Assembly: GCF_025751575.1 (NCBI RefSeq)
Contig: NZ_JAOWLA010000015.1
Location: 1-64,000, forward strand
From: Albidovulum sediminicola
GTDB lineage: Bacteria > Pseudomonadota > Alphaproteobacteria > Rhodobacterales > Rhodobacteraceae
Reading direction: 5' to 3'
DNA length: 64,000 nucleotides
Below, piece after piece: positions 1 through 64,000 of the stretch. The notes under the pieces were generated by a model. The model did not search any database, had not been told where the DNA came from, and saw only the letters and a list, made by a program, of their open reading frames with translations. A program made the position numbers and the translations under genes. Each line of letters begins with the position of its first letter. Within the stretch, counting starts at the first letter, position 1.

Positions 1-32
1 CGCTCCGACTGGCCGCCGACCTGCGCGCCTGA
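1..32 (+). CDS. possible 3' end of an upstream gene (partial)
   Basis: The third forward frame is open from the window edge and reads LRLAADLRA before a TGA at 30-32. Nine codons are too few to identify a family. It is listed only because this frame has the amino-acid flavour of a real C-terminus. Low confidence. Confidence 0.2.
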   Translation, partial: LRLAADLRA

Positions 33-171
33 GCGGTGCAAGCGGGGGCGGTCCGGGTCGCCCCCAATCCCCCCGGATTCAAACTTCCCGAAAAATGTTT
101 CTCCGGATTCCGCGACGATCACAGGTCGATCTTACCCGCCTCTGGGTCCGTGTTCCAAAGAAGGAAAAGGC

Positions 172-972
172 ATGACGATGGTCACCCCCGCACTCGCCCT
201 CCAAGCCGCCAACGACAACCCCGGCGGCTGCCTCGCTGCCAACGTCGCGCTGACCGGGCTTGTCGCCCTGTTGGTCCGCGCCGAGGTGCGCGCCATCGCC
301 CGCAAGGGCGCGGCCACCCCCAAGGCCGCCCGCGCGGCCCAACGCGCGCGCTACCTTCTATCAGGGCTGCTGACCTGCGGTTGCTGCGGCGCGCCCTACA
401 TCATCGCCAGCCGCATCAGCTACGGCTGTCGCGAGGCGCACAAGCAGGCCTGCAACAACAAGGTGCCGGTCTCGCGCAAGCGCATCGAGGCGCGCGTCTT
501 CGCCGGGTTGCGCAAGCTGTTCATGGCCCCCGAGATGATCGCGCGCTTCAAGGCCGCGCTGGCCAAGGCCGAGGCCGCCCAGGCCAATATCATCGCCGCG
601 ATCGCCGAGGGCGCCCCCTTCGCGGCCTTCAAGGCAAGGTCTGCCGAACTCGAGGCCGAGATCGCGGACCTTCGGGACCGCATCCGCCAGACCGAAGCCC
701 GCATCGCGCAGCAGGCGCTGCCGTTGGAGGCCGCAGCGACGGTCTATGCCCGCGCCCTCGACCAGATGAGCGAACTCCTCGGCGACCCCGACCTCGTCGA
801 GGAGGCCAACGGCTACCTCCGCATGCTGATCCGCGGCGTCACCCTCACCCCGGATGAGGCCGCCCCCCACGGCCTCGCCGCCGAAATCGTCCTCAACCCG
901 TCTGACTGGCTCCCCGCGCGGGGCGGGAGCGATCCAGAGAGCGCGGATGACGGCCTGCGCATAAGGTGCTGA
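172..972 (+). pseudogene. C-terminal fragment of a large serine recombinase
   Basis: The product is 266 residues. Residues about 61-115 match the recombinase zinc beta-ribbon region: LLSGLLTCGCCG, with cysteines at 69, 72, 86 and 94, followed by a segment like the one preceding the coiled coil. Residues about 130-200 are Ala/Glu-rich and look coiled-coil. The N-terminal resolvase catalytic domain with its nucleophilic Ser is absent, so the protein cannot perform strand exchange alone. The first roughly 50 residues do not resemble the family, suggesting a fusion or misjoined start. A good ribosome site (AAGGA) lies just upstream of the ATG, so it may still be translated. I read it as the relic of an integrated element. 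Confidence 0.6.
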
Positions 973-1034
973 GAGGGGAAACGACCGAGGGGCCAGATCG
1001 CCTCCTAAACGATGCAGGGTCCGGTCTCTCCAGA

Positions 1035-1958
1035 TCAGGTCGGCTGCCGGATCGATCGCCCAGTCCGGTGCTTGAAGGCCCGCGACAGGGCAGAGGCGCT
1101 GGAGAAGCCGCAGCGCAGGGCGATCTGGTCGAGACCGAGATCTGTATGGCTGGCAAGGTCGCGCGCCCGTGCCAGGCGCAGGGATTGCAGGTAGCGGGCG
1201 GGCGACTGGCCCAGTTCGCGCTGGAACAACCGGTTCAGGCTGCGCTCCGACAGGTTGGCGGCGTGAGCAAGCTCCGCGAGCGATGGCGGCGCTTCGAGCG
1301 TCGCGGCCATCCGGGCGACCACCTTGCGCAAGCGGTCCGAGCTGCGGCCGCGCAGGCCGGGGCCGAAACGCGGGTCGCTTGCCTGGCGGGCGCCGTCATG
1401 CAGGAACATCGATTCCGCCTCGAAGGCCGCGGCGGGGCCGAAGCGTTCGCGGATGAAGGCAAGGATAAGGTCCAATCCGGTCGCGGCGCTACCGCAGGTC
1501 CAGAGCGCGCCATCGCGGACATGCCGGTCCGGGCTGACGGTGACCGACGGGAAAACTTCGCCGAACTCTTCCAGAAGGTGCCAGTGAAGGGTGGCGCGGC
1601 ACCCGTCGAGCAGCCCGGCCGCCGCCATCAGCCAGGCGCCTGTGTCGGCCGCGATCACCAGGTCTGCGGTCCGGGCAGGCCGCAGATGGCGCCAAAGTGC
1701 GGGGTCCACGGCGGCCTCGCGGAACCGGTCGCCACCGATTAGCAGGCACAGGTCCGGCCGCGCAGCAGTGGCGAGGGCCGCATCGGGCGTGACGCGGAGT
1801 CCGCTGGAACTGGTGACGGGGCGATCGTCGGGCGTCATCACCTCGAACCGCAGATCGATGCCTGCCTGATCCCGCACCACGCGCAGGGGTTCCATCAGGC
1901 AGGACAAGACCATGTTCGAGAAGTCGTCGAACAGCAGGATGGAAACCCGAAGCGACAT
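1035..1958 (-). CDS. GlxA-family transcriptional regulator (DJ-1/PfpI-like domain plus AraC HTH)
   Basis: This is a 307-residue cytoplasmic regulator. The N-terminal half (MSLRVSILLFDDFSN...) has the DJ-1/PfpI-like fold of GlxA-type AraC regulators. The last about 100 residues form the double helix-turn-helix AraC domain, with LAELAHAANLSERSLNRLF as the first HTH and QIALRCGFSSASALSRAFK as the signature helix. I chose the Met at 1958 over two upstream Mets because homology to the family begins there and a purine-rich AGAAAGAGA lies in front. It is divergent from the CoA-transferase operon starting at 2075, which it probably controls. Relatives often respond to quaternary amines or amino-acid derivatives, but the ligand here is unknown. 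Confidence 0.85.
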   Translation of the reverse strand: MSLRVSILLFDDFSNMVLSCLMEPLRVVRDQAGIDLRFEVMTPDDRPVTSSSGLRVTPDAALATAARPDLCLLIGGDRFREAAVDPALWRHLRPARTADLVIAADTGAWLMAAAGLLDGCRATLHWHLLEEFGEVFPSVTVSPDRHVRDGALWTCGSAATGLDLILAFIRERFGPAAAFEAESMFLHDGARQASDPRFGPGLRGRSSDRLRKVVARMAATLEAPPSLAELAHAANLSERSLNRLFQRELGQSPARYLQSLRLARARDLASHTDLGLDQIALRCGFSSASALSRAFKHRTGRSIRQPT

Positions 1959-2019
1959 GCATCTGTCTCTTTCTGTCATTTTGACGGCAGGATCAGTCAA
2001 TCAACGTGCCCTTGGCAAG

Positions 2020-2050
2020 TATAGTCTGAGCCAACGGCGCAATCGGCGCC
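2020..2050 (+). promoter_or_regulatory. candidate promoter and operator region of the CoA-transferase operon
   Basis: A -10-like TATAGT lies at 2020-2025, about 50 bases before the CoA-transferase start, without a convincing -35. Lack of a -35 would fit an activator-dependent promoter. An inverted repeat, GGCGC-AATCG-GCGCC, occupies 2036-2050. It could be an operator or a leader hairpin. This is inferred from sequence only. Confidence 0.3.
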
Positions 2051-2074
2051 GGTCTGGCACAAGGATTTCCGACC

Positions 2075-4561
2075 ATGACGCATCGCCCCCTGTCGCATCT
2101 GCGGGTGCTCGACTTCGGCCACTACCTTGCCGGGCCGATGGTCGGGATGATGCTGGCCGATATGGGGGCCGAGGTGATCCGCGTCGACCCGCCGGGCGGG
2201 CCGCGCTGGCGCGATCCTGCCTTCGACATGCTGTCGCGCGGAAAGCGGTCGCTGGTTCTGGACCTGAAGACGCAGGCCGGGCGACAGGCGGCGCTCGACC
2301 TCGCCGCGCGGGCCGATGTGGTGATCGAGAACTTCCGCCCCGGCGTGATGGAGCGTCTCGGCCTTGGCCCCGCGGCCCTGCGCGCGGCCAATCCCGGCAT
2401 CGTCACCCTGTCCCTTCCCGGCTTCGCCTCCGCCGATCCGGAGTTCGCGGGCCTTCCCGCCTGGGAGGCGCTGATCGCCGCCCGCACCGGTCAGTTCACC
2501 GACATGGGGCTCAACCGCCGCCTGATGGGGATCAACCCCTCCTTCACGCCCCTGGGTATGGCCTCTGCCTATGGCGCCACCTTCGGCGCGATGTCGGTGC
2601 TGTTCGCCCTCGGGGCGCGGGACCGGAACGGCGGGGAGCACATCGAGGTCCCGCTGGCCTCGGCGCTGTTCGAGGGGCTCGTCTACAACAGCGAGCAGGT
2701 TCAGGATTACCCCGAGCGCTACAAGTCCCCGCGCGAGGTGGAGCTTGACCGCCGCGCCGCTGAATCCTTGCCGATGAACCTGCCCTTCGAGGACCTTTGG
2801 CCGCTCCTCGATCCGTTCTACCGCACCTATACCTGCGCGGACGGGCGCGGGTTCTACGTTGTGGCGTGTTCGATCAAGGGCCACCAGCGCCGTGCGCTGG
2901 CGGTTCTGGGGCTTCACGACCTGGCCGAGAACCTGCCGGATTTCGACGCCTATCTCGACCGGGCGGACTGGCCCGCTGACTGGGCGCTGCGGAACTTCCC
3001 CGTCGGGCCGAAGGATCGCGCGCGGGTTGCGGGGGCAATGCAGGCAGCATTCCTTACCCGCACTTCGGCGGAGTGGGAGGCGCTTTTCGGTGCAGCCAAG
3101 ACGCCCGGGACGGCGCAGCGCAGCACGGCAGAATGGCTTGGCGACCCACACGCACTTGCCTCCGGTCTTGTGCTGGAGGTGGACGATCCGCGCCACGGCC
3201 GGATGCGGCAGATGGGCAACCTCGCCTGGCTTGCCGACGATGCCGGGGCGATGGTGAAGCGGCCGGGTCCGGAACCGGACGACCTGCGCCCGGATCTTGC
3301 GGCGATCCTGGCCGAGCCGCCCCGGCCCGCCCCGGTGGTCGCCGGCCCCGCAACCGGCTGGCTGGAAGGCTTGCGGGTGCTCGACCTGACCAACGTCATC
3401 GCCGGGCCGACCATCGGCGCGACGCTGGCGCGGTTCGGTGCCAAGGTGACCCATGTGCAGCCCGTGCAACCCTCGGTCGACCCGTGGAATGCGGTGGTCT
3501 TCGGTCTGCAGGCGCAGCGCGGCAAGGAAAGCGTGCTGCTCGACCTTGGCAGAGAGGCGGGCCGCGCGGCCCTCGACCGGCTGCTGGCCGGGGCCGACGT
3601 GGTGACGATGAACGGCACCGACGCGCAGCGCGACGCGCTCGGGCTTGCACCCGACCGGCTGGCGGCGCTGAACCCCGCGCTGATCCTGGTCCAGCTTGAC
3701 GCCTTCGGCGGTCCGCGCCGGGGGCCGAAGTCCGACCACCTTGGCTATGACGACCTCGCGCAGGCCGCGACGGGCGTGATGCTGCGCTTTGGCGGCGGGA
3801 TGGAAACGCCGGAAGAACACGCGCATTTCGGCACGATCGACGTGCTGACGGGGTTCTGTGCCTGCGTGGCGCTCGGCGCGGCCCTGGAGCGGCGGCGCGT
3901 GACCGGCCGGGGCGGCGTGGCGCGGGCGGCGCTGGCCGCGGCGGGCGAGATGATCCAGGCGCAGTTCATGTATGACTTTGCCGGGCGTGGGCCCTGGAAC
4001 GAGCCCTCGGGGCGCACCGCGCAGGGCTGGGATGTGTTCTACCGCTGCTACCGGGCGTCCGATGGCTGGATGTTCTTCGCCGCCCCGACGGAGCGCGCGG
4101 CGGCGCTTTCGCGGGTGCCGGACCTGGCGGATCTGGCCGAACGGGAGGAGGACGCGGGCCTCGCTTCGGCGCTGTCCCAGCGCTTCGCGGCGCGCAAGGT
4201 CGTTGACTGGGCCACCACATTCGCCGGCGGCTCGGCCGGGATCGTGCCGCTCGGCTCGCTCCACGCCACGCGCGACGCCGCGCTGCACATTGAAAGCGAA
4301 GGCCCACTGGATATCCGCCACGCCACCTATCGCGCGGTGCGACACGACCGGCACCCAATGGGCCGCTGGGTCGACCTTGTCGCGCCCAACGCCGTGCGCC
4401 CGGACAAGGCCCCAATCACCCTCCCGGGCCCGGCCCCGAAATACGGCGCCCATACGCGAATGGTGCTGGAAGGTGCGGGCTACGCACAGGACCAAATCGA
4501 CGCGATGATTGCTGACGGGGTCGCTTCGGAAAGCTGGTCGGCCCGCTATCTGCCGGAATAG
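2075..4561 (+). CDS. double-length class III (CaiB/BaiF-type) CoA-transferase
   Basis: The 828-residue protein consists of two CaiB-like domains in tandem, about residues 1-410 and 430-828. Family III enzymes move CoA between carboxylic acids through an aspartyl-CoA intermediate. Both halves begin with the family pattern (LRVLDFGHYLAGPMVG; LRVLDLTNVIAGPTIG). The second half has the canonical catalytic context GYDDLAQAATG with Asp559. The first half has AWEALIAARTG, where the aligned position is Glu131. The single chain could mimic the interlocked dimer of the family, leaving one functional active site. The start has AAGGA nine bases upstream. The DMFase-like gene follows after three bases, so the two are probably co-transcribed. 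Substrate unknown. Confidence 0.88.
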   Translation: MTHRPLSHLRVLDFGHYLAGPMVGMMLADMGAEVIRVDPPGGPRWRDPAFDMLSRGKRSLVLDLKTQAGRQAALDLAARADVVIENFRPGVMERLGLGPAALRAANPGIVTLSLPGFASADPEFAGLPAWEALIAARTGQFTDMGLNRRLMGINPSFTPLGMASAYGATFGAMSVLFALGARDRNGGEHIEVPLASALFEGLVYNSEQVQDYPERYKSPREVELDRRAAESLPMNLPFEDLWPLLDPFYRTYTCADGRGFYVVACSIKGHQRRALAVLGLHDLAENLPDFDAYLDRADWPADWALRNFPVGPKDRARVAGAMQAAFLTRTSAEWEALFGAAKTPGTAQRSTAEWLGDPHALASGLVLEVDDPRHGRMRQMGNLAWLADDAGAMVKRPGPEPDDLRPDLAAILAEPPRPAPVVAGPATGWLEGLRVLDLTNVIAGPTIGATLARFGAKVTHVQPVQPSVDPWNAVVFGLQAQRGKESVLLDLGREAGRAALDRLLAGADVVTMNGTDAQRDALGLAPDRLAALNPALILVQLDAFGGPRRGPKSDHLGYDDLAQAATGVMLRFGGGMETPEEHAHFGTIDVLTGFCACVALGAALERRRVTGRGGVARAALAAAGEMIQAQFMYDFAGRGPWNEPSGRTAQGWDVFYRCYRASDGWMFFAAPTERAAALSRVPDLADLAEREEDAGLASALSQRFAARKVVDWATTFAGGSAGIVPLGSLHATRDAALHIESEGPLDIRHATYRAVRHDRHPMGRWVDLVAPNAVRPDKAPITLPGPAPKYGAHTRMVLEGAGYAQDQIDAMIADGVASESWSARYLPE

Positions 4562-4564
4562 CCC

Positions 4565-6211
4565 ATGGCGATTGATCCGATGTCCGAGGGGCCCGGCCCC
4601 GCAATCTCCCCGCGCACCCGGGCGCGCGCGCGTCACATACTGGACTACTACTACATCGGCCCCGCACGGGACGACCGGGTGCTTGAGATCTGGGGCTATT
4701 CCGACCGGATGACTTATGCGCCGGGCGACAGCGTGGCGCTGCACGTCTCGACCACCGCCGAGACTTGGGAGCTGGAGATCGGCCGCGACGGCGTGGCCTA
4801 TGAACCGCTCTACCGGGCAAAGGGGCTGACCGGCCGGCATCACCCGACGCCCGCCGACTGTTCGGTTGTGGGCTGCGGTTGGCCCGTCGAGCACCGGCTG
4901 ACGATCCCGTCCGACTGGCGGCCCGGCGGCTACCTCGTCACCTTCCGGGCCCGGCGGGGTGACGATGCGGTCGAGGAACACCACCTGATCCTCGTGCGGC
5001 GGGCACCCGACCTGCCCGCCGCGCCCTACCTTCTGGTGTGCGCCACCGCCACCTGGGTCGCCTACAACTGCTGGGGCGGGTCGAACGCCTATGAGGGGAT
5101 CGCGGGGCCGGAAGGCAACGCATTCTCGCCCATCCTGTCGCTGAACCGACCCTGGACCCGCGGCTTCTGCAAGCTGCCAGAGGGTGCACCGCGGGCCCTG
5201 CCGGACCACCCGCCGCGTCCGGGCGAGATGGTGCGTTATCCCTACATGGAATGGGCCTATGCCTATGGCTATTCCAAGAAATACGCCTCGGCCGGCTGGG
5301 CAAGCTACGAGCGTCTCTTCGCCCGCTGGGCGGAGGCTTCGGGATATCCTGTCGACTTCGCCACGCTGCATGACCTGCACAGCGACCCCGGCCTGATCGA
5401 TCGCCACCGCTGCCTGATCTTCGTTGGCCACGACGAATACTGGAGCGCGGAGATGCGCGACAGGGTGGACCGCTACGTCGAGGCCGGTGGCAAGGTCGCG
5501 CGGTTCGCCGGAAACTTTCTTTGGCAGGTCCGGATCGAGGCCGAAGGCCGCCGGCAGGTATGCTACAAATACGCCGCAACCCGGCATGACCCGCTGATGG
5601 GCACCCCCGAGGCCCATCGCGTCACCGGCGCCTGGGAAGCGGCGCCGGTCAACCGCCCCGGCTGCCAGACCTTCGGCGCGAACGCGCTGCGCGGTATCTA
5701 TGCCGGCCTGGGAAATTGCGCAGGGCGCGGGGCGGGATACACCGTCTACCGGCCCGACCACTGGGCCTTCGCCGGCACTTGGCTTGGTTACGGCGACACC
5801 CTGGGGCGCGAGTCCCGCGTCTTCGGCTACGAGGTCGATGGGCTCGACCTTGCGTTCCGCGATGGGTTGCCGTTCGCCACCGGCGCGGACGGTGCGGACC
5901 CGGCGATCGAGGTGCTGGCAATGGGCCTCGCGGCCAATGTCGAAGCCGACCACGGAACCTGGGGCGAGACCCGCTACATCGGCGGGGAGGATGCGGTCTT
6001 TCGGTCACTGTCCCTGACGGGCATGGATACCGCCGAAACCCGCGCCAGCGCTGCCCGCGGCAACGGCGTGATGATCCATTGGCAGCGCGGCAAGGGCGCG
6101 GTGTTCAACGCGGCGACATGCGAATGGGTCGCGGGCCTCGCGCGCGGCGACCTGCAGGTCGACCGGACCACCCGCAATGTGCTGGATCGGTTCGGAGGGA
6201 CGCAGGACTGA
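4565..6211 (+). CDS. N,N-dimethylformamidase large-subunit-like protein
   Basis: The 548-residue protein resembles the C-terminal part of the DMFase beta subunit, an iron amidase of the cytoplasm. Conserved-looking blocks are YNCWGGSNAY (167-176), RYPYMEWAYAYGYSKKY, GHDEYWS (288-294) and FAGNFLWQVR. His289-x-Glu291 in the HDEYW block may correspond to the iron-ligand Glu region of DMFase, with Tyr167 and a Tyr near 225-236 as possible ligands. That mapping is from memory and tentative. DMFase large subunits are about 760 residues and pair with a small subunit; no small-subunit gene is seen here. The three-base gap to the CoA-transferase suggests amide hydrolysis coupled to CoA activation of the acid. 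The substrate is not predictable. Confidence 0.75.
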   Translation: MAIDPMSEGPGPAISPRTRARARHILDYYYIGPARDDRVLEIWGYSDRMTYAPGDSVALHVSTTAETWELEIGRDGVAYEPLYRAKGLTGRHHPTPADCSVVGCGWPVEHRLTIPSDWRPGGYLVTFRARRGDDAVEEHHLILVRRAPDLPAAPYLLVCATATWVAYNCWGGSNAYEGIAGPEGNAFSPILSLNRPWTRGFCKLPEGAPRALPDHPPRPGEMVRYPYMEWAYAYGYSKKYASAGWASYERLFARWAEASGYPVDFATLHDLHSDPGLIDRHRCLIFVGHDEYWSAEMRDRVDRYVEAGGKVARFAGNFLWQVRIEAEGRRQVCYKYAATRHDPLMGTPEAHRVTGAWEAAPVNRPGCQTFGANALRGIYAGLGNCAGRGAGYTVYRPDHWAFAGTWLGYGDTLGRESRVFGYEVDGLDLAFRDGLPFATGADGADPAIEVLAMGLAANVEADHGTWGETRYIGGEDAVFRSLSLTGMDTAETRASAARGNGVMIHWQRGKGAVFNAATCEWVAGLARGDLQVDRTTRNVLDRFGGTQD

Positions 6212-6898
6212 GCCCACCCGACGCACGGGAAGTGTTGGGAACACGCCCGAACAAGCCCTTTCGGCATGGCCGCTCTTTGGGCGAACCGGACGGACGATCC
6301 ACAGCTTCCCAACGCAGGCTTTCCGCCCTTCCTGCCGGATGCCGCGCTCGGAACAAATGTCTCAGTTGAAGTCGGAGCGGTCATCGTGACGTCTTCAGTG
6401 AGACCAGATATGCAACACATCCCTTGAGGGGCTTGAGGGACGATCTGGACCCGTTCACATAGTCCCTGCCCGCACCGCTCGGCAGAGTGCAAATGACGGC
6501 TGGGCAAAGGGCAGCGCCCCCACCCTGACGCGCCCGGCGATCTGAGACGGGTTCGACCCCATCGCGCGGCGTTTCCAGATTCGTGATTGTCGTCTGGCGG
6601 TGAAGGACACGCATAGGCTGTGGTAGGGGCTTCTTATCCCTTTGGTGGAGAAAGCGTGGCAAAGATGGCGCGAAAACGACCGTTTGGCCGCGATCCTTCT
6701 CCAAATCGCCATACTTAATGAGAAAACAATCTTAAAAAGGTCACAGTGACTGTTCATCCCTGAGACAGAAATTGAGGCTAAGTCAACGCAGCAACTTGTT
6801 CAGAGTGCAAATTGAGCACAGCCGGACTTGTTCCGGGTGGGGATCAGTGTGCGCAAAAACTGGGGCTGCGTTTCAAAAAGGGAAACGAGGAAAGCGAA
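6212..6898. other. 687-base intergenic stretch before the polysaccharide locus
   Basis: No ORF here has family resemblance or consistent codon use. There is a short hairpin, GTGTT-GGG-AACAC, at 6232-6244 just after the DMFase-like gene, without a T tract. From about 6700 onward the DNA becomes AT-richer and probably holds the algA promoter. The middle looks like degenerate non-coding DNA. Confidence 0.5.
6740..6750. promoter_or_regulatory. perfect 11-base palindrome upstream of algA
   Basis: GTCAC-A-GTGAC lies within an AT-rich tract about 150 bases before the algA start. It is a plausible operator for control of the precursor operon, but the regulator is unknown and a chance palindrome of this length is possible. 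Confidence 0.3.
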
Positions 6899-8332
6899 AT
6901 GACGCCCTTGACGATTCATCCGGTGCTTCTGTGTGGTGGTTCGGGAACGCGGCTTTGGCCGATCTCGCGCAGGGGCTATCCCAAGCAGTTCGCCAATGTG
7001 CTGGGCTCGTCGAGCCTGTTCAAGGATTCCGTGAACCGCCTGCGCGGTCCCAATTTCGCCAACCCGATCGTCGTCACCGGCGAGGATCTGCGTTTTCTCG
7101 TCACCGAACAGTTGGCCGAGGTCGGCCGTGAGCCCGACGCGATCCTGATCGAACCCGAGGGGCGCAACACCGCGCCGGCGGTTCTTGCCGCGGCGCTCTG
7201 GATCGAGCGCAATGACCCGGACGCGCTGATGCTGGTGACGCCCTCCGATCACGTCATCCCGGATGACGAGGAATTCCGCGCGGCGGTCGCGAAGGCGTCG
7301 AACGCGGCACAGGACGGCGCCCTGGTCACCTTCGGCATCGCGCCGACCCGCGCCGAGACCGGCTATGGCTGGCTGGAGCTTCAGGACGCGCGCGACAGGG
7401 AGTCGCCCTGTCCGAAGCCGCTCGTGCGCTTCGTCGAGAAGCCCCAGCGCGCGGTCGCGGAACAGATGCTCGACAGCGGCAAGTTCATGTGGAACGCGGG
7501 GATTTTCCTGTTCTCGGTCAAGGCTATCCTGGAGGCCTATCGCCGCCATGTCCCGGAAATGATCGAAGGCGTCAAAGCCTCGCTCGACGGCGCCGATGGC
7601 GATTTGGATTTCCTGCGCCTCGCCGAAGAGCCCTGGAGCAAGGTCGAGTCGGAATCGATCGACTACGCGATCATGGAGCATGAAAAGAACCTGGTCGTGA
7701 TGCCCTTCAACCGCAGCTGGTCTGACCTGGGGGGCTGGGAAGCGGTCTGGCTGGAATCGAACCCGAACTTCGACGGCAACGTCGTTTCGGAAAACGCGCT
7801 GGCGATCAACTGCAAGCGTTCTCTTCTGCGCTCGGAGAGCGCGGGTCAGGAACTTGTCGGCATCGGCCTTGAGAACATCGTGGCCGTAACGATGCCGGAC
7901 GCGGTTCTGGTTGCCAACATGTCGGACAACCAGCGCGTGAAAGAGGCCGTGGCGATCCTCAAGGAACGCGGCAAGCGCCAGGCCGAGGACTATCCGCGCG
8001 ATCACCGGCCCTGGGGCTGGTTCGAAAGCCTCGCTATCGGCGGCCGCTTCCAGGTCAAGCGCATCGTCGTGAAGCCCGGTGGCGTGCTGAGCCTGCAAAG
8101 CCACTTCCACCGCTCCGAGCACTGGATCGTCGTGGAAGGGACCGCACGCATCACGGTCGGCGACGAAGTGAAGCTCGTTCCCGAGAACCAGTCGGTCTAT
8201 ATTCCCGTTGGGACCATTCACAGGATGGAAAATCCCGGAAAGGTGAATATGGTTCTGATCGAGGTTCAGACGGGCACTTACCTGGGCGAAGATGATATTG
8301 TCCGCTACGAGGACATCTACTCCCGTAAGTGA
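6899..8332 (+). CDS. algA: bifunctional mannose-1-phosphate guanylyltransferase / mannose-6-phosphate isomerase
   Basis: The 477-residue cytoplasmic enzyme makes mannose-6-P from fructose-6-P and GDP-mannose from mannose-1-P. The N-terminal nucleotidyltransferase shows CGGSGTRLWP (12-21), GYPKQF and FVEKP (178-182). The C-terminal type II isomerase cupin has QSHFHRSEHW, PENQSVYIPVG and GTYLGEDDIVRYED. The upstream Met at 6812 was rejected, because GAGGAAAGCGAA sits directly before the ATG at 6899 and homology begins there. algC follows after 21 bases. Context with algC and algD favours an AlgA role rather than a lipopolysaccharide ManC role. Confidence 0.93.
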   Translation: MTPLTIHPVLLCGGSGTRLWPISRRGYPKQFANVLGSSSLFKDSVNRLRGPNFANPIVVTGEDLRFLVTEQLAEVGREPDAILIEPEGRNTAPAVLAAALWIERNDPDALMLVTPSDHVIPDDEEFRAAVAKASNAAQDGALVTFGIAPTRAETGYGWLELQDARDRESPCPKPLVRFVEKPQRAVAEQMLDSGKFMWNAGIFLFSVKAILEAYRRHVPEMIEGVKASLDGADGDLDFLRLAEEPWSKVESESIDYAIMEHEKNLVVMPFNRSWSDLGGWEAVWLESNPNFDGNVVSENALAINCKRSLLRSESAGQELVGIGLENIVAVTMPDAVLVANMSDNQRVKEAVAILKERGKRQAEDYPRDHRPWGWFESLAIGGRFQVKRIVVKPGGVLSLQSHFHRSEHWIVVEGTARITVGDEVKLVPENQSVYIPVGTIHRMENPGKVNMVLIEVQTGTYLGEDDIVRYEDIYSRK

Positions 8333-8353
8333 CCGAAGGTTTGAGGAACAGAC

Positions 8354-9853
8354 ATGACTCGTCAACCGCTGACGGCCGTCCGGCCGAACACCTGGGAGTT
8401 CCTGCGCGACGCAATGATCTATCCCGCGGGCTTCCGCGAATATGATGCGCGCTGGAAATATCCCGACCAGATCAACCTTCCGGGCGTGACCGCGCTTGGT
8501 CTGGGTCTTGGGACCCAAATCATGCGCCGGGGGCTGGAGCCCACGATCGCGGTGGGCAACGACTACCGGGACTATTCGCTGGCGATCAAGCAGGCTCTGA
8601 CGCTCGGCCTGATGCGCGCGGGCATCCGGGTCCGGGACATCGGGCCGGCGCTGTCGCCGATGACCTATTTCGCGCAAGGCTATCTGCGGACCTCGGCGGT
8701 CGCGATGGTCACGGCCAGCCACAACCCGAACGGCTGGACCGGGGTGAAGATGGGGCTCGACTACCCCGTGACGCATGGGCCGGACGAGATGTCCGAACTG
8801 CGTGACATGGTCTTGGGCGGAACCTGGGAAGAAGCGCCTGGCGGCTCCTACGAGTTCGTTCCGGGCGTGGAAGAGGCCTATATGGACGACCTCGTCGGCG
8901 ATTTCCGCCTGACGCGGCCGCTGAAGGTCGTCTGCGCCTGCGGCAACGGAACGGCCGGACGGTTCGCGCCCCGGCTGCTGGAACGCATCGGGGCCGAGGT
9001 TGTCCCGCTTCACACCGAGCTCGACTATACCTTCCCGAACTACAATCCGAACCCGGAAGACATGCACATGCTGCATGACATGGCGGGCGTCGTCCGGGAA
9101 ACCCGCGCCGATTTGGCACTGGGCTTCGACGGCGACGGGGACCGCTGCGGCGTCGTCGATGACGAGGGCGATGAGATCTTTGCCGACAAGGTGGGGCTGA
9201 TCCTGGCCCGCAAGTACGCGGCCGAGTACCTGGGCGCCAAGTTCGTCGTGGACGTGAAATCCACCGGGCTTTACAGCGCCGATCCGGTCCTGAAGGACCT
9301 TGGGGCCACGACCGAATACTGGAAGACCGGTCACAGCTACATGAAGCGCCGGGTCCGCGAAACCGGCGCGCTGGCCGGGTTCGAGAAATCGGGCCACTAC
9401 TTCATCGCCCCGCCGGTCGGCCGCGGCTTCGACTGCGGCATGCGCGTCGCGGTCGAGATCTGCAAGCTGATGGAAGCCAATCACGCGGCGAAATTTTCCG
9501 ACCTCAAGAAGGCGCTGCCAACCAGCTTCATCACGCCGACGATGTCGCCCCATTGCCCGGACGAGGAAAAATACACCGTGCTGGAGCGCATCATCGCGCG
9601 CCTGCAAGAGGTGCAGAGCCAGAGCGGCGGCCTTGCCGGGCACCGGATCAGTGGCATCATCACGGTGAACGGCGCCCGGGTCATGCTGGATCACGGCGGG
9701 TTCGCGCTGGTGCGCGCATCCTCCAACACGCCGAACCTCGTGGTAGTGTGCGAAAGCCCGGAAAGCGCCGAAGACATGAAGGCGATCTTCCGCGATCTGG
9801 ATACAATCATCCGCGAGCAGCCCCAGGTCGGGGCCTACGATCAGACACTTTGA
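8354..9853 (+). CDS. algC: phosphomannomutase / phosphoglucomutase (AlgC-like)
   Basis: The 499-residue alpha-D-phosphohexomutase interconverts mannose-6-P and mannose-1-P, the step between the two activities of AlgA. The phosphoserine loop is TASHNPNGWTG with Ser122. The magnesium loop is DGDGDR (259-264), and the sugar-binding loop is GFEKSGH (342-348). A ribosome site TTGAGGAA precedes the ATG. It is co-directional with algA and followed by a terminator. In Pseudomonas aeruginosa algC lies away from the alginate operon; here it is in the locus. It may also supply glucose-1-P to other pathways. Confidence 0.9.
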   Translation: MTRQPLTAVRPNTWEFLRDAMIYPAGFREYDARWKYPDQINLPGVTALGLGLGTQIMRRGLEPTIAVGNDYRDYSLAIKQALTLGLMRAGIRVRDIGPALSPMTYFAQGYLRTSAVAMVTASHNPNGWTGVKMGLDYPVTHGPDEMSELRDMVLGGTWEEAPGGSYEFVPGVEEAYMDDLVGDFRLTRPLKVVCACGNGTAGRFAPRLLERIGAEVVPLHTELDYTFPNYNPNPEDMHMLHDMAGVVRETRADLALGFDGDGDRCGVVDDEGDEIFADKVGLILARKYAAEYLGAKFVVDVKSTGLYSADPVLKDLGATTEYWKTGHSYMKRRVRETGALAGFEKSGHYFIAPPVGRGFDCGMRVAVEICKLMEANHAAKFSDLKKALPTSFITPTMSPHCPDEEKYTVLERIIARLQEVQSQSGGLAGHRISGIITVNGARVMLDHGGFALVRASSNTPNLVVVCESPESAEDMKAIFRDLDTIIREQPQVGAYDQTL

Positions 9854-9884
9854 TACAGTAAACCACTTCCGTGGCTTTCTGACC

Positions 9885-9937
9885 TAGGCCGCCCTCCGCG
9901 AATCACTTGATGGTTTGGCGGAGAGGCGGCCTAAATT
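9885..9937 (+). terminator. intrinsic terminator after algC
   Basis: The arm TAGGCCGCC-CTCCGC at 9885-9899 pairs with GCGGAGAGGCGGCCTA at 9918-9933 (one bulged base), giving a stem of about 15 pairs, followed by AATTTT. It lies 32 bases past the algC stop, so algA-algC and the algD operon are probably separate transcripts. Confidence 0.75.
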
Positions 9938-10472
9938 TTGGGCGAATTTCGGCCGTTTCGCTCACCGTTTCACCTTTAGGTTGCGGCACCAAATAGTTAA
10001 CGTGCGGTAAATTTGCAGCGCACGAAATAATTTTCGGATTCGAGCGACAAATTCACAACGACATATTTATACGTCTTTTGGCCCGGATTTCGCCCCAAAC
10101 GGCCCTCCCGGAAGCCGAATATGTCACGAAGGTGGCAGTCAACCTGACTAAAAGGACAGGTCGGGCCGCCCCGCGGTCGGGCGATTGCGGCAATATTCGG
10201 AATATTTGGGCAAATATCGAATTTTAAACGGTTTTTCACAGAGCTTCAGGGCGCGTTCTGTCGATTGCGAGGATGAAAATTGTGGGCTATGCAAAAATCG
10301 AACCCGGATGTTCGCAGGCATGCCAGGCGATGTGGACACAGGTGAAACCGCCCGGCCGAGCGCGTCTCGGATCAGTGAAACAGGGAGAGGCGGTGCTGTG
10401 TCTGCTGTGCCCTTGCGGTCTGCGGCCCTTGAGAAGATTGGTCGGAGCGAGACCGGCTACGGAGCGGAAACA
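9938..10472 (+). promoter_or_regulatory. long AT-rich leader and control region of the algD operon
   Basis: About 535 bases without a supportable gene, unusually AT-rich for this genome. A CtrA-like half-match TTAA-N7-TAAA lies at 9997-10011. At 10192-10206 there is a perfect 15-base palindrome, AATATTC-G-GAATATT. A related imperfect palindrome, CAAATATCGAATTTT, starts at 10211, exactly 20 bases after the matching position 10191. Same-face spacing of two such sites suggests cooperative binding of a dimeric regulator. The open frame running into algD from 10185 is probably leader, not protein. Confidence 0.5.
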
Positions 10473-11786
10473 GTGGAAGTATCTATTCTTGGTGCCGGGT
10501 ATGTCGGCGCAGTCAGCGCCGCGTGTCTGAGCGACCTGGGCAACCGGATCGTCGTCGCGGATGTGAACGCGGACAAGGTGGCCCGTATCGGCCGCGGCGA
10601 ATCCCCCATCATCGAAGCCGGACTCGATGAGCTGCTGAAGGCGGGCGTGGACAAGGGGCTGCTGACATCGACCACCGATGTGAAGCAGGCCGTCAAGTCG
10701 ACCAAGGCGTCGATCGTCTGCGTCGGCACGCCTTCGCGCGCGGATGGCAGCCTCGACCTGCAATATGTGAAGGATGTCTGCGAAACCATCGGCGCGGCGC
10801 TGAGGGAAGTCGACCACCGTCACACGGTCATCATGCGTTCGACCATGGTTCCGGGCTCCATGCGCGGGCTGGTGATCCCGACGCTGGAGGCCGCATCCGG
10901 CCTCAAGGCTTTCGAGGATTTCGGCCTGGCGATCTACCCTGAGTTCCTGCGCGAAGGCACCGCGATCAAGGATTTCTTCGACGCCGCGATCACGCTTTAT
11001 GGGGTCGAGGAAGAAGAGACCACCGAGGTGCTGCGTGCGATCAACAAGGGCTTGGCCTCCAGCGAGGTGCTGACCAGCCTCGACGCGGCGGAGGCGGTGA
11101 AATACGCCAACAACTGCTGGCACGCGATGAAGATCTCCTTCGCGAACGAAATGGGCAACATCGCCCGTGCCGCCGGCATCGACGGGATCGAGGTCATGCG
11201 CATCCTGTGCCTCGATACGCGCCTCAATGTCTCGACCGCCTACATGCGGCCCGGCTTCGCCTTCGGCGGCTCCTGCCTGCCCAAGGACCTGCGCGCCATC
11301 CGGGCGCTTGCCGCCTCCAAGGGGCTGCCGACGCCGGTCTTCGACGCGGCGCTCGCGGCCAACGAACTTCAGGTCGATCATGCCGCAGCTCTTGTCGAAG
11401 AGGCCGGCAACGCCAAGGTCGCCCTGCTGGGCTTGGCCTTCAAGGACGGCACGGATGACCTGCGTGAAAGCCCGCTGATCGCTCTCGCGCGCCAGCTGAT
11501 CGCCGCCGGAAAGCAGCTTTCGATCTACGACAGCACGATTCAGGAGGCGTTCGGCAAGGAGGAGTTTAAGTCCTACTTCGACGCCGCCTTCCCCGATTTG
11601 TCGACGCGTTTCGCGGCTTCTGCGCAAGCGGCTTACGACGGGGCGGACACGATTATCTTCGGGCGCAACGACAGCGCCGCCATGCCCTTTGCGGAGCCGG
11701 CGCTTGCCGAAAAGGCCGTTGTGGACCTTGTGCGCGTCCGCGCGGACCTGCGGACAGGTGGAAATTACAAAGGCATCTGTTGGTGA
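10473..11786 (+). CDS. algD: GDP-mannose 6-dehydrogenase
   Basis: The enzyme oxidises GDP-mannose to GDP-mannuronate with two NAD+, the committed step of alginate synthesis. From a GTG at 10473 the product is 437 residues, essentially the size of Pseudomonas AlgD. The NAD-binding loop is GAGYVG (7-12). The catalytic motif FAFGGSCLPKDLRA puts the nucleophile at Cys268, the same number as in P. aeruginosa AlgD. The in-frame Met at 10185 would add 96 non-homologous residues. GGAG lies upstream of the GTG, and homology starts immediately. UDP-glucose/UDP-ManNAc dehydrogenases are the alternatives, but the AlgA/Alg8/Alg44 context favours AlgD. Confidence 0.92.
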   Translation: MEVSILGAGYVGAVSAACLSDLGNRIVVADVNADKVARIGRGESPIIEAGLDELLKAGVDKGLLTSTTDVKQAVKSTKASIVCVGTPSRADGSLDLQYVKDVCETIGAALREVDHRHTVIMRSTMVPGSMRGLVIPTLEAASGLKAFEDFGLAIYPEFLREGTAIKDFFDAAITLYGVEEEETTEVLRAINKGLASSEVLTSLDAAEAVKYANNCWHAMKISFANEMGNIARAAGIDGIEVMRILCLDTRLNVSTAYMRPGFAFGGSCLPKDLRAIRALAASKGLPTPVFDAALAANELQVDHAAALVEEAGNAKVALLGLAFKDGTDDLRESPLIALARQLIAAGKQLSIYDSTIQEAFGKEEFKSYFDAAFPDLSTRFAASAQAAYDGADTIIFGRNDSAAMPFAEPALAEKAVVDLVRVRADLRTGGNYKGICW

Positions 11787-11841
11787 GAAAACGCCCCGGC
11801 GGCGGCCGCAAGGCCCCGGATTCCGGCAAGAGGGTTAACAA

Positions 11842-13314
11842 TTGATCGGTCACCTGTCGTATATTCTTGGCGTGATGGTGTTCGCCTCCTTGCTCCCCGA
11901 TGCGATCTGGGAGCCGGGCACTGTCGAGTATCTTTTCATCGTCGGGATGATCGGCATCTGGCGTTACAGCTGGGGCGCGCTGCACATCGTGCGGAGCATC
12001 ATCTACCGTGCCTGGGTCTTTCCGGAGTGGCGCCGCGCGATCAATCGGCTGGGCGATGACGTGATGCCCGATCATGTCATGCTGCTCGTCACCAGCTTCC
12101 GCCAGGACTCCGAGACCACCCGCCGGGTCTATGACTCCGTCTTCCGCGAGGCCGTCAGTTGCGGCCTCAGGACGACGGTGATCGCCTCCATCGTGGAAAT
12201 GGCCGACCAGCGCCTGATCAAGGAGCTTTGGAACGTTTACGAGGGCAACCCCCTGGTAAAGCTGAAGTTCGTGCGCATCCCCGGCACCGGGAAGCGCGAC
12301 GCGCTGGCGGTGGGCTTCCGGTCGATCGCGGCCGAAAACCCCGGGCCGAACGACGTGGCCGCCGTCATCGACGGCGACTCAATGCTGGAACCGGGCCTGA
12401 TCCGCAAGACCGCGGGCTTCTTCGCCTTCGACCCGAAGTGCGGTGCCCTGACCACCGACGAGTTCTGCGAGGTCGAGGGCCGCTGGATCTTCAAGGAGTG
12501 GTACAACATGCGCTTTGCGCAGCGCCACATCCTGATGTCCTCGGTCGGGTTGTCGCGCAAGGTGCTGACGCTGACGGGCCGCATGTCGATGTTCCGCGCC
12601 CACATCGTTGCCGACCGCGAGTTCATCGAGCGTGTCCAGCACGACTGGATCAACCACTGGCGCCTCGGGCGCTTCGACTTCCTGACGGGCGACGACAAGT
12701 CGTCCTGGTTCCATGTCCTGTCGAAGGGCTGGGATATGCTCTACATCCCCGATGTTCGGGTGGTGACCATCGAGACCCCGCCCGACGACCGCTTCCTGAG
12801 CAGCGCCTGGCAGCTCATGCGGCGCTGGTTCGGCAACATGCTGCGCACCAACTCGCGCGCGGTTGCCCTGGGTCCGGGCCGCATCGGCTGGTTCCCCTGG
12901 ATCTGCGTCGTGGACCAGCGCATCTCGATGTGGACCAGTCTGACGGGCCCCGCGATCACGCTTCTCGTGTCGGTCTTCGTGACGCCCTACATGGTGCTGA
13001 GCTACATGCTCTGGGTTTTGCTGACGCGCTACGCGCTCACGCTCGCGCTTCTGACCGCGCGGCCCAACGTGTCGGCGACGTATCCGTTCCTGCTCTACTT
13101 CAACCAGGTCTTCGGTTCGATGGTGAAGATCTATGTGGTCTATCACCTCGACAAGCAGAAATGGACGCGCCAGTCGACCACGATCAGCCGGGGCCTGACC
13201 AGTTGGAAACAGCGCAGCCTGACCTGGTCCTCCAACATCTCAATGACGTCCGGGATCCTGATCTTCATGACGTCGCTCGCATTCCTCTCAGGCGTCCTAG
13301 AGGCCTGGCAGTAA
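11842..13314 (+). CDS. alg8: Alg8-type GT2 polymannuronate synthase
   Basis: This 490-residue inner-membrane processive glycosyltransferase polymerises GDP-mannuronate. Hydrophobic segments are at about 5-20, 29-50 and several after 350. The GT2 core has DGDS (177-180), TGDD (282-285) as the catalytic base region, and QLMRRW (324-329), resembling the Q-x-x-R-W motif of synthases. The start is TTG with AGAGGG eight bases upstream. No better ATG exists before the conserved membrane segment. It sits between algD and alg44 as in Pseudomonas. Alg8 works together with the PilZ protein Alg44, which is encoded next. Confidence 0.92.
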   Translation: MIGHLSYILGVMVFASLLPDAIWEPGTVEYLFIVGMIGIWRYSWGALHIVRSIIYRAWVFPEWRRAINRLGDDVMPDHVMLLVTSFRQDSETTRRVYDSVFREAVSCGLRTTVIASIVEMADQRLIKELWNVYEGNPLVKLKFVRIPGTGKRDALAVGFRSIAAENPGPNDVAAVIDGDSMLEPGLIRKTAGFFAFDPKCGALTTDEFCEVEGRWIFKEWYNMRFAQRHILMSSVGLSRKVLTLTGRMSMFRAHIVADREFIERVQHDWINHWRLGRFDFLTGDDKSSWFHVLSKGWDMLYIPDVRVVTIETPPDDRFLSSAWQLMRRWFGNMLRTNSRAVALGPGRIGWFPWICVVDQRISMWTSLTGPAITLLVSVFVTPYMVLSYMLWVLLTRYALTLALLTARPNVSATYPFLLYFNQVFGSMVKIYVVYHLDKQKWTRQSTTISRGLTSWKQRSLTWSSNISMTSGILIFMTSLAFLSGVLEAWQ

Positions 13315-13348
13315 GACATTCGCCGTTCGGAAAACGGAAGGGTACAAA

Positions 13349-14452
13349 ATGGCAGATGATGCAATTGTCCATGAGGCCGAGGTTCAACGACAGTATGTTC
13401 GTGTCCGCGTACCCGCGCTGGTCGAAATCAAGGGCGCCGAGGTCGAATGCTACGACTGGTCGGTCAATGGCTTGGGGCTGAACGCCACGCAGGGCAACTT
13501 CAAGGTCGGGCAACGCATCTCGGGCGAGATGGGCTTCAACTTCGACGGCTTCATGATGAGCGTCGAGTTCGACGCCGAGGTGCGCCACGTCCGCGAGATG
13601 ACCTACGAGGGCCGGGACGTTCATCGCATCGGACTTGAATTCTCGGAACTGTCGAGCCGCTCGCAGGCGCTGCTGCGCTACGTTTCCAGCGCCTATATCA
13701 CCGGCGAGGCGGTCGCGGCCGGGGACATGCTGCACCTTGTCCAGCGCGACAACTCCGCCCGTCCGCGCAAATCCGCGGCGCGCCTGGCCGAGGACCTGAC
13801 CCGGACGCAGCGCTTCGTTCAGGCCATGCGCCAGCCGATCAGCTGGATCATCCTCGCGGTGGTGCTGACCTTCTCGTTCATGCTGACCTCCAACGCCTTC
13901 TATCGCAACGCCTATATCCGGACCCTCGCCACGGCCGAGGTCACGACCGACACGCCGACCGCGCGCGCGCCGGCTGCGGGCGTGATCACCTTCATCGCCG
14001 GAAACGAAGGCGACGTGATCCCGACCGGAAACCCGTTGCTCGGGGTGCGCCGTCCGAGCGGGGAAGAGATCTTCGTGGACAGCCCCTGCGACTGTACCAT
14101 CGTCTCGATCGCCCATACGGTCCGCGAATTCGTCGAGGTCGGCGATGTCGTCCTGCGGCTTCTGCACCCGGACTCGAAGACCTTCGTCCGCCTCTATGTG
14201 TCGAAGTCGAACGCGCCCTGGCTGTTCGAGAACAAGCCCGACTACCTCATCGCGCAGATCCTCGGCTATGAGGGCCAGTTCTCGCTCGTGATGGGCGCCT
14301 CGATCTTCGACGCCGCGCGCGAAATGCTGGTGCTGGAGCTTGCGCCTTCGGAGGAGATTCCGTCCGAGCTCGCCGGCCGTCCCGCGACCGTCATCATGGA
14401 TGCTGGCCGCAGCACCATCGTGGGGCGCATCCGCAGCTTCTTTGCGGGGTAA
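13349..14452 (+). CDS. alg44: Alg44-like PilZ co-polymerase and membrane-fusion protein
   Basis: The 367-residue protein has a cytoplasmic PilZ domain (about 10-120), one transmembrane helix (about 164-182) and a periplasmic HlyD-like part. The c-di-GMP motif is complete: RxxxR at Arg14/Arg18 (RQYVR) and DxSxxG at Asp36/Ser38/Gly41 (DWSVNG). In Pseudomonas, c-di-GMP binding to Alg44 activates Alg8 post-translationally, and the same control is expected here. GGAAGGG precedes the ATG. The next gene begins two bases after the stop. The periplasmic part probably contacts the scaffold proteins encoded downstream. Confidence 0.92.
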   Translation: MADDAIVHEAEVQRQYVRVRVPALVEIKGAEVECYDWSVNGLGLNATQGNFKVGQRISGEMGFNFDGFMMSVEFDAEVRHVREMTYEGRDVHRIGLEFSELSSRSQALLRYVSSAYITGEAVAAGDMLHLVQRDNSARPRKSAARLAEDLTRTQRFVQAMRQPISWIILAVVLTFSFMLTSNAFYRNAYIRTLATAEVTTDTPTARAPAAGVITFIAGNEGDVIPTGNPLLGVRRPSGEEIFVDSPCDCTIVSIAHTVREFVEVGDVVLRLLHPDSKTFVRLYVSKSNAPWLFENKPDYLIAQILGYEGQFSLVMGASIFDAAREMLVLELAPSEEIPSELAGRPATVIMDAGRSTIVGRIRSFFAG

Positions 14453-14454
14453 CG

Positions 14455-17400
14455 ATGGCTCCGCGTCGCTGGCATAACCTCCTGTCGGCCTCCTCGGTGC
14501 TTCTGTGCACCGCGGTTGCCCTGCCCCAGGCCGGGGCCGCCCAGACCGGGTCGGGGGAGTTCAGCATTCTGGACTACCTCGCCTCGGATACGATCGAGCG
14601 CACACCCGAGGGGTGGCAGCTTGAGGCCGAGGCCGCGAGCGATCCGCATTCGGCCTACCTCGCTTATTCGCGGGCTGTCTCGGCGCTGCTGTCGGGAAAG
14701 GACGCGGCCGCGATCCCGCCGAGCCGGATCAGAAACCTGCGTTACGCGATGCTGCAAAAGGCGCTGGAAGCGGCGCTGGGCGGGCTTGGCGACGGGCGCG
14801 AAGGCATGCTGAAGAAAGCCCGCGAAGCCGCGCGCGACATGGCCGACCCGGCGGATACCGGCTGGGGTTACTGGCAGATCGCCCAGACCGAGCTGCGGCT
14901 GGATCGGCCCGACAACGTCCGTACGCTTCTGCGCCGCGCCACGCAGGCCGCCGAGGCGCTTGAGACGTCGGAGGTCCAGAGCCTTTTGTTCAAGGCGGCC
15001 GGCGAGACGGCGCTGAAGATCGGCGACGTGGAATTCGCGGCCTTCCAGCTGACGAACATGATCGCGCCCGGTGGTCGCCATCAGCTGGCCCGTCTGGTCG
15101 TTCAGGCCCGCAGCGCCGATGAAGCGCTTGCGCCCGAGGTCCGCAAGCTGCTGAGCGACAGCGTCGGCGAGGCGGGAACGCCGGAAAACGGGGTTCTGCA
15201 ACTGCTCGTGCTGGGCGAGTTCGACTATGCGATCGAGCTTGCGCTGACCGATGACGACTATTCCGAACAGGGCGACATGCTGACCGTCGTCACCAAGGCG
15301 GCGATCGACGCCAAGCAGCTTAGCGCCGCACGCCTGGCGGCGCTGCTTAACCCCGATGCGGGTGAAGCGACACGCGCCTGGGTCAACCTGGCGCGGGCGC
15401 AGTCGAAACAGGGCTATGGCAAGCAGGCTGACGATGCGCTGGCCCGCGCGCTGGCCCGTGCCACCGGACCGGGCGGCGACGAAAGCGACATCGGCCAGGT
15501 GGCCAAGGCCCATATCGACTTCGGCAATCTCGACCGTGCCGAGGATCTCTTGAAGCCGCTGTCGGACGCTTCCGAAAGCGTGGTGGAAATCAAGGGGCGT
15601 CTGATCGCGGCCCGGATCGAGGCCGACCAGCCGGCGGACCCGGTCCTGACGCCGACGGTCCCCCTGCCCGACGCGGCGCAATCCGGCATTCTGGCCTCGA
15701 CCGCTCTCGCACGCGCCCGCGATGGCGACCATACCGCCACGCTGGAAGCGCTGGGCCAGATCACCGACGAGGGCGCCGCCAACGAGGCGCGTTACGACGT
15801 GGTCGAGGCGATGATCGAACGCGGCGACGTCTCCGGTGTCGAGGCGCAGATCGAGGCGATCACCGACCCGGTGCTCGCGGCTGAGGCCGTGGCGAAATAC
15901 GCCAAGTGGCTGGTCCGAAACGACGACGCCCCGCAGGGCGAGGCGCGTTTCGCCCTGCTGGCCGAAAGCCTTGCGGCCCTGCCGCAGGAACAGGCGGACG
16001 CCGCCCGCCGCAAGGTCGCTAAAACCGCGGCCGAGGCGGGGCTTTTCGACCTGGCCGAGGCGATCGCGACGGCCGTCGCCGATCCTGCGCTGCGCGCCGA
16101 GGCCATCGCCAACATGGGCGCGGTCGTCGCGCAGAAGGCGCCCGACCGGGCGCTCGGCTATCTGGAGGCGTTGAGCGAGGTCAAGCAGCGCGACAAGCTC
16201 TTGGGAAATATCGCGCTGGGATTTGCCCGTGACCATGACATCGCCCGCGCGGAAGAATTCGCGCGCCAGATCGTCGAGGACAAGACCCGCGTGACCTTCA
16301 TGCGCAAGATCGCCGAAGAACAGGCGCTGCGGCTCGACACGCTCGACCTTCTGAAAGCCTCCGCGCCGCAGCCCGAAAGCTTTGAATTCGAAGCGGAGAG
16401 CGTGACCCCCGGGCCGAGCTACGGGACCGCCAAGCTCTTCTCGATCCAGGCCGAGCCGCTCACGCCGCGTATGCCGCCCCCGCCCCAGAACATCTGGACC
16501 ACCGCGGAAGAGGTCATGCACGACGTGGAGCCGATCAACCCCGGCCGCGCCTCCGTGTCGCTCATGCGGGCGAGCTACTTCACCGAGAAGTTCATCGCGG
16601 ACATCCCGGGCCAGACGCTTCTGCGCCACAAGCAGGGCCGCAACAGCCTTCAGTTCATCATGGTCGAAAGCGGCGTCTTCGACATCCCCTCCCTCTACCG
16701 CCGGCTGCGCGCCCTGGGCTACGACGAGGAGGCAATCAAGCGCGACGGGCGGATCTATACCCTGCGGCTGCCGCTTCTGGTGATGCCCGAGGCGACGCTG
16801 GTGATCTCGGGCGCGGATGTGGCGAACTTCCGCATGTCGGACGATCGCGGCGCCTTCATCACGGTCGCCGGTCAGATCCGCATCGCCGATACGGTCTTCG
16901 AAACCTGGCGGGAAGAATACAACCAGCGCGCCTACCGCACCTACGAGGTGAAGAAGAAGTTCCGCCCGTTCCTGACGATCTGGACCGGCGGCAATGTCGA
17001 TGTCGTGAACAGCACCGTCTTCGGGCTGGGCTATCTGGGCGGCAAGTCCTACGGGCTTGCCATGTCGGCGGGCCCCGCGACCTTCACCAAGAACCGCCCG
17101 ATGTGGGAAGACAGCCCCTATGGGCGGATCGTCAGCAACTCCTTCCGCAACAACTTCTATGCCTATTACGCCTATGAGGCGGTGGATGTCGCGATCGTGG
17201 GCAATGAGCTGGTCGACAACATCGTCTACGGGCTTGACCCGCACGACCGGGCGCAGCGCCTGAGCATGTCGTTCAACACCGCCTACGGGACCCACAAGAA
17301 GCACGGGCTGATCGTCTCGCGCGAGGTCGACAACAGCAACATGGTCGGCAACGTCTCGTTCGAAAACCACGGCTCCGGCTACATGCTGGATCGCGACAGC

Positions 17401-18168
17401 ATCCAGAACCTGCTTTACGCCAACACCGCCTTCGACAACGAACAGGACGGCATCTCGTTCTTCGAAAGCTCCTGCAACTTCATTGTCGGCAACTACCTGT
17501 TCGACAACAAGCGCGACGGGATCAAGTTGCGCAACAGCTGGAACCTGAGCGTCTTCGGCAACCAGATCGAAGGCCATGGCGCCGCTGGCATCGATGTCTA
17601 TTCAGGCTGGCTCGACCCCGAGGGCGCGCACAAGACCCGCGACTTCGAGCTTGACCCCTACTTCAGCTTCTCCGCGGTCGAGCTCTTCGACAACACGCTC
17701 AGCAACAACCGCGCCGGGCTGAAATTCCAGGGCGTCAACAGCGCGGTGATCGGCAGCAACCACATGGGCGACCAGTCCCCGCGCCTGTTTGCGGGGGACC
17801 TGATGTCGCTGGGCGGGGGGATCGTCTCCGCGACCTTGCAGGGTAAGACGGCGGGCATCGCCCACCAATGCGCCCAGCCCGTGCCGCGGGTGCATTGCAG
17901 CTTCCTTGAGGAAGGCTACCTGAGCGGCGAGGGCCAGAATATCCTGGAGGCGCTGAACGATACCGGGCGCTGCGTTCCCGATGAAGTGCGTCCGCGCGGC
18001 ATCCCGACCGCCGAAATGGAGCCCCAGATCGAGGCGCTGCTGGATGACAACAGCGAAGCGCCCGATGGCGAGGTCACGACCGAGCAGGGCCTGCATGACG
18101 AGGCGCCCGCGGCCGAACCCCAAGCCCCGGCGGAGCCCGCGCAGGCAGAGGAGGCCGTCGGCCAATGA
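14455..18168 (+). CDS. algG: helical-repeat domain fused to AlgG-like mannuronan C5-epimerase
   Basis: The 1237-residue periplasmic protein has a signal peptide ending AGAA-Q (about residue 29). Residues about 30-620 are Ala-rich helical pairs resembling TPRs. About 640-1180 form a right-handed parallel beta-helix with strong AlgG resemblance. The AlgG catalytic motif DPHD is at 928-931, followed by KKHGLIVSREV and repeated GN/DN turns. Pseudomonas AlgG is about 540 residues and lacks the helical half, so this is an unusual fusion. The acidic C-tail is Pro/Ala/Glu-rich. It should convert mannuronate to guluronate residues and scaffold the secretion complex. It overlaps the next gene by four bases (ATGA). 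Confidence 0.85.
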   Translation: MAPRRWHNLLSASSVLLCTAVALPQAGAAQTGSGEFSILDYLASDTIERTPEGWQLEAEAASDPHSAYLAYSRAVSALLSGKDAAAIPPSRIRNLRYAMLQKALEAALGGLGDGREGMLKKAREAARDMADPADTGWGYWQIAQTELRLDRPDNVRTLLRRATQAAEALETSEVQSLLFKAAGETALKIGDVEFAAFQLTNMIAPGGRHQLARLVVQARSADEALAPEVRKLLSDSVGEAGTPENGVLQLLVLGEFDYAIELALTDDDYSEQGDMLTVVTKAAIDAKQLSAARLAALLNPDAGEATRAWVNLARAQSKQGYGKQADDALARALARATGPGGDESDIGQVAKAHIDFGNLDRAEDLLKPLSDASESVVEIKGRLIAARIEADQPADPVLTPTVPLPDAAQSGILASTALARARDGDHTATLEALGQITDEGAANEARYDVVEAMIERGDVSGVEAQIEAITDPVLAAEAVAKYAKWLVRNDDAPQGEARFALLAESLAALPQEQADAARRKVAKTAAEAGLFDLAEAIATAVADPALRAEAIANMGAVVAQKAPDRALGYLEALSEVKQRDKLLGNIALGFARDHDIARAEEFARQIVEDKTRVTFMRKIAEEQALRLDTLDLLKASAPQPESFEFEAESVTPGPSYGTAKLFSIQAEPLTPRMPPPPQNIWTTAEEVMHDVEPINPGRASVSLMRASYFTEKFIADIPGQTLLRHKQGRNSLQFIMVESGVFDIPSLYRRLRALGYDEEAIKRDGRIYTLRLPLLVMPEATLVISGADVANFRMSDDRGAFITVAGQIRIADTVFETWREEYNQRAYRTYEVKKKFRPFLTIWTGGNVDVVNSTVFGLGYLGGKSYGLAMSAGPATFTKNRPMWEDSPYGRIVSNSFRNNFYAYYAYEAVDVAIVGNELVDNIVYGLDPHDRAQRLSMSFNTAYGTHKKHGLIVSREVDNSNMVGNVSFENHGSGYMLDRDSIQNLLYANTAFDNEQDGISFFESSCNFIVGNYLFDNKRDGIKLRNSWNLSVFGNQIEGHGAAGIDVYSGWLDPEGAHKTRDFELDPYFSFSAVELFDNTLSNNRAGLKFQGVNSAVIGSNHMGDQSPRLFAGDLMSLGGGIVSATLQGKTAGIAHQCAQPVPRVHCSFLEEGYLSGEGQNILEALNDTGRCVPDEVRPRGIPTAEMEPQIEALLDDNSEAPDGEVTTEQGLHDEAPAAEPQAPAEPAQAEEAVGQ

Positions 18169-19253
18169 AGACGCTGCGACCCCTTGTCCTTGGGCTTTGC
18201 CTGGCACTGCCGGGCGCGGCCATGGCGCAACAGGTCCTGAACATGGACCTGCGCGCGGCGATCGCCGACACCAACGATTTCGCGCGTTACTGTGCGGGCG
18301 GCGACATTCCGGCCGATGCGCAGCTTGAACCCGTCTATGCCCTCAACGCGACAGAGGAATACGGCTCTGACCAGGCGACGCAGGATTTCGCCTGGGCGGT
18401 CATGGTGCTTGGCGGTCATGCGCTGGGCGGCGACGGCGCCGCCCGCGACCGGCTTGAGGCGCTGCTGCTGACCTGGGCCAACGCCGAGGCGCTGGTTGGC
18501 ACCGAGCGGGTCCATGACGCGGTCTATGCGCTCAAGCGGACGCTGCTGCCCACCATCGTCAGCTACAGCATCATCCGGGCCGACCTGCCGGCGGCATCGC
18601 AGACGATCCTCGACCGCTGGCTTGGCAGCCTGGTGGAGATCGCGGGAACCGAATTCGGCGGCGATGTCGATCAGAACAACCACCGCTATCTGGCGGATTC
18701 CGTGCTGGTGGCCTGGGGGGCGCTGACTGAGGACGCGGGGCTTCTCGACAAGGCTGAGGCGCGGCTGCGCCTCGCGCTGACGGGGCAGCTGCGCGAGGAC
18801 GGCAGCTGGCCGCTGGAAACGCGCCGGGGGGCGCGGGCGCTCTGGTACACGCGCCAGTCGCTTTCGAGCCTCGGCTTCATCATCGCGACGCTGGAAAACA
18901 GCGGGCGCGACGTGTTGGCCGACGATGGCATCCGCCGCGGCTACGAAACCGCGATGAGCTTCTTCCTCGACGGGATCGACGCCCCGATCATCGTCACCAA
19001 ATACGCGGCGGAGAACTATATCCCCGGCCCGTCCGAGGACTACGCCAATCAGGACATGAGCTTCCTGCAGACCCGGCCGCACGGGCGCCACTACATGGCA
19101 TTCCTGGCGCTGGCGGACCACCTGGTCATCGACCCCTTCCTCAAGACCCGGATCGAGCGGCTGATTGGCACCCTCCCGGCGGCGGCGTTCCCGATGATCG
19201 ACGAATTCAGCGGCGGCAACGCGAGCTGCTTCTGGGGGGGCGGCAATGCGTAG
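18165..19253 (+). CDS. alginate-lyase-like (PL5/AlgL superfamily) periplasmic protein, first paralogue
   Basis: The 362-residue protein has a signal peptide ending AMA-Q. The PL5 pattern is present: NNHRY at 171-175 with His173, then RRGARALWY with Arg221 and Tyr228. The His-to-Tyr (55) and Arg-to-Tyr (7) spacings are like those of Sphingomonas A1-III, where His, Arg and Tyr are catalytic. AlgL degrades misrouted polymer in the periplasm. The Trp of NNHxYW is Leu here, and the protein is more divergent than the second paralogue at 26707. It overlaps the upstream epimerase and the downstream Sel1 gene, showing tight translational coupling. Confidence 0.75.
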   Translation: MKTLRPLVLGLCLALPGAAMAQQVLNMDLRAAIADTNDFARYCAGGDIPADAQLEPVYALNATEEYGSDQATQDFAWAVMVLGGHALGGDGAARDRLEALLLTWANAEALVGTERVHDAVYALKRTLLPTIVSYSIIRADLPAASQTILDRWLGSLVEIAGTEFGGDVDQNNHRYLADSVLVAWGALTEDAGLLDKAEARLRLALTGQLREDGSWPLETRRGARALWYTRQSLSSLGFIIATLENSGRDVLADDGIRRGYETAMSFFLDGIDAPIIVTKYAAENYIPGPSEDYANQDMSFLQTRPHGRHYMAFLALADHLVIDPFLKTRIERLIGTLPAAAFPMIDEFSGGNASCFWGGGNA

Positions 19254-22200
19254 GGCGCTTGGCTTCACGATCGGCGCCGTCTGGCTTGCCGCGGCGCTCC
19301 CGGCCTTCGCGCAGGAAACCCAGCCTGTCTGCCAGGCCCATGATCCACGCGTCGAGGCCGCCTTCGCCCGGGCGGCGGCGGGTGAGGTCGCAGGTGCGAC
19401 CACCGATCTGCGTTCGTTGACCGCGATCCCCGATCCCTCGCTTCTGATGGATGTCGCCCAGTTGGCGATGGACGGCCTTCCCAAGGCTGGGCCGCTGCGC
19501 GCACCAGAACCCGAACTTGCGATCGCCGCGCTGGAGAAGGCGGCGCAAATCGCGGGAAACCATGTGCCGCAGGCGCTTTTCCTGCTGTCGGAGATCGGGC
19601 GCGACACCGGCCTTTACACGGAAGACCGCCAGAACGAGTTGCGCCGCATGGCGGCGGCCATGGGCTATGAGCCCGCGCTGATCGAACTGGCGCGGGAGCT
19701 TGCGAATTCAGACATCTCCACGACCCCGGAACAAAGCCTCGCGCGGCTCGAACTTCTGCTTCAGGGCGCCGCCCGCCCCAACAGCACCGCGATGACGCTG
19801 TTCGTCCTGGAACTGCTGGACCGGCCCGAAATCGCCCCGCACCTGAGCGAGACGGCCGAGGATCTGACCCGGCGCATCCTGGCCACCTACGAGACCGACT
19901 ACAGCAAGGGCAACGCCTTCGCGGCCACCTCTGTGGCCTCCGCCTATGCCCGGGGCGTGCTTGTCGAGCAGGACCTGGAAAAGGCTCGCCAATGGCTCCT
20001 CAAGATCGAGCCGTGCTGGCGCGCGCGGGAATTCGAGCTGATGGGCGACATCCTGCGGGGGGAGTTTCCCAACGACTCCCGCACCCCGGTCGAGCACTAC
20101 CGCCGCGCGGCGGAGCTTGGCAGCCTTTCGGCGGCGCTGTCGCTGGTCCGGATGCGCACCGAAGACCAGGTGAGGGACGTCGCGGACGAGGAAGCGGTGC
20201 TTTGGCTGCGCCGGGCCCTGCAACTGAACGAGCTGCGCGCCGTCGTCATCTGGATGCGCGCGGTGGACGCGCAGACCGGCTTCCCCGCCTATGACCCGCG
20301 CGAAATGCAGACCGCTTTCCGCGCGGCGGAGAAATCCTGGACGGGCGACGGGCGCACCGCCGCGTCGCTGGGGCGCATCTACCAGTCCTCGGGCGCGCCG
20401 TGGTACGATGACGATCGTGCGGCGATGTGGTTCGAGCGCGCAGCCCTTGCGAATGACCCGACGGGCATGCTGGAACACGGCCGTCGGCTGCGCGACACCG
20501 ATCCGGCGGAGGCGCGGCAGTGGATCGAGCGCGCCCTGGCCGCCGGTTCGGTCAGCGCGCTGGTCGAGATGGCCGACATCCTCATGTCGCCGCCCTTTAG
20601 CGAAGACAGCCTGCACCAGGCCGAAGCCTATCTGCAAAGGGCCGTCGATCGCGGCAGCCTGTCGGGCCTGACGCGCCTCGCGCTTCTTTACATGGATGAC
20701 AGCAAGCCGCTTTTCGATCAGGAGCGGGGCGAGACGCTGCTGGAAGATGCCGCCGACCAGGGCAGTTCGACCGCGCAGACCCGTCTGGCGCAGATGCTGC
20801 TGGACCGCGCGCTGGCCGTCGATCCGGCCGAGGCGGCGATCCTGCGCGACCGTGCCGGCCGTTACCTGGTGCGCGCGGCCGCAGCCGGCAGCCTGTCGGC
20901 CAAGCACCTGATCGGCAACCTCATCCTGCTTGAAACCAAGGACCCCGAGGAGGTCGCCCGCGCGATCGCGTTCCTGAATGAGGCCGCCGATGGTGGCCGG
21001 GTCTCAGCGATGATCGACCTTGCGGAACATTACATCGCGACCGCGCAACTGGAGCTTGCCGTCCAGACCTACCGGCGCGCGGCGGATCTGGGCAGCGTGC
21101 GCGCCACGCTGGAGCTTGCCCGCGCCTATTCCGCCGGTCTCGGCGTGCAGCAGGACGAACAGGAATCGCTGCGCTGGCTGGCCAAGGCCGAACAACTGGG
21201 CCAGCTGGACGTGCGCACCCTGCGCCAGCTTGGCGCCAGCTTCGTGAACGGAACCTTCGGCCGCCCGGACCTGGAGAAGGGCCTGCGCTACTACCGGCGC
21301 GCCGCGGAACTGGGCGACCCGTCCTCCATGATGTATCTCTCGACGCTTTTCTCCGAGGGCAAGCGGGTTCCCAAGGACGACGCGGAAGCCTTCCGCTGGG
21401 CCCTGGCCGCCGCCGAGGCGGGCAGTGTGTCCGGGATGGTCTACGTCGGCGAGGCCTATAACGAGGGGCTGGGAACCGAGCGCGACACCGACACTGCGCT
21501 CGGCTGGATGCAGAAGGCGCTGGAAAGCAACCCCAACAGCGCGACCGCCGCGATCGCCATTGGCCGGGCTTATGAACTCGGCCTCGGGTTCGAGAAGGAT
21601 AAATCCCTGGCTCTTCAGTATTACGAACGGGCGGCGAACCTTGGAAACATCTCTGCCATGGTGCGGACGGCCCGGTCCTATCTGCGCGGCGTCGGCGTGA
21701 AATCGACGCCGGAGGTCTCGGTCGCCTGGTACGACCGTGCTGCGCGCGCGGGCAACGTGACCGCCATGCTGGAACTGGCACAGCTTCACGCCATGGGCTA
21801 CGGCACCCCGCTCGATTCAGAACGCGCCTTCGAGCTTTACCTCAGCGCGGCGGACGCAGGGTCCACCATCGGGATGCGAGAGGCCGCGCGCCTTTACATC
21901 GCCGGCGTCGGAACCACGCGTGACCTGGACCGGGGCGTGGCCTTCCTTGAGCGGGCTGCCCGTCAGGGCGACGCGGGTGCGATGCGCGACCTCTGGGTGC
22001 TTTACGGCGAGGGGTTCGAGCTTGCGCCCAACCCCTCCTACGCGCGGGTGTGGTTGGAGCGGGCCGCCAAGAGCGGGCACTACCAGGCCACCTACGAGCT
22101 TGCCAGCGCGCTTTTCAAGGAGACCGGCGAGCTGACCCCGGACCTGCGCGAAATGGTCGACTACGCGGCCGAGGGCGGGGTCAAGGAAGCGAAGATATGG

Positions 22201-22380
22201 AAAAGCGATCTGGTGGCGGCGGAGACCGCGGCCGCAGAAGCGGCGGCGGCTGAAGCCGAGGCCGGATCGGACACGGCCCCCACGGACCAAGCAGACACCG
22301 ACCCTGACGCCGATGCGGCGGCAGGCGAAGCGCCCGCCGAGTCGGAGCCAACGAGCGAAGACCAAGGCGGCACGGAGTAG
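19246..22380 (+). CDS. large periplasmic Sel1-repeat protein, first
   Basis: The 1044-residue protein has a signal peptide (cleavage near AFA-Q). From about residue 190 to 990 it is built of roughly 36-residue Sel1-like helical repeats, for example AAELGDPSSMMYLS and ARSYLRGVGV. The acidic Ala/Glu/Asp tail after about 1000 looks disordered. AlgK, the scaffold of the Pseudomonas alginate machine, is a Sel1/TPR protein of only about 475 residues. This protein has no lipobox, so it is probably soluble periplasmic. The start overlaps the preceding stop by eight bases with GGGGGG as the ribosome site. The scaffold role is inferred from repeat type and operon position. Confidence 0.8.
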   Translation: MRRALGFTIGAVWLAAALPAFAQETQPVCQAHDPRVEAAFARAAAGEVAGATTDLRSLTAIPDPSLLMDVAQLAMDGLPKAGPLRAPEPELAIAALEKAAQIAGNHVPQALFLLSEIGRDTGLYTEDRQNELRRMAAAMGYEPALIELARELANSDISTTPEQSLARLELLLQGAARPNSTAMTLFVLELLDRPEIAPHLSETAEDLTRRILATYETDYSKGNAFAATSVASAYARGVLVEQDLEKARQWLLKIEPCWRAREFELMGDILRGEFPNDSRTPVEHYRRAAELGSLSAALSLVRMRTEDQVRDVADEEAVLWLRRALQLNELRAVVIWMRAVDAQTGFPAYDPREMQTAFRAAEKSWTGDGRTAASLGRIYQSSGAPWYDDDRAAMWFERAALANDPTGMLEHGRRLRDTDPAEARQWIERALAAGSVSALVEMADILMSPPFSEDSLHQAEAYLQRAVDRGSLSGLTRLALLYMDDSKPLFDQERGETLLEDAADQGSSTAQTRLAQMLLDRALAVDPAEAAILRDRAGRYLVRAAAAGSLSAKHLIGNLILLETKDPEEVARAIAFLNEAADGGRVSAMIDLAEHYIATAQLELAVQTYRRAADLGSVRATLELARAYSAGLGVQQDEQESLRWLAKAEQLGQLDVRTLRQLGASFVNGTFGRPDLEKGLRYYRRAAELGDPSSMMYLSTLFSEGKRVPKDDAEAFRWALAAAEAGSVSGMVYVGEAYNEGLGTERDTDTALGWMQKALESNPNSATAAIAIGRAYELGLGFEKDKSLALQYYERAANLGNISAMVRTARSYLRGVGVKSTPEVSVAWYDRAARAGNVTAMLELAQLHAMGYGTPLDSERAFELYLSAADAGSTIGMREAARLYIAGVGTTRDLDRGVAFLERAARQGDAGAMRDLWVLYGEGFELAPNPSYARVWLERAAKSGHYQATYELASALFKETGELTPDLREMVDYAAEGGVKEAKIWKSDLVAAETAAAEAAAAEAEAGSDTAPTDQADTDPDADAAAGEAPAESEPTSEDQGGTE

Positions 22381-22389
22381 GAGAGAGCA

Positions 22390-23751
22390 ATGAAAGCACG
22401 AATGCCAAAATCCGGTACGATCGCCCGCGCGGCGCTGATGTGCGGCGCGATCCTTGGCGGGCTGGCGCTGTCCCCTGCCGCGGCCCAGCAGCTCGAAGGG
22501 CCCTATCCTTGCCAGAACCTTGAGTTCGCGCGGCCCAGCCCGACGGACCCGCTCGGCACGTTGACCCAAGGCCAAAGCGGATATTTCTTCCGCACCGATC
22601 CCGACCTCAACTGGGGCTTCTTCATCTCGGACGAGGTGAACAACCTGATCCGCGACCTGACGAGCGAGCTGAAGGCGCGCGGGACGGAGCTTGTGCTGCT
22701 ACCGATCCCGCCGCGTGGCCTGATCGCGCAGAACTTCGTCGATTTCAACCAGGACCGCAGCCCGATCCTGTCGATCTCCGAAGGCGGCTGGATGTTCGAC
22801 AGCTATATCCAGGATCTGCGCAAATCCGGCGCGGTCGTGCCCAACCTGATGGATGCGCTGCGCGTCGATCCGGGCCAGGCGCCGCTGTTCTACTTCAAGC
22901 GCGACGTCCACTGGCGGCCCGAGGGCGCGCGCTTCACCGCGGCCCAGGTCGCGGAGGAACTGCGCCAGAACGGCGCGCTGACCGGCCTGATGGCGAGCGG
23001 TTTCCAGACCAGCGTGATCGGGGAAAACCAGTTCAAGGGCGTGATCGCACAGGCCGCCCAGCAGCACTGCACCCAGAACCTGCCGCCGGAACGGTATTCG
23101 GAATATGTCACCAAGCCGATGGCCACGGGCGTCGGCTTCGGCAACACCGAAGGCGCGGTGGTTCTTGTCGGCGGCAGCTTCTCTGCCGACGAACGCCTGA
23201 ACTTCGCGGGCTTCCTGTCGCAGTCGCTTGGGCTGCCGGTGGCGAACCACGCCTCGGCCAGCCTGCGCGAGTTCAACTCGATCGAGGCCTACCTGTCCTC
23301 GCCCGAGTTCCACGCCCGACCGCCGAAAGTCCTGATCTGGGAGCTTCAGGCCGCCTTCGATCTGAACTACGCCCGCAACGACCTGCGCCAGCTGATCACC
23401 GCAACCGCCGCGAACTGCCAGAACAACAGCATCGCGCGTGTCGAGAATGCCTCGGGCAGCGCGGGGGGGATCACCCAGCTTGACGTGCCCTCGGCCCAGA
23501 ATGTCACCGGCCGCGATCACTATGTCCAGGTCTCGACCTCGAACCCGGCGATGAACAACTTCGTCGTCTCCGTCGCCTATCAGGACGGCGATTCCGAGTG
23601 GATCCCGGTCGAGCGCAGCGGCCGCTTCGACAACAGCGGGATCTACTACATCTCGCTCTCGCAAGAGACGACCTCGCCCGTGGTGGGCATCACGCTCGAA
23701 CAGCTGAGCGAAACCCCGGCGTCCACGCGCGTCGAACTTTGCCGCAAATAG
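22390..23751 (+). CDS. algX: AlgX-like SGNH O-acetyltransferase-type protein
   Basis: The 453-residue periplasmic protein has a signal peptide (about 1-33). An SGNH-like domain contains RDVHW with Asp172 and His174, and VVLVGGSFS with candidate nucleophile Ser263, the pattern of AlgX/AlgJ. A C-terminal domain (about 360-450) containing YQDGDSEWIPVERSG resembles the carbohydrate-binding module of AlgX. AlgX acetylates alginate and holds the secretion complex together. No AlgI-type acyl carrier, AlgJ or AlgF gene is nearby, so acetyl supply is unexplained. It may act mainly as a polymer-binding scaffold. It lies between two giant Sel1 genes with GGAGAGAG before the ATG. Confidence 0.8.
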   Translation: MKARMPKSGTIARAALMCGAILGGLALSPAAAQQLEGPYPCQNLEFARPSPTDPLGTLTQGQSGYFFRTDPDLNWGFFISDEVNNLIRDLTSELKARGTELVLLPIPPRGLIAQNFVDFNQDRSPILSISEGGWMFDSYIQDLRKSGAVVPNLMDALRVDPGQAPLFYFKRDVHWRPEGARFTAAQVAEELRQNGALTGLMASGFQTSVIGENQFKGVIAQAAQQHCTQNLPPERYSEYVTKPMATGVGFGNTEGAVVLVGGSFSADERLNFAGFLSQSLGLPVANHASASLREFNSIEAYLSSPEFHARPPKVLIWELQAAFDLNYARNDLRQLITATAANCQNNSIARVENASGSAGGITQLDVPSAQNVTGRDHYVQVSTSNPAMNNFVVSVAYQDGDSEWIPVERSGRFDNSGIYYISLSQETTSPVVGITLEQLSETPASTRVELCRK

Positions 23752-23760
23752 GAGGCAGAC

Positions 23761-26700
23761 ATGCACCACGCCGGACGCCTTGAATTGATCACATCGGGAC
23801 TGCGCGCGCGGTTGTCGCGCGGCACCTGCCTTGTCCTTGCCTTCGCCGTCGCGACCACCGGGATGGCTGCCGCGCAGGAGCGGGGGGCGGTCGATCTTCC
23901 CCTGTTCCCGCAGCTTTCCGACTATTCCGAAAGCTGCGCGGGGACCGTGACGCTGAGCAGCGATCCCTACAACCTTGGGGCCTGGCAGGGCGAACAGCTT
24001 TCGATTTCCCCCGATCAGCTGCTTGAAGTCGGGATCCTTTATTCCAAGGGTGGCGCCACCGTTCCCGCAAACGCAGAACTCGCGACGCGCCTCTTCCGCT
24101 ACCTGGCCGAGCGCCCCTCGCCGATCCAGAGCCGCGCCAAATACCTCGCGGCGGTGATGATCCTCGATACGCAGGGCTCGCCCGAGATGGATCGCCTGGC
24201 CGCGCAGATGCTGACGGAGGCGGCGAATGCCCGCGTGACCGGCGCGGCGCGCGAACTTGGCGCGCTTTACGAGATCGGCCGCGGCGTCCCGCAGGATTTC
24301 GAGCAGGCGGCGATATACTACCGCATCGCCGGTTCGGAAGGGGATGCCGAAAGCGCCTTCTCCCTGGCGCGGCTTTATGCCGACAACCTGATCTCGGACG
24401 GCGCTCAGGAAGCGGCGCTGAACCTGGCGAAGCTAGGCCTGATCACGCTGCTCAGCGATGTGAACCAGGGCCGCTGCTCGGCGCTGGTGACGGTCGCGAG
24501 GCTTTACGAGGAAGGCGACCTGGTCGCGGCGAACGAGCAGGCCGCCGCCGCCTGGTACGAGGCCGCGGCTTCCACCGGGAATGCCCGTGCGATGGCCGCC
24601 ATCGCCCGGCGCTACTACGGCGGGATCGGCGTCGAGCCGAACGTGCAGCTCGCCATCCAGTGGTGGCGCCGCGCGGCCGAGCTTGGCTCCATGGACGCCA
24701 AGGCCAATATCGGGATGATCTATGCGACCGGCGACGGCGTGGAGCCGAACGCGCAGGAGGCGACGCGCTGGCTGACCGAAGCCGCCCAGGGCGGCAACGT
24801 CAGCGCGATGGTGCATCTTGCCAGCCTTTACCGTGGCGAGCTTTCCGCGCTTGCGGTGTCCCAGGCGGACCCGGAACAGGCCTATTTCTGGACCGAGCGC
24901 GCCTATGCCGCCGACCCGACCCGCGTGTCGGTGATCATGAACCTGGCGCGTGCCCTGATCAGCGGCGAAGGCACCGCCCTTGACCCCGCGCGCGCTTTCA
25001 ACCTGTTCAACCAGGCGATGCGCCTTGGCAACCGCTCGGCGCTGCGCGAGATGGCGAGCGCCTATCTCAACGGCAATGGCGTGGAGCGTAATCCCGAACG
25101 CGCGCTGCAGATCTTCCGCCAGGCGGCGGAGCGGGGCGACCTGTCGTCCTATTCGGTGATCGTGGACATGTATCGCTGCGGCATCGGCGTCGAGGCCAAC
25201 GCGGCGATGGCCGACCTTTGGCTCGGTCGTGCGGCTGCCGTGGGTGATGTGGACAGCCTGATCGTGCTCTCGAACCGCACCGTCAAGGAACTGAACGCAG
25301 AGGATCAGCAGCGCACGCTGCAACTGCTGTTTCGCGCCGCCGCGAACAACAGCCGCGAGGCGATGATCCGGCTGAGCGAGATCTTTGCGCGCGGCGAGGG
25401 CGTCGAGAAGAACGCGGAACTGGCGGCCCGCTGGGAGGCGCTCGCGATCCGTCCGGGTCCGAACCAGGAGGTCGGTCTTTATCTGCTGGCCGAGGCCTTC
25501 CGGACCAACACCGCCCATGAGTGGGACCCGGTCCGGGTTCAGCAGCTGCTGACCCAGTCGCATGAGATGGGCTACGTCAAGGCCACGACGCGCCTGGGCA
25601 AATATCATATCCGCCCGGGCGACGACGGAATGGAGAACATCGACGCCGGCGTCGAGCTTCTTCGCCAGGCCTCCTCGCGCGGGAGTTCTGACGCAATGCG
25701 CGAGCTTGCGGAGTACTTCCGTTCGACCGGCAACCTGCCCGAGGCGCTCGGCTGGCTCGACTATGCCATCGTCGCCGGGCTCGACACCGCGCAGGTTCTG
25801 AAGGCCGAATGGGCGTTCAAGGGGCTGATCTCCGGCCAGCCGGAACCCGATGCCGCGCGCGAAGTGCTCGACAACGTGATCAAGCGGGGCGTCTGCTCGA
25901 TGAGCCTGAGTTCCGCGGTCGTCACCTCGCTTGCCTCCGGGGTGGGCGGACCGGGCCGCGATCAGGAAGCGCTCGACATGGCCAATCGCGCCATCGAGAC
26001 CTTCCGTCCGACGCCGGACGAGGTCGCGCAGCTTGGCAGCGCGCTTCTCAAGGGATCGCCGAACCAGACGCTGGTCGGTCGCGGGATCGAGTTGCTGGAA
26101 CGCTCGATGGAGCTTGGCTCGATCCGCGGCTACATCGAACTTGCCCAACTTTACATGGAGGGCAACGGGGTTCCGCTGAACTTCGAAAAGGCGATGGAGC
26201 TTTTGAATCAGGCCGCGGCTGCGGGCGAGGTGTCGGCCTATATCCATATTGGCCGGGCCTACCTTCAGGGCGTGGGCGGCTCCCCCGATTACGCCGCCGC
26301 ATGGTCGTCGATGGAACGGGCAGCGGCGGCGGGCATCCCCGAAGCCTTCCGCGAGATGGGCCACTGGTATCTGCGCGGACTGGGCCGGCCCGAAAACGTC
26401 GATGAGGGCCTTTCGCTTCTGGAGCGCGCGGCGAGCATGGGCGACACCAAGGCGATCCTGGATCTGGCCAATGTCTACTCCGTCGGTTTCGTGGTCGATC
26501 AGCGCCCGGATATCGCTGTGAAGTGGCTGGAAACCGGCGCCGCTGCTGGAAGCCTTGAGGCGATGCACCGCCTGGGGCTGGCCTATCTTCTGGGCCTTGG
26601 CGTGCCGCAGGACGAGGCCGAAGCGCAGCGCTGGTTCCGCTTGTCCGGCTCCAAGGGTTACGCCATGAAGGCCGACGCAACGCAAGTGAAGCAAGAGTGA
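23761..26700 (+). CDS. large periplasmic Sel1-repeat protein, second
   Basis: The 979-residue protein has an N-terminal hydrophobic export segment (about 20-38, ending AAA-Q) and Sel1-like repeats through most of its length, for example ARRYYGGIGVEPNVQLAIQW, IGMIYATGDGVEPN and the C-terminal LGLAYLLGLGVPQDEAEAQ. No enzyme motif was seen. A perfect AGGAGG precedes the ATG, predicting strong translation. It resembles the 1044-residue protein in design but is not a simple copy. As with AlgK, the repeats probably bind partner proteins of the secretion complex, here AlgX, AlgG or the outer-membrane pore. That is inference. Confidence 0.8.
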   Translation: MHHAGRLELITSGLRARLSRGTCLVLAFAVATTGMAAAQERGAVDLPLFPQLSDYSESCAGTVTLSSDPYNLGAWQGEQLSISPDQLLEVGILYSKGGATVPANAELATRLFRYLAERPSPIQSRAKYLAAVMILDTQGSPEMDRLAAQMLTEAANARVTGAARELGALYEIGRGVPQDFEQAAIYYRIAGSEGDAESAFSLARLYADNLISDGAQEAALNLAKLGLITLLSDVNQGRCSALVTVARLYEEGDLVAANEQAAAAWYEAAASTGNARAMAAIARRYYGGIGVEPNVQLAIQWWRRAAELGSMDAKANIGMIYATGDGVEPNAQEATRWLTEAAQGGNVSAMVHLASLYRGELSALAVSQADPEQAYFWTERAYAADPTRVSVIMNLARALISGEGTALDPARAFNLFNQAMRLGNRSALREMASAYLNGNGVERNPERALQIFRQAAERGDLSSYSVIVDMYRCGIGVEANAAMADLWLGRAAAVGDVDSLIVLSNRTVKELNAEDQQRTLQLLFRAAANNSREAMIRLSEIFARGEGVEKNAELAARWEALAIRPGPNQEVGLYLLAEAFRTNTAHEWDPVRVQQLLTQSHEMGYVKATTRLGKYHIRPGDDGMENIDAGVELLRQASSRGSSDAMRELAEYFRSTGNLPEALGWLDYAIVAGLDTAQVLKAEWAFKGLISGQPEPDAAREVLDNVIKRGVCSMSLSSAVVTSLASGVGGPGRDQEALDMANRAIETFRPTPDEVAQLGSALLKGSPNQTLVGRGIELLERSMELGSIRGYIELAQLYMEGNGVPLNFEKAMELLNQAAAAGEVSAYIHIGRAYLQGVGGSPDYAAAWSSMERAAAAGIPEAFREMGHWYLRGLGRPENVDEGLSLLERAASMGDTKAILDLANVYSVGFVVDQRPDIAVKWLETGAAAGSLEAMHRLGLAYLLGLGVPQDEAEAQRWFRLSGSKGYAMKADATQVKQE

Positions 26701-26706
26701 GATGAC

Positions 26707-27813
26707 ATGGGCGCAACAAGGTGGGGGCAACGGGTCATGATGGCGATCACGGCCAGCGGCCTGACCTTGGCGCCCGGTCCCTTGGCCGCGACCGGAGGCT
26801 GCGTCGCGGCGCTCCGGTCGCCGTTTCCGGACAGGGACATGCCGGTGTCTGCCGCGCCCGAGGCCTATGACTGCGCCGAGGCTCCGGCTCCGGTGGTCTC
26901 GCTCGACGCAATAAGCAAGTACGACCAAGAAAGCCCGAACCGCGACAAGCTGGACGCGGAGGCCGCCGCCGCCTTCGAGGCGGAAATGGAAGGCCTGCGG
27001 GAGTTCCAGAAGCTTGTCGTCCGGGCGGCCAATGCCAGCCGGCTGAAGCCGGAACAGGCACAATCCGCGGCCGACTGCGCCAGCGCCTATATCGTTGAAT
27101 GGGTCCGCGCCGATGCGCTTTCGGACATGCAAAGCCACACCGCGCAGCAGCACCGTTCGATCTATGTCGGCACGATCGCGCTCGCCTGGCTTCAGGTGCG
27201 CGACCGCAACGACAAGCCCCTGGAACAGACGGAGGTCGAGGCCTGGCTTGCAACGCGGGCCGAAGAGATCGTGACCTATTTCGGCGACCGCAACGACAAA
27301 CCCTCGGGGCGCAACAATCACCGCTACTGGGCCGGCGCCGCAGTGGCGGCGAGCGGGATCGCGACCGGGCGCTGCGATCTCTATGCCTGGGGCACCAGCG
27401 CGCTAGATATCGCGCTCGCGCAGGTGACGGCCGAGGGATACCTCCCGCTGGAGCTCGACCGGGGCACGCGCGCCCGTGACTATCACCTTTATGCGCTCGC
27501 CCCGCTGATGCTGCTCGCGCTGATGGAGAAGAACCGGGGCCGGGACGTCATGGCCGACCACAACGGGGCGCTGCGGCGTCTTGTGGCGCAGACCCTTGAT
27601 GCGGTCGCCGACCCCGGCGCGATTGCCGAAAAGACCGGCGAGGAACAGATCGCGTTCACCGGCGAGGATGGCGCGCCGAAGGGCCACCAGATGGCGTGGT
27701 TCGTTCTGCTGCAACAGATCGACCCGGATTTCGCAGCCGGGTTCGACCTGGAATTGCCCCAGCCTCTGGCGTTCACGAGCCTCGGGGGCGATCTTGCCAA
27801 GCTTTTCAATTGA
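26707..27813 (+). CDS. algL: alginate lyase (PL5, AlgL-like), second paralogue
   Basis: This 368-residue exported protein is the closer AlgL match of the two lyase genes. It has GRNNHRYWAG with His205 and the full NNHxYW motif, then LDRGTRARDYH with Arg252 and Tyr259. The His-Tyr spacing is 54 and Arg-Tyr 7, as in characterised PL5 lyases. The enzyme cleaves polymannuronate by beta-elimination in the periplasm and clears polymer that fails to exit. The export signal near residues 10-28 is somewhat polar. The start is six bases after the previous stop, with only a weak ribosome site, so translation may depend on coupling. Confidence 0.85.
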   Translation: MGATRWGQRVMMAITASGLTLAPGPLAATGGCVAALRSPFPDRDMPVSAAPEAYDCAEAPAPVVSLDAISKYDQESPNRDKLDAEAAAAFEAEMEGLREFQKLVVRAANASRLKPEQAQSAADCASAYIVEWVRADALSDMQSHTAQQHRSIYVGTIALAWLQVRDRNDKPLEQTEVEAWLATRAEEIVTYFGDRNDKPSGRNNHRYWAGAAVAASGIATGRCDLYAWGTSALDIALAQVTAEGYLPLELDRGTRARDYHLYALAPLMLLALMEKNRGRDVMADHNGALRRLVAQTLDAVADPGAIAEKTGEEQIAFTGEDGAPKGHQMAWFVLLQQIDPDFAAGFDLELPQPLAFTSLGGDLAKLFN

Positions 27814-27826
27814 TCGGAGATCGAGG

Positions 27827-29965
27827 ATGACGAAACTCAAAGCGCTTCGGGCCGGAACGTCCATGCTTGTGGTCGGGGCGTTCCTGGGCCTTTCGGGTTG
27901 CGAAGTCACCCTGGTCGAAAACCGCACCTCCGCCGACATCCGGGAGGCCCGCGTGGCCAGCCAGACGCGCGGCGATTCCCGCTCGGCCGAGGCGCTGCTC
28001 CGGCAGGCGATCTACGACGCGCGCGATCCCAAGCTGCGCATGGTCGCGGAATACGAACTTGGCCGCATCCTCGTCAGCAAGCCCACCAACAGTTCGCGGG
28101 TACAAGAAGGGCTCGGCCTTCTGGGAAGCGCCTCGGCCACCTACGCCCCGGCGCAGGCCAAGCTTGGGCAGATGTATGCCGAGGGCGACGGGGTGCGGAA
28201 GGACGAGCTTCGCGCGACGCAATACCTGCGCGCCGCCGCCCAGGGGGGGCATGCCGGGGCGCAGTTGGACCTTGCCACGCTGATCCGCAAGAACCCCGCG
28301 CTCGGCAGCCCGATCGAGGCGTCGCGCCTGGCGTCGGCCGCCATTTCCAAACTTCAGGCTGACAGCCGCAAGGGGGATGCCAATGCCTCGCGTCAGTTGG
28401 GGCAGCTTTATCGGGACGGGTTGGTCGTTCCGGCGAACCGCGCGGAATCCGAACGCTACTACTCGATGGCAGTGCGCCAGGGGCAGACCAAGGCCGTGAC
28501 CGAGCTTGCGGAGATGTGGATGAACGGATCGCCCGCAGACCGGCAAAAGGCGCTGCGGCTTCTTGAGATGGGGGCCGACCGCGATGTGGGCCGCGCCGTG
28601 ATCCTGCTGGGCGACCTCTACCGCAACGGCACGATCACCCAGGCCGACCGGGATCGCGCGCTGGCTTATTATCTCAGGGGCGCGACCTCTTACGATGACT
28701 CCACGGTCAGCCGCGTCGCCTCGACCCTGCGCATGGGTGGCGTTTCGGCCGAGCGGCGCAGTCAGGCCACGCAATACCTCCAGTCGGCGGCCGCCAGCGG
28801 TTCGGCCAAGGCCGCGATGGAACTGGGCAAGATCAGCGAAAACGGCGGCAACCTGGGGGCGGCGGCAAAATACTACCGCACCGCGGCCAATGCCGGCCTG
28901 CCGGAGGCGAAGATGCGCCTTGGGCGGCTCCTGTTCGAAGGCAAGGGTGTCGGGCGCGACTATGCGGGCGCGGTCAAGCTTCTCGATGCGGCCTCGCGCG
29001 CGGGCTACAACGAGGCGGACGCCTATCTGGGGCGGGCCTATGCCGAGGGCAACGGGGTCGCGCAGGACTGGACGAAGGCGCGGACCTACCTGGAAAAGGG
29101 CATCAAGGGCGGCTCGACCTCGGCCGCGGTCTTCCTGGCACAGGCCTATTGGGATGGGCTTGGTGGCCCGGCCAACCCGACCGAGGCGGTGCGGCTCTTC
29201 AAGTTCGCGGCCGACCGTGGCAGCGTCACCGCGATGAACGCGCTCGCCGAGGCGTACCGGACCGGGCGCGGCGTCGCGCCCAACCAGGACCTTGCGCTGC
29301 AATGGACCGAGCGCGCGGCCAAGGGCGGGTCATCCTCGGCGCTGGTCGATACGGGCTGGGCCTATGCGACCGGCAACGGCGTGCCGCGCGACATGGTGGA
29401 GGCCAATCGCTACTTCCAGTCCGCGGTCGATCGCGACCCGTCCAAGGCCGGGCAAATCGCGCGCGCACTCCGCGACGGCAGCAAGGGCGTCGTCGATACC
29501 GCGCTTGCGGACTACTACGCCGATATCGCCCGCCTTTCCGGAGACCCGCAGGAACTGCGCAATCAGGCGCGCGGGCTGGAAAGCTCCGACCCCGCACAGG
29601 CGGAGGCGGCCTATCGTGAGGCCGCGCGCAATGGCGATACCGTCGCCATGATCTGGCTGGCAGAGCGCGCCTTCGCCTCCGGGGACGGGGCAGGGGGACG
29701 CCGGCTGCTGGACCAGGCGGCGTCGGGCGGGAACGGCGAGGCGGCGCAAAAGCTTGGCGCGATCTATGCCTTCGGCGATGGGGTCGGGATCGATCTTGGC
29801 CGGGCGCTGTCCTACTACAAGCGCGGCGCCGAGCTCGGCAATGGCGAGTCCATGTACTGGGTCAGCATGTTCTACCGTCAGGGCCTGGGCGTGCCTGTCG
29901 ATACCCGGCTCGCGGACGAATGGCTCGCCAAGGCCCGCGCGGCGGGCTACTCGGTCGGGCTCTAG
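27827..29965 (+). CDS. algK: AlgK-like Sel1-repeat outer-membrane lipoprotein
   Basis: The 712-residue protein begins with a lipoprotein signal: a hydrophobic stretch then LSGC, making Cys25 the acylated residue. Sel1/TPR repeats follow from about 60 to the end (for example LGQMYAEGDGV, LGRAYAEGNGV, LGAIYAFGDGVGIDLGRALSYY). AlgK is an outer-membrane Sel1 lipoprotein that localises the AlgE pore, so this is the best AlgK equivalent, though longer than the usual about 475 residues. The Met at 27827 follows GGAGATCGAGG and starts the signal peptide. An earlier in-frame start at 27581 lies inside algL and is not used. Its TAG overlaps the stop of the convergent gene. Confidence 0.85.
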   Translation: MTKLKALRAGTSMLVVGAFLGLSGCEVTLVENRTSADIREARVASQTRGDSRSAEALLRQAIYDARDPKLRMVAEYELGRILVSKPTNSSRVQEGLGLLGSASATYAPAQAKLGQMYAEGDGVRKDELRATQYLRAAAQGGHAGAQLDLATLIRKNPALGSPIEASRLASAAISKLQADSRKGDANASRQLGQLYRDGLVVPANRAESERYYSMAVRQGQTKAVTELAEMWMNGSPADRQKALRLLEMGADRDVGRAVILLGDLYRNGTITQADRDRALAYYLRGATSYDDSTVSRVASTLRMGGVSAERRSQATQYLQSAAASGSAKAAMELGKISENGGNLGAAAKYYRTAANAGLPEAKMRLGRLLFEGKGVGRDYAGAVKLLDAASRAGYNEADAYLGRAYAEGNGVAQDWTKARTYLEKGIKGGSTSAAVFLAQAYWDGLGGPANPTEAVRLFKFAADRGSVTAMNALAEAYRTGRGVAPNQDLALQWTERAAKGGSSSALVDTGWAYATGNGVPRDMVEANRYFQSAVDRDPSKAGQIARALRDGSKGVVDTALADYYADIARLSGDPQELRNQARGLESSDPAQAEAAYREAARNGDTVAMIWLAERAFASGDGAGGRRLLDQAASGGNGEAAQKLGAIYAFGDGVGIDLGRALSYYKRGAELGNGESMYWVSMFYRQGLGVPVDTRLADEWLAKARAAGYSVGL

Positions 29966-31434
29966 GGGCCCGCGCATCTGGCGGCGAGATTTCGGATCTG
30001 CGCCGCCAGCCGCCGGCTGTTCAGCGTTTGCGGGAGGACGAGGTCCAGCCGGGGCAGGAGCCGCTGGCCCGATGCCGCGATCTCGGGTCCGACAAGGGCC
30101 AGCGTGTTGTCCGAAAACCCGATGGCCGTCAGCCGGTCCGAGAGCCGCGCCAGAACCGTGGGCGCCGACTGCCCTTGGCGGGTCAACTCCAGCATGCAGG
30201 CCCCCTGCCGCGACTGGCTTAGTGTGAAGCCCTCATCGGGGCTGTCCAGAACGCGGATATCCGCCACCCCGGCGACGGGCAGCCCGGCATGTTCGAAGCC
30301 CGGATCGAACTCGAACTGATTGGCGTCGAGCCCCTGAAGGAAGATCGAATCCGCTGTCGGGACGATCAGATCCGCGACCCGGGAAGGATCCTTGCTGGCC
30401 GGCACGATCGCGGCGGAAAGATCGCTCAGGGCCAAGATCGGCGCCCTTGGTCCCGCCTTCATCAGCGCCAGCAGGCGGCCCTGGGGCGTCACGGGATCCG
30501 CGGCCGTGACGATCTCGGCATCGACGAGGAACCGCCCGTCGCGCAGGTCGATGATCCCCCGGGGGCGGGTGGGCATGGCGAAATCGACCGGCTGCTCGAA
30601 CAGGACCGAGCCGCCGTCATCCATATGGATCAGCCTGTAGGCAAAGGGGCCGCGGTCGTCGTCGGGCAGCAGCAGCAGAAAGCCCGCCGCGCGTAGTGGC
30701 ACCGCGAAGATCCGGTCCATCGCCTGACGCGTCGAAAACGGAAGCGTGACATTGCGGACGGCGTTGAACTGCCCATCGAAGAGCGAGAGATATAGCCCCG
30801 TCTGCGCCGTTGCCTGCGTGGCCCCGGACTGCGCGGCCCCCAGTACCAGGATCCGGTCGGGCGATACGCGCGATACCGCAAGGAAGCGGTCGTTGCTCAG
30901 CGGCGTGTCCTGCACGACCACCTGCGGCGCCTGCCCTGGGACGAGATAGGTGAGCGCCGCTGCGCTGTCGCCACGGTCGGGCCGGCCGATCTCACCCACG
31001 ACGATGACGCCCGCGCCGTGCTGAACCATGCCCGCGCCGTGCATGACCGCGCCGGTCGACGTATAGGCGATGTCACGCAACTCTCCGGTGGGGCTCAGCC
31101 GCAGAAGGGCGGTTTCGCGAACGTCCCGGGTGCTGGCCTCGACCACGAGGTCGATGTCCCCGCCCCGCCGGGCGTAAAAGAACATGACTTCCGGGGGATT
31201 GGCGAAGAGGTTCAGCCGTAACTGGCCGCTATCAATCTGGCGCCCGCTGGGGTCGATCCGGCTGAGGTTCACCGACTGTTCCCCGGGCGAGTAGTCCATG
31301 ACGACGACGTTGCCCAGGGCCTCGATCTGGGCCAGCACGCGGCCGGGGGCCGATCGGGCCTCAGTTGCCCCGAAAAAAGCAGATAGTGCGCAAAATAATG
31401 CCAACATCGTTAGAGATTTCAGCACGTTGAGCAC
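29962..31434 (-). CDS. exported protein of unknown function, possible beta-propeller
   Basis: I do not recognise the family. The 490-residue protein has a clear signal peptide (hydrophobic 6-22, cleavage near ARS-A). It carries repeated short blocks of the type LSRIDPSGRQ, LRLSPTGELRD and IHMDDGGSVLF, which resemble beta-propeller blades. Only two cysteines remain in the mature part, near its C-terminus. It converges on algK; the two stop codons share CTAG, so there is no room for a terminator. It is divergent from the outer-membrane barrel gene. The position suggests a periplasmic accessory of the polysaccharide machine, possibly polymer- or peptidoglycan-binding, but nothing proves it. Confidence 0.7.
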   Translation of the reverse strand: MLNVLKSLTMLALFCALSAFFGATEARSAPGRVLAQIEALGNVVVMDYSPGEQSVNLSRIDPSGRQIDSGQLRLNLFANPPEVMFFYARRGGDIDLVVEASTRDVRETALLRLSPTGELRDIAYTSTGAVMHGAGMVQHGAGVIVVGEIGRPDRGDSAAALTYLVPGQAPQVVVQDTPLSNDRFLAVSRVSPDRILVLGAAQSGATQATAQTGLYLSLFDGQFNAVRNVTLPFSTRQAMDRIFAVPLRAAGFLLLLPDDDRGPFAYRLIHMDDGGSVLFEQPVDFAMPTRPRGIIDLRDGRFLVDAEIVTAADPVTPQGRLLALMKAGPRAPILALSDLSAAIVPASKDPSRVADLIVPTADSIFLQGLDANQFEFDPGFEHAGLPVAGVADIRVLDSPDEGFTLSQSRQGACMLELTRQGQSAPTVLARLSDRLTAIGFSDNTLALVGPEIAASGQRLLPRLDLVLPQTLNSRRLAAQIRNLAARCAGP

Positions 31435-31622
31435 TCCTTCCCGGGCAGGGACACTGACGGATCACAAAACGATGCAAAAGGCCCACACAGCTGCCCAAAC
31501 CGCGCGATCATTTACCCTTAAGCTAAAAAAATAATGGCAATAAATTCAAGAAATGTTATTACTCACCATGCAATAAAATGCTACACCGTAATCGTTGGTG
31601 GCTGAGGTAAAGAGCAGGGCAG
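31435..31622. promoter_or_regulatory. AT-rich divergent promoter region
   Basis: The 188 bases between the exported unknown gene and the beta-barrel gene are strikingly AT-rich, especially about 31505-31590, and must hold promoters for both directions. No clear -35/-10 pair could be assigned. No gene is supported here. Confidence 0.5.
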
Positions 31623-32975
31623 ATGGGTATGAACGGAAAGAAACACTTGGGTTATTCCCAGGCGCTCCTGGCTTGTGTTGCCGCGCCCGCGCTTGGTGTG
31701 GTCGCCGCCTCGCCGTCCTTCGCGCAATCCTTCCTGTCGTCCGATTACGCGATCCCGCAACTGCCCGATCAGCCCTATGAGGCCTCGGTCAGCCAGGGGC
31801 CGGTCTCCTCGGCCGTGACCCTCGCCTTCGAGGGCAAGACCGGCGCAGGGTTCCAAAGCAACATCTTCAAGGATGCCAACGGCGCCGAGGTTTCGGATTT
31901 CGTCTTCAGCGCCTCGCCGCGCGCCGTCCTGCGCGTCAACACCGGCGGCGTGAAGGGCAAGATCGAGGCTGGCGCTGATCTGACCAAATATTCCTCGAAC
32001 CCGATCAACGACCAGGTGGACCTGTTCGTGCGCGGCAAGGCCGAGTTCGGGCTGAGCGACCGCAGCTCGATCTTCGTCGATGCGGGCCTCAAGCAGGATG
32101 AGCACGCGATCGAGGCCAACCTGTCGCAGCCCGGCCTGACCCCGACCGAGACGCGGACCTCGCTGGAAGGGCATGTCGAGGCGGGTTTCAAATACGCGGG
32201 CGACCAATGGACATCGCGCGCGGCCGTCGGGCTGAGCTTCGTGAACTATGACGGCATCCAGGCGACCGGCGATCCGCTGGCGGCCGCCGCCGTCTACGGC
32301 GGGCTTCCGGGCATCGATAACGAGCTGCGCAACAAGACCACGGTCTATGCGAGCGCGGAAGCGGGAAAGAAGCTCTCGCTCGAGGGAGAGATCTTCGGCG
32401 GCGTCAAACTTGAAGTCGCGAGCTTCCAGAAGGATGTCAGCTACAACCCCGCGCGCAACAGCACCACGATCGAGCCCTTCGTCGGCTACCGCCACACGGC
32501 CGCAGACGGCTCGCTAGAGGCTGATGCGCGCATCGGCGTCGCGATCCGGTCCTTCGACAATGACGATTACGATACGATCATCGTGCCGACGGTGAACGCC
32601 TCGGCCACCTGGTCGCCCGATGGCCGCGACTACGCGATCTTTGCCTCGACCGAAACCACGCTCGATGACACGCTTGCGGTTGGCGTCGGCGCCAAGGTCA
32701 CGCAGGAATTCAAGGTGGGCGCCCGCGCCAACCTGAATGACCGCTGGGAGATCAACGGCGACATCGGCGGCGAATATGCGCTGGAGACCGTCTCGGAAGC
32801 CCTGGGCGGCGGATCGGATTCCGAAACGACCCTGGGTATTGGCGTCGGCATGAAGTACTTCGTGATGGACAACATCTACGTCGGCGCCGATGCACGCTAC
32901 GAAACGACCTTTGGCAACAGCGCGGGGCAGATCTCCGACGCGGTTTTCAGGGTCAACGTGGGCGCTGAGTACTGA
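31623..32975 (+). CDS. outer-membrane beta-barrel protein, candidate polymer export pore
   Basis: The 450-residue protein has a signal peptide (cleavage after SFA-Q, about residue 35) and a long series of alternating amphipathic strands (TLAFEGKTGAGFQ, ADARIGVAIRSF, KVGARANLNDRWEING). It ends in the aromatic residue Tyr (VNVGAEY), the terminal signal used by the Bam machinery. It resembles the BBP2-type barrels found in several exopolysaccharide loci and does not look like AlgE. In this locus it is the only candidate for the outer-membrane channel. Its TGA overlaps the ATG of the diguanylate cyclase by one base (TGATG), so the two are translationally coupled. The first or third codon could be the start. 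Confidence 0.8.
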   Translation: MGMNGKKHLGYSQALLACVAAPALGVVAASPSFAQSFLSSDYAIPQLPDQPYEASVSQGPVSSAVTLAFEGKTGAGFQSNIFKDANGAEVSDFVFSASPRAVLRVNTGGVKGKIEAGADLTKYSSNPINDQVDLFVRGKAEFGLSDRSSIFVDAGLKQDEHAIEANLSQPGLTPTETRTSLEGHVEAGFKYAGDQWTSRAAVGLSFVNYDGIQATGDPLAAAAVYGGLPGIDNELRNKTTVYASAEAGKKLSLEGEIFGGVKLEVASFQKDVSYNPARNSTTIEPFVGYRHTAADGSLEADARIGVAIRSFDNDDYDTIIVPTVNASATWSPDGRDYAIFASTETTLDDTLAVGVGAKVTQEFKVGARANLNDRWEINGDIGGEYALETVSEALGGGSDSETTLGIGVGMKYFVMDNIYVGADARYETTFGNSAGQISDAVFRVNVGAEY

Positions 32976-33760
32976 TGGTTTTCGCCGATACGACCGAGGT
33001 CGTGTCGCGGTGCCTGAGCCAAGCGGGGGGGTTCGCCCTCCTTCTGTTCGATGCTGAAGGGGCGCTGCGTGGAGCCCAGGGCGACGAGGCGCTCTTTAGC
33101 CTCGGGCGCGAGGGCCTGTTGGCGCTGCTCGCGACCTTTGGTCAGGCTGAAGACTGGCAGGGCGCCGTGACGACTTATGTCGGGGCTCAGGCGCTGCGGC
33201 TTTCCGTATCGCGGGCGGACGGCGCGGTGGTGGCTTTCCTGCAGGACCTTAGCGATCAGATCACGCGCGAAACCCTTCTCCGGATCGAGGCGACGACCGA
33301 TCCCCTGACCGGACTGCTGAACCGGCGGGGCTTCGAGCGGCTGACCGCCACCGCGTTCCGTTCGCATTCCGGGACGGAGACCGGCCACGTCATCGGCGTC
33401 GTAGATGTCGACAACCTGAAGCGCCTGAACGACGGCGGCGGCTATCAGCAGGGGGACCGGACCCTGAAAGGTGTGGCGCGCGAGCTTGATCGCAGTTTCC
33501 GCGCCGGCGACATCACGGGCCGAGTTGGCGGCGACGAGTTCGCCTTTTGCCTCGTCAACGTTCCCGAGCCCTTGGTCGAAAAGATCCTGAAGCGCCTGTC
33601 GGCCCGCATCGCGGAGGAAACCTCTGCCACGGTGACCATCGGCGCGGTTCACTGTCCGGCATATTCCGACCCGGCGCAGGCCCAGATCCGTGCGGGTGAG
33701 CTTGCCCTTGCAGCCAAGCGTGCGGGCAAGAATCGGGTCTCAATCGAGGTCGTTCGCTGA
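32975..33760 (+). CDS. GGDEF diguanylate cyclase
   Basis: The 261-residue protein has no membrane segment. Residues 1-100 look like a small PAS-type sensor domain; 105-261 form the GGDEF domain. The active motif GGDEF is intact (185-189), with DVDNLKRLND and GGYQQGD for metal and nucleotide binding. An inhibitory I-site, RxxD (Arg176/Asp179), lies five residues before GGDEF, predicting product feedback. It should make c-di-GMP, which the PilZ domain of Alg44 in the same locus would sense. It is coupled to the beta-barrel gene by a one-base overlap. The signal sensed is unknown. Confidence 0.92.
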   Translation: MVFADTTEVVSRCLSQAGGFALLLFDAEGALRGAQGDEALFSLGREGLLALLATFGQAEDWQGAVTTYVGAQALRLSVSRADGAVVAFLQDLSDQITRETLLRIEATTDPLTGLLNRRGFERLTATAFRSHSGTETGHVIGVVDVDNLKRLNDGGGYQQGDRTLKGVARELDRSFRAGDITGRVGGDEFAFCLVNVPEPLVEKILKRLSARIAEETSATVTIGAVHCPAYSDPAQAQIRAGELALAAKRAGKNRVSIEVVR

Positions 33761-33779
33761 CGGGGGGGCGCCTCGCGCG

Positions 33780-33794
33780 TTAACGATCTGTTAA
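33780..33794 (+). promoter_or_regulatory. perfect CtrA-type box
   Basis: TTAA-CGATCTG-TTAA matches the alphaproteobacterial CtrA consensus TTAA-N7-TTAA exactly and is itself an inverted repeat (TTAAC/GTTAA). It lies 20 bases after the diguanylate cyclase stop and 70 before a small ORF with a good ribosome site. CtrA binding is inferred. Confidence 0.5.
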
Positions 33795-33799
33795 GAACT

Positions 33800-33848
33800 G
33801 GTTCATAGGCTTCAGGAACTGGGCGATTTTCCCAGCATCTATGAAGCC
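33800..33848 (+). terminator. nested hairpin after the diguanylate cyclase
   Basis: An outer stem of GGTTCATAG (33800-33808) with CTATGAAGCC (33839-33848, one bulge) encloses an inner stem CTGGG/CCCAG (33819-33835) with a TTTT-containing loop. No T tract follows, so it may be a leader structure for the next ORF rather than a terminator. Confidence 0.35.
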
Positions 33849-33863
33849 GAAAGACCAGGAGTC

Positions 33864-34127
33864 ATGGAAATTGCCGCAACAATCCTGATGGTACGGTTCC
33901 TAGTGGGTGCCTTGTTAACGATTTCTGAAATTACCTTTTCATTGCAGCGTGTTAAAGAGCTGTCGGCGCAAAGGGCTCGGGGCGTGATCCCGGTGCGGGG
34001 CGATGGGTGCATCATCAAACCCAGGCTGTCCTTAGCGCGCGCTGAGCGCGAAGCGAGCCGCTGTAATTCGCGTAAGGCGCGCATCGCCGCGAGCGCCGTG
34101 CCGTGCCGGTTGGCCGTGACCCACTGA
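33864..34127 (+). CDS. possible small membrane protein, unrecognised
   Basis: The 87-codon ORF starts 4 bases after AGGAG. Residues about 4-25 (ATILMVRFLVGALLTISEITF) could span the membrane; the rest is basic. It lies downstream of the perfect CtrA-type box and the nested hairpin, which makes transcription plausible. I recognise no family, and composition after residue 40 is not clearly coding. Weak call. Confidence 0.3.
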   Translation: MEIAATILMVRFLVGALLTISEITFSLQRVKELSAQRARGVIPVRGDGCIIKPRLSLARAEREASRCNSRKARIAASAVPCRLAVTH

Positions 34128-34352
34128 AAATAACGGGGGCAGAGGCGGGGCCAAGCGACGCGCCCGTGGTACAGCGACGGCAAGGGGCGCCATGCGCCGA
34201 CTGCGGCCCGCACGATGCCTCGCAGGGCGTGCGGGCGGCCGCCGAGGACGCGGCTGAATTGCTGCAATTGCAAAACGCGCCTTGCGCACCGCAGCGCAAT
34301 ATCATATCCCCAAAACGACCCGTCACGAAACTTCCTTGCGAGAGAAATCAGC

Positions 34353-35309
34353 ATGAGCTTCCGTCTTCCGCCCGCCGCGCCTGCCCGTCCGAACCGCTGC
34401 CAGCTCTTCGGTCCCGGGTCCCGCCCCGCGCTGTTCGAAAAGATGGCGGCTTCCGCGGCCGATGTCATCAACCTCGATCTGGAGGACTCGGTCGCGCCCG
34501 GTGACAAGTCCGAAGCGCGCCGCAACATCATCCAGGCAATCGGTGACGTGGATTGGGGCAGCAAGCATCTTTCGGTGCGCATCAACGGCCTCGATACCCC
34601 CTACTGGTACCGGGATATCGTTGATCTTCTTGAACAATCCTCTGACCGCCTGGACCAGATCATGATCCCGAAGGTCGGTTGCGCCGCCGACGTCTACGCG
34701 GTCGATGCGCTCGTGACGGCGGTCGAAGCGGCCAAGGGCCGCAAGAAGCGCATCGCCCTTGAGGTGATCATCGAAACCGCCGCCGGCATCGCGCATGTGG
34801 AGGAAATCGCGGCCTCCTCGCCCCGTCTGCAAGCGATGAGCCTGGGTGCTGCGGACTTCGCCGCCTCAATGGGGATGCAGACCACCGGCATCGGCGGGAC
34901 GCAGGAAAACTACTATATGGTCCGCGAGGGCGTGAAGCATTGGTCCGACCCCTGGCACTGGGCTCAGGCCGCCATCGTCGCCGCCTGCCGGACCCACGGC
35001 GTCCTGCCGGTCGATGGCCCCTTCGGCGACTTTTCCGACGATGAGGGCTTCCGCGCGCAGGCGCGCCGCTCCGCGACGCTCGGTATGGTCGGCAAATGGG
35101 CGATCCACCCCAAGCAGGTCGCGCTTGCGAACGAGGTGTTCACCCCGTCCGAGGCTCAGGTGACCGAGGCGCGGGAAATCCTCGCCGCGATGGAGGCCGC
35201 CAAGGCCGCGGGCCAGGGGGCCGCGACCTACAAGGGACGCCTGATCGACATCGCCTCCATGCGCCAGGCGGAGGTGATCGTGCGGCAGGCCGAGATCATC
35301 GGCGGCTGA
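34353..35309 (+). CDS. mcl1: L-malyl-CoA / beta-methylmalyl-CoA lyase
   Basis: The 318-residue cytoplasmic enzyme has the same length and nearly continuous resemblance to Rhodobacter Mcl1. It reversibly cleaves beta-methylmalyl-CoA to glyoxylate and propionyl-CoA, and malyl-CoA to glyoxylate and acetyl-CoA, late in the ethylmalonyl-CoA pathway. CitE-like features include NLDLEDSVAPGDK near the start, the Mg-binding Glu in EVIIETAAG and Asp in SLGAADFAASMG, and the C-terminal WAIHPKQ. The ATG at 34353 follows GAGAGAAATC; earlier in-frame codons do not match the family. It indicates acetate assimilation without isocitrate lyase. Confidence 0.95.
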   Translation: MSFRLPPAAPARPNRCQLFGPGSRPALFEKMAASAADVINLDLEDSVAPGDKSEARRNIIQAIGDVDWGSKHLSVRINGLDTPYWYRDIVDLLEQSSDRLDQIMIPKVGCAADVYAVDALVTAVEAAKGRKKRIALEVIIETAAGIAHVEEIAASSPRLQAMSLGAADFAASMGMQTTGIGGTQENYYMVREGVKHWSDPWHWAQAAIVAACRTHGVLPVDGPFGDFSDDEGFRAQARRSATLGMVGKWAIHPKQVALANEVFTPSEAQVTEAREILAAMEAAKAAGQGAATYKGRLIDIASMRQAEVIVRQAEIIGG

Positions 35310-35323
35310 CAAGACCGGCGGAG

Positions 35324-35354
35324 TTGCATTTTCCGGGGCCTCGCTTCATATAAC
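35324..35354 (+). promoter_or_regulatory. candidate sigma-70 promoter of accA
   Basis: TTGCAT at 35324-35329 and TATAAC at 35349-35354 are separated by 19 bases, slightly long. A start near 35361 would leave a short leader before the accA ATG at 35378. Confidence 0.35.
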
Positions 35355-35377
35355 CGGGGTCCTGAACGGAGTGCGAC

Positions 35378-36337
35378 ATGAACTATCTCGAGTTCGAAAA
35401 ACCCCTCGCCGAGATCGAAGGCAAGGCCGAGGAGCTTCGGGCGCTGGCCCGCAAGAACGAGGAGATGAACGTCGAGAAGGAGGCCGCCGCCCTTGACCGG
35501 AAGGCGGCCGAGATCCTGAAGGACCTGTACCGGAGCCTCGACCCCTGGCGGAAATGCCAGGTCGCGCGCCACCCCGACCGCCCGCACTGCAAGGATTACA
35601 TCGAGGCGCTCTTCACCGAGTTCACGCCGCTCGCCGGCGATCGCAACTTCGCCGACGACCACGCGGTGATGGGCGGCATCGCCCGCTTCAACGACCAGCC
35701 GGTGATGGTCATCGGGCACGAAAAGGGCCACGACACCAAGACCCGGATCGAGCGAAACTTCGGCATGGCCCGTCCCGAGGGCTACCGCAAGGCGATCCGG
35801 CTGATGGATATCGCCCATCGCTTCGGCCTGCCGGTGGTGACCCTTGTCGATACGCCCGGCGCCTATCCCGGCAAGGGCGCGGAAGAGCGCGGCCAGTCCG
35901 AGGCGATCGCGCGCGCGACCCAGAAATGCCTTGAGATCGGGGTGCCGCTGATCTCGATCATCATCGGCGAGGGCGGTTCCGGCGGCGCGGTGGCCTTTGC
36001 CACAGCCAACCGGGTCGCGATGCTGGAACACTCGATCTATTCGGTCATCTCGCCCGAAGGCTGCGCCTCGATCCTGTGGAAGGATGCCGAGAAGATGCGC
36101 GAGGCCGCCGAGGCGCTTCGTCTTACGGCGCAGGATTTGCTCAAGCTCGGCGTCATCGACCGCATCGTGCCGGAACCCCTGGGTGGCGCTCAGCGGGGCC
36201 GCAAGGAGGCGATCGAGGCCGTCGGCAAGGCCATCGAGGCGATGCTGAAGGACCTGTCCGGCAAGAAGCCCGCCGAACTCATCAAGGACCGGCGGCGCAA
36301 ATTCCTAGAGATGGGGATGAAAAGCCTCGCGGCCTGA
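35378..36337 (+). CDS. accA: acetyl-CoA carboxylase carboxyltransferase subunit alpha
   Basis: The 319-residue subunit pairs with AccD to carboxylate acetyl-CoA from carboxybiotin, the first step of fatty-acid synthesis. The family opening [14 protein letters not shown], the coiled segment to about residue 45, [35 protein letters not shown] and the oxyanion region IGEGGSGGA are all present. The size is normal. A ribosome site CGGAGTG precedes the ATG. It is transcribed alone after mcl1 and converges on plsC. Confidence 0.97.
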
Positions 36338-36373
36338 TCGCCGCCCGGCCCCTTCTTCATTGTCCAAATACCC

Positions 36374-36386
36374 CCGCCGGAGGCGG
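36374..36386. terminator. short GC hairpin between accA and plsC
   Basis: CCGCC-GGA-GGCGG is a five-pair hairpin between two convergent genes. No T tract follows. Similar CCGCCGGAGGCGG hairpins are common between Rhodobacterales genes and may act as termination or processing sites. Confidence 0.35.
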
Positions 36387-36444
36387 ACCGACGCCCCGGC
36401 GCGCCTGACCGCGTAGGCTGGGTGCGGGCCCGGGGGGCCTCGGC

Positions 36445-37182
36445 CTAGTCCGGGATCTTGAACCCCGCTTCCGCCATCAGCCGGTTCGAGGCATCCTCGA
36501 CGGCGGGTTCGATCCGGGTCATGAAGGCATCGACGCGCATGCCCGCCGGGATGCGCGGCAGGAACTCCACCACGGCAAGCCCCGGTTTTCTAAGGAGCCC
36601 GTGGCGCGGCCAGAACACACCGACATTGGTGGCCGCGGGAACGCAGTCCCGCTTGAGCTGCGCGTAAAGCACCCCGACGCCGACCTTGTAGGGCTTGGTG
36701 GCGCCTGCGGCGACGCGCGTTCCCTGAGGATAGATGATCAGCTGTCCGGGCTGATCGCTCCGGGCGGCCTTGACGTCCGCCACCATCTTGCGCATCGCCT
36801 CGCCGCCGCGCCCACGATCGACCGGGATGCAGCCCAGCCGCTTGGCGTACCAGCCGACGAACGGCGCCCACAGCAACTCCTTCTTCATGATGAACCTGGG
36901 GCGGGGAACCACAGAGATGATCAGGATGATGTCGAAGAAGCTCTGATGTTTCGCCCCGATCAGCACCTCGTCCTGCGGCACCTCCCCCCGGATTTCGGAG
37001 CGCAGACCTACGATGGCCGCGGCCGACCAGCGGACCCAGCGGGTATAGCCGTGAACGGCCCGGATCGCGTTGTCCTTGTTCCAGAGCACCGCGGGAAGCC
37101 AACCCAGCGCATAGATGGCAAGCGCCAGGTACATCTGGAAGATGAAGATCGCAGAGAGAAGATATTGCAGCGCAAGTCTCAT
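36445..37182 (-). CDS. plsC: 1-acyl-sn-glycerol-3-phosphate acyltransferase
   Basis: This 245-residue inner-membrane enzyme of phosphatidic acid synthesis has an N-terminal membrane helix (about 5-33). The catalytic HX4D motif is His79-Asp84 (KHQSFFD). The third motif reads YPQGTR (151-156), with Gln where many enzymes have Glu, a variant seen in alphaproteobacteria. The substrate motif region CIPVDRG is at about 118-124. It follows ftsX by 10 bases on the same strand and may share its transcript. Confidence 0.92.
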   Translation of the reverse strand: MRLALQYLLSAIFIFQMYLALAIYALGWLPAVLWNKDNAIRAVHGYTRWVRWSAAAIVGLRSEIRGEVPQDEVLIGAKHQSFFDIILIISVVPRPRFIMKKELLWAPFVGWYAKRLGCIPVDRGRGGEAMRKMVADVKAARSDQPGQLIIYPQGTRVAAGATKPYKVGVGVLYAQLKRDCVPAATNVGVFWPRHGLLRKPGLAVVEFLPRIPAGMRVDAFMTRIEPAVEDASNRLMAEAGFKIPD

Positions 37183-37192
37183 GTTCGGTGCC

Positions 37193-38095
37193 TCATGCTT
37201 CGCTTTTCAGCCGGCCGAGTGCGGCGGCGCGGGTCGCCAGAAGGGCGGCAAGGGCCGCGATCGCCGGCACGGCCAGCGGCCAGAGCCATTCGCGGCCCGA
37301 AAATCCAAGATGCGCCAGAACCTGACCGTCGGCGACCACCGGCAGGAAGGCAACCGCCGACCCCGCCAGCGCCGTTCCGGCGAGCGCACCCGCGAAGCTG
37401 CGAAGGGTGAAGCGTCGGACGAAGGCGCGCGCGATGGTCACGTCGCGCGCCCCGATCAGGCGCAAAACGCGGATCACCTGCCCGTTCGCGGCAAGTGCGG
37501 CCTGCGCAGCCAGCGTCACCATGGCAACCGTCGCGCCCCCGATCAGGATCAGCGACAGCACCGCAAGGCGTCTGAGGCCCAGTGCCGTTTCAACCAGCGG
37601 CCTGCGCCAGCGGGTGTGATCGTCGAGCTGCGCGCCGGGCGCCTCGGCGGCAAGGCGTAGCGCAAGCCCCGTGCCGTCGAAACCCGCGCGCGCGGTGGAA
37701 AGCTCCACCAGACGCGGGATCGGCAGCGACTCGACCGGCAGGTCCGGGCCGAACCAGGGGGCGAGCAGTGCGCGGGTCTCCTCCTCCGGGATCGCGCGCG
37801 CGCCGGTCACGCCGGGCGTCGTCTCCAGAACCTCCAGGACGCGCTTGACCTGGGTTTCGGCCTGCTCGGGCGCGGCGGAGATCCGCACCGTTGCGGTATC
37901 GAGCAGCGCGGCGGACCAGCTGTCGGCCAGGCGGTTCGCCGAAAGCGCCAGCGCCAGCGCGAAGACCGCGAGGAAGGCCATCGCGCCCGCGGTGAAAACC
38001 GTCAGCGTGGCGCTGCTGCCGGAGGGCGGGACGATCCGGTCGATCCACGGGGCCAGCTTCGGGCGGCGCGACAGGAAGGGCGGCAGGGTCATCAC
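37193..38095 (-). CDS. ftsX: cell-division protein FtsX
   Basis: The 300-residue permease-like protein has a transmembrane helix at about 33-53, then a periplasmic domain with RISAAPEQ...VLEVLETTPGV. Three more helices lie at about 175-200, 230-250 and 272-290, the usual four-helix FtsX layout. It forms a complex with FtsE that activates peptidoglycan hydrolysis at division. The ATG overlaps the FtsE stop by four bases. The sequence is divergent but the pairing is decisive. Confidence 0.88.
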   Translation of the reverse strand: MMTLPPFLSRRPKLAPWIDRIVPPSGSSATLTVFTAGAMAFLAVFALALALSANRLADSWSAALLDTATVRISAAPEQAETQVKRVLEVLETTPGVTGARAIPEEETRALLAPWFGPDLPVESLPIPRLVELSTARAGFDGTGLALRLAAEAPGAQLDDHTRWRRPLVETALGLRRLAVLSLILIGGATVAMVTLAAQAALAANGQVIRVLRLIGARDVTIARAFVRRFTLRSFAGALAGTALAGSAVAFLPVVADGQVLAHLGFSGREWLWPLAVPAIAALAALLATRAAALGRLKSEA

Positions 38096-38763
38096 AGATC
38101 CGCCCCCGCCAGTTGCAGCCGCCGGTCCTTGATCCTCAGAACCCGGGCCGAAACCTGCGCCTTCGCGGTTCTGATCAGGTTCAGGTCATGGGTGGCGATC
38201 AACACGGTCTTGCCCATCTTGTTCAGCTCGATCAGCAGCGAGAGAAGCCGCTGCGACATTTCCCAGTCGAGGTTGCCGGTCGGCTCGTCGGCGAGGATGA
38301 CATCGGGCGAGGTGACGATCGCCCGGGCCAGGGCGCCGCGCTGGCGCTCGCCCCCCGAAAGCTCCGGCGGCAGCGCCTCGCCGCGGCTGCGCAGGCCGAC
38401 CCAGGCCAGAAGCTCCCTGAGTTCTTCCGCCACCACCGGGCGGCCCGCGATGACCAGCGGAAGGGCCACATTTTCCGCAAGCGGAAGGTGGTCGAGGAAT
38501 TCGCAGTCCTGATGCACGAAGCCAATCCGCCGCCGCATCCCGGCCAGCCCGTCGCGAGAGAGCCGCGCGAGCTCTTCGCCAAAGACCGAAAGGCTGCCTG
38601 AAACCGGGCGAAGCTCGCCGTAACAAAGCTTCAGAAAGGTCGTCTTGCCGGCGCCGGACGGGCCCGTCAGGAAGTGGAAAGACCCCGGCGGCAGGGTCAA
38701 GGTCATATCCGAAAGCAGCGTTCTGCCAGCGTAGCCGTAGCTTGCGTCGCGCAGTTCGATCAC
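38092..38763 (-). CDS. ftsE: cell-division ATP-binding protein FtsE
   Basis: The 223-residue ABC ATPase has Walker A GPSGAGKTT, signature LSGGERQRGALARA, Walker B VILADEPTGNLD and switch His in IATHDLN. The start is the GTG at 38763: GGAGG lies eight bases upstream, homology begins at VIELRDASYGY, and the size then equals typical FtsE. The Met at 38853 would add 30 unrelated residues. It is divergent from the zinc-ribbon gene. Confidence 0.93.
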   Translation of the reverse strand: MIELRDASYGYAGRTLLSDMTLTLPPGSFHFLTGPSGAGKTTFLKLCYGELRPVSGSLSVFGEELARLSRDGLAGMRRRIGFVHQDCEFLDHLPLAENVALPLVIAGRPVVAEELRELLAWVGLRSRGEALPPELSGGERQRGALARAIVTSPDVILADEPTGNLDWEMSQRLLSLLIELNKMGKTVLIATHDLNLIRTAKAQVSARVLRIKDRRLQLAGADL

Positions 38764-38836
38764 CCTAAACCTCCGTTGATGGCGTGACATTCCGGCCCCG
38801 GTGCCCGCCCGTTTGGCCGCCATGCATCGCAAATGC

Positions 38837-38865
38837 TTGGATCGCGGCGCCATGCTTGCTACAAC
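38837..38865 (+). promoter_or_regulatory. candidate sigma-70 promoter of the zinc-ribbon gene
   Basis: TTGGAT at 38837-38842 and TACAAC at 38860-38865 are separated by exactly 17 bases. The predicted transcript would begin about 60 bases before the ATG at 38931. Confidence 0.45.
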
Positions 38866-38930
38866 AGGCTAACAACAAAGGCCAGAATGGCGATGAGCGT
38901 TCGGGCTCGGGCAGTAAATCGGGTGACAAG

Positions 38931-39857
38931 ATGCGGCTGGTATGCCCCAAATGCGGCGCGCAGTACGAGATTGAGGACAGCCTCATTCCCGCAGCTGGGC
39001 GAGATGTCCAATGTTCCGACTGCGGGACGGCGTGGTTTCAGAAAAGCGCGGCCGCTCTGACGGCAGAGGCGGAGGCCAGCCGCGCGGCGATGGAATGGTC
39101 GGAAAGCACCGATCTTGCCGGTGCGTCAGACGCCCCCGCCCAAGAGCCGCGCGCGTCAGAGCCGGAAGAAATCCCGTCGTCGGAGCCCGAACCCGCGCCA
39201 GCGCTAGCGGCAGCGGTCCAGGCCGAACCGGACCCGCAGCCAGCGGAACCTGAGCCCCAGGCCGAAGCCCCGGCGGCTGAGCCGGTCTTCAAACGGCGCG
39301 CAATTGACGAGGCCACGCTGAGCGTCCTGCGCGAAGAGGCGGAGCGTGAAACGCAGGCCCGCGTTGCCGAGGGGACCGCCACAGCACCGGCCGTGCCCCA
39401 TCATGAACCCGCCCCCGAACGCAGCATGGATATCCGCGCGGCGGAGGAGGCTCAGCCGGAACCGGCGGCAGAGCCCGCCCCCGCGCTGGTGGTCGAAGCC
39501 GCAGTTGATGGGGCGGAGGAAGACGATCGCCAGTCCCGCAAGGAGCTTCTGCCCGATATCGAGCAGATCAACTCGACCCTGCGCTCGACCTCTGGCCGTG
39601 CCGATGATGCGGTGCTGAAGGACGCGCCCCAGAACCTGCGCCGCCATCGCGGCGCCTTTCGCTTTGGCCTGATCAGCGCGCTGGCCGCGGTCGCGACGCT
39701 GGTGCTGCTTTACGCGCTGGCCCCGGCCATCGTGGGCGCCTTCCCGGGCAGCGAAGACCGGATGGCGGCCTATGTCGAGGCCGTTGACGGGTTCCGCCGC
39801 TGGCTTGAGACGGTTGTCCTCGCCGCAGCGGAAGCGATGGGCGGACCCGACCGCTAA
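38931..39857 (+). CDS. MJ0042-type zinc-ribbon membrane protein
   Basis: The 308-residue protein opens with the zinc ribbon MRLVCPKCGAQYEI ... CSDCGTAWF (two CxxC pairs). A long acidic Ala/Pro/Glu-rich linker (about 50-215) follows, and there is one membrane helix near 245-265 (FGLISALAAVATLVLLYAL). The ATG at 38931 was chosen because the ribbon starts there; upstream codons lack homology. Such proteins sit beside ftsE in Rhodobacterales. Their role is not established; a regulatory or envelope role is possible. Confidence 0.75.
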   Translation: MRLVCPKCGAQYEIEDSLIPAAGRDVQCSDCGTAWFQKSAAALTAEAEASRAAMEWSESTDLAGASDAPAQEPRASEPEEIPSSEPEPAPALAAAVQAEPDPQPAEPEPQAEAPAAEPVFKRRAIDEATLSVLREEAERETQARVAEGTATAPAVPHHEPAPERSMDIRAAEEAQPEPAAEPAPALVVEAAVDGAEEDDRQSRKELLPDIEQINSTLRSTSGRADDAVLKDAPQNLRRHRGAFRFGLISALAAVATLVLLYALAPAIVGAFPGSEDRMAAYVEAVDGFRRWLETVVLAAAEAMGGPDR

Positions 39858-39888
39858 CAGGTGGCGCTCGGCCCGGCCGTGACCTTGG

Positions 39889-42462
39889 TCAGAACCGGTC
39901 CAGCAAGCGTCTGAGATAATCCAGTTCCAGTTGCGGACGGGTTCGGTCGTTCGAACGGCGGCGCAATTCGTCGAGCAGGTCGATCGCGCGACGGTAAACG
40001 TCCTTGTCCTGCAGCATGTTCTGGCCGGAATCGATGCCGCCAATGCTGCCCGCCGTCCGGCCCAGCGGATCGCGCGGCACCTCGCGCGTGCCATCGGCCT
40101 GCGCCTGCCCCTGGTTGCCCGGCTGGTCCGGGCGGTTCTGGGCCAGCGCCTCGCCCAGCGAACGCAGGCCCTCCCGCAGGTTGCGGATTGCCTCTGCCTG
40201 GCGGTCCAGCGCACCAGCCATGTCGCCGTCGCGCAGCGCGCCCTCGGCGTCCTCCATCGCCCGACCGGCGTCGCGCAGGGCCTGGCGGGCCGCCTCGTCC
40301 AGATCTCCGCCGCCGGTATCGGGCAGGCGGCCTTGCTGCTCGGCCAGCTGGTCGCGCAGCGCCCGCTGGCGTTCGGCCAGGCTGCGCGGGTCGCCCTCGC
40401 CCGTGCCGCCGCGCGGGTCGGTCTGTTCGGCGGTTCCCTCGCCTTCGCCGCCCGGCTGCCCGGGGCGGGCCTGCTGCTGGTCGCCGCCGCGCCCGCCCTG
40501 TTGAAGCCTGCGGAACGCCTCGTCGGAAAGCTGCTGCTGCCCGCGCAGGGTCTGCTGAAGGTCCCGCATCGACTGACCGCCGGGGGATTGCTCGCCCTCG
40601 CCGCCTTCGCCTTGGGTAACTTGCATATTCTCCATCATCCGGCTGAGCTGGTCGAGCAGCTCCTGCGCCTCGGCCATGCGGCCTTCTTCCATCAGGCGCT
40701 GGATCTCGTCCATCATCTGCTGAAGCTGGTCGCCGGTCATCGTCTGACCGTTTTCCGCACGCCGGTCGGGTTCGTCGGTATTGTCCTGACGCTGGGCGTT
40801 TTCGGCAAGCTCGCGGATGTAGTCGTTGGTCGCCTGCTTGAGGTCGTCCATCAGCTTCTGGATCTCGTCCGGGCTGGCACCGTTGCGGATCGCCTCGGAC
40901 AGCCGTTCCTGCGCCTGCCGCATCTTTTCGAGCGCATCCGAAAGCCCGCCGTCCTCGATCAGGATCGCGACCTCCCACAAGGCCTCGGCGATCTCGTCGC
41001 GCATCGTGGGTGTCAGCAACCCTTGGGCGAGCCCGCCGTCAAGCCGCCGCATCGCGACCCGCAGCATCAGATAGGCGCGTTCATTGCGAATGAAGCCCTC
41101 TGGCCGGTGGGTGATGGCACGCAGGATCTGGGCGGAGCGCCTGCCGTTTTCGCGCGACCACAAGATATCGCGCCGCATCTCCGCGACGGCAGCGGCGAGC
41201 GGGTCGAAGAAGCGCCGCCCCGGCAGCAGGATGTCTCGCAGATCACTCTGGCCGAACTGGCCGCGGGAATCCTCGACGAACAGGCGCATGCGGACCGGCA
41301 GGTTGGACCAGACATGCTTCGAGGCATCCTCGACCAGCGTTTCGGTGAAGTCGGCGCGGCTTCCCGCGAAGGGCAGCGGCAGGTCGTAGACCAGGGTTTC
41401 CTGCGGTTCCGGGTCCGTGGCAAGGCCGTGGCGCCGGTCGAGCCGGTCCGTGTCCAGCGTGAATTCCGCGCGCCCGCGCAGGACGGCGTAGTCGTCCCGC
41501 GCGGTGAAAGGCTGCGACATGACCCCGTCCGCCTGGCGGTTGATCGCGCCCGCGAACTCGACGCTTGGGGACGTGTCGGGGGAGACGGTCAGCTGCCATT
41601 CCCGGCCCCCGTCGCCGGAGATGCTGAGGGTGCCGGAGCGCGCGGCCTCGAAATCATAGGCGCGGACGGGGATCGCGGCCGTGCTGTCGCCCGGCGGTTC
41701 CCCCGCCGCGTCGCGGCCAGAGACGCTTTCGAACAGAGAAAGCTCGCTCGCCGGGGCATAAAGCCGGACGGTCACGCGGGTGCCCTCGGGCACGGTGACG
41801 CCTTCGGCTTCGATCGTATTGAGATACAGGCTGGGCTTGCCTGTGTAGCGGGGTGGCTCCAGCCAGGCTTCCCAGGAGGGACCGGCGGGAATGGATGCGC
41901 CCGCAGGTCCCGTCGCGCCGGTCGCGACGCTGCCGACCTTCCAGATCGAGCCGAAAAGCAGCGCCATGACCAGCGCCGTCAGCGCGGCATAGCGCAGCGC
42001 GTAGGGATCGCGCCGCGCAATCCGCAGATCCGGCGCGACGGGCCGCGCCCCGGACAGCCGCGCCGCCATCCGGTCCAGATGTGCCCGCCAGACCTTCGCG
42101 CTTTCGGGGTCCTGGTCGCCCACCGCCTGATGGTCCGTCAGGGTCGCGATCGGGCGGCCGGGCAGGGTGGCGTCCAGTCGCGCCGCCGCCTCGTCCCGGC
42201 TCGGCCAATGGAACTGGCGGGCGCCCCGCCAAAGGCTCGTCCCAAGCAGAAGCAGGCAGAGGACCGAACCGATCCAGAACACCTCGACTGACAGGCGATC
42301 CTGAAGCCCGAAGGCCAGCGCCGCGATCAGCGAGGACAGGATCGTCCAGACAGGCCAGAAGCCGCGCGTGATGCGCTCGGCCGCCATGCCCGCCCGCGTG
42401 ATGCGAAGCGGCCAGCGGATGTCCCGCATCGCGGGGCCTGGGGTCGGTGTCTGTTGCGTCAT
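39889..42462 (-). CDS. TIGR02302-family (DUF4175-like) membrane protein
   Basis: The 857-residue protein has hydrophobic segments at about 35-50, 55-75 and 157-180. A large extracytoplasmic region follows. From about 540 to 800 it is very rich in Gln, Arg, Glu and Gly (MMDEIQRLMEEGRMAEAQEL; QGEGGEGEQSPGGQ), typical of TIGR02302 proteins. It ends LELDYLRRLLDRF. The molecular function of the family is unknown. It lies downstream of lysA on the same strand, the usual order in Rhodobacterales. Confidence 0.85.
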   Translation of the reverse strand: MTQQTPTPGPAMRDIRWPLRITRAGMAAERITRGFWPVWTILSSLIAALAFGLQDRLSVEVFWIGSVLCLLLLGTSLWRGARQFHWPSRDEAAARLDATLPGRPIATLTDHQAVGDQDPESAKVWRAHLDRMAARLSGARPVAPDLRIARRDPYALRYAALTALVMALLFGSIWKVGSVATGATGPAGASIPAGPSWEAWLEPPRYTGKPSLYLNTIEAEGVTVPEGTRVTVRLYAPASELSLFESVSGRDAAGEPPGDSTAAIPVRAYDFEAARSGTLSISGDGGREWQLTVSPDTSPSVEFAGAINRQADGVMSQPFTARDDYAVLRGRAEFTLDTDRLDRRHGLATDPEPQETLVYDLPLPFAGSRADFTETLVEDASKHVWSNLPVRMRLFVEDSRGQFGQSDLRDILLPGRRFFDPLAAAVAEMRRDILWSRENGRRSAQILRAITHRPEGFIRNERAYLMLRVAMRRLDGGLAQGLLTPTMRDEIAEALWEVAILIEDGGLSDALEKMRQAQERLSEAIRNGASPDEIQKLMDDLKQATNDYIRELAENAQRQDNTDEPDRRAENGQTMTGDQLQQMMDEIQRLMEEGRMAEAQELLDQLSRMMENMQVTQGEGGEGEQSPGGQSMRDLQQTLRGQQQLSDEAFRRLQQGGRGGDQQQARPGQPGGEGEGTAEQTDPRGGTGEGDPRSLAERQRALRDQLAEQQGRLPDTGGGDLDEAARQALRDAGRAMEDAEGALRDGDMAGALDRQAEAIRNLREGLRSLGEALAQNRPDQPGNQGQAQADGTREVPRDPLGRTAGSIGGIDSGQNMLQDKDVYRRAIDLLDELRRRSNDRTRPQLELDYLRRLLDRF

Positions 42463-42499
42463 TCTCCCCGTCCGTGACGCGACCGCGCGGGCCTGCGCG

Positions 42500-43765
42500 T
42501 CAGAGCCACTCGGGGATGCTATCGCGCTTTATGATCTCGTCAAAGCTCGGACGGGCGCGGATGACGGCGAATTGATCCCCATGGACGAGCACTTCGGGCA
42601 CAAGCGGGCGGGTGTTGTATTCCGACGCCATGACCGCGCCATAGGCCCCGGCGGAGCGGAAGGCCACCAGATCGTCCGGCTCGAGCGGCGGCAGGGGCCG
42701 CGCCTTGGCGAAGGTGTCGCCGGTCTCGCAGACCGGGCCCACGATGTCGCAGGGCTGGGGCTCCAGGCCCGGCGCGGGCTCGATCACAGGGACGATGTCG
42801 TGATGCGCGCCATACATCGAGGGCCGCACGAGGTCGTTCATCGCCGCGTCGAGGATCAGGAAATCCCGGCCCTCACCGTGCTTGAGGTAGATGACCGAGG
42901 CGACCAGCAGCCCCGCGTTGCCCGAAATCAGCCGCCCCGGCTCGATCTCGACCTCGCAGCCCAGGTCGCCGACGGTGCGCTTGATCAGCGCGCCGTATTC
43001 CACCGGAAGCGGCGGGGCCGAGTTGGAGCGTTCGTAGGGGATGCCGAGCCCGCCGCCGAGGTCGAGCCGCGTGATCGTATGGCCGTCAGCGCGCAGCGCG
43101 CGTGTCAGTTCGGCGACCTTGGTATAGGCGAGTTCGAAGGGCTCCAGATCGGTCAGCTGGCTGCCGATGTGAACATCGATGCCCACGATATTGATCCCGG
43201 GCAGGCGGGCGGCCTCGGCATAGACTTCCCGCGCGCGGGCGATCGGGATGCCGAACTTGTTTTCCTTCTTGCCGGTGGCGATCTTTTCATGGGTCTTCGC
43301 GTCCACGTCCGGGTTCACGCGGATGGCGATGGGCGCCACAGCGCCGAGAGCCGAGGCGACCTCGGACAGCGCCAGAAGCTCCGGCTCGCTTTCGACGTTG
43401 AACTGGCGGATGCCGCCCTCAAGCGCCTGGCGCATTTCGGCCCGGGTCTTGCCGACGCCGGAAAAGACGATGCGTTCGCCCGGAACGCCGGCCGCCTTGG
43501 CGCGCAGGTATTCCCCGCCCGAGACCACGTCCATCCCCGCCCCGAGCCGCGCCAGCGTCTTCAGGACCGCGACATTGCCGTTGGATTTCACCGCGAAGCA
43601 GACCAGGTGCGGCAGGGGCGACAGCGCCTCCTCGAAAAGCCGGTAATGCCGTTCGAGCGTGGCGGTGGAATAGACATAGAAGGGCGTGCCCACGGCGGCT
43701 GCGATCTCGGGGATCGCCACGTCCTCGGCGTGAAGGACACCGTCGCGGTAAAGGAAATGGTCCAT
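42500..43765 (-). CDS. lysA: diaminopimelate decarboxylase
   Basis: The 421-residue PLP enzyme of the final lysine step is cytoplasmic. The PLP lysine is Lys60 in CFAVKSNGN. Other family blocks are GLGIPYERSN after LDLGG, EPGRLISGNAG for phosphate binding, and the active-site CETGD. The length is normal and homology starts at MDHFLYRDGVLHAED. A 126-base gap with an inverted repeat separates it from the divergent TetR gene. Confidence 0.96.
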   Translation of the reverse strand: MDHFLYRDGVLHAEDVAIPEIAAAVGTPFYVYSTATLERHYRLFEEALSPLPHLVCFAVKSNGNVAVLKTLARLGAGMDVVSGGEYLRAKAAGVPGERIVFSGVGKTRAEMRQALEGGIRQFNVESEPELLALSEVASALGAVAPIAIRVNPDVDAKTHEKIATGKKENKFGIPIARAREVYAEAARLPGINIVGIDVHIGSQLTDLEPFELAYTKVAELTRALRADGHTITRLDLGGGLGIPYERSNSAPPLPVEYGALIKRTVGDLGCEVEIEPGRLISGNAGLLVASVIYLKHGEGRDFLILDAAMNDLVRPSMYGAHHDIVPVIEPAPGLEPQPCDIVGPVCETGDTFAKARPLPPLEPDDLVAFRSAGAYGAVMASEYNTRPLVPEVLVHGDQFAVIRARPSFDEIIKRDSIPEWL

Positions 43766-43850
43766 GGTCGCGCACCCTCGTTCCCAATTCGGGGCCGAGG
43801 CTTAGTCGATCCGTGACGCGAAGGAAAGCGTCCTGAGGCAGGTTGAAATC

Positions 43851-43866
43851 AATCAATCGTTTGATT
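43851..43866. promoter_or_regulatory. probable operator of the CecR-like regulator
   Basis: AATCAA-TCGT-TTGATT is a perfect 16-base inverted repeat ending 25 bases before the regulator's ATG. Autoregulation by the adjacent TetR-type protein is the likely purpose; lysA on the other side could be affected as well. Confidence 0.6.
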
Positions 43867-43891
43867 AAAGTTGCTGCGACTCGGAGGCCCC

Positions 43892-44536
43892 ATGACCGAC
43901 ACCCCCCTTCCGGCGCCCGAGGGGACGCAGGCCGCGTTGATCGCTGCGGGCCTGCACCTTTTTGGGCGTAACGGTTTCGCCGCGACCTCGACCCGCGACC
44001 TGGCGGCACGGGCGGGCGCGAACGTTGCCTCCATCGCCTATCACTTCGGCGGCAAGGAGGGGCTGCGCCACGCCTGCCTGAAGGAAGTCGCGCGGCGCAT
44101 GCGCGCGGTCCTGTCCGGGGCCGACAGCATCCCCGGCACCCCCGAGGCCGCGGCGCGACAGCTTGAAGGCATGCTGCGCGCGCTTGTCTTCTTCCTGACC
44201 ACCGCGAAGGAATCGGCCGACCTCGTCGCCTTCATGCTGCGCGAGATCGCTGAGGCGGGACCGGGCCTCGCCGATGTCTATCAGGACCTGATCGAGCCCC
44301 GCCACCGCGCGGTCTGCGCGCTTTGGGCCGCCGCGACCGGCCAAGACCCTGAAAGCGAGGACGTGCGGATTTCGGTCTTCGCCTTCATCGGGCAGGCGAT
44401 CTACTTCCGCATCGGCCGCCCCATCGTGGAACGCCGTCTGGGCTGGTCCGAAATCGGCCCGGCCGAGGCGGAAAAGATCGCCGACCGGCTCACCCTGCAC
44501 CTGCGTGCCATCCTTGCCGAAAGGCCAGCGCCATGA
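43892..44536 (+). CDS. cecR: TetR-family regulator, CecR (YbiH)-like
   Basis: The 214-residue repressor has an N-terminal HTH (TQAALIAAGLHLFGRNGFAATSTRDLAARAGANVASIAYHFGGKEGL in pattern, residues about 9-55). The C-terminal ligand domain resembles the CecR/DUF1956 type. The ATG at 43892 was preferred because GGAGG lies four bases ahead; the earlier in-frame codon is TTG. The genes after it (HlyD-like, ABC ATPase, permease) match the E. coli cecR-ybhGFSR arrangement. It probably represses this exporter and binds the palindrome at 43851. Confidence 0.85.
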   Translation: MTDTPLPAPEGTQAALIAAGLHLFGRNGFAATSTRDLAARAGANVASIAYHFGGKEGLRHACLKEVARRMRAVLSGADSIPGTPEAAARQLEGMLRALVFFLTTAKESADLVAFMLREIAEAGPGLADVYQDLIEPRHRAVCALWAAATGQDPESEDVRISVFAFIGQAIYFRIGRPIVERRLGWSEIGPAEAEKIADRLTLHLRAILAERPAP

Positions 44537-45480
44537 TCCTGTGCTCGATCCCCCTTGTCGCCTCGCTTTTCACGGCCTGCACCCCGCCGCCGCCCTTCGC
44601 GACCGGTTATGTGGAAGGCGAGTACGTCCTGATCGCCCCGGTCGCGACGGCGGAGATCGCGGCGATCCCGGTCCGGCGTGGCGATCGCGTGGCGGCCGGG
44701 ACCGTGTTGGCGGATCTGGAGCGGCAGGATGCGGAGATTGCCTTGGCGGAGGCCAAGGCCGCGCTGGCGCGCGCCGAGAGTGAGCTTGCCAACCTCCAGG
44801 AAGGCCGGCGACCCGAGGAGATCCGGGTCCTGGAAGCCGCGCTTGCATCGGCGCGGGCGTCCTCGGCCGAAAGCGACCGCGCCGCCGAACGGCTGGCAAA
44901 CCTCGCCGCGCGCGGGGCCGCGACGGAGGCGCAGCGCGACGATGCCGCCACTGCGGCCGAGGTTGCCCACGCCCGCGTCGCGCAGGCTGAGGCCGACCTT
45001 GCCGTCGCGCGTCTGCCTGCCCGCGCCCAGCAGATCGCTGCTGCCCAGGCGACGGTCGATGGGGCGAAGGCTGCGCTGTCGCGGGCGGAGTGGACACTGT
45101 CCAAGCGCCGCCTGACGGCCCCCGCGCCGGGGCTGGTGGCCGACGTGATTCGCACGCCGGGCGAAATCGCGGGCCCCGCCGCCCCGGTCCTGTCGCTGCT
45201 GCCGGACGGCGCGGTCAAGCTGCGGCTTTACGTGCCTGAGCCCCTCGTGGCGCTGATCCATCCCGGCGACAGCCTCGAAATCCGCTGCGATGGCTGCCCC
45301 GGCCCGGCCCTTGCCACCGTCACCTATGTTGCCGACACCGCGGAGTTCACGCCGCCCGTCATCTATTCCCGCGAGACGCGCCAGAAACTCGTCTACCTGG
45401 TAGAGGCCGCGCCCGCCGATGGCGCCGGCCTGAAGCCCGGGCAGATCGTCGATGTGCGCCTGCCGGGTTCGGGGCAATGA
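44533..45480 (+). CDS. HlyD-family periplasmic adaptor (YbhG-like), possible lipoprotein
   Basis: The 315-residue protein starts with a hydrophobic signal containing FTAC, so Cys16 could be lipidated, though Phe at -3 is atypical. Biotinyl-lipoyl halves flank a long Ala/Glu-rich coiled-coil hairpin (about 75-185). The second half reads LTAPAPGLVADV. It should link the ABC permease to an outer-membrane channel. It overlaps both neighbours by four bases (ATGA). Confidence 0.85.
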   Translation: MILCSIPLVASLFTACTPPPPFATGYVEGEYVLIAPVATAEIAAIPVRRGDRVAAGTVLADLERQDAEIALAEAKAALARAESELANLQEGRRPEEIRVLEAALASARASSAESDRAAERLANLAARGAATEAQRDDAATAAEVAHARVAQAEADLAVARLPARAQQIAAAQATVDGAKAALSRAEWTLSKRRLTAPAPGLVADVIRTPGEIAGPAAPVLSLLPDGAVKLRLYVPEPLVALIHPGDSLEIRCDGCPGPALATVTYVADTAEFTPPVIYSRETRQKLVYLVEAAPADGAGLKPGQIVDVRLPGSGQ

Positions 45481-46403
45481 CCGAGGCCCCCGCCATCGAA
45501 GTCCACGGACTGGTGAAGCGTTTCGGCGGGCGCGCCGTCGTGGACGACGTGTCTCTTTCGGTCGCGCGGGGCGAGATCATGGGGTTCCTGGGTCCGAACG
45601 GATCGGGCAAGACCACGACGATCCGCCTGATGTGCGGCCTGCTGACCCCTGACGCCGGGCAGGGTCGGGTGCTTGGCCACGACATCCTGACCGAGGGCCG
45701 CGCCATCAAGCGCGAGGTCGGCTACATGACCCAGCGCTTTTCCTTCTATGAGGATCTGACGATTGAGGAGAACCTGCGCTTCGTCGCCGGGCTTTACGGG
45801 TTGAAGCCCGCCCGCGACGCGGTGGCGCGCACGCTGGCCGACCTGGGTCTGACCTCGCGGCGGGGCCAGCTTGCGGGCGCGCTCTCAGGCGGCTGGAAAC
45901 AGCGCCTCGCTCTGGCCGCCTGCATCATGCACCGCCCCCGGCTCCTTATGCTCGATGAACCCACCGCAGGCGTCGATCCCAAGGCACGGCGCGATTTCTG
46001 GGACGAGATCCACCAGCTTGCCGCCGGGGGGCTGACCGTGCTCGTCTCCACCCACTACATGGACGAGGCGGAGCGCTGCCACCGGATCAACTACATCTCC
46101 TACGGCAAGCTCGTCGCCGGGGGGACGGTGTCGGAGGTGGTGCGCGACGCCGGGCTCACGACATTCGTACTGTCCGGAAAGGACACCGCGCGGGCGGCGG
46201 AGCGGTTCCGGGGGATGGCAGGTGTCGATCAGGTTGCCCCCTTCGGCAACACGCTGCACGTCGTCGGGCGCGATGCCGTGGCGCTGCGCCGGGCCGCCGA
46301 AACGGTCGCGGCGGAAACCGGCTGCACGCTCAGCCCCAGCGAAACCAGCCTTGAGGATGTGTTCATCCAGCTCATGGGCACGGCGCGGGACAATATGCGA
46401 TGA
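45477..46403 (+). CDS. ABC transporter ATP-binding protein (YbhF-like, single domain)
   Basis: The 308-residue ATPase has Walker A GPNGSGKTTT, signature LSGGWKQRLALA, Walker B LLMLDEPTAGVDP and switch VSTHYMDEAERC. The C-terminal about 80 residues form the small domain seen in drug-export ABC2 systems. E. coli YbhF carries two ATPase domains; only one is present here. Coupled by ATGA overlaps on both sides. Confidence 0.9.
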   Translation: MTEAPAIEVHGLVKRFGGRAVVDDVSLSVARGEIMGFLGPNGSGKTTTIRLMCGLLTPDAGQGRVLGHDILTEGRAIKREVGYMTQRFSFYEDLTIEENLRFVAGLYGLKPARDAVARTLADLGLTSRRGQLAGALSGGWKQRLALAACIMHRPRLLMLDEPTAGVDPKARRDFWDEIHQLAAGGLTVLVSTHYMDEAERCHRINYISYGKLVAGGTVSEVVRDAGLTTFVLSGKDTARAAERFRGMAGVDQVAPFGNTLHVVGRDAVALRRAAETVAAETGCTLSPSETSLEDVFIQLMGTARDNMR

Positions 46404-47536
46404 CCTGGGTCTTCTCCCTCACCCGCCTCAGCGCGCTTCTGGCGAAGGAACTGATCCAGATGCGGCGCGACCGGATCACCTTCGCGATGATGCTGGGCGT
46501 CCCGCTTATGCAGCTCATGCTCTTCGGCTTTGCCATCAATGCCGATCCGAAAAGCCTGCCCGCCGCGCTGGTCGCGCCCACCCAGGACCGTTACAGCCGG
46601 GCCATCGTCACGGCGCTGGAACTGACGGGCTATTACCGCTTCACCCATCCCGATGCCTCGGCCGCAGAGGCAAAGACGCTGATCGCGCGGGGCGACGTGT
46701 CCTTCGTCGTGACGCTGCCCTCCGACTTCGGGCGCCGGGTGGACCGGGGCGACCATCCGACCCTGCTGATCGAGGCCGACGCCACCGACCCCTCGGTCGC
46801 CTCCGGCGCGATCTCGACCCTTTCGACCGTCGCCGCCGAGGCGCTGCTGCGGGAAAAGGGGATCGAGGCGCAGGCCCGGGAAAGCGCGGCCGAGGCGCTG
46901 GAGGTCGTGGTGCACCGCCGCTACAACCCTGAGGGTGTCACGCAGTACAACATCGTGCCAGGCCTCTTGGGCGTGATCTTGCAGATGACCATGGTGATGA
47001 TGACCGCCATGGCGCTCACCCGAGAGCTGGAGCGAGGGACGATGGAAAACCTGCTTTCGATGCCCGCGACCCCGCTTGAGATCATGCTGGGAAAGATCCT
47101 GCCCTACCTGGGCGTGGGCGCCGTGCAGGTCGCGGTTGTCCTGATCGCCGCCAAAGCGATCTTCGGCGTGCCGTTCCTGGGGCCAATGCCGCTTCTTCTG
47201 GGCGGCGTCTTCATCTTTGTCTCGTCGCTGGTGATCCTGGGGTATCTCTTCTCGACCGTCGCGCGGACGCAGATGCAGGCCATGCAGCTGACCTTCTTCT
47301 ACTTCCTGCCCTCGCTCCTGCTGTCGGGTTTCATGTTCCCCTTTCGGGGCATGCCCGGCTGGGCGCAGGCGCTGGGCGAGTTATTCCCGCTCACGCATTT
47401 CCTGCGCATCGTACGCGCGGTGATGCTGAAGGGCGCCGACATGGCCGCCGTCGCGCAGCCGATGGCGGCGCTGACGCTGTTCGCGATCGGCTTTGCGGCC
47501 TTCGCGCTGATGCGCTTCCGCCGGACGCTCGACTAG
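46400..47536 (+). CDS. ABC-2 type permease (YbhS/YbhR-like)
   Basis: The 378-residue membrane protein has a first helix at about 25-45, a large periplasmic loop (to about 180) and five more helices, with the family block LTRELERGTMENLLSMPATPLEIMLGKILPY. YbhS and YbhR form a heterodimer in E. coli; here a single permease gene suggests a homodimer. The substrate is unknown; related exporters handle cations, dyes or antibiotics. Confidence 0.88.
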   Translation: MTWVFSLTRLSALLAKELIQMRRDRITFAMMLGVPLMQLMLFGFAINADPKSLPAALVAPTQDRYSRAIVTALELTGYYRFTHPDASAAEAKTLIARGDVSFVVTLPSDFGRRVDRGDHPTLLIEADATDPSVASGAISTLSTVAAEALLREKGIEAQARESAAEALEVVVHRRYNPEGVTQYNIVPGLLGVILQMTMVMMTAMALTRELERGTMENLLSMPATPLEIMLGKILPYLGVGAVQVAVVLIAAKAIFGVPFLGPMPLLLGGVFIFVSSLVILGYLFSTVARTQMQAMQLTFFYFLPSLLLSGFMFPFRGMPGWAQALGELFPLTHFLRIVRAVMLKGADMAAVAQPMAALTLFAIGFAAFALMRFRRTLD

Positions 47537-47545
47537 GCGCCCGGC

Positions 47546-47647
47546 CTAGCCGGAAACGCTCGACATGGGCGCGGGCGGGTGCGGGGGGCCGTCGGCGCCG
47601 CACGAGGCCAGGAGGGCAAGCGCTGCCAGCGCCCAGAGGGTCCTCAT
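47546..47647 (-). CDS. lptM: tiny LptM/YifL-type lipoprotein
   Basis: This 33-residue ORF reads [16 protein letters not shown], then [11 protein letters not shown] and a short tail. The lipobox LASC makes Cys16 the lipidated residue, and CGxDGPPxPP matches the LptM family, which assists maturation of the LptD lipopolysaccharide translocon. Its ATG overlaps the argH TGA (ATGA), the normal argH-lptM order in proteobacteria. It ends nine bases from the convergent permease gene. Confidence 0.85.
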
Positions 47648-49041
47648 TTCAGCGCCTCCTTCCAGCGGGCGACCTGCGCGCGCACCTGGTCGGGCGCGGT
47701 TCCGCCGTAGCTTTGCCGGCTGGCGACGGAGTTGTGGACACCCAGCACGGAATAGACCGCCTCGGTGATCCCGGCGTGGGCGGACTGCATGTCAGCGAGC
47801 GTCAGTTCCGGCAGGTCGCACCCCTTCTTCTCGGCGAGCGCCACCAGCGCACCGGTGACATGATGCGCCTCGCGGAAGGGCAGGCCAAGCTCGCGCACAA
47901 GCCAGTCGGCGAGGTCGGTCGCGGTGGAAAAGCCCGAGGCCGCCGCGCGTTCCAGATTGGCGCGGTTCGCGGTCATGTCGCGCACCATGCCTTCCATCGC
48001 GGCCAGGGCCAGCATCAGGTTGTCGGCGGCGTCGAAGACCTGTTCCTTGTCTTCCTGCATGTCCTTGGAATAGGCGAGCGGCAGCCCCTTCATCACCATC
48101 ATCAGCGCGACATTGGCACCCATGATGCGCCCGATCTTCGCCCGGATCAGCTCCGCCGCGTCGGGGTTTTTCTTCTGCGGCATGATCGAGGAGCCGGTCG
48201 AAAACCGGTCCGACAGCGCCACGAAGCGGAACTGGGCCGAGGACCAGATCACCAGCTCCTCGGCGAAGCGCGACAGGTGCATAGCGCAGATCGAGGCGGC
48301 GGCGAGGAATTCCAGCGCGAAGTCGCGGTCCGACACGGCATCCAGAGAATTGGCCATCGGCCGGTCGAAGCCAAGGGCGGCAGCCGTCGCGTGACGGTCG
48401 ATCGGGAACGAGGTTCCGGCCAGCGCGGCCGCGCCCAGCGGGCATTCGTTCATCCGGGCGCGGGCGTCGGTGAAGCGGCCGATGTCGCGGGCGAACATCT
48501 CGACATAGGCCATCATGTGGTGGCCCCAGGTGACGGGCTGCGCGGTTTGAAGGTGGGTGAATCCGGGCATCACCCAGTCTGCCCCGGCCTCCGCCTGCGC
48601 CAGCAGCGCGCGCACCAGCGCGCTCAAGCCCGCGATCGCCGCGTCCGCCTGGTCGCGCACCCAAAGCCGGAAATCCGTCGCCACCTGGTCATTGCGCGAC
48701 CGCGCGGTGTGGAGCCGTCCGGCGGGCTCGCCGATCACTTCTTTCAGCCGCGCCTCGACATTCATGTGAATGTCTTCCAGCGCGGTCGAAAAGGCGAAGT
48801 TTCCGCCCTCGATCTCTGACAAGACCGTGAGCAGCCCTTCCCCAATCGCCTCCGCATCCTTAGAGGTGATGATGCCTTGGGCGGCCAGCATCGCCGCATG
48901 GGCCCGGCTGCCCCGGATATCCTGGGCGTAAAGCCGCTGGTCGAACCCGATGGAGGCATTGATCGCCTCCATGATCGCGTCCGGTCCGGCGGCGAAGCGC
49001 CCGCCCCACATCGCGTTGGAGGATTTCGTGCTGTCGGTCAT
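47644..49041 (-). CDS. argH: argininosuccinate lyase
   Basis: This cytoplasmic enzyme splits argininosuccinate to arginine and fumarate. The protein is 465 residues from the Met at 49041 ([17 protein letters not shown]). An earlier in-frame Met at 49074 lies inside the divergent gene's leader and is less likely. Family signature [12 protein letters not shown], the [10 protein letters not shown] block and [11 protein letters not shown] are present. It is divergent from the TlpA-like gene by 25 bases. Confidence 0.96.
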
Positions 49042-49066
49042 CGTCAACGGGCCTTTCGGAGGCAAC

Positions 49067-49627
49067 ATGCGCAAGTTTCTGTCCGCCGTCCTCTACACGG
49101 CGCTGGCCTTCGGTGCAAACGCCCAGACGGCGGACACCGAGGCTTTGGAGGCGCTGCGTCAAGGTGACATGCAAAAGCTCGTGTTTTCCGACGCGCCGCA
49201 GCCGGTTCCCGAGGCGGTCTTGCTGGATGCCGAGGGGGCAGAGCACGGCCTGTCCGAATACGCGGGCCGCTATGTACTCCTGAACTTCTGGGCGACCTGG
49301 TGCGCGCCCTGCCGGGCCGAACTGGGGTCGCTTGACCGGCTGGAGGCTGCCCTGGGTGGCGAGGATTTCGCGGTCGTGACCGTGGCGACGGGCCCAAATC
49401 CGGTGCCGGCGATCCAGAAGCTCTTCGCGGAAGAGGGGATCACCCGGCTGCCGATCCTGCGCGACACCCGCCAGGCGTTCGCCCGCGCCATGGGCGTCCT
49501 TGGCCTGCCGATCACGGTCCTGATCGACCCCGAGGGGCGAGAGATCGCGCGCCTGATCGGCGATGCTGTCTGGGACGGGCCCGAGGCGCAGGCCATCGTC
49601 GCTGCCCTGATCGCGGGCCGGTCCTAG
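49067..49627 (+). CDS. TlpA/ResA-like thioredoxin-fold protein
   Basis: The 186-residue exported protein has a signal peptide (about 1-19, ending ANA-Q). The active site is WCAPC with Cys79 and Cys82. A cis-proline region, [12 protein letters not shown], completes the thioredoxin fold. It likely reduces periplasmic disulfides, for example in cytochrome c maturation. GGAGG five bases before the ATG at 49067 decides the start. The argH/TlpA divergent pair is common in Rhodobacterales. Confidence 0.88.
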
Positions 49628-49808
49628 GCGGCTATCGTTCGAGGGGTTCTGGGCCGGGACCGTTCCGGGAACAAAGCCCGGTTCCAAGATGGGCAGGCGC
49701 CGGCGAACGCGGGAGATCGCTTCCTTTAGGATGGACCGTCGGGTCGCGCGGGAACCGCGTGAGAATCGTCGCGCCCCGAGGCCGTCGATCTTGGGCCTGC
49801 CGACTGAG

Positions 49809-50162
49809 TCAGCCCCGCCCTTGAGGGCTGTCGAAGAAAGGCGTCATCTGCGCGACGATCACCGCGTTTTCCGCCAACGCACGGTCCATCAGCGCACGCT
49901 CTTCGGCCTCGATCTCATGCCCCTGCGCGATACGTTCCTCAAGGGTGCCGTAGCCGGTCACGTCAAGCGGGTTGAGGTCGGCCTGCTTCAGGATCGCGAC
50001 GGTTTCGCGAACCGCCTCGTCCTCATCCACGCCCGAGGCATAGACCATCAAGGCCGCGCCGTTCGCGCCCTTGGGCAAGCCGTCACCGGTCCTGCGCCCG
50101 ACCTGGACCAGCAGCGTATAGACCTGCTGCGGACGTTTCGGCTTCTGGGGCTTTTCGGACAT
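49809..50162 (-). CDS. small conserved-looking protein of unknown function
   Basis: The 117-residue protein is soluble, with no signal or membrane segment. AGGAGG precedes the ATG, so it is probably expressed. It reads as an alternating alpha/beta protein (VYTLLVQVGRRTG, ALMVYASGVDEDEAVRETVAIL, LNPLDVTGYGTLEERI). I do not recognise a family. It lies 113 bases after fliL on the same strand and may belong to the flagellar operon. Function not predictable. Confidence 0.65.
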   Translation of the reverse strand: MSEKPQKPKRPQQVYTLLVQVGRRTGDGLPKGANGAALMVYASGVDEDEAVRETVAILKQADLNPLDVTGYGTLEERIAQGHEIEAEERALMDRALAENAVIVAQMTPFFDSPQGRG

Positions 50163-50275
50163 CGGCGCCTCCTGTCATTTGCGACGGGGTCGCGCGTCGT
50201 GGCCGCCATGTCAAGGCCCGGCGATCGGGGATGGCGGCCGGTGTTGAGCCCGCAGGCCGGCGCGATGCCGCGCAT

Positions 50276-50761
50276 TCAGGCCTTCTGGCGGATGATGTCG
50301 AGGATCAGCACGTCCTGCGCCGGCGCCCCGATGATGTCGCGCGCCGCGTCCTTTAGCGCACGGCGCAGGTGCTCCAACATTCCGCTTTCGGTGAAGGAGC
50401 CGTCGAACCCACCTGTGTTCGCATGGTCGAACAGGACCCGCAGGAACGTATCGCGCAGTTTCGGTTCGCGGGCGTAGATCGCCTGGGCCTGTCCGGCTTC
50501 CGCCTCGATACTCAGGCTCAAGATGACGAGCGACCGAATGTCCCCGCCTTCCATGACCGGCACCACGAACTGGTTGTTCAGCTTCACGTACTCGACTTCG
50601 CTGGGCGCGTCCGGCGCCGCCGCATGGGCCTCCGCCTCGGGGGGCGGGCCACAGGAGGCCTCATCCGCCTCCGCCCCCGGGGCGGGGCGAAGGGCCCAGC
50701 CCGCGCCCACGCCCCCCCCAAGGCCAAGCAGAACCAGAAGCAGCGGAAGAAGCTTGCCCAT
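50276..50761 (-). CDS. fliL: flagellar basal-body protein FliL
   Basis: The 161-residue protein has one N-terminal membrane helix (about 4-24) and a periplasmic stomatin-like domain (YVKLNNQFVVPVMEGGDIRSLVILSLSIE). It ends DVLILDIIRQKA. FliL surrounds the stator and supports motor torque. It follows flgH by eight bases with TGAGG as the ribosome site. Its position at the end of the flgB-flgH operon supports the call. Confidence 0.85.
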   Translation of the reverse strand: MGKLLPLLLVLLGLGGGVGAGWALRPAPGAEADEASCGPPPEAEAHAAAPDAPSEVEYVKLNNQFVVPVMEGGDIRSLVILSLSIEAEAGQAQAIYAREPKLRDTFLRVLFDHANTGGFDGSFTESGMLEHLRRALKDAARDIIGAPAQDVLILDIIRQKA

Positions 50762-50769
50762 CGCTGGCC

Positions 50770-51480
50770 TCAGAACGGAAGGATGATGTCGGTGATCTGC
50801 TGGCCGATCCGCGGCTGCTGAACATCCGTGATCTGGCCCCGCCCGCCGTAAGAGATGCGCGCGCCCGCGATCTTGTCATAGGTGATCTCGTTCTGTCGGG
50901 AAATGTCCTCGGGCCGGACGAAGCCGCTGACTAGGAGTTCGCGCAGTTCGAAATTCACACGCACCTCTTGCGATCCGTCGATCCGCAGGACGCCGTTGGC
51001 CGTGGCCTCGATCACCGTCGCGGCAACGCGCAGCGTCATCTTCTCCTTGCGGGAGACCGAACCGTCGCCGCTGTAGGACGACCGCGACTTGGCGGAGGCC
51101 GCGTCGGCCATGCTGGCGCCATCGGGCAGCGCCCGGTCCACAATTTGTGGGAGCCCTAGGAGCGAGGGCACGCCCAGGCTTTCGGCCCCGGCCCGCGACC
51201 GGGCCGAACTGTTGGAGATCTCTGCCCGGTCGTCGATCTCAATCACCACGGTGAGGATATCGCCGCGCTGCACCGCGCGCCTGTCGCCCAGAAGCGATCC
51301 GCGCCCCTTTGACCAGAGCGATGCCTGGGTCGGTTGCGCATAGGGCAGGGCCGTCCCGGCCATGGCGGTGAATTCCTCCCCGCGGTCAGAGGCCTTGAAG
51401 GCCGGCGCCCGTCCGACGTTTTCAAGCCGCCCGCAGGCCGTGGTTGCGATGAGAATAAGCAGAAGTGCCCGGCTGCGCAT
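50770..51480 (-). CDS. flgH: flagellar L-ring lipoprotein FlgH
   Basis: The 236-residue protein has a lipoprotein signal with Cys16 (IATTAC). Mature blocks are QASLWSKGRGSLLGDRRAVQRGDILTVVIEI and VRVNFELRELLVSGFVRPEDI, and the end is IGQQITDIILPF. It forms the outer-membrane L ring through which the rod passes. It is preceded by flgA with nine bases between. Confidence 0.95.
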   Translation of the reverse strand: MRSRALLLILIATTACGRLENVGRAPAFKASDRGEEFTAMAGTALPYAQPTQASLWSKGRGSLLGDRRAVQRGDILTVVIEIDDRAEISNSSARSRAGAESLGVPSLLGLPQIVDRALPDGASMADAASAKSRSSYSGDGSVSRKEKMTLRVAATVIEATANGVLRIDGSQEVRVNFELRELLVSGFVRPEDISRQNEITYDKIAGARISYGGRGQITDVQQPRIGQQITDIILPF

Positions 51481-51489
51481 CCAGCCCCC

Positions 51490-51909
51490 CTATTCAGATG
51501 TTGATACCTGTATCGACCCGTCGCCCATTACGCGGCCCGTCACCGTCGTCCGGGTGCCAGAGGCCAGCACACGGATGCTGTCGCCCGCCGCGGCCCGGTC
51601 GAGCGCGCGCCCGTCCGCGACAATGGTCAGCCCGCCGCGCCGGTAAAGCAGGCGCACCGTCTGATTGCGCTCCACCAAGGCGGGCGGCACCAGATTGGCG
51701 CGCAGGATGGGTCGTCCCTGGAAGATCGTGACGCGGGCTTCAAGCCCCAAGGCCGTTTCGAGGCTTGCCCCGCCCGGAACCTCGTCCGGGCTGGCGGCGA
51801 GATCCGCCTGGGACAGGATCGTGCGGGCCGGGATGGTCCGGGCCGCGATCGCGGTTTCCGCAATCGCTGGCGACGCGGCCAGGGCCAGGGCGAGCGGAAT
51901 CCACCGCAT
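51490..51909 (-). CDS. flgA: P-ring assembly chaperone FlgA
   Basis: The 139-residue exported protein has a signal peptide (about 1-18, AIA-E) and an SAF-type domain (RTIPARTILSQADL, GRPILRANL, VTGRVMGDGSIQV). It assists P-ring assembly by FlgI. It is shorter than enterobacterial FlgA (about 220), normal for Rhodobacterales. It overlaps flgG by one base (TGATG). Confidence 0.9.
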   Translation of the reverse strand: MRWIPLALALAASPAIAETAIAARTIPARTILSQADLAASPDEVPGGASLETALGLEARVTIFQGRPILRANLVPPALVERNQTVRLLYRRGGLTIVADGRALDRAAAGDSIRVLASGTRTTVTGRVMGDGSIQVSTSE

Positions 51910-52694
51910 CAGCGCACCTGCGTGGTCGCGCCCAGCATCTGGTCCGCTGCGGAAATCACCTTGGCATTCAGCTCGTACCCGCGCTGGGCCTTGATGAGTT
52001 CGGTGATCTCGCGCACCGGATCGACCGAACTGTCCTCAAGATATCCCTGGCGCAGGCCGCCCAGCCCGTTTTCGCCTGGCGCTGCGATGGTCGCGGGCCC
52101 GGAGGCCGTCGTTTCCAGGAAAAGGTTCGACCCCGTCGCCTCCAACCCCTTCTCGTTTGCAAAGCCAGCAAGCGTCAGCTGCCCGAGAAGCTCCGGTTCA
52201 ACCCTGTCGTTGAAATAGGCATAGACCTCACCAGCGGGGTTGACGGAGATCGTCCGCGCCTCGTCCGGGATCGTGATGCCCGGTGCGACGGGGTAGCCAT
52301 CCGAGGTGACGACGAGCCCGTCGGCGGAGCGTTTCAGCGCGCCGTCACGGGTGTAGCCGGACAGGCCGGAGGGGAGCGTGACCTCAAAATAGCCCGAGCC
52401 GTCGATGGCGAGGTCGAGGTCGCCGCCCGTGCGCGCAAGCGACCCCTGCGCCACATCGACGGAGACCGCTGCGGGGCGGACGCCAAGTCCGATCTGCACC
52501 CCTGTCGGGATGACCGTGCCGTCGTTGGCGTTGACCGTTCCGGGCCGGGTCAGCTGCTGGTAGTGCAGATCCGCGAACTCCGCACGGCGGGCGTTGTAGG
52601 CGGTCGTGGACATGTTCGCGAGGTTGTTCGAGATGACCTCCACCCGCAGCTGCTGGGCGCTCATCCCGGTCGCGGCGATATCAAGGGCGCGCAT
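51909..52694 (-). CDS. flgG: flagellar distal rod protein FlgG
   Basis: The 261-residue rod protein opens with MRALDIAATGMSAQQLRVEVISNNLANMSTTAY, the conserved rod/hook N-terminus. Its C-terminal helix is VREITELIKAQRGYELNAKVISAADQML. Both ends form the coiled coil of the distal rod. It is next to flgF, its closest relative. Confidence 0.96.
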   Translation of the reverse strand: MRALDIAATGMSAQQLRVEVISNNLANMSTTAYNARRAEFADLHYQQLTRPGTVNANDGTVIPTGVQIGLGVRPAAVSVDVAQGSLARTGGDLDLAIDGSGYFEVTLPSGLSGYTRDGALKRSADGLVVTSDGYPVAPGITIPDEARTISVNPAGEVYAYFNDRVEPELLGQLTLAGFANEKGLEATGSNLFLETTASGPATIAAPGENGLGGLRQGYLEDSSVDPVREITELIKAQRGYELNAKVISAADQMLGATTQVR

Positions 52695-52704
52695 GGTTCA
52701 CCTC

Positions 52705-53421
52705 CTAGCGTCCAAGGGTTTCAATGACGGCGCGGATGCGGCCGTCTTCACGGTCAAGAAAGCCCTGGCCCATTTCGTAGGCGCGCTGCACCTCGATCAT
52801 GCGGGCGATCTCCCGAACCGGTTCGACGTTCGAACCTTCGAGGAACCCCTGGTGGATCCGCGGTGCCTCAACGGGTTCCATCGGGCCGGTGACGGCAAAA
52901 CGGGTGCCGCCGTCATGGATCAGAGATGCCATGTCCGCCGTTGCATAGAGGCCGATCTGGGCGACGGGCGTGCCGCCCACCGACAGGGTCCCGTCCCGGG
53001 CTATGGCGGGCTGGCCGGCGCCGGGCGGGATCGTGATTGTGGCGCCCCCTGCGTCGAGAAGCCGCGCGCCGTCTGCGGCGACCAGCTCCCCTTCTGGCGA
53101 GAGCGCGAAGCTGCCCGCGCGGCTCAGCCTTTCGCCCTCGGCGGTCGCCAGTAGAAAGAAGCCATCGCCCTCGATCGCGAGGTCGAGCGCGCCGCCGGTC
53201 GGCAGCAAGGGGCCACTGCGCAGGTCAGTCACGCGCGCGACCCCGTCGGCCATCGCAAGTGTCGGTTCATCCGCGCCCAGCCGGGCCAGGTGCTCGGCAA
53301 AGACGACGCCTTCCTTGCGAAAGCCGGTGGTGGAGACATTCGCGATATTGTTGGCGATGGCGCGCATTTCCTGCATCAAGCCCGCCTGCCGGTTCAGGGT
53401 CGTGTAGCCCGCGTTGTCCAT
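52705..53421 (-). CDS. flgF: flagellar proximal rod protein FlgF
   Basis: The 238-residue protein has rod-type ends: NRQAGLMQEMRAIANNIANVSTTGFRKEG and PVREIARMIEVQRAYEMGQGFL. The central part is shorter than in FlgG, as usual for FlgF. It is located between fliQ and flgG in the operon, one base after fliQ in transcript order. Confidence 0.93.
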   Translation of the reverse strand: MDNAGYTTLNRQAGLMQEMRAIANNIANVSTTGFRKEGVVFAEHLARLGADEPTLAMADGVARVTDLRSGPLLPTGGALDLAIEGDGFFLLATAEGERLSRAGSFALSPEGELVAADGARLLDAGGATITIPPGAGQPAIARDGTLSVGGTPVAQIGLYATADMASLIHDGGTRFAVTGPMEPVEAPRIHQGFLEGSNVEPVREIARMIEVQRAYEMGQGFLDREDGRIRAVIETLGR

Positions 53422-53422
53422 C

Positions 53423-53689
53423 TCAGGACCTCTCGATCAGGGGCAGCACGCCGGCGACGAAGAAATCGACGATGCTGTGGGACATGAAGGTCATGGCAAC
53501 CCAGAACACCGCCAGCATCGCGCCGAGCTTCGGCACGAAGGTCAGCGTGGTTTCCTGAACGGCCGTCAGTGCCTGCAGGAGGCCGATGGCCACCCCGACC
53601 ACAAGCGCCACCGCCAGGAGCGGCGCCGAGGTCGCGGTGGCGACCCACAGGCATTGGCGCAGGATGTCGAAGAACTGGGACTCGCTCAT
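53423..53689 (-). CDS. fliQ: flagellar export apparatus protein FliQ
   Basis: The 88-residue protein has two membrane helices (about 16-37 and 52-72) joined by the conserved LQALTAVQETTLTFVPKL loop. FliQ forms part of the export gate with FliP and FliR, neither of which is in this window. It is one base after fliE in the operon. Confidence 0.94.
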   Translation of the reverse strand: MSESQFFDILRQCLWVATATSAPLLAVALVVGVAIGLLQALTAVQETTLTFVPKLGAMLAVFWVAMTFMSHSIVDFFVAGVLPLIERS

Positions 53690-53690
53690 G

Positions 53691-53984
53691 CTACACCGGC
53701 ATCCGGAGGATTTCCTGATAGGCCTCGACGACCTTGTTTCGCAGCGTCACCGCGGTCTCGACGGCGAGCTCCGTCTGCGCCAGGGCCTCGACCAGGGCAT
53801 GGGGATCGGCGCCGCCCGTCATCGCCTGCATCGCGGTGGCCTCCTGTGCGGCAAGCGTGTCGGCGAAGCTGCCGAGCGCGCGGGCCATTGGCGACGGGCT
53901 GCCCTCGGCCGCGCTGGCGGCGGGCTGGGTCGCGGTCTTGCTGGCCGTGTAGGCCCGAAGAGCGGAAAAGCTTGCGTTGATCAT
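53691..53984 (-). CDS. fliE: hook-basal body junction protein FliE
   Basis: The 97-residue protein ends with the FliE signature TELAVETAVTLRNKVVEAYQEILRMPV in pattern, preceded by an Ala/Ser-rich N-terminus. FliE joins the MS ring to the rod and is exported first. The flgB-flgC-fliE order confirms the call. Confidence 0.93.
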   Translation of the reverse strand: MINASFSALRAYTASKTATQPAASAAEGSPSPMARALGSFADTLAAQEATAMQAMTGGADPHALVEALAQTELAVETAVTLRNKVVEAYQEILRMPV

Positions 53985-53992
53985 GTCAGCTC

Positions 53993-54379
53993 CTATCGCT
54001 TGAGCAGTTCGATCAGGTCGCGCGCCATCTGCCGCGACTGGTCGAACATGCGCAGGTTGGCCTCGTAACTGCGCTGTGCCTCGCGCGCGTCGGCCAGTTC
54101 GATCACGATGTTGACATTCGACCCGTCGTAGTAGCCGGTCGCGTCCGCCATCGGGTGGCCCGGTGCGAAGATGCGGGGCAATTCGCCCGGGTCGAGGCGT
54201 TCCGGCCCCAGACGGACGGATGCGCCCCCATCCAGTGCCGCAGGCTCGAACGTGGTCAGCTTGCGCCGGTATCCGGGCGTATCGACGTTGGCGATGTTTT
54301 CGGACAGGTGGCGCAGGCGCATGGCCTGCGCGCGCAACCCGTCCGCCGAAATGGCGAAACCCTGCAAAAGGTCAGACAT
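53993..54379 (-). CDS. flgC: flagellar proximal rod protein FlgC
   Basis: The 128-residue protein has SENIANVDTPGYRRK near the N-terminus and SNVNIVIELADAREAQRSYEAN near the C-terminus, both typical of FlgC. It lies between flgB and fliE. Confidence 0.95.
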   Translation of the reverse strand: MSDLLQGFAISADGLRAQAMRLRHLSENIANVDTPGYRRKLTTFEPAALDGGASVRLGPERLDPGELPRIFAPGHPMADATGYYDGSNVNIVIELADAREAQRSYEANLRMFDQSRQMARDLIELLKR

Positions 54380-54390
54380 CGATGTCCCCC

Positions 54391-54780
54391 TCAGGCGCGG
54401 CCAAGGCTGGTGCGCAGCACGCCCAGCGAAGTCCGGTAGACCGACAGCGCGAGATCGTGGTCCTGGCGGATGGCGGCAGCGCGAACCATCTCATCCTCGA
54501 GTGAGACATCGTTGCCGTTGGGCGACATGCTGCCCCCCCCGGCGACCGGCTGGGGTTCCGTCAGGCCGAAGCTTGCGAACTGCCCGATGTGGCCCGGGCG
54601 GCTGGCCCGCATGGCCCCATCGCCCCCCCTGGCAAAGAGGGTGGAAAAATCCTCCAGGTCGCGGCCGCGATAGCCGGGCGTGTCGGCGTTGGCGATGTTC
54701 TGGGCCACAAGCGCCTGCCGGATGGCCGTGTGGCGGGCCAGTGCCGATGCGATTGTCAGGATCTGGGGTTGTTGGACCAT
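54391..54780 (-). CDS. flgB: flagellar proximal rod protein FlgB
   Basis: The 129-residue protein contains VAQNIANADTPGYRGRDL and a central Gly-rich insertion, ending VYRTSLGVLRTSLGRA. As first gene of the leftward rod operon it is divergent from fliI; the 82-base gap must carry promoters in both directions. GGAGGAG precedes the start. Confidence 0.93.
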   Translation of the reverse strand: MVQQPQILTIASALARHTAIRQALVAQNIANADTPGYRGRDLEDFSTLFARGGDGAMRASRPGHIGQFASFGLTEPQPVAGGGSMSPNGNDVSLEDEMVRAAAIRQDHDLALSVYRTSLGVLRTSLGRA

Positions 54781-54862
54781 CGGGGCTTCTCCTCCGCGCT
54801 TTCAATCAAGCCTTAACCCCGATTCCTTTAGAAACGGTAAGGGAGAACCAAGGGAGAACGGA

Positions 54863-56185
54863 ATGTCTCTTGCCGGGCTGGAGTCTTTGTGCGCCGAAAT
54901 AGCGACCTGCGCCCCCATGCGGATCATCGGGCGGATCACCGCGATCGAACAGGGAATCATCCGCGTCTTTGCCGGCGAGGGGCAGCTGGCGATCGGGGAT
55001 CGCGTCCGGCTGCTTTCGGCCGGGGGAACCGGCGGTGAGGTCATCGGGTTGAACGCGCAGGGGGCCGCCGTGCTGGCCGAGGGTCCGATCGGCGGCGCGC
55101 GGATCGGTGACGCGGTCGAGTGCCAGGGGCCGTCGGCGCTGCGGCCCGGCGCGGATTGGCTGGGGCGCATCATCGATCCGCTGGGCCGGCCCCTGGACGG
55201 GCGGCGGATCTATCCCGGGCCTCTGCCGCAAGACCTGTGCCCGCCGCCGCCCGACCCGGTCCGAAGGCGCCGCCTGGGCGCACGTCTGGCCACCGGCTCG
55301 GCTGCTTTCGACACGGTCCTGCCGATCGTGCGGGGGCAGCGGATCGGGCTTTTCGCGGGCTCTGGCGTGGGCAAGTCCTCCCTCCTGGGGATGCTTGCGC
55401 GGGGGCTTGAGGCCGATGTCGTCATCCTCGCGCTTGTGGGCGAGCGCGGGCGTGAACTGCGCGAGTTCGCCGAAGAGGTCATTGGCGCAAAGGCCATGGC
55501 ACGCACGGTCATCGTAGCCGCGACCTCGGACCAATCGCCCCTGATGCGCCGCCGCTGCGCCTGGTCCGCGATGGCGGTCGCGGAGTATTTTCGTGAGCAG
55601 GGGCAGCATGTGCTTCTTCTGGCCGATTCGGTCACGCGCTTTGCCGATGCGCACCGCGAGGTCGCGCTCGCCGCGGGCGAGGCGCCGAGCTTTCGCGGCT
55701 ATCCGCCCTCGCTCGCCCAGACCGTCATGGCGCTGGCGGAGCGTGCGGGTCCCGGTACGGAAGGTCAGGGCGACATCACCGCCGTTTTCACCGTTCTCGT
55801 CGCCGGGTCCGATATGGAGGAACCTGTCTCAGACCTGCTCCGCGGGGTGCTCGACGGGCATGTGGTCCTTGATCGCGCGATTGCCGAACGCGGTCGGTTT
55901 CCGGCGATCGATCTGCTTCGGTCCGTCTCGCGCTCTCTGCCAAGGGCGGCGACGGCCGAGGAAAACACGCAGATCAGGTGCGTCAGGCGCTTGCTTGGGG
56001 CCTATGCCAGGACCGAGCTGATGATCCAGTCCGGCCTTTACCTTCCGGGTTCGGATGCTGAGGTCGATGCGGCCGTCCGGGTCTGGCCTGCGCTGGACGC
56101 CTTCCTTGCGGAACCCGCGCCCGGCGGCGTCGAGGCAAGCTTCGACCGGCTTTCGGGCATCCTGGCCTCCGCCGAGACCACCTGA
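54863..56185 (+). CDS. fliI: flagellum-specific ATPase FliI
   Basis: The 440-residue export ATPase is related to the F1 beta subunit. The P-loop is GSGVGKSS with Lys171. Other blocks are LVGERGRELREF, LLLADSVTRFADAHREV and GDITAVFTVLVAGSDMEEP. The ATG at 54863 follows AGGGAGA; the open frame back to 54680 runs into flgB and has no homology. A 21-base tandem duplication covers its last codons and stop. It stands alone, divergent from the rod operon. Confidence 0.95.
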   Translation: MSLAGLESLCAEIATCAPMRIIGRITAIEQGIIRVFAGEGQLAIGDRVRLLSAGGTGGEVIGLNAQGAAVLAEGPIGGARIGDAVECQGPSALRPGADWLGRIIDPLGRPLDGRRIYPGPLPQDLCPPPPDPVRRRRLGARLATGSAAFDTVLPIVRGQRIGLFAGSGVGKSSLLGMLARGLEADVVILALVGERGRELREFAEEVIGAKAMARTVIVAATSDQSPLMRRRCAWSAMAVAEYFREQGQHVLLLADSVTRFADAHREVALAAGEAPSFRGYPPSLAQTVMALAERAGPGTEGQGDITAVFTVLVAGSDMEEPVSDLLRGVLDGHVVLDRAIAERGRFPAIDLLRSVSRSLPRAATAEENTQIRCVRRLLGAYARTELMIQSGLYLPGSDAEVDAAVRVWPALDAFLAEPAPGGVEASFDRLSGILASAETT

Positions 56186-56218
56186 GCCGCCCCCGCGACC
56201 ACCTGAGCCGCCCCCGCG
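56177..56218 (+). repeat. two-copy 21-base tandem repeat over the fliI stop
   Basis: Positions 56177-56197 are repeated exactly at 56198-56218. The first copy contains the last two Thr codons and the TGA of fliI, so the duplication adds no residues. It is probably a replication-slippage event. Confidence 0.9.
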
Positions 56219-56232
56219 ACGGGTCCCGCGGC

Positions 56233-56246
56233 TTGAGGGGCCTCAA
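56233..56246. terminator. hairpin between convergent fliI and the DUF1217 gene
   Basis: TTGAGG-GG-CCTCAA is a perfect short inverted repeat followed by TTGCGTT on the plus strand. It is the only stem in the gap between the two convergent genes and could work in both directions. The stem is short and the loop minimal. Confidence 0.4.
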
Positions 56247-56261
56247 TTGCGTTCGGATGGC

Positions 56262-57077
56262 TTAGAAGCGCCGTGACAGCCGGTTGCTTGCGGCGGCTTG
56301 GCTCAGTAGCGTCAGTGCCGTCGTGCCAGAAGAGGCGCTCGGCGCGGCATCGCTTCGCAGAAAATAGGAGCGAGTGAGTTTCTCAAGCTTGGCGGGGTTC
56401 GAAAGGGCGGACACTTCGCTTTCGCCCACCGTGCTGCGTAGCCGGCCGCGCAGCGTTTCCACCTGCTTGTCGAGGTCGATCGAAGCGAAACTCGAGGGCA
56501 GGGCTAGGGCCGCCTGAATGAAGGCGCGCAGCGGCGCGGACCCCAGAACGGCGTACCACCGCCCGTCATCGGTGCCGGCTTGATCTGCGATCCGCGCGAT
56601 TTCTGAGCGTGCGTTCAGGGCGATGCGCATATCCTCGTCTACCGTGCCGACGGCCTGTTCGAACCGTTCCTGCCGCCACTGGTTCACGATTCTTTCAACG
56701 CGGGCGGACAGGGTGGTGCGCGGACCGCCCGGCTCCGCGAAACCGAAGGCGCCGGCGAATTCTCGATACCGCTTGTCGGCAAGCTTGTTGGCGAGCGCGC
56801 CGCTGTCCCCACTTCGGCTTTCGAGCACCTTGCGAACGAAAGCGCGGTTGGCCAGATCGCCGCCAAGGCCGAAGGCGTCGAGGGCAAAGGACAGGAGCCG
56901 GCGGTCGGCGACCAATTCCCCCGCGGTGCGGACCTTGCCGATATTCGCGCGGAAATAAGCCTCTTCGCGCTGGAGCGTCTTGTCGTCCGAAAAGGCGCTC
57001 TGCTGCCGCTCCAGCGTCCGGTTGAGAAACCGCCAACCAACGAGGCCACCCGCCGGTATGATCGGGCTGAAACTCAT
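56262..57077 (-). CDS. DUF1217 flagellar protein
   Basis: The 271-residue protein starts MSFSPIIPAGGLVGWRFLNRTLERQQSAF and carries the DUF1217 blocks FRANIGKVRTAGELVADRRLLSFALDAFGL and YREFAGAFGF. The family is found in alphaproteobacterial flagellar clusters but its role is not settled. The ATG at 57077 overlaps the flbT stop (ATGA), and earlier in-frame codons lie inside flbT. It is the last gene of the flaA-flaF-flbT unit. Confidence 0.85.
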   Translation of the reverse strand: MSFSPIIPAGGLVGWRFLNRTLERQQSAFSDDKTLQREEAYFRANIGKVRTAGELVADRRLLSFALDAFGLGGDLANRAFVRKVLESRSGDSGALANKLADKRYREFAGAFGFAEPGGPRTTLSARVERIVNQWRQERFEQAVGTVDEDMRIALNARSEIARIADQAGTDDGRWYAVLGSAPLRAFIQAALALPSSFASIDLDKQVETLRGRLRSTVGESEVSALSNPAKLEKLTRSYFLRSDAAPSASSGTTALTLLSQAAASNRLSRRF

Positions 57078-57478
57078 GTGGTGTGTGTTGCCAGCAGCCG
57101 TGCTTCGCGTGGCAGAAGCATGCGAAGGGCCTTGAGCGCGGCGTAGAATTGGCCCGAGATCGCCGCCTCGGTCGCCGTCGAAAGCTGGATGCGGCTGTCT
57201 TCGTCGCGGAGCGCCTGGCTGAGCTGTTCGATGCCGCGCAGGATCTGCTGGCGCGCCTGCACCGGGTCCGCATCGCCCGAAAGCACGAGTTGCGCGATGT
57301 AGCACGCCCGCCGGACGGGGGTATTCGCCTCTTCGGGATGGATTGCGTCGCGCAGGCGCAGGATGTTCGCGTTGGGCGACAGGATCGCGAGCCGGGACCG
57401 GCGGTCGCCGTTCTCGATCACCGCGCCGTTGATCAGGAGCCGTTCATGCGGGGCGAGTTTCAGGACAAGTCCGCTCAC
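57074..57478 (-). CDS. flbT: flagellin mRNA regulator FlbT
   Basis: The 134-residue protein matches FlbT: LKLAPHERLLINGAVIENGDRRSRLAIL and the C-terminal FYAALKALRMLLPREARLL. In Caulobacter FlbT acts on the 5' leader of flagellin mRNA to limit its translation and stability before hook completion. It overlaps flaF and the DUF1217 gene by four bases each, so the three are co-translated. Confidence 0.93.
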   Translation of the reverse strand: MSGLVLKLAPHERLLINGAVIENGDRRSRLAILSPNANILRLRDAIHPEEANTPVRRACYIAQLVLSGDADPVQARQQILRGIEQLSQALRDEDSRIQLSTATEAAISGQFYAALKALRMLLPREARLLATHTT

Positions 57479-57837
57479 GCCTTCGCCTCCTCACCGGCCA
57501 GGCCGCGCATGACGGCTGTGTTGATCGCGATCAGCGCGCCCGCGTCCGCTTCGCCAGCCAGCACCTTGCGCGAATGATGGGCGGTGAACTCGGACAGGTA
57601 GAAAAGCCGCGCGCGCAACTCCTGCGGCAGGCCATTGCCGGGCTCGGCCACATCGGCGGCCAACGTCGTCCAGAGCCGCCTGTTGTCGTGCAGCGCCCGG
57701 ACCAGTGCGGCAAACCCATCCGCATGCGTGAGCGCATGGGTCGTGCGGGCAAGCAAGGCGTATTCCGTCGCGCGTGGGGTTCGCACGGATGCGGCGGTGG
57801 CTGCATAGGAATCCTGGGCAAGAAGATGTGCGTTCAC
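57475..57837 (-). CDS. flaF: flagellin secretion/translation factor FlaF
   Basis: The 120-residue protein matches FlaF: YALLARTTHALTHAD, DNRRLWTTLAADVAEPGNGLPQELRARLFYLSEF. FlaF is needed for flagellin production and export, opposing FlbT in Caulobacter. It lies downstream of flaA behind a strong hairpin. Confidence 0.92.
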   Translation of the reverse strand: MNAHLLAQDSYAATAASVRTPRATEYALLARTTHALTHADGFAALVRALHDNRRLWTTLAADVAEPGNGLPQELRARLFYLSEFTAHHSRKVLAGEADAGALIAINTAVMRGLAGEEAKA

Positions 57838-57876
57838 GGTGCCCCCGAAGAAGTTTGAATGCCGTTACAGGAAGGG

Positions 57877-57907
57877 CGCGCGTGGCGGCGCGGTGCCGCC
57901 ACGCGCG
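57877..57907 (-). terminator. 13-pair hairpin between flaA and flaF
   Basis: The arm CGCGCGTGGCGGC (57877-57889) pairs perfectly with GCCGCCACGCGCG (57895-57907) around a five-base loop. It begins six bases past the flaA stop. Transcribed leftward it is followed by CCCTTCCTG rather than a T run, so it may be a partial terminator or an mRNA-stabilising 3' cap that lowers flaF-flbT expression relative to flagellin. Confidence 0.7.
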
Positions 57908-57912
57908 GGCGA

Positions 57913-59127
57913 TCAGCGGAAGAGCGACAGGATGCTCTGCGGCGCCTGGTTCGCGATGGAAAGCGACTGGACCCCCAGCTGCTGTTGCACCTGCAACGCC
58001 TGAAGGCGCGCGGAGGCCTCCTCCATATCCGCGTCGACCATCGACCCGATGCCCGCCTTGAGCGCATCGGAAAGCTTGCTGACGAAGGTGTTCTGGATCG
58101 CGATCCTGCTCTCGCTGGAGCCGAAGGCGGCCGCCGCGTCGATACCGGTCTGGATCAGCCCCTCGATATTCGAGAGCGCCTGCGCAGCCCCGGCGGCCGA
58201 AGAGACATCGACCGTCGACAGCAGGCCCAGCCCGCCCGCGCCCGCGTTCTTGAACTGCCCGGTGACCGTCAGGTCCTGGCTGCCGTCGTTGGTGAAGACC
58301 AGCTGACCCGGCGTGCCGCTGTCGTAGTCGACGCTGATGCCGGCGATGCCCAGACCGTCGATCGCGTTCTTGAGCCCGACCGCCACCAGGTCGTCGGTGG
58401 AGGAGCCCGCGAGGATGTCGTTTGCGGTGACAGTATAGGTGGCCGTCTTGTCCCCGATCGCGACCGACACCTGGTCGCCCGCCGCCCAGGTGCCACCGTT
58501 GGCGATCGTCAGGTCGTCGGAGCCGCCGGCCTTGTCGAGCGTGGTCACGAAGCTGTCGCCATCGGTCGAGATCGTGCCGCCGGTTGAGGCGTTGAAGATA
58601 TTCGACGCAGCATAACCGCCAATCGACAGGTCTTGCGCCGCGATGCTGATCGAGGAGGTCGTCACCGACCCGTCCGACTGGCGGTCGAGCGAGGCGAGCA
58701 CATCGACCGTGGACTGCGACCCGTCGACAAGGTTCAGGCCGTTGAACTGCGCGGCGCCGACGACCGTCGCGATCTGGTCACGAAGTGCCACGATGTCGGT
58801 CTGGATCTTGGCGCGATCGACGTTGTCATCCTGCGCGGCGACGATCTTGCCTTTGACCTCCGTCAGAAGGTCGGTGAGCGTCTCGGCCGCTTGGCGGGCG
58901 ACGGCGACGGTGGATTCGCCCAGCGAAAGGCTGTCGGAGATCCCCTTGAAGCCCTTCACATCCGCTTCCATCACCTTGGAGATGGCCCAGACGGCGGCGT
59001 TGTCCTTGGCCGAGGCGACGGATTTCCCGGTCGAGATCTCGTCCTGGGTTTTCATGAGGTTTGCGTTGATGCCCTTCAGCGTCTGGAGGGCGACCATGGA
59101 ACTGGTGTTCGTCAGAATGCTCGACAT
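57913..59127 (-). CDS. flaA: flagellin
   Basis: The 404-residue filament protein has the conserved D0/D1 N-terminus (SSILTNTSSMVALQTLKGIN; ISTGKSVASAKDNAAVWAIS) and C-terminus (LQALQVQQQLGVQSLSIANQ; SILSLFR). The middle (about 140-310) is variable and Gly/Asp-rich. AAGGA precedes the ATG. The flaF and flbT genes downstream are its dedicated regulators. Confidence 0.96.
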   Translation of the reverse strand: MSSILTNTSSMVALQTLKGINANLMKTQDEISTGKSVASAKDNAAVWAISKVMEADVKGFKGISDSLSLGESTVAVARQAAETLTDLLTEVKGKIVAAQDDNVDRAKIQTDIVALRDQIATVVGAAQFNGLNLVDGSQSTVDVLASLDRQSDGSVTTSSISIAAQDLSIGGYAASNIFNASTGGTISTDGDSFVTTLDKAGGSDDLTIANGGTWAAGDQVSVAIGDKTATYTVTANDILAGSSTDDLVAVGLKNAIDGLGIAGISVDYDSGTPGQLVFTNDGSQDLTVTGQFKNAGAGGLGLLSTVDVSSAAGAAQALSNIEGLIQTGIDAAAAFGSSESRIAIQNTFVSKLSDALKAGIGSMVDADMEEASARLQALQVQQQLGVQSLSIANQAPQSILSLFR

Positions 59128-59284
59128 TTTCGATCCTTTTCTGGGACGGCGCTTTGCGCCGGGATGGATGCCGCCGCGGGCGGCGCTTCGGGGGGCGTTC
59201 TGACCGATGCGGAGCCTTGGCGCCGCGCCATCCCTGTCCGGGATGCAGGCCCACCATCGCGACGAACCTCTAAGAGATCGCTAA
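59128..59284 (-). promoter_or_regulatory. flagellin promoter and leader with two hairpins and a CtrA-like site
   Basis: Hairpins GCCGCC-GCG-GGCGGC (59170-59184) and CATCCC-TGTCC-GGGATG (59229-59245) would lie in the flaA leader. At 59270-59284 the minus strand reads TTAG-CGATCTC-TTAG, close to the perfect CtrA-type box at 33780. No clear sigma-28 promoter was found. FlbT action on the hairpins is inferred from Caulobacter. Confidence 0.45.
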
Positions 59285-59323
59285 GCCCGGCCTCCAATTG
59301 CCTTGCCTTTTATCGATCTCCGC

Positions 59324-59677
59324 TCAGCCCCGGCGTTCGACCGATGCGATGGTGGTCGTGACGCAGGCAATCCGGCCGTCTGCATCGTAGGTCTTCAGAT
59401 CGCCCCCCGGCCGGCGCAGGGCCTCCAGCCGGGCCTGCGCGGCCGACAGCCCCGAAAGCGAAGCTAGGGACAGGCGGTTCACCTCATCCAGGGCGTGGCG
59501 CAAGCTGTCGAGCGCGTGTCTGTCGAGCGCCGCAATCATGGGCGAAAGCCGCTGCGAAAGCGCTTCGATGGCGGGGACCAGCGTTGCCAGCGCCCCGAAG
59601 TCCGCGGCCCGCAGGGCGGCTTTCTCCCGCGTCAGGAGCGCGTGGAGGTCATCGAGCAGCGCGCGTTCATCGGTCAC
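59324..59677 (-). CDS. FlgN-like flagellar chaperone
   Basis: The 117-residue helical protein (LLDDLHALLTREKAALRAADFGALATL; SLASLSGLSAAQARLEALR) resembles FlgN, the chaperone for hook-filament junction proteins. The family is weakly conserved, so the call rests on size, helical pattern and location beside the FlgJ-like gene. GTG at 59677 is chosen as start because it overlaps the FlgJ end only slightly; an ATG at 59719 is possible. Confidence 0.65.
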   Translation of the reverse strand: MTDERALLDDLHALLTREKAALRAADFGALATLVPAIEALSQRLSPMIAALDRHALDSLRHALDEVNRLSLASLSGLSAAQARLEALRRPGGDLKTYDADGRIACVTTTIASVERRG

Positions 59678-59948
59678 AGCCGGATCTTTCCGCAAGATGA
59701 TCGAAGATGCGCTGGGCAAGGCCGATCCCCCCCGCCTCGGTCAGCGCGGCGGCCTGTTCATGCCGGAGGAGCGAGGCAAACTGCGCCTCCCCGACACCGC
59801 CGGAAAACGCGCCGGACTGGTCGCCAAGGCCTGCATGCTGAAGCATTTCCTCAAGAAACGAGGTCTCAAGCTCGCTGGCCGCGACTCGCAGCGCGCCACA
59901 GGCCGTGCTGGTCGCTGAGGACAAGGGCCCGGGTCCGTCTATGTTCAT
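59667..59948 (-). CDS. FlgJ-like rod-binding protein
   Basis: The 93-residue protein corresponds to the N-terminal rod-binding domain of FlgJ (AASELETSFLEEMLQHAGL; GVGEAQFASLLRHEQAAALTEAGGIGLAQRI). The muramidase domain of enterobacterial FlgJ is missing, as is usual in alphaproteobacteria, so another enzyme must open the peptidoglycan. ATG at 59948 follows GGAGGCAGAA. Confidence 0.85.
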   Translation of the reverse strand: MNIDGPGPLSSATSTACGALRVAASELETSFLEEMLQHAGLGDQSGAFSGGVGEAQFASLLRHEQAAALTEAGGIGLAQRIFDHLAERSGCDR

Positions 59949-60049
59949 TTCTGCCTCCAATCCGCTTTGACGGCGATATTTTCCGGCAGCGGTAAAGATG
60001 CGGTAATCACCATCGGGAACACTGCGGACAGATCAACGATGGTTCGCAG

Positions 60050-61429
60050 ATGGAACGGCAGCTTCGCGACACGGCACTCGTGGGTGGGTTGGGCCCCAGG
60101 CCCCAGCAACCGGCGCCAATTGGTGGGGCGGGGGGCTCAGGGGCCTTCCTGCGCGCCTATGACGATCCGGCAAGCGCGCCCGTTCCGGGGGAAGGGCGCG
60201 GCTCCGGCGAGCCGCATCGGCGCGCAGGGGAGGGCCGGCGTCATCTCGCAAACGACCTGGCAACCCGGCGGCAAGACGAAGCCTTCAAGCGTGCGCGGCG
60301 GCGCGAGGCCGATTTGCCTTCCGACATATCGGCCTATGTCCCGGCGCCGGCGCCCTTGGCGAAGTCCCTGCGAGGGCCAGCGGGTGATGACGACACGGCG
60401 CCGGTCGCGGAGGGGTGTCTGCAGGGCGGCACCGATGCCGGTGGGCATGAGGACCGGCCTTGCGCGGCGCTTGGGCGGGGTACGCCCGAGGGCGGCGCGG
60501 TGGCGGCTTCGCCCACGATCGACGCACCGGATGGCGGCGCGACGCCAGCGGGCGGTTTCCCTTTCGAAGAAGTCGGGGCTGAATTGCACGGCTCCCAACC
60601 GGCGGCAGATCTTCTCAAGGTGGCTTCGCCGCCTGACGGCGCCATTCTTGGTGGCGAAATAGACGTCGCAGCAGCACTTGAAGCCGAGGGTCGCGCCACG
60701 GCGAAAGGCGCAGGCCCCTCTTCAGAGGGCGAGGACCCTTGTCCCGAAGCGTCGGACCCCGGCGGCACGGACAATGAGGACCCGATGGAGCCCGCGGTGG
60801 CCACCGGGATGGCCAAGGCGGGACTGGGGAGGAAGGGGGACCTCCGGCCCGGTCCAGGCATTTCTTTCGATGCGCGCCGCGAAGGGCAGCGCCCGACGTC
60901 CACAAGGACTGAGCACGGGGGAACCGAACCCATGGCCCTCCCATCACCCGCGCCGGTTGCAACCGCTCTCATACCCGCAGCTTTTGCGCCTGGGGCGGGG
61001 ACGTTCGGCGACCCGCGCCGCGACCTTCCGGGGGCAGCCTCGCGCATCGCCGAACAACTGGCGGCGGCCGTCGCGGTCCGGCCCGAGGGCGTGGACGTGA
61101 CGCTGCGGCCAGAGGAACTCGGCCATGTCCGGATCTCGATCGAGCGCCGTGGCGCCGAAGTCGCGGTGACTGTCGTCGCGGACCGTGCCGAAACCTCCGA
61201 CCTGATGCGGCGCCACGCGGATCTTCTGGCCGCCGAATTCCGCGCCGCCGGGTTCGGGAATTGCAGCTTCCACTTCGGCCAGCAGCGCGGGGGGCAAGCG
61301 CCGGGGCGCGGGGGCGAGACCGTTTCCGACAGCAAGGCGGAGGGCGTGGCCGGTCCGCCAGGCAGCCATCCGGCCGCCGTCGAAGCCGCTACGACCCAAG
61401 TGGGCGCAGGTCTGGATCTGAGAGTTTGA
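60050..61429 (+). CDS. fliK: flagellar hook-length control protein FliK
   Basis: The 459-residue protein has a long low-complexity Ala/Gly/Pro-rich ruler region (1-310). The conserved FliK C-terminal domain (about 335-405) contains VDVTLRPEELGHVRISIERR and HADLLAAEFRAAGF. It measures hook length and triggers the export switch. The exact start is uncertain because the N-terminal half is not conserved. flgD follows after 10 bases. Confidence 0.85.
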   Translation: MERQLRDTALVGGLGPRPQQPAPIGGAGGSGAFLRAYDDPASAPVPGEGRGSGEPHRRAGEGRRHLANDLATRRQDEAFKRARRREADLPSDISAYVPAPAPLAKSLRGPAGDDDTAPVAEGCLQGGTDAGGHEDRPCAALGRGTPEGGAVAASPTIDAPDGGATPAGGFPFEEVGAELHGSQPAADLLKVASPPDGAILGGEIDVAAALEAEGRATAKGAGPSSEGEDPCPEASDPGGTDNEDPMEPAVATGMAKAGLGRKGDLRPGPGISFDARREGQRPTSTRTEHGGTEPMALPSPAPVATALIPAAFAPGAGTFGDPRRDLPGAASRIAEQLAAAVAVRPEGVDVTLRPEELGHVRISIERRGAEVAVTVVADRAETSDLMRRHADLLAAEFRAAGFGNCSFHFGQQRGGQAPGRGGETVSDSKAEGVAGPPGSHPAAVEAATTQVGAGLDLRV

Positions 61430-61439
61430 AGGAGAAAGC

Positions 61440-62096
61440 ATGGAGATTTCATCCCTATCGTCGTCACCCACGTTGGCCCAGGGTTCGGGCTCGGGGGGCG
61501 CCCTTATCGAAAGCGATTTCAACACGTTCCTGAAAATGCTGACGACTCAGTTGCAAAACCAGGACCCGCTGAACCCGATCGAATCGTCCGACTACGCCGC
61601 GCAGCTCGCGACATTCTCGGGCGTCGAGCAGCAGGTCAGGACCAACCAGCTCTTGCAAGGTCTTAGCGATCGTTTGGGCCTGTCCGGGCTTGGTGAATAC
61701 GCGACCTGGATCGGACGGCAGGCCCTGACGGAGGCGCCGGTCTCCTATGACGGGGCGCCCGTGGTGCTTCAGGTCGCGACCAGTCCCGGCGCCGATGCCG
61801 CGCAACTGGTGGTCCGCGATGCCGCGGGGCATGAGGTGGGGCGCATGGACCTTGTCCCCGGCCAGACCTCGGTCACATGGTCCGGGGAGGGCTACGGCGG
61901 CGCGCAGCTGGCACGCGGCACCTATGCCTTCAGGGTCGAAAGCTTTGCCGCGGGCAGCTCGCTTGGTTTTTCCGCGGCGGGCGCCTATGCGACGGTTGCC
62001 GAGGTGCGCAGCAGCGGCGCGGATGCCGTGCTTGTCCTCGCGGGCGGCGCAGAGGTTGCCCCGTCCGAGGTCAAGGCGCTGAGGCTTGCCGCCTGA
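61440..62096 (+). CDS. flgD: hook cap / hook assembly protein FlgD
   Basis: The 218-residue protein has the FlgD N-terminal block FLKMLTTQLQNQDPLNPIESSDYAAQLATFS and a C-terminal Ig/Tudor-like part (ARGTYAFRVESF). GAAGGAG precedes the ATG. It caps the growing hook and works with FliK, encoded immediately upstream. Confidence 0.95.
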   Translation: MEISSLSSSPTLAQGSGSGGALIESDFNTFLKMLTTQLQNQDPLNPIESSDYAAQLATFSGVEQQVRTNQLLQGLSDRLGLSGLGEYATWIGRQALTEAPVSYDGAPVVLQVATSPGADAAQLVVRDAAGHEVGRMDLVPGQTSVTWSGEGYGGAQLARGTYAFRVESFAAGSSLGFSAAGAYATVAEVRSSGADAVLVLAGGAEVAPSEVKALRLAA

Positions 62097-62105
62097 GGGC
62101 AAGGC

Positions 62106-63635
62106 TCAGAACAGCGCCGCGATCCCGACAATGGCGAGGGTCGCCGCCACGCCCAGCGAGACCAGCCCCAGGGCGGCGGGCAGGCCAAGACGCGCCGGTG
62201 CCGGTGGCGGCGACGTACGTTCGCTCAGCATCGTCTCGACAAGGCCCGGCAGCTTCGGGCCGAAGCGACCCAGCACGCGCGCGGTGCGCAATATGTCGCG
62301 CAGAAGGGCCTGCGGCCCCACGTTTTCGCGGATGTAGGATTCCACCACCGGGCGGGCGACCTGCCAGATGTTGATATGCGCGTCGAGCGACCGCGCAACG
62401 CCTTCCACCACCACCATGGTCCGCTGAAGCAGGATCAACTCGGTCCGCGTCTGCATCCCGAACCGCTCCGTCACCTCGAAGAGGTAGCTCAGCAGCCGCG
62501 CCATGGAGATCTGGCTCGCCTCCATCCCGAAGATCGGCTCGCCCACGGCGCGTAGCGCGCGGGCGAAATCGTCGATGTTGCGGTCCGCCGGAACGTAGCC
62601 CGCCTCGAAATGCACCTCGGCGACACGCCGGTAGTCCTTGCGGATGAATCCGATCAGGATCTCGGCGTAGACGCGGCGGGTATATTCGTCGATCTGGCCC
62701 ATGATGCCGAAGTCGAAGGCGATGAGATCCCCGTTCGGCGCGACCTTCAGGTTGCCCTGATGCATGTCGGCATGGAAGAAACCGTCGCGCAGCGCGTGGC
62801 TCAGGAACAGTTGCATCACCCGTTCGGCCAGCGCCACGCAGTCATGACCCGCCGCGCGGATGGCCTCCACATCGCCCAGCGGTATCCCCTCCGCCCAGCC
62901 GAGCGTCATCACCCGGCGCGAGGAGAACTGCCAATAGGGCTTGGGCACCTGGAAGCCCTTGTCCTTCGCGGTCTTGTCCGCGAATTCCGAGGCCGACGAG
63001 CATTCGAGCCGCAGGTCAAGCTCCCCCGCCACGACGCTTTCGAAATGCGCGATGACATCGGAGGGGCGCAGGCGCCGCGAGGCGGGCGAAAGCAGTTCGA
63101 TCAGCCCGGCCGCGAAGTGGAAGGCGTCGATGTCGCGGCGGAAGGCCCGCTCGATCCCGGGCCGGAGCACCTTGACCGCGACCTCCTCACCGGTGGCCGC
63201 AGTCCGGGCGCGGTGGACCTGCGCGATCGAGGCGGCGGCGACGGGCTCGGAAAGCTCGCTCAGGATGTCATTCAAGGGGCGGCCGAGTTCGGATTCGATG
63301 ACCCGGACCGCGGTGGCGCGCGGAAAGGGCGGCAGCTTGTCCTGAAGGACGCGCAACTGGTTCGACAACTCCACCCCCACCACGTCGGGGCGGGTGGAAA
63401 GCACTTGGCCGAACTTGATGTAGGCGGGTCCAAGGGCCGTGATCGCCCGCGTGATCGGGGGCAGGGCGGGGTCGCCGGCATAGCCCAGCCATTTGAAGGG
63501 CCAGCCCAGAACCCGCGCCAGCGCGCGCAGGCGCGGCGGCGCCTCCATCGCTTCCAGCGCCACTTTCATCGCGCCGGTCCGCTCAAAGGTCGCACCGGTC
63601 CGGATCAGCCGCCAGAGGTTGTGGGGTCCGCGCAT
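62106..63635 (-). CDS. ubiB: UbiB, atypical kinase-like ubiquinone biosynthesis protein
   Basis: The 509-residue protein of the ABC1/UbiB family has the KxGQ-type block YIKFGQVLSTRPDVVG, VAVKVLRPGIE (nucleotide-binding Lys), the catalytic-loop region FFHADMHQGNLKV and the metal motif FDFGIMG. Two C-terminal hydrophobic segments (about 475-508) anchor it in the membrane. It supports ubiquinone synthesis. It begins one base after ubiE ends. Confidence 0.94.
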   Translation of the reverse strand: MRGPHNLWRLIRTGATFERTGAMKVALEAMEAPPRLRALARVLGWPFKWLGYAGDPALPPITRAITALGPAYIKFGQVLSTRPDVVGVELSNQLRVLQDKLPPFPRATAVRVIESELGRPLNDILSELSEPVAAASIAQVHRARTAATGEEVAVKVLRPGIERAFRRDIDAFHFAAGLIELLSPASRRLRPSDVIAHFESVVAGELDLRLECSSASEFADKTAKDKGFQVPKPYWQFSSRRVMTLGWAEGIPLGDVEAIRAAGHDCVALAERVMQLFLSHALRDGFFHADMHQGNLKVAPNGDLIAFDFGIMGQIDEYTRRVYAEILIGFIRKDYRRVAEVHFEAGYVPADRNIDDFARALRAVGEPIFGMEASQISMARLLSYLFEVTERFGMQTRTELILLQRTMVVVEGVARSLDAHINIWQVARPVVESYIRENVGPQALLRDILRTARVLGRFGPKLPGLVETMLSERTSPPPAPARLGLPAALGLVSLGVAATLAIVGIAALF

Positions 63636-63636
63636 G

Positions 63637-64000
63637 TCAGATCTTCCAGCCTGAATGCAGCGCGGCGACGCCCATGGTGAGGTTGCGGTATTTCACCTGT
63701 TCGAAACCGGCCTCACGGATCATGGCGGCAAAGGTCTCCTGATCGGGGAAGCGGCGGATCGATTCCACCAGGTACTGATAGCTGTCGCGGTCATTGGCGA
63801 CGATCTGCCCCATGACCGGGATCACATTGAAGGAATAGCGGTCATAGGCCCATTGCAGCGCGGGATTGGGGATCTGGCTGAACTCCAGCACCACAAGGCG
63901 CCCGCCCGGTTTCAACACCCGGTAGGCCTCGGACAGCGCGTCGGGGATGCGGGTGACGTTCCGGATGCCGAAGCTGATGGTGTAGACATCGAAGCTGTTG
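63637..64000 (-). CDS. ubiE: ubiquinone/menaquinone methyltransferase UbiE (5' end outside window)
   Basis: The visible 120 or so C-terminal residues include [15 protein letters not shown] (post-I SAM motif), [18 protein letters not shown] and the tail [16 protein letters not shown], all typical of UbiE. It C-methylates the quinone ring. The gene continues past 64000. An internal Met at 63918 is not the real start. It forms an operon with ubiB. Confidence 0.95.

Follow-up and report, generated by a model that had tools for sequence, protein, structure and literature searches.

RESULTS

Genes of the locus

The window analyzed here, a stretch of 64,000 nucleotides from contig NZ_JAOWLA010000015.1 of Albidovulum sediminicola, encodes a full alginate pathway at positions 6812 to 33760. 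The locus comprises AlgA, AlgC, AlgD, Alg8, Alg44, a 1237-residue AlgG, two AlgL-type lyases, AlgX, three Sel1-repeat proteins (1044, 979, and 712 residues), a BBP2 barrel, and a diguanylate cyclase, as follows.

6812..8332, + strand: AlgA/ManC, mannose-1-phosphate guanylyltransferase/mannose-6-phosphate isomerase (Pfam NTP_transferase, 2.8e-47; MannoseP_isomer, 3.7e-47)
8354..9853, + strand: AlgC, phosphomannomutase (Pfam PGM_PMM I-IV)
10473..11786, + strand: AlgD, GDP-mannose 6-dehydrogenase (PDB 1mfz, E 8e-116)
11842..13314, + strand: Alg8-like GT2 mannuronan synthase (Pfam Glyco_tranf_2_3, 1.1e-32)
13349..14452, + strand: Alg44, PilZ c-di-GMP receptor with an HlyD-type part (Pfam PilZ, 1.7e-7; HlyD_3, 1.4e-8)
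14455..18168, + strand: long AlgG, N-terminal helical solenoid and mannuronan C5-epimerase beta-helix (4nk6, E 4e-63)
18165..19253, + strand: AlgL1, divergent PL5-like alginate lyase (Pfam Alginate_lyase, 1.7e-18; PDB 1hv6, 3.7e-8)
19246..22380, + strand: SelA, Sel1-repeat solenoid of 1044 residues (Pfam Sel1, 2e-65)
22390..23751, + strand: AlgX, SGNH acetyltransferase-like (Pfam ALGX, 4.6e-49; 4knc, 1.1e-35)
23761..26700, + strand: SelB, Sel1-repeat solenoid of 979 residues with a signal-peptide-like start, read by eye (Pfam Sel1, 5e-77)
26707..27813, + strand: AlgL2, PL5 alginate lyase of the Pseudomonas AlgL type (PDB 4ozv, 1.3e-33; Pfam Alginate_lyase, 8.2e-33)
27827..29965, + strand: SelC, Sel1-repeat protein of 712 residues with an LSGC lipobox (Pfam Sel1, 4e-56, scored over a 794-codon frame containing the 712)
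29962..31434, - strand: exported-looking protein with no Pfam match (coding-like codon-position GC)
31623..32975, + strand: BBP2-type outer-membrane beta-barrel, proposed export pore in AlgE's place (Pfam BBP2_2, 1.4e-18)
32975..33760, + strand: diguanylate cyclase with a GGDEF motif (Pfam GGDEF, 3.9e-26)

An earlier note on this DNA had described an alginate-like secretion locus with expanded repeat proteins. The Pfam and PDB matches, from which the component identities come, show that it is real, with corrections. The three Sel1 proteins have the lengths given, and AlgD, a GT2 protein in Alg8's place, Alg44, AlgG, and AlgX are present, but a second AlgL-type gene was missed. The start at 10473 leaves out the precursor genes algA and algC directly upstream, and the genes do not form one co-directional run, since the open frame at 29962 to 31434 lies on the minus strand (codon-position GC of 0.71/0.48/0.83).

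Precursor supply, polymerization, and regulation

The best solved relative of AlgD is the GDP-mannose dehydrogenase 1mfz (391 bits), with an alignment extending to the C-terminal GICW; the next, a UDP-glucose enzyme, scores 164 bits lower (227 bits). The window's GT2 protein matched no Alg8-specific model or solved structure, and its assignment to Alg8 therefore draws on its GT2 family, its context, and its homologues, which adjoin other alginate genes elsewhere (39 to 56% identity). Alg44 has a PilZ domain matching that of PDB 4rt0 (Alg44 PilZ, 1.4e-9) and contains the motifs RQYVR and DWSVNG. The first base of the diguanylate cyclase gene overlaps the last base of the barrel gene. Judged from these sequence matches, AlgA, AlgC, and AlgD would supply GDP-mannuronate, Alg8/Alg44 would polymerize it once the PilZ domain of Alg44 binds c-di-GMP, and the c-di-GMP might come from the linked GGDEF protein.

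An epimerase fused to a solenoid

AlgG, which would epimerize the polymer, consists of a solenoid (residues ~64 to 627) and an epimerase beta-helix (~659 to 1088, the span of the 4nk6 alignment). In the AlphaFold2 model (pLDDT 80, pTM 0.78; Foldseek match to 4nk6, E 2.8e-25), the N-terminal part has 31 predicted helices, and its family shows internal repeats, which bears out the earlier note's helical repeat fused to the epimerase. The protein scores 268 bits against the NCBIfam AlgG model, under the 700-bit cut-off, and keeps the epimerase motif DPHDR. Ten of the 12 AlgG rows aligned have this motif, the window's among them (L128 has DSHDR and L140 NPHDG; the alignment excluded L107 and L114).

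The idea that the solenoid is a Sel1 domain was not supported: it has no Sel1 match, and profile comparison gave no convincing match to SelA, SelB, or SelC (the best, to the SelA alignment, had a probability of 12.5). The Foldseek matches of this N-terminal part to TPR proteins are at the level of fold class only. In another genome, G650, the AlgL1 homologue carries an N-terminal domain to which the AlgG-solenoid profile matches at E 3e-16 (200 shuffles gave 2.6 at best).

Lyases and AlgX

AlgL2 is clearly related to PL5 lyases of the AlgL type and AlgL1 distantly; the latter contains the motif NNH and, read by eye, an Arg and a Tyr seven residues apart. AlgX has the triad residues D, H, and S, aligned to 4knc. 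No match to AlgI-type MBOAT proteins (PF03062) turned up at E 0.001 in the genome, which is 99.98% complete. Barring another acyl donor, AlgX therefore most likely binds and guides the polymer and does not acetylate it. The acetylation genes are dispensable for secretion in Pseudomonas, according to the available part of PMC9734138.

The Sel1-repeat proteins

SelA has ~26 predicted helical hairpins and a start that looks, by eye, like a signal peptide; its AlphaFold2 model (pLDDT 81; pTM 0.50, so that the global shape is uncertain) matched 6ok3 in Foldseek (E 3.4e-18). None of the three is a true AlgK by the whole-protein model NF038194, against which SelA, SelB, and SelC score 56, 75, and 74 bits, far under the curated cut-off of 700. 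SelC is the top of the genome's 13 local AlgK-model matches, at 41.8 bits and below the cut-off.

We weighed whether the extra Sel1 proteins might be AlgK duplicates or generic periplasmic Sel1 proteins with no dedicated scaffolding role. Sel1 repeats occur widely: another contig of this genome has a 1017-codon open frame with AlgK-model matches, and of 385 genomes in the class, 41 (the window and G650 not counted) match the generic C-terminal repeats of SelA alone. Pfam found no catalytic domain in any of the three proteins, and in the loci closest to the window by Alg8 (L120, L125, and L136) the protein in SelA's place has 300 to 347 residues, so great length is not essential. However, the order and number of the Sel1 genes recur across several families, and a SelA profile search (E 1e-40, best two candidates scored per genome) found an end-to-end match among the 385 genomes in the window only, with a partial one in G650. 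Moreover, AlgG and the G650 lyase both carry a different kind of solenoid, which makes enzyme scaffolding a repeated theme. We consider this explanation unlikely.

We propose instead, from the indirect evidence of gene order and fusion, that SelA, SelB, and the AlgG-fused solenoid act as scaffolds that hold the epimerase, the lyase, and, where present, AlgX along the path of the polymer; modification and clearance would then be physically coupled to export. SelB cannot serve AlgX alone, since AlgX-like genes were found in only 6 of the 36 related stretches described below (AlgL2 in 10), many of them truncated, and the 36 kb retrieved from G650 showed no AlgX.

A probable outer-membrane pair

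The AlgE family (PF13372, Alginate_exp) had no match in the window's genome at E 0.01; the barrel mentioned in the earlier note is a BBP2_2 protein. A lipobox-containing Sel1 protein adjoins a BBP2-type barrel in the window, G650, L125/L180, and L181 (the lipoboxes of G650 and L181 were read by eye). SelC and the barrel are thus a probable outer-membrane pair standing in for AlgK and AlgE. The Rhizobium and Microvirga loci showed neither a barrel nor a Sel1 gene with a lipobox. BBP2 barrels occur in 12 of 15 genomes searched, in 10 of them elsewhere and without a Sel1 neighbor; the use of a linked BBP2 barrel by the Rhizobium loci was accordingly not supported.

Related loci

Searching with the AlgL1 sequences of the window and G650 as a pair, through two peptide patterns only, yields a sample and not a census; it recovered 36 loci in alphaproteobacteria, 21 of which bear the name Rhizobium or Microvirga. 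AlgG was present in all 36, Alg8 in 32, Alg44 in 34, and at least three Sel1 open frames in 29; the AlgG-type N-terminal solenoid was found in 35, of which 10 formed the profile-building set. When the named genome collection was probed with full-length AlgG, no relative turned up. Three Rhizobium replicons (R. etli 8C-3, R. sullae WSM1592, and CC1099) were found via Alg8 alone. They lack AlgL1 and have AlgG frames of 1248 to 1249 residues, with Sel1 frames of 1005 to 1044 and 955 to 959 residues around AlgX. Since they resemble the AlgL1-seeded loci, the multi-Sel1 layout is not only a product of ascertainment. Their AlgGs were missed by the solenoid profile at E 0.01, and profile comparison aligned ~105 columns with a probability of 83. 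The co-occurrence of the Sel1 genes with alg8/alg44, raised in the earlier note, holds for SelA- and SelB-like genes in the AlgL1-chosen sample and these three loci, whereas the third Sel1 gene varies.

In the Rhizobium, Microvirga, and other Hyphomicrobiales loci (L106 to L141 and L193 to L197), as in the window, two large Sel1 proteins come after a long AlgG. AlgL1 is common to L106 to L141, L195, and L196 and absent from L193, L194, and L197. The third Sel1 protein of these loci is usually ~430 residues long and has no lipobox, and a nearby barrel was not detected; unlike the window, L112, L125, and L139 have additional MBOAT and/or AlgF genes.

Exactly one Sel1 gene was found in 19 of 20 other Rhodobacteraceae stretches. 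Hence, the contrast with a single AlgK of about 475 residues applies to Pseudomonas but not to these relatives, whose Sel1 protein already has 607 to 1175 residues, mostly ~920. Such loci (e.g., Loktanella salsilacus NZ_CP072993.1, annotated with an MBOAT family protein, AlgF, a tetratricopeptide repeat protein, and an alginate lyase family protein) share the bacterial order and the kinds of enzymes with the window but have no AlgL1, and their AlgG, where detected (16 of 20 stretches), has 447 to 690 residues instead of 1237.

The window's Alg8 is 39 to 46% identical to the synthases of these single-Sel1 loci. In the Alg8 tree, the grouping of all multi-Sel1 rows (38 of 85) was weak, at 40% of bootstrap trees. 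The tree used 31 of the 36 AlgL1-seeded loci, five having no Alg8 row of sufficient length, and omitted two weak matches (G150 and the second match in G097). A second Alg8-like class in Rhodobacteraceae (21 tree rows) was set aside as a different system.

Gain or loss of the locus

The sister genome G247 has AlgA (75% identical) and AlgC (89% identical) at the same site and lacks a 24.4-kb block there. The block was gained, or lost in the sister species, as one unit beside algA-algC. This absence, together with the presence of the long AlgG in 1 of 22 genomes of the genus and the missing AlgI family (the related L125 has an MBOAT gene), would fit a decaying or silent horizontal acquisition that has already lost its acetylation genes and is unused. 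Against such decay, the reading frames of the alginate genes are open, their codon-position composition is coding-like, and the catalytic and regulatory motifs looked for are present. We regard a silent locus as improbable.

DISCUSSION

Our analysis supports an alginate-type, synthase-dependent machine with expanded solenoids. We favor, with a probability of roughly 0.6, a c-di-GMP-controlled alginate machine of a multi-solenoid subtype in which the solenoids serve as enzyme scaffolds. A longer periplasmic conduit built from the extra solenoids is plausible.

What polymer does it make? The earlier note had considered a different uronate polymer, which the extra scaffolds would serve. The modest identity of Alg8 to the single-Sel1 synthases, its lack of a matched solved relative, and the divergence of AlgL1 would be in keeping with this. 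The remaining evidence speaks against it: AlgD groups with GDP-mannose dehydrogenases, the window's AlgG keeps DPHDR, there are two PL5-type lyases, and a secreted AlgE-type mannuronan C5-epimerase (5lw3, E 4e-92) is encoded downstream of the related locus L140. A different polymer is thus improbable, and the product is most likely ordinary alginate.

In the parts of PMC9734138 and PMC10641220 available, the Pseudomonas aeruginosa system shares with the window AlgA, AlgD, Alg8, Alg44, AlgG, AlgX, and AlgL equivalents as well as a Sel1 lipoprotein and an outer-membrane barrel. It has one AlgK with 9.5 repeats where the window has three Sel1 proteins; the window further differs in its AlgG-fused solenoid, a second, divergent lyase, a BBP2 barrel instead of AlgE, no AlgI found, and a linked GGDEF protein. 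PgaA, BcsC, and PelB also couple a periplasmic helical-repeat scaffold to an export pore, but there the TPR domain is fused to the porin, whereas here one solenoid is fused to the epimerase and the others are separate (PMC9384988, available part). The accessible text of PMC9734138 reports that P. aeruginosa AlgK binds neither AlgG nor AlgL and that the association of AlgG with the Pseudomonas alginate complex is unclear; the former counts against the scaffold proposal.

The architecture is, as far as the papers searched show, a variant of known alginate machinery that appears undescribed: among the open-access papers listed, judged by titles and abstract starts, none appeared to report an alphaproteobacterial alginate locus with several Sel1 proteins. 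The earlier note's statement to this effect stands to that extent, although the layout is not unique and occurs in a number of rhizobia. Atypical alginate operons with losses such as algKE are described in environmental bacteria (PMC7112194, available part), and some multi-Sel1 loci may fall within that set.

More tentatively, these loci could represent an alginate secretion subtype of its own, found in Hyphomicrobiales and in a few other alphaproteobacteria. Each periplasmic polymer-handling enzyme would have a solenoid, and the solenoids together would form a continuous trans-periplasmic conveyor coupling epimerization, trimming, and export. Under this arrangement, AlgG has its solenoid as a fusion, AlgL1 has one either fused or next to it, and AlgX (where present) and the barrel (where linked) each have one as a neighbor.

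With a solenoid on AlgG, and in one genome on the lyase, the subtype allows a direct test, in tractable soil bacteria, of whether a trans-envelope complex incorporates the modifying enzymes. The loci also suggest that an exopolysaccharide has been overlooked in rhizobia, among them Rhizobium etli 8C-3, R. sullae WSM1592, and R. grahamii BG7, and they point to possible sources of alginate without acetyl groups.

The alginate locus and its enzymes

The host genome (4.13 Mb in 70 contigs, 99.98% complete) carries an alginate locus with three Sel1-repeat proteins (SelA, SelB and SelC), a long AlgG (a mannuronan C5-epimerase with a fused N-terminal helical solenoid) and two lyases, the divergent PL5-like AlgL1 and the AlgL-type AlgL2. 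The earlier note had described a co-directional gene run; its parts are present, AlgA, AlgC and the second lyase had been omitted, and the run is not co-directional, as one minus-strand open frame interrupts the plus-strand genes.

6812-33760, plus strand except one gene: alginate locus, in the order AlgA, AlgC, AlgD, Alg8, Alg44, long AlgG, AlgL1, SelA (1044 residues), AlgX, SelB (979 residues), AlgL2, SelC (712 residues, lipobox LSGC), minus-strand frame, BBP2-type barrel, GGDEF protein
10473, plus: GTG start codon chosen for AlgD
27827, plus: ATG start codon chosen for SelC
29962-31434, minus: 490-residue exported-looking protein between SelC and the barrel, without Pfam family

SelA, SelB, AlgG, AlgX and both lyases have N-termini that by eye resemble signal peptides. 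AlgD matches the solved GDP-mannose dehydrogenase with an E-value of 8e-116 and 391 bits, compared with 227 bits for the top-scoring UDP-glucose enzyme, and the AlgG epimerase domain matches 4nk6 (4e-63). AlgX aligns with 4knc (1.1e-35), including the D, H and S residues, whose counterparts we take to be D174, H176 and S269. AlgL2 is close to AlgL (4ozv, 1.3e-33) and AlgL1 is distant from it (1hv6, 3.7e-8); both hold the NNH motif, and counterparts of AlgL R249 and Y256 (residues named in PMC8829089) were located in both by eye. The PilZ domain of Alg44 matches Alg44 structures (1.4e-9), with the RQYVR and DWSVNG motifs held. The GT2 protein matched no Alg8-specific model or structure and is assigned as putative Alg8 by its GT2 family, position and homologues, and AlgG and the Sel1 proteins score under the curated cut-offs of the NCBIfam AlgG and AlgK models.

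The polymer of the window is best read as ordinary alginate, given an AlgD of the GDP-mannose type together with AlgG and two lyases of the PL5 type. The epimerase motif DPHDR stands in 10 of 12 aligned AlgG rows, with DSHDR in L128 and NPHDG in L140. A beta-helix/RTX protein lies directly downstream of two multi-Sel1 alginate loci, L140 (18045-20657) and L138 (17996-21089), and that of L140 matches AlgE6, an AlgE-type mannuronan C5-epimerase, with an E-value of 4e-92. Judged from its motif, the L140 AlgG (5860-9969) may lack activity, its role being taken by the AlgE-type epimerase encoded downstream.

The MBOAT family (AlgI) had no match in the host genome at E 0.001 (3 of 14 control genomes positive), and the AlgE family had none at E 0.01 (1 of 14 positive). 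A lipobox Sel1 gene followed by a BBP2 barrel is found both in the window and in G650, an alphaproteobacterium with a long AlgG, and relative loci L125/L180 and L181 have a similar pair divergent from alg8. BBP2 barrels occur in 12 of 15 genomes with AlgL1 loci; in 10 of these 12 the barrel lies away from the alginate locus, in fetched surroundings without a Sel1 gene, and the neighbours of these distant barrels look alike in several genomes. In G650, two Sel1 genes flank a gene for a hydrophobic protein that probably spans the membrane and has no Pfam family (L101 18332-19765).

The solenoids

The AlphaFold2 model of SelA (12-row alignment; mean pLDDT 81, pTM 0.50) has 53 helices beyond the first one, about 26 hairpins; among solved structures it is closest to Sel1 proteins (6ok3, E 3.4e-18). 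AlgK has 9.5 repeats and is 70 angstroms long, according to PMC9384988; scaled by repeat number, SelA would be about 190 angstroms long, a figure of arithmetic and not a measurement. The AlgG model (pLDDT 80, pTM 0.78) places 31 helices at model residues 35-598, with the beta-helix after them, and its top match is 4nk6 (2.8e-25). Self-comparison of the AlgG solenoid revealed internal repeats, and comparison with the Sel1 proteins gave no convincing relationship. Its profile picks up the N-terminal part of the divergent G650 lyase at 3e-16 (best of 200 shuffles, 2.6), so that one solenoid family is found on the epimerase in window-type loci and on the lyase in G650.

L101 4066-6345: G650 divergent lyase with an N-terminal solenoid of the AlgG-solenoid family

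Distribution

An Alg8 homologue at E 1e-30 is present in 39 of 244 genomes of the order, host included, and stretches were fetched for 40 of the 42 matches found in other genomes. Among the 20 highest-ranking stretches, 19 have a single Sel1 open frame each, of 607-1175 and usually about 920 residues, and the remaining one, L048, has none; AlgX-like genes occur in 19, AlgG of 447-690 residues was detected in 16, and AlgL1 in none. The remaining 20, in which no AlgG or Sel1 match exceeded 25 bits, seem to represent a different system. Loci L051-L070 (e.g., L058 4351-11941), a second type of Rhodobacteraceae locus, have an Alg8-like synthase, with AlgD and, in most, AlgA, no AlgG or Sel1 matches, and perhaps another mannuronan-type polymer; L054 and L056, 2 of these 20, have AlgX-like genes upstream, and in L058 a 901-residue RTX-repeat protein (Pfam) follows AlgD, with L065 similar by eye.

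AlgG was matched in 4 of 22 genomes of the genus, the three besides the host showing 27% identity confined to the epimerase part, and no other AlgG match above 33% identity was found in 394 family genomes (best two candidates scored per genome). Apart from the window, the epimerase domain was matched at E 1e-20 in only two of 385 class genomes, G650 (41%; long-form AlgG and four Sel1 open frames) and G691 (33%; 522-residue AlgG and one Sel1 open frame).

The lyase alignment A1 found 36 loci in a named collection. Of these, 14 are named Rhizobium and 7 Microvirga; the others come from further Hyphomicrobiales and from uncultured alphaproteobacteria, one of them with a Rickettsiales label. Scripted counts, made on stretches no longer than about 21 kb, gave AlgG in 36 of 36, Alg44 in 34, Alg8 in 32, AlgD in 27, AlgA in 16, AlgL2 in 10 and AlgX-like genes in 6. 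At least three Sel1 open frames are present in 29 of 36: three in 27, four in L125 and five, apparently broken pieces, in L121. L120, L136 and L139 have two, L122, L129 and L130 one, and L141 none; contig ends cut L122, L129, L130 and L141, and L136 and L139 also touch one. The AlgG-solenoid profile matches 35 of 36 loci, missing L122; 10 of these 35 rows helped to build it, and the other 25 took no part in this but are close kin.

Because this sample had been selected through AlgL1, we searched plasmid records with Alg8 alone, which gave 14 records; six of the 9 from Rhizobium and one of the 5 from Rhodobacterales were fetched. L195 and L196 have the same architecture as the AlgL1-seeded loci. 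L193, L194 and L197 (Rhizobium etli 8C-3, R. sullae WSM1592 and CC1099) each have an AlgG frame of 1248-1249 residues and AlgL2-like genes, with AlgX flanked by Sel1 frames of 1005-1044 and 955-959 residues, and AlgL1 is absent. L191 (R. gallicum M101) resembles them, but its long AlgG (23132-26882) and one Sel1 gene (32017-34885) are each split into two frames that are single in relatives, by either assembly error or decay. The profile misses the AlgG N-terminal part of these loci, which is at best distantly related to the window solenoid. In L193, L194, L197 and L191 a 331-residue gene separates AlgA from the long AlgG (L193 23125-24120, L191 22124-23119); that of L193 is without Pfam family.

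History of the block

In an Alg8 tree of 75 rows, including 31 of the 36 AlgL1-seeded loci, the window groups with L136, L125 and genome G951 (97/93), apart from a single-Sel1 Rhodobacteraceae clade (100/99). Support is weak (38/85) for placing the multi-Sel1 rows on one side of a branch, and G650 and G691 are long branches joining each other.

Eight same-genus stretches were fetched around the right flank, and none has a counterpart of the minus-strand protein at 29962-31434. The sister genome G247 aligns to window 6883-9856 at 80.7% and to 34259-36335 at 86.8%, with only 36 bases between, and so lacks the 24.4-kb block. The other seven have the right-flank genes, with AlgA/AlgC not in the sequence fetched. 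Gain of the block in the window's line, and gain in a common ancestor followed by loss in G247, both fit.

Proposed working

No description of such a locus was apparent in the open-access full-text literature searched, judged from listings. Three points count against a scaffold: AlgK of Pseudomonas does not bind AlgG or AlgL (PMC9734138); AlgX is absent from most related stretches and from the fetched part of G650; and among the nearest relatives of the window the SelA-position protein is just 300-347 residues long. Precursor supply, polymerization under PilZ control, epimerization and lyase clearance are the steps that the sequence supports, together with a putative outer-membrane pair and a linked diguanylate cyclase. 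We hypothesize that SelA, SelB and the AlgG solenoid would keep the enzymes along the path of the polymer.
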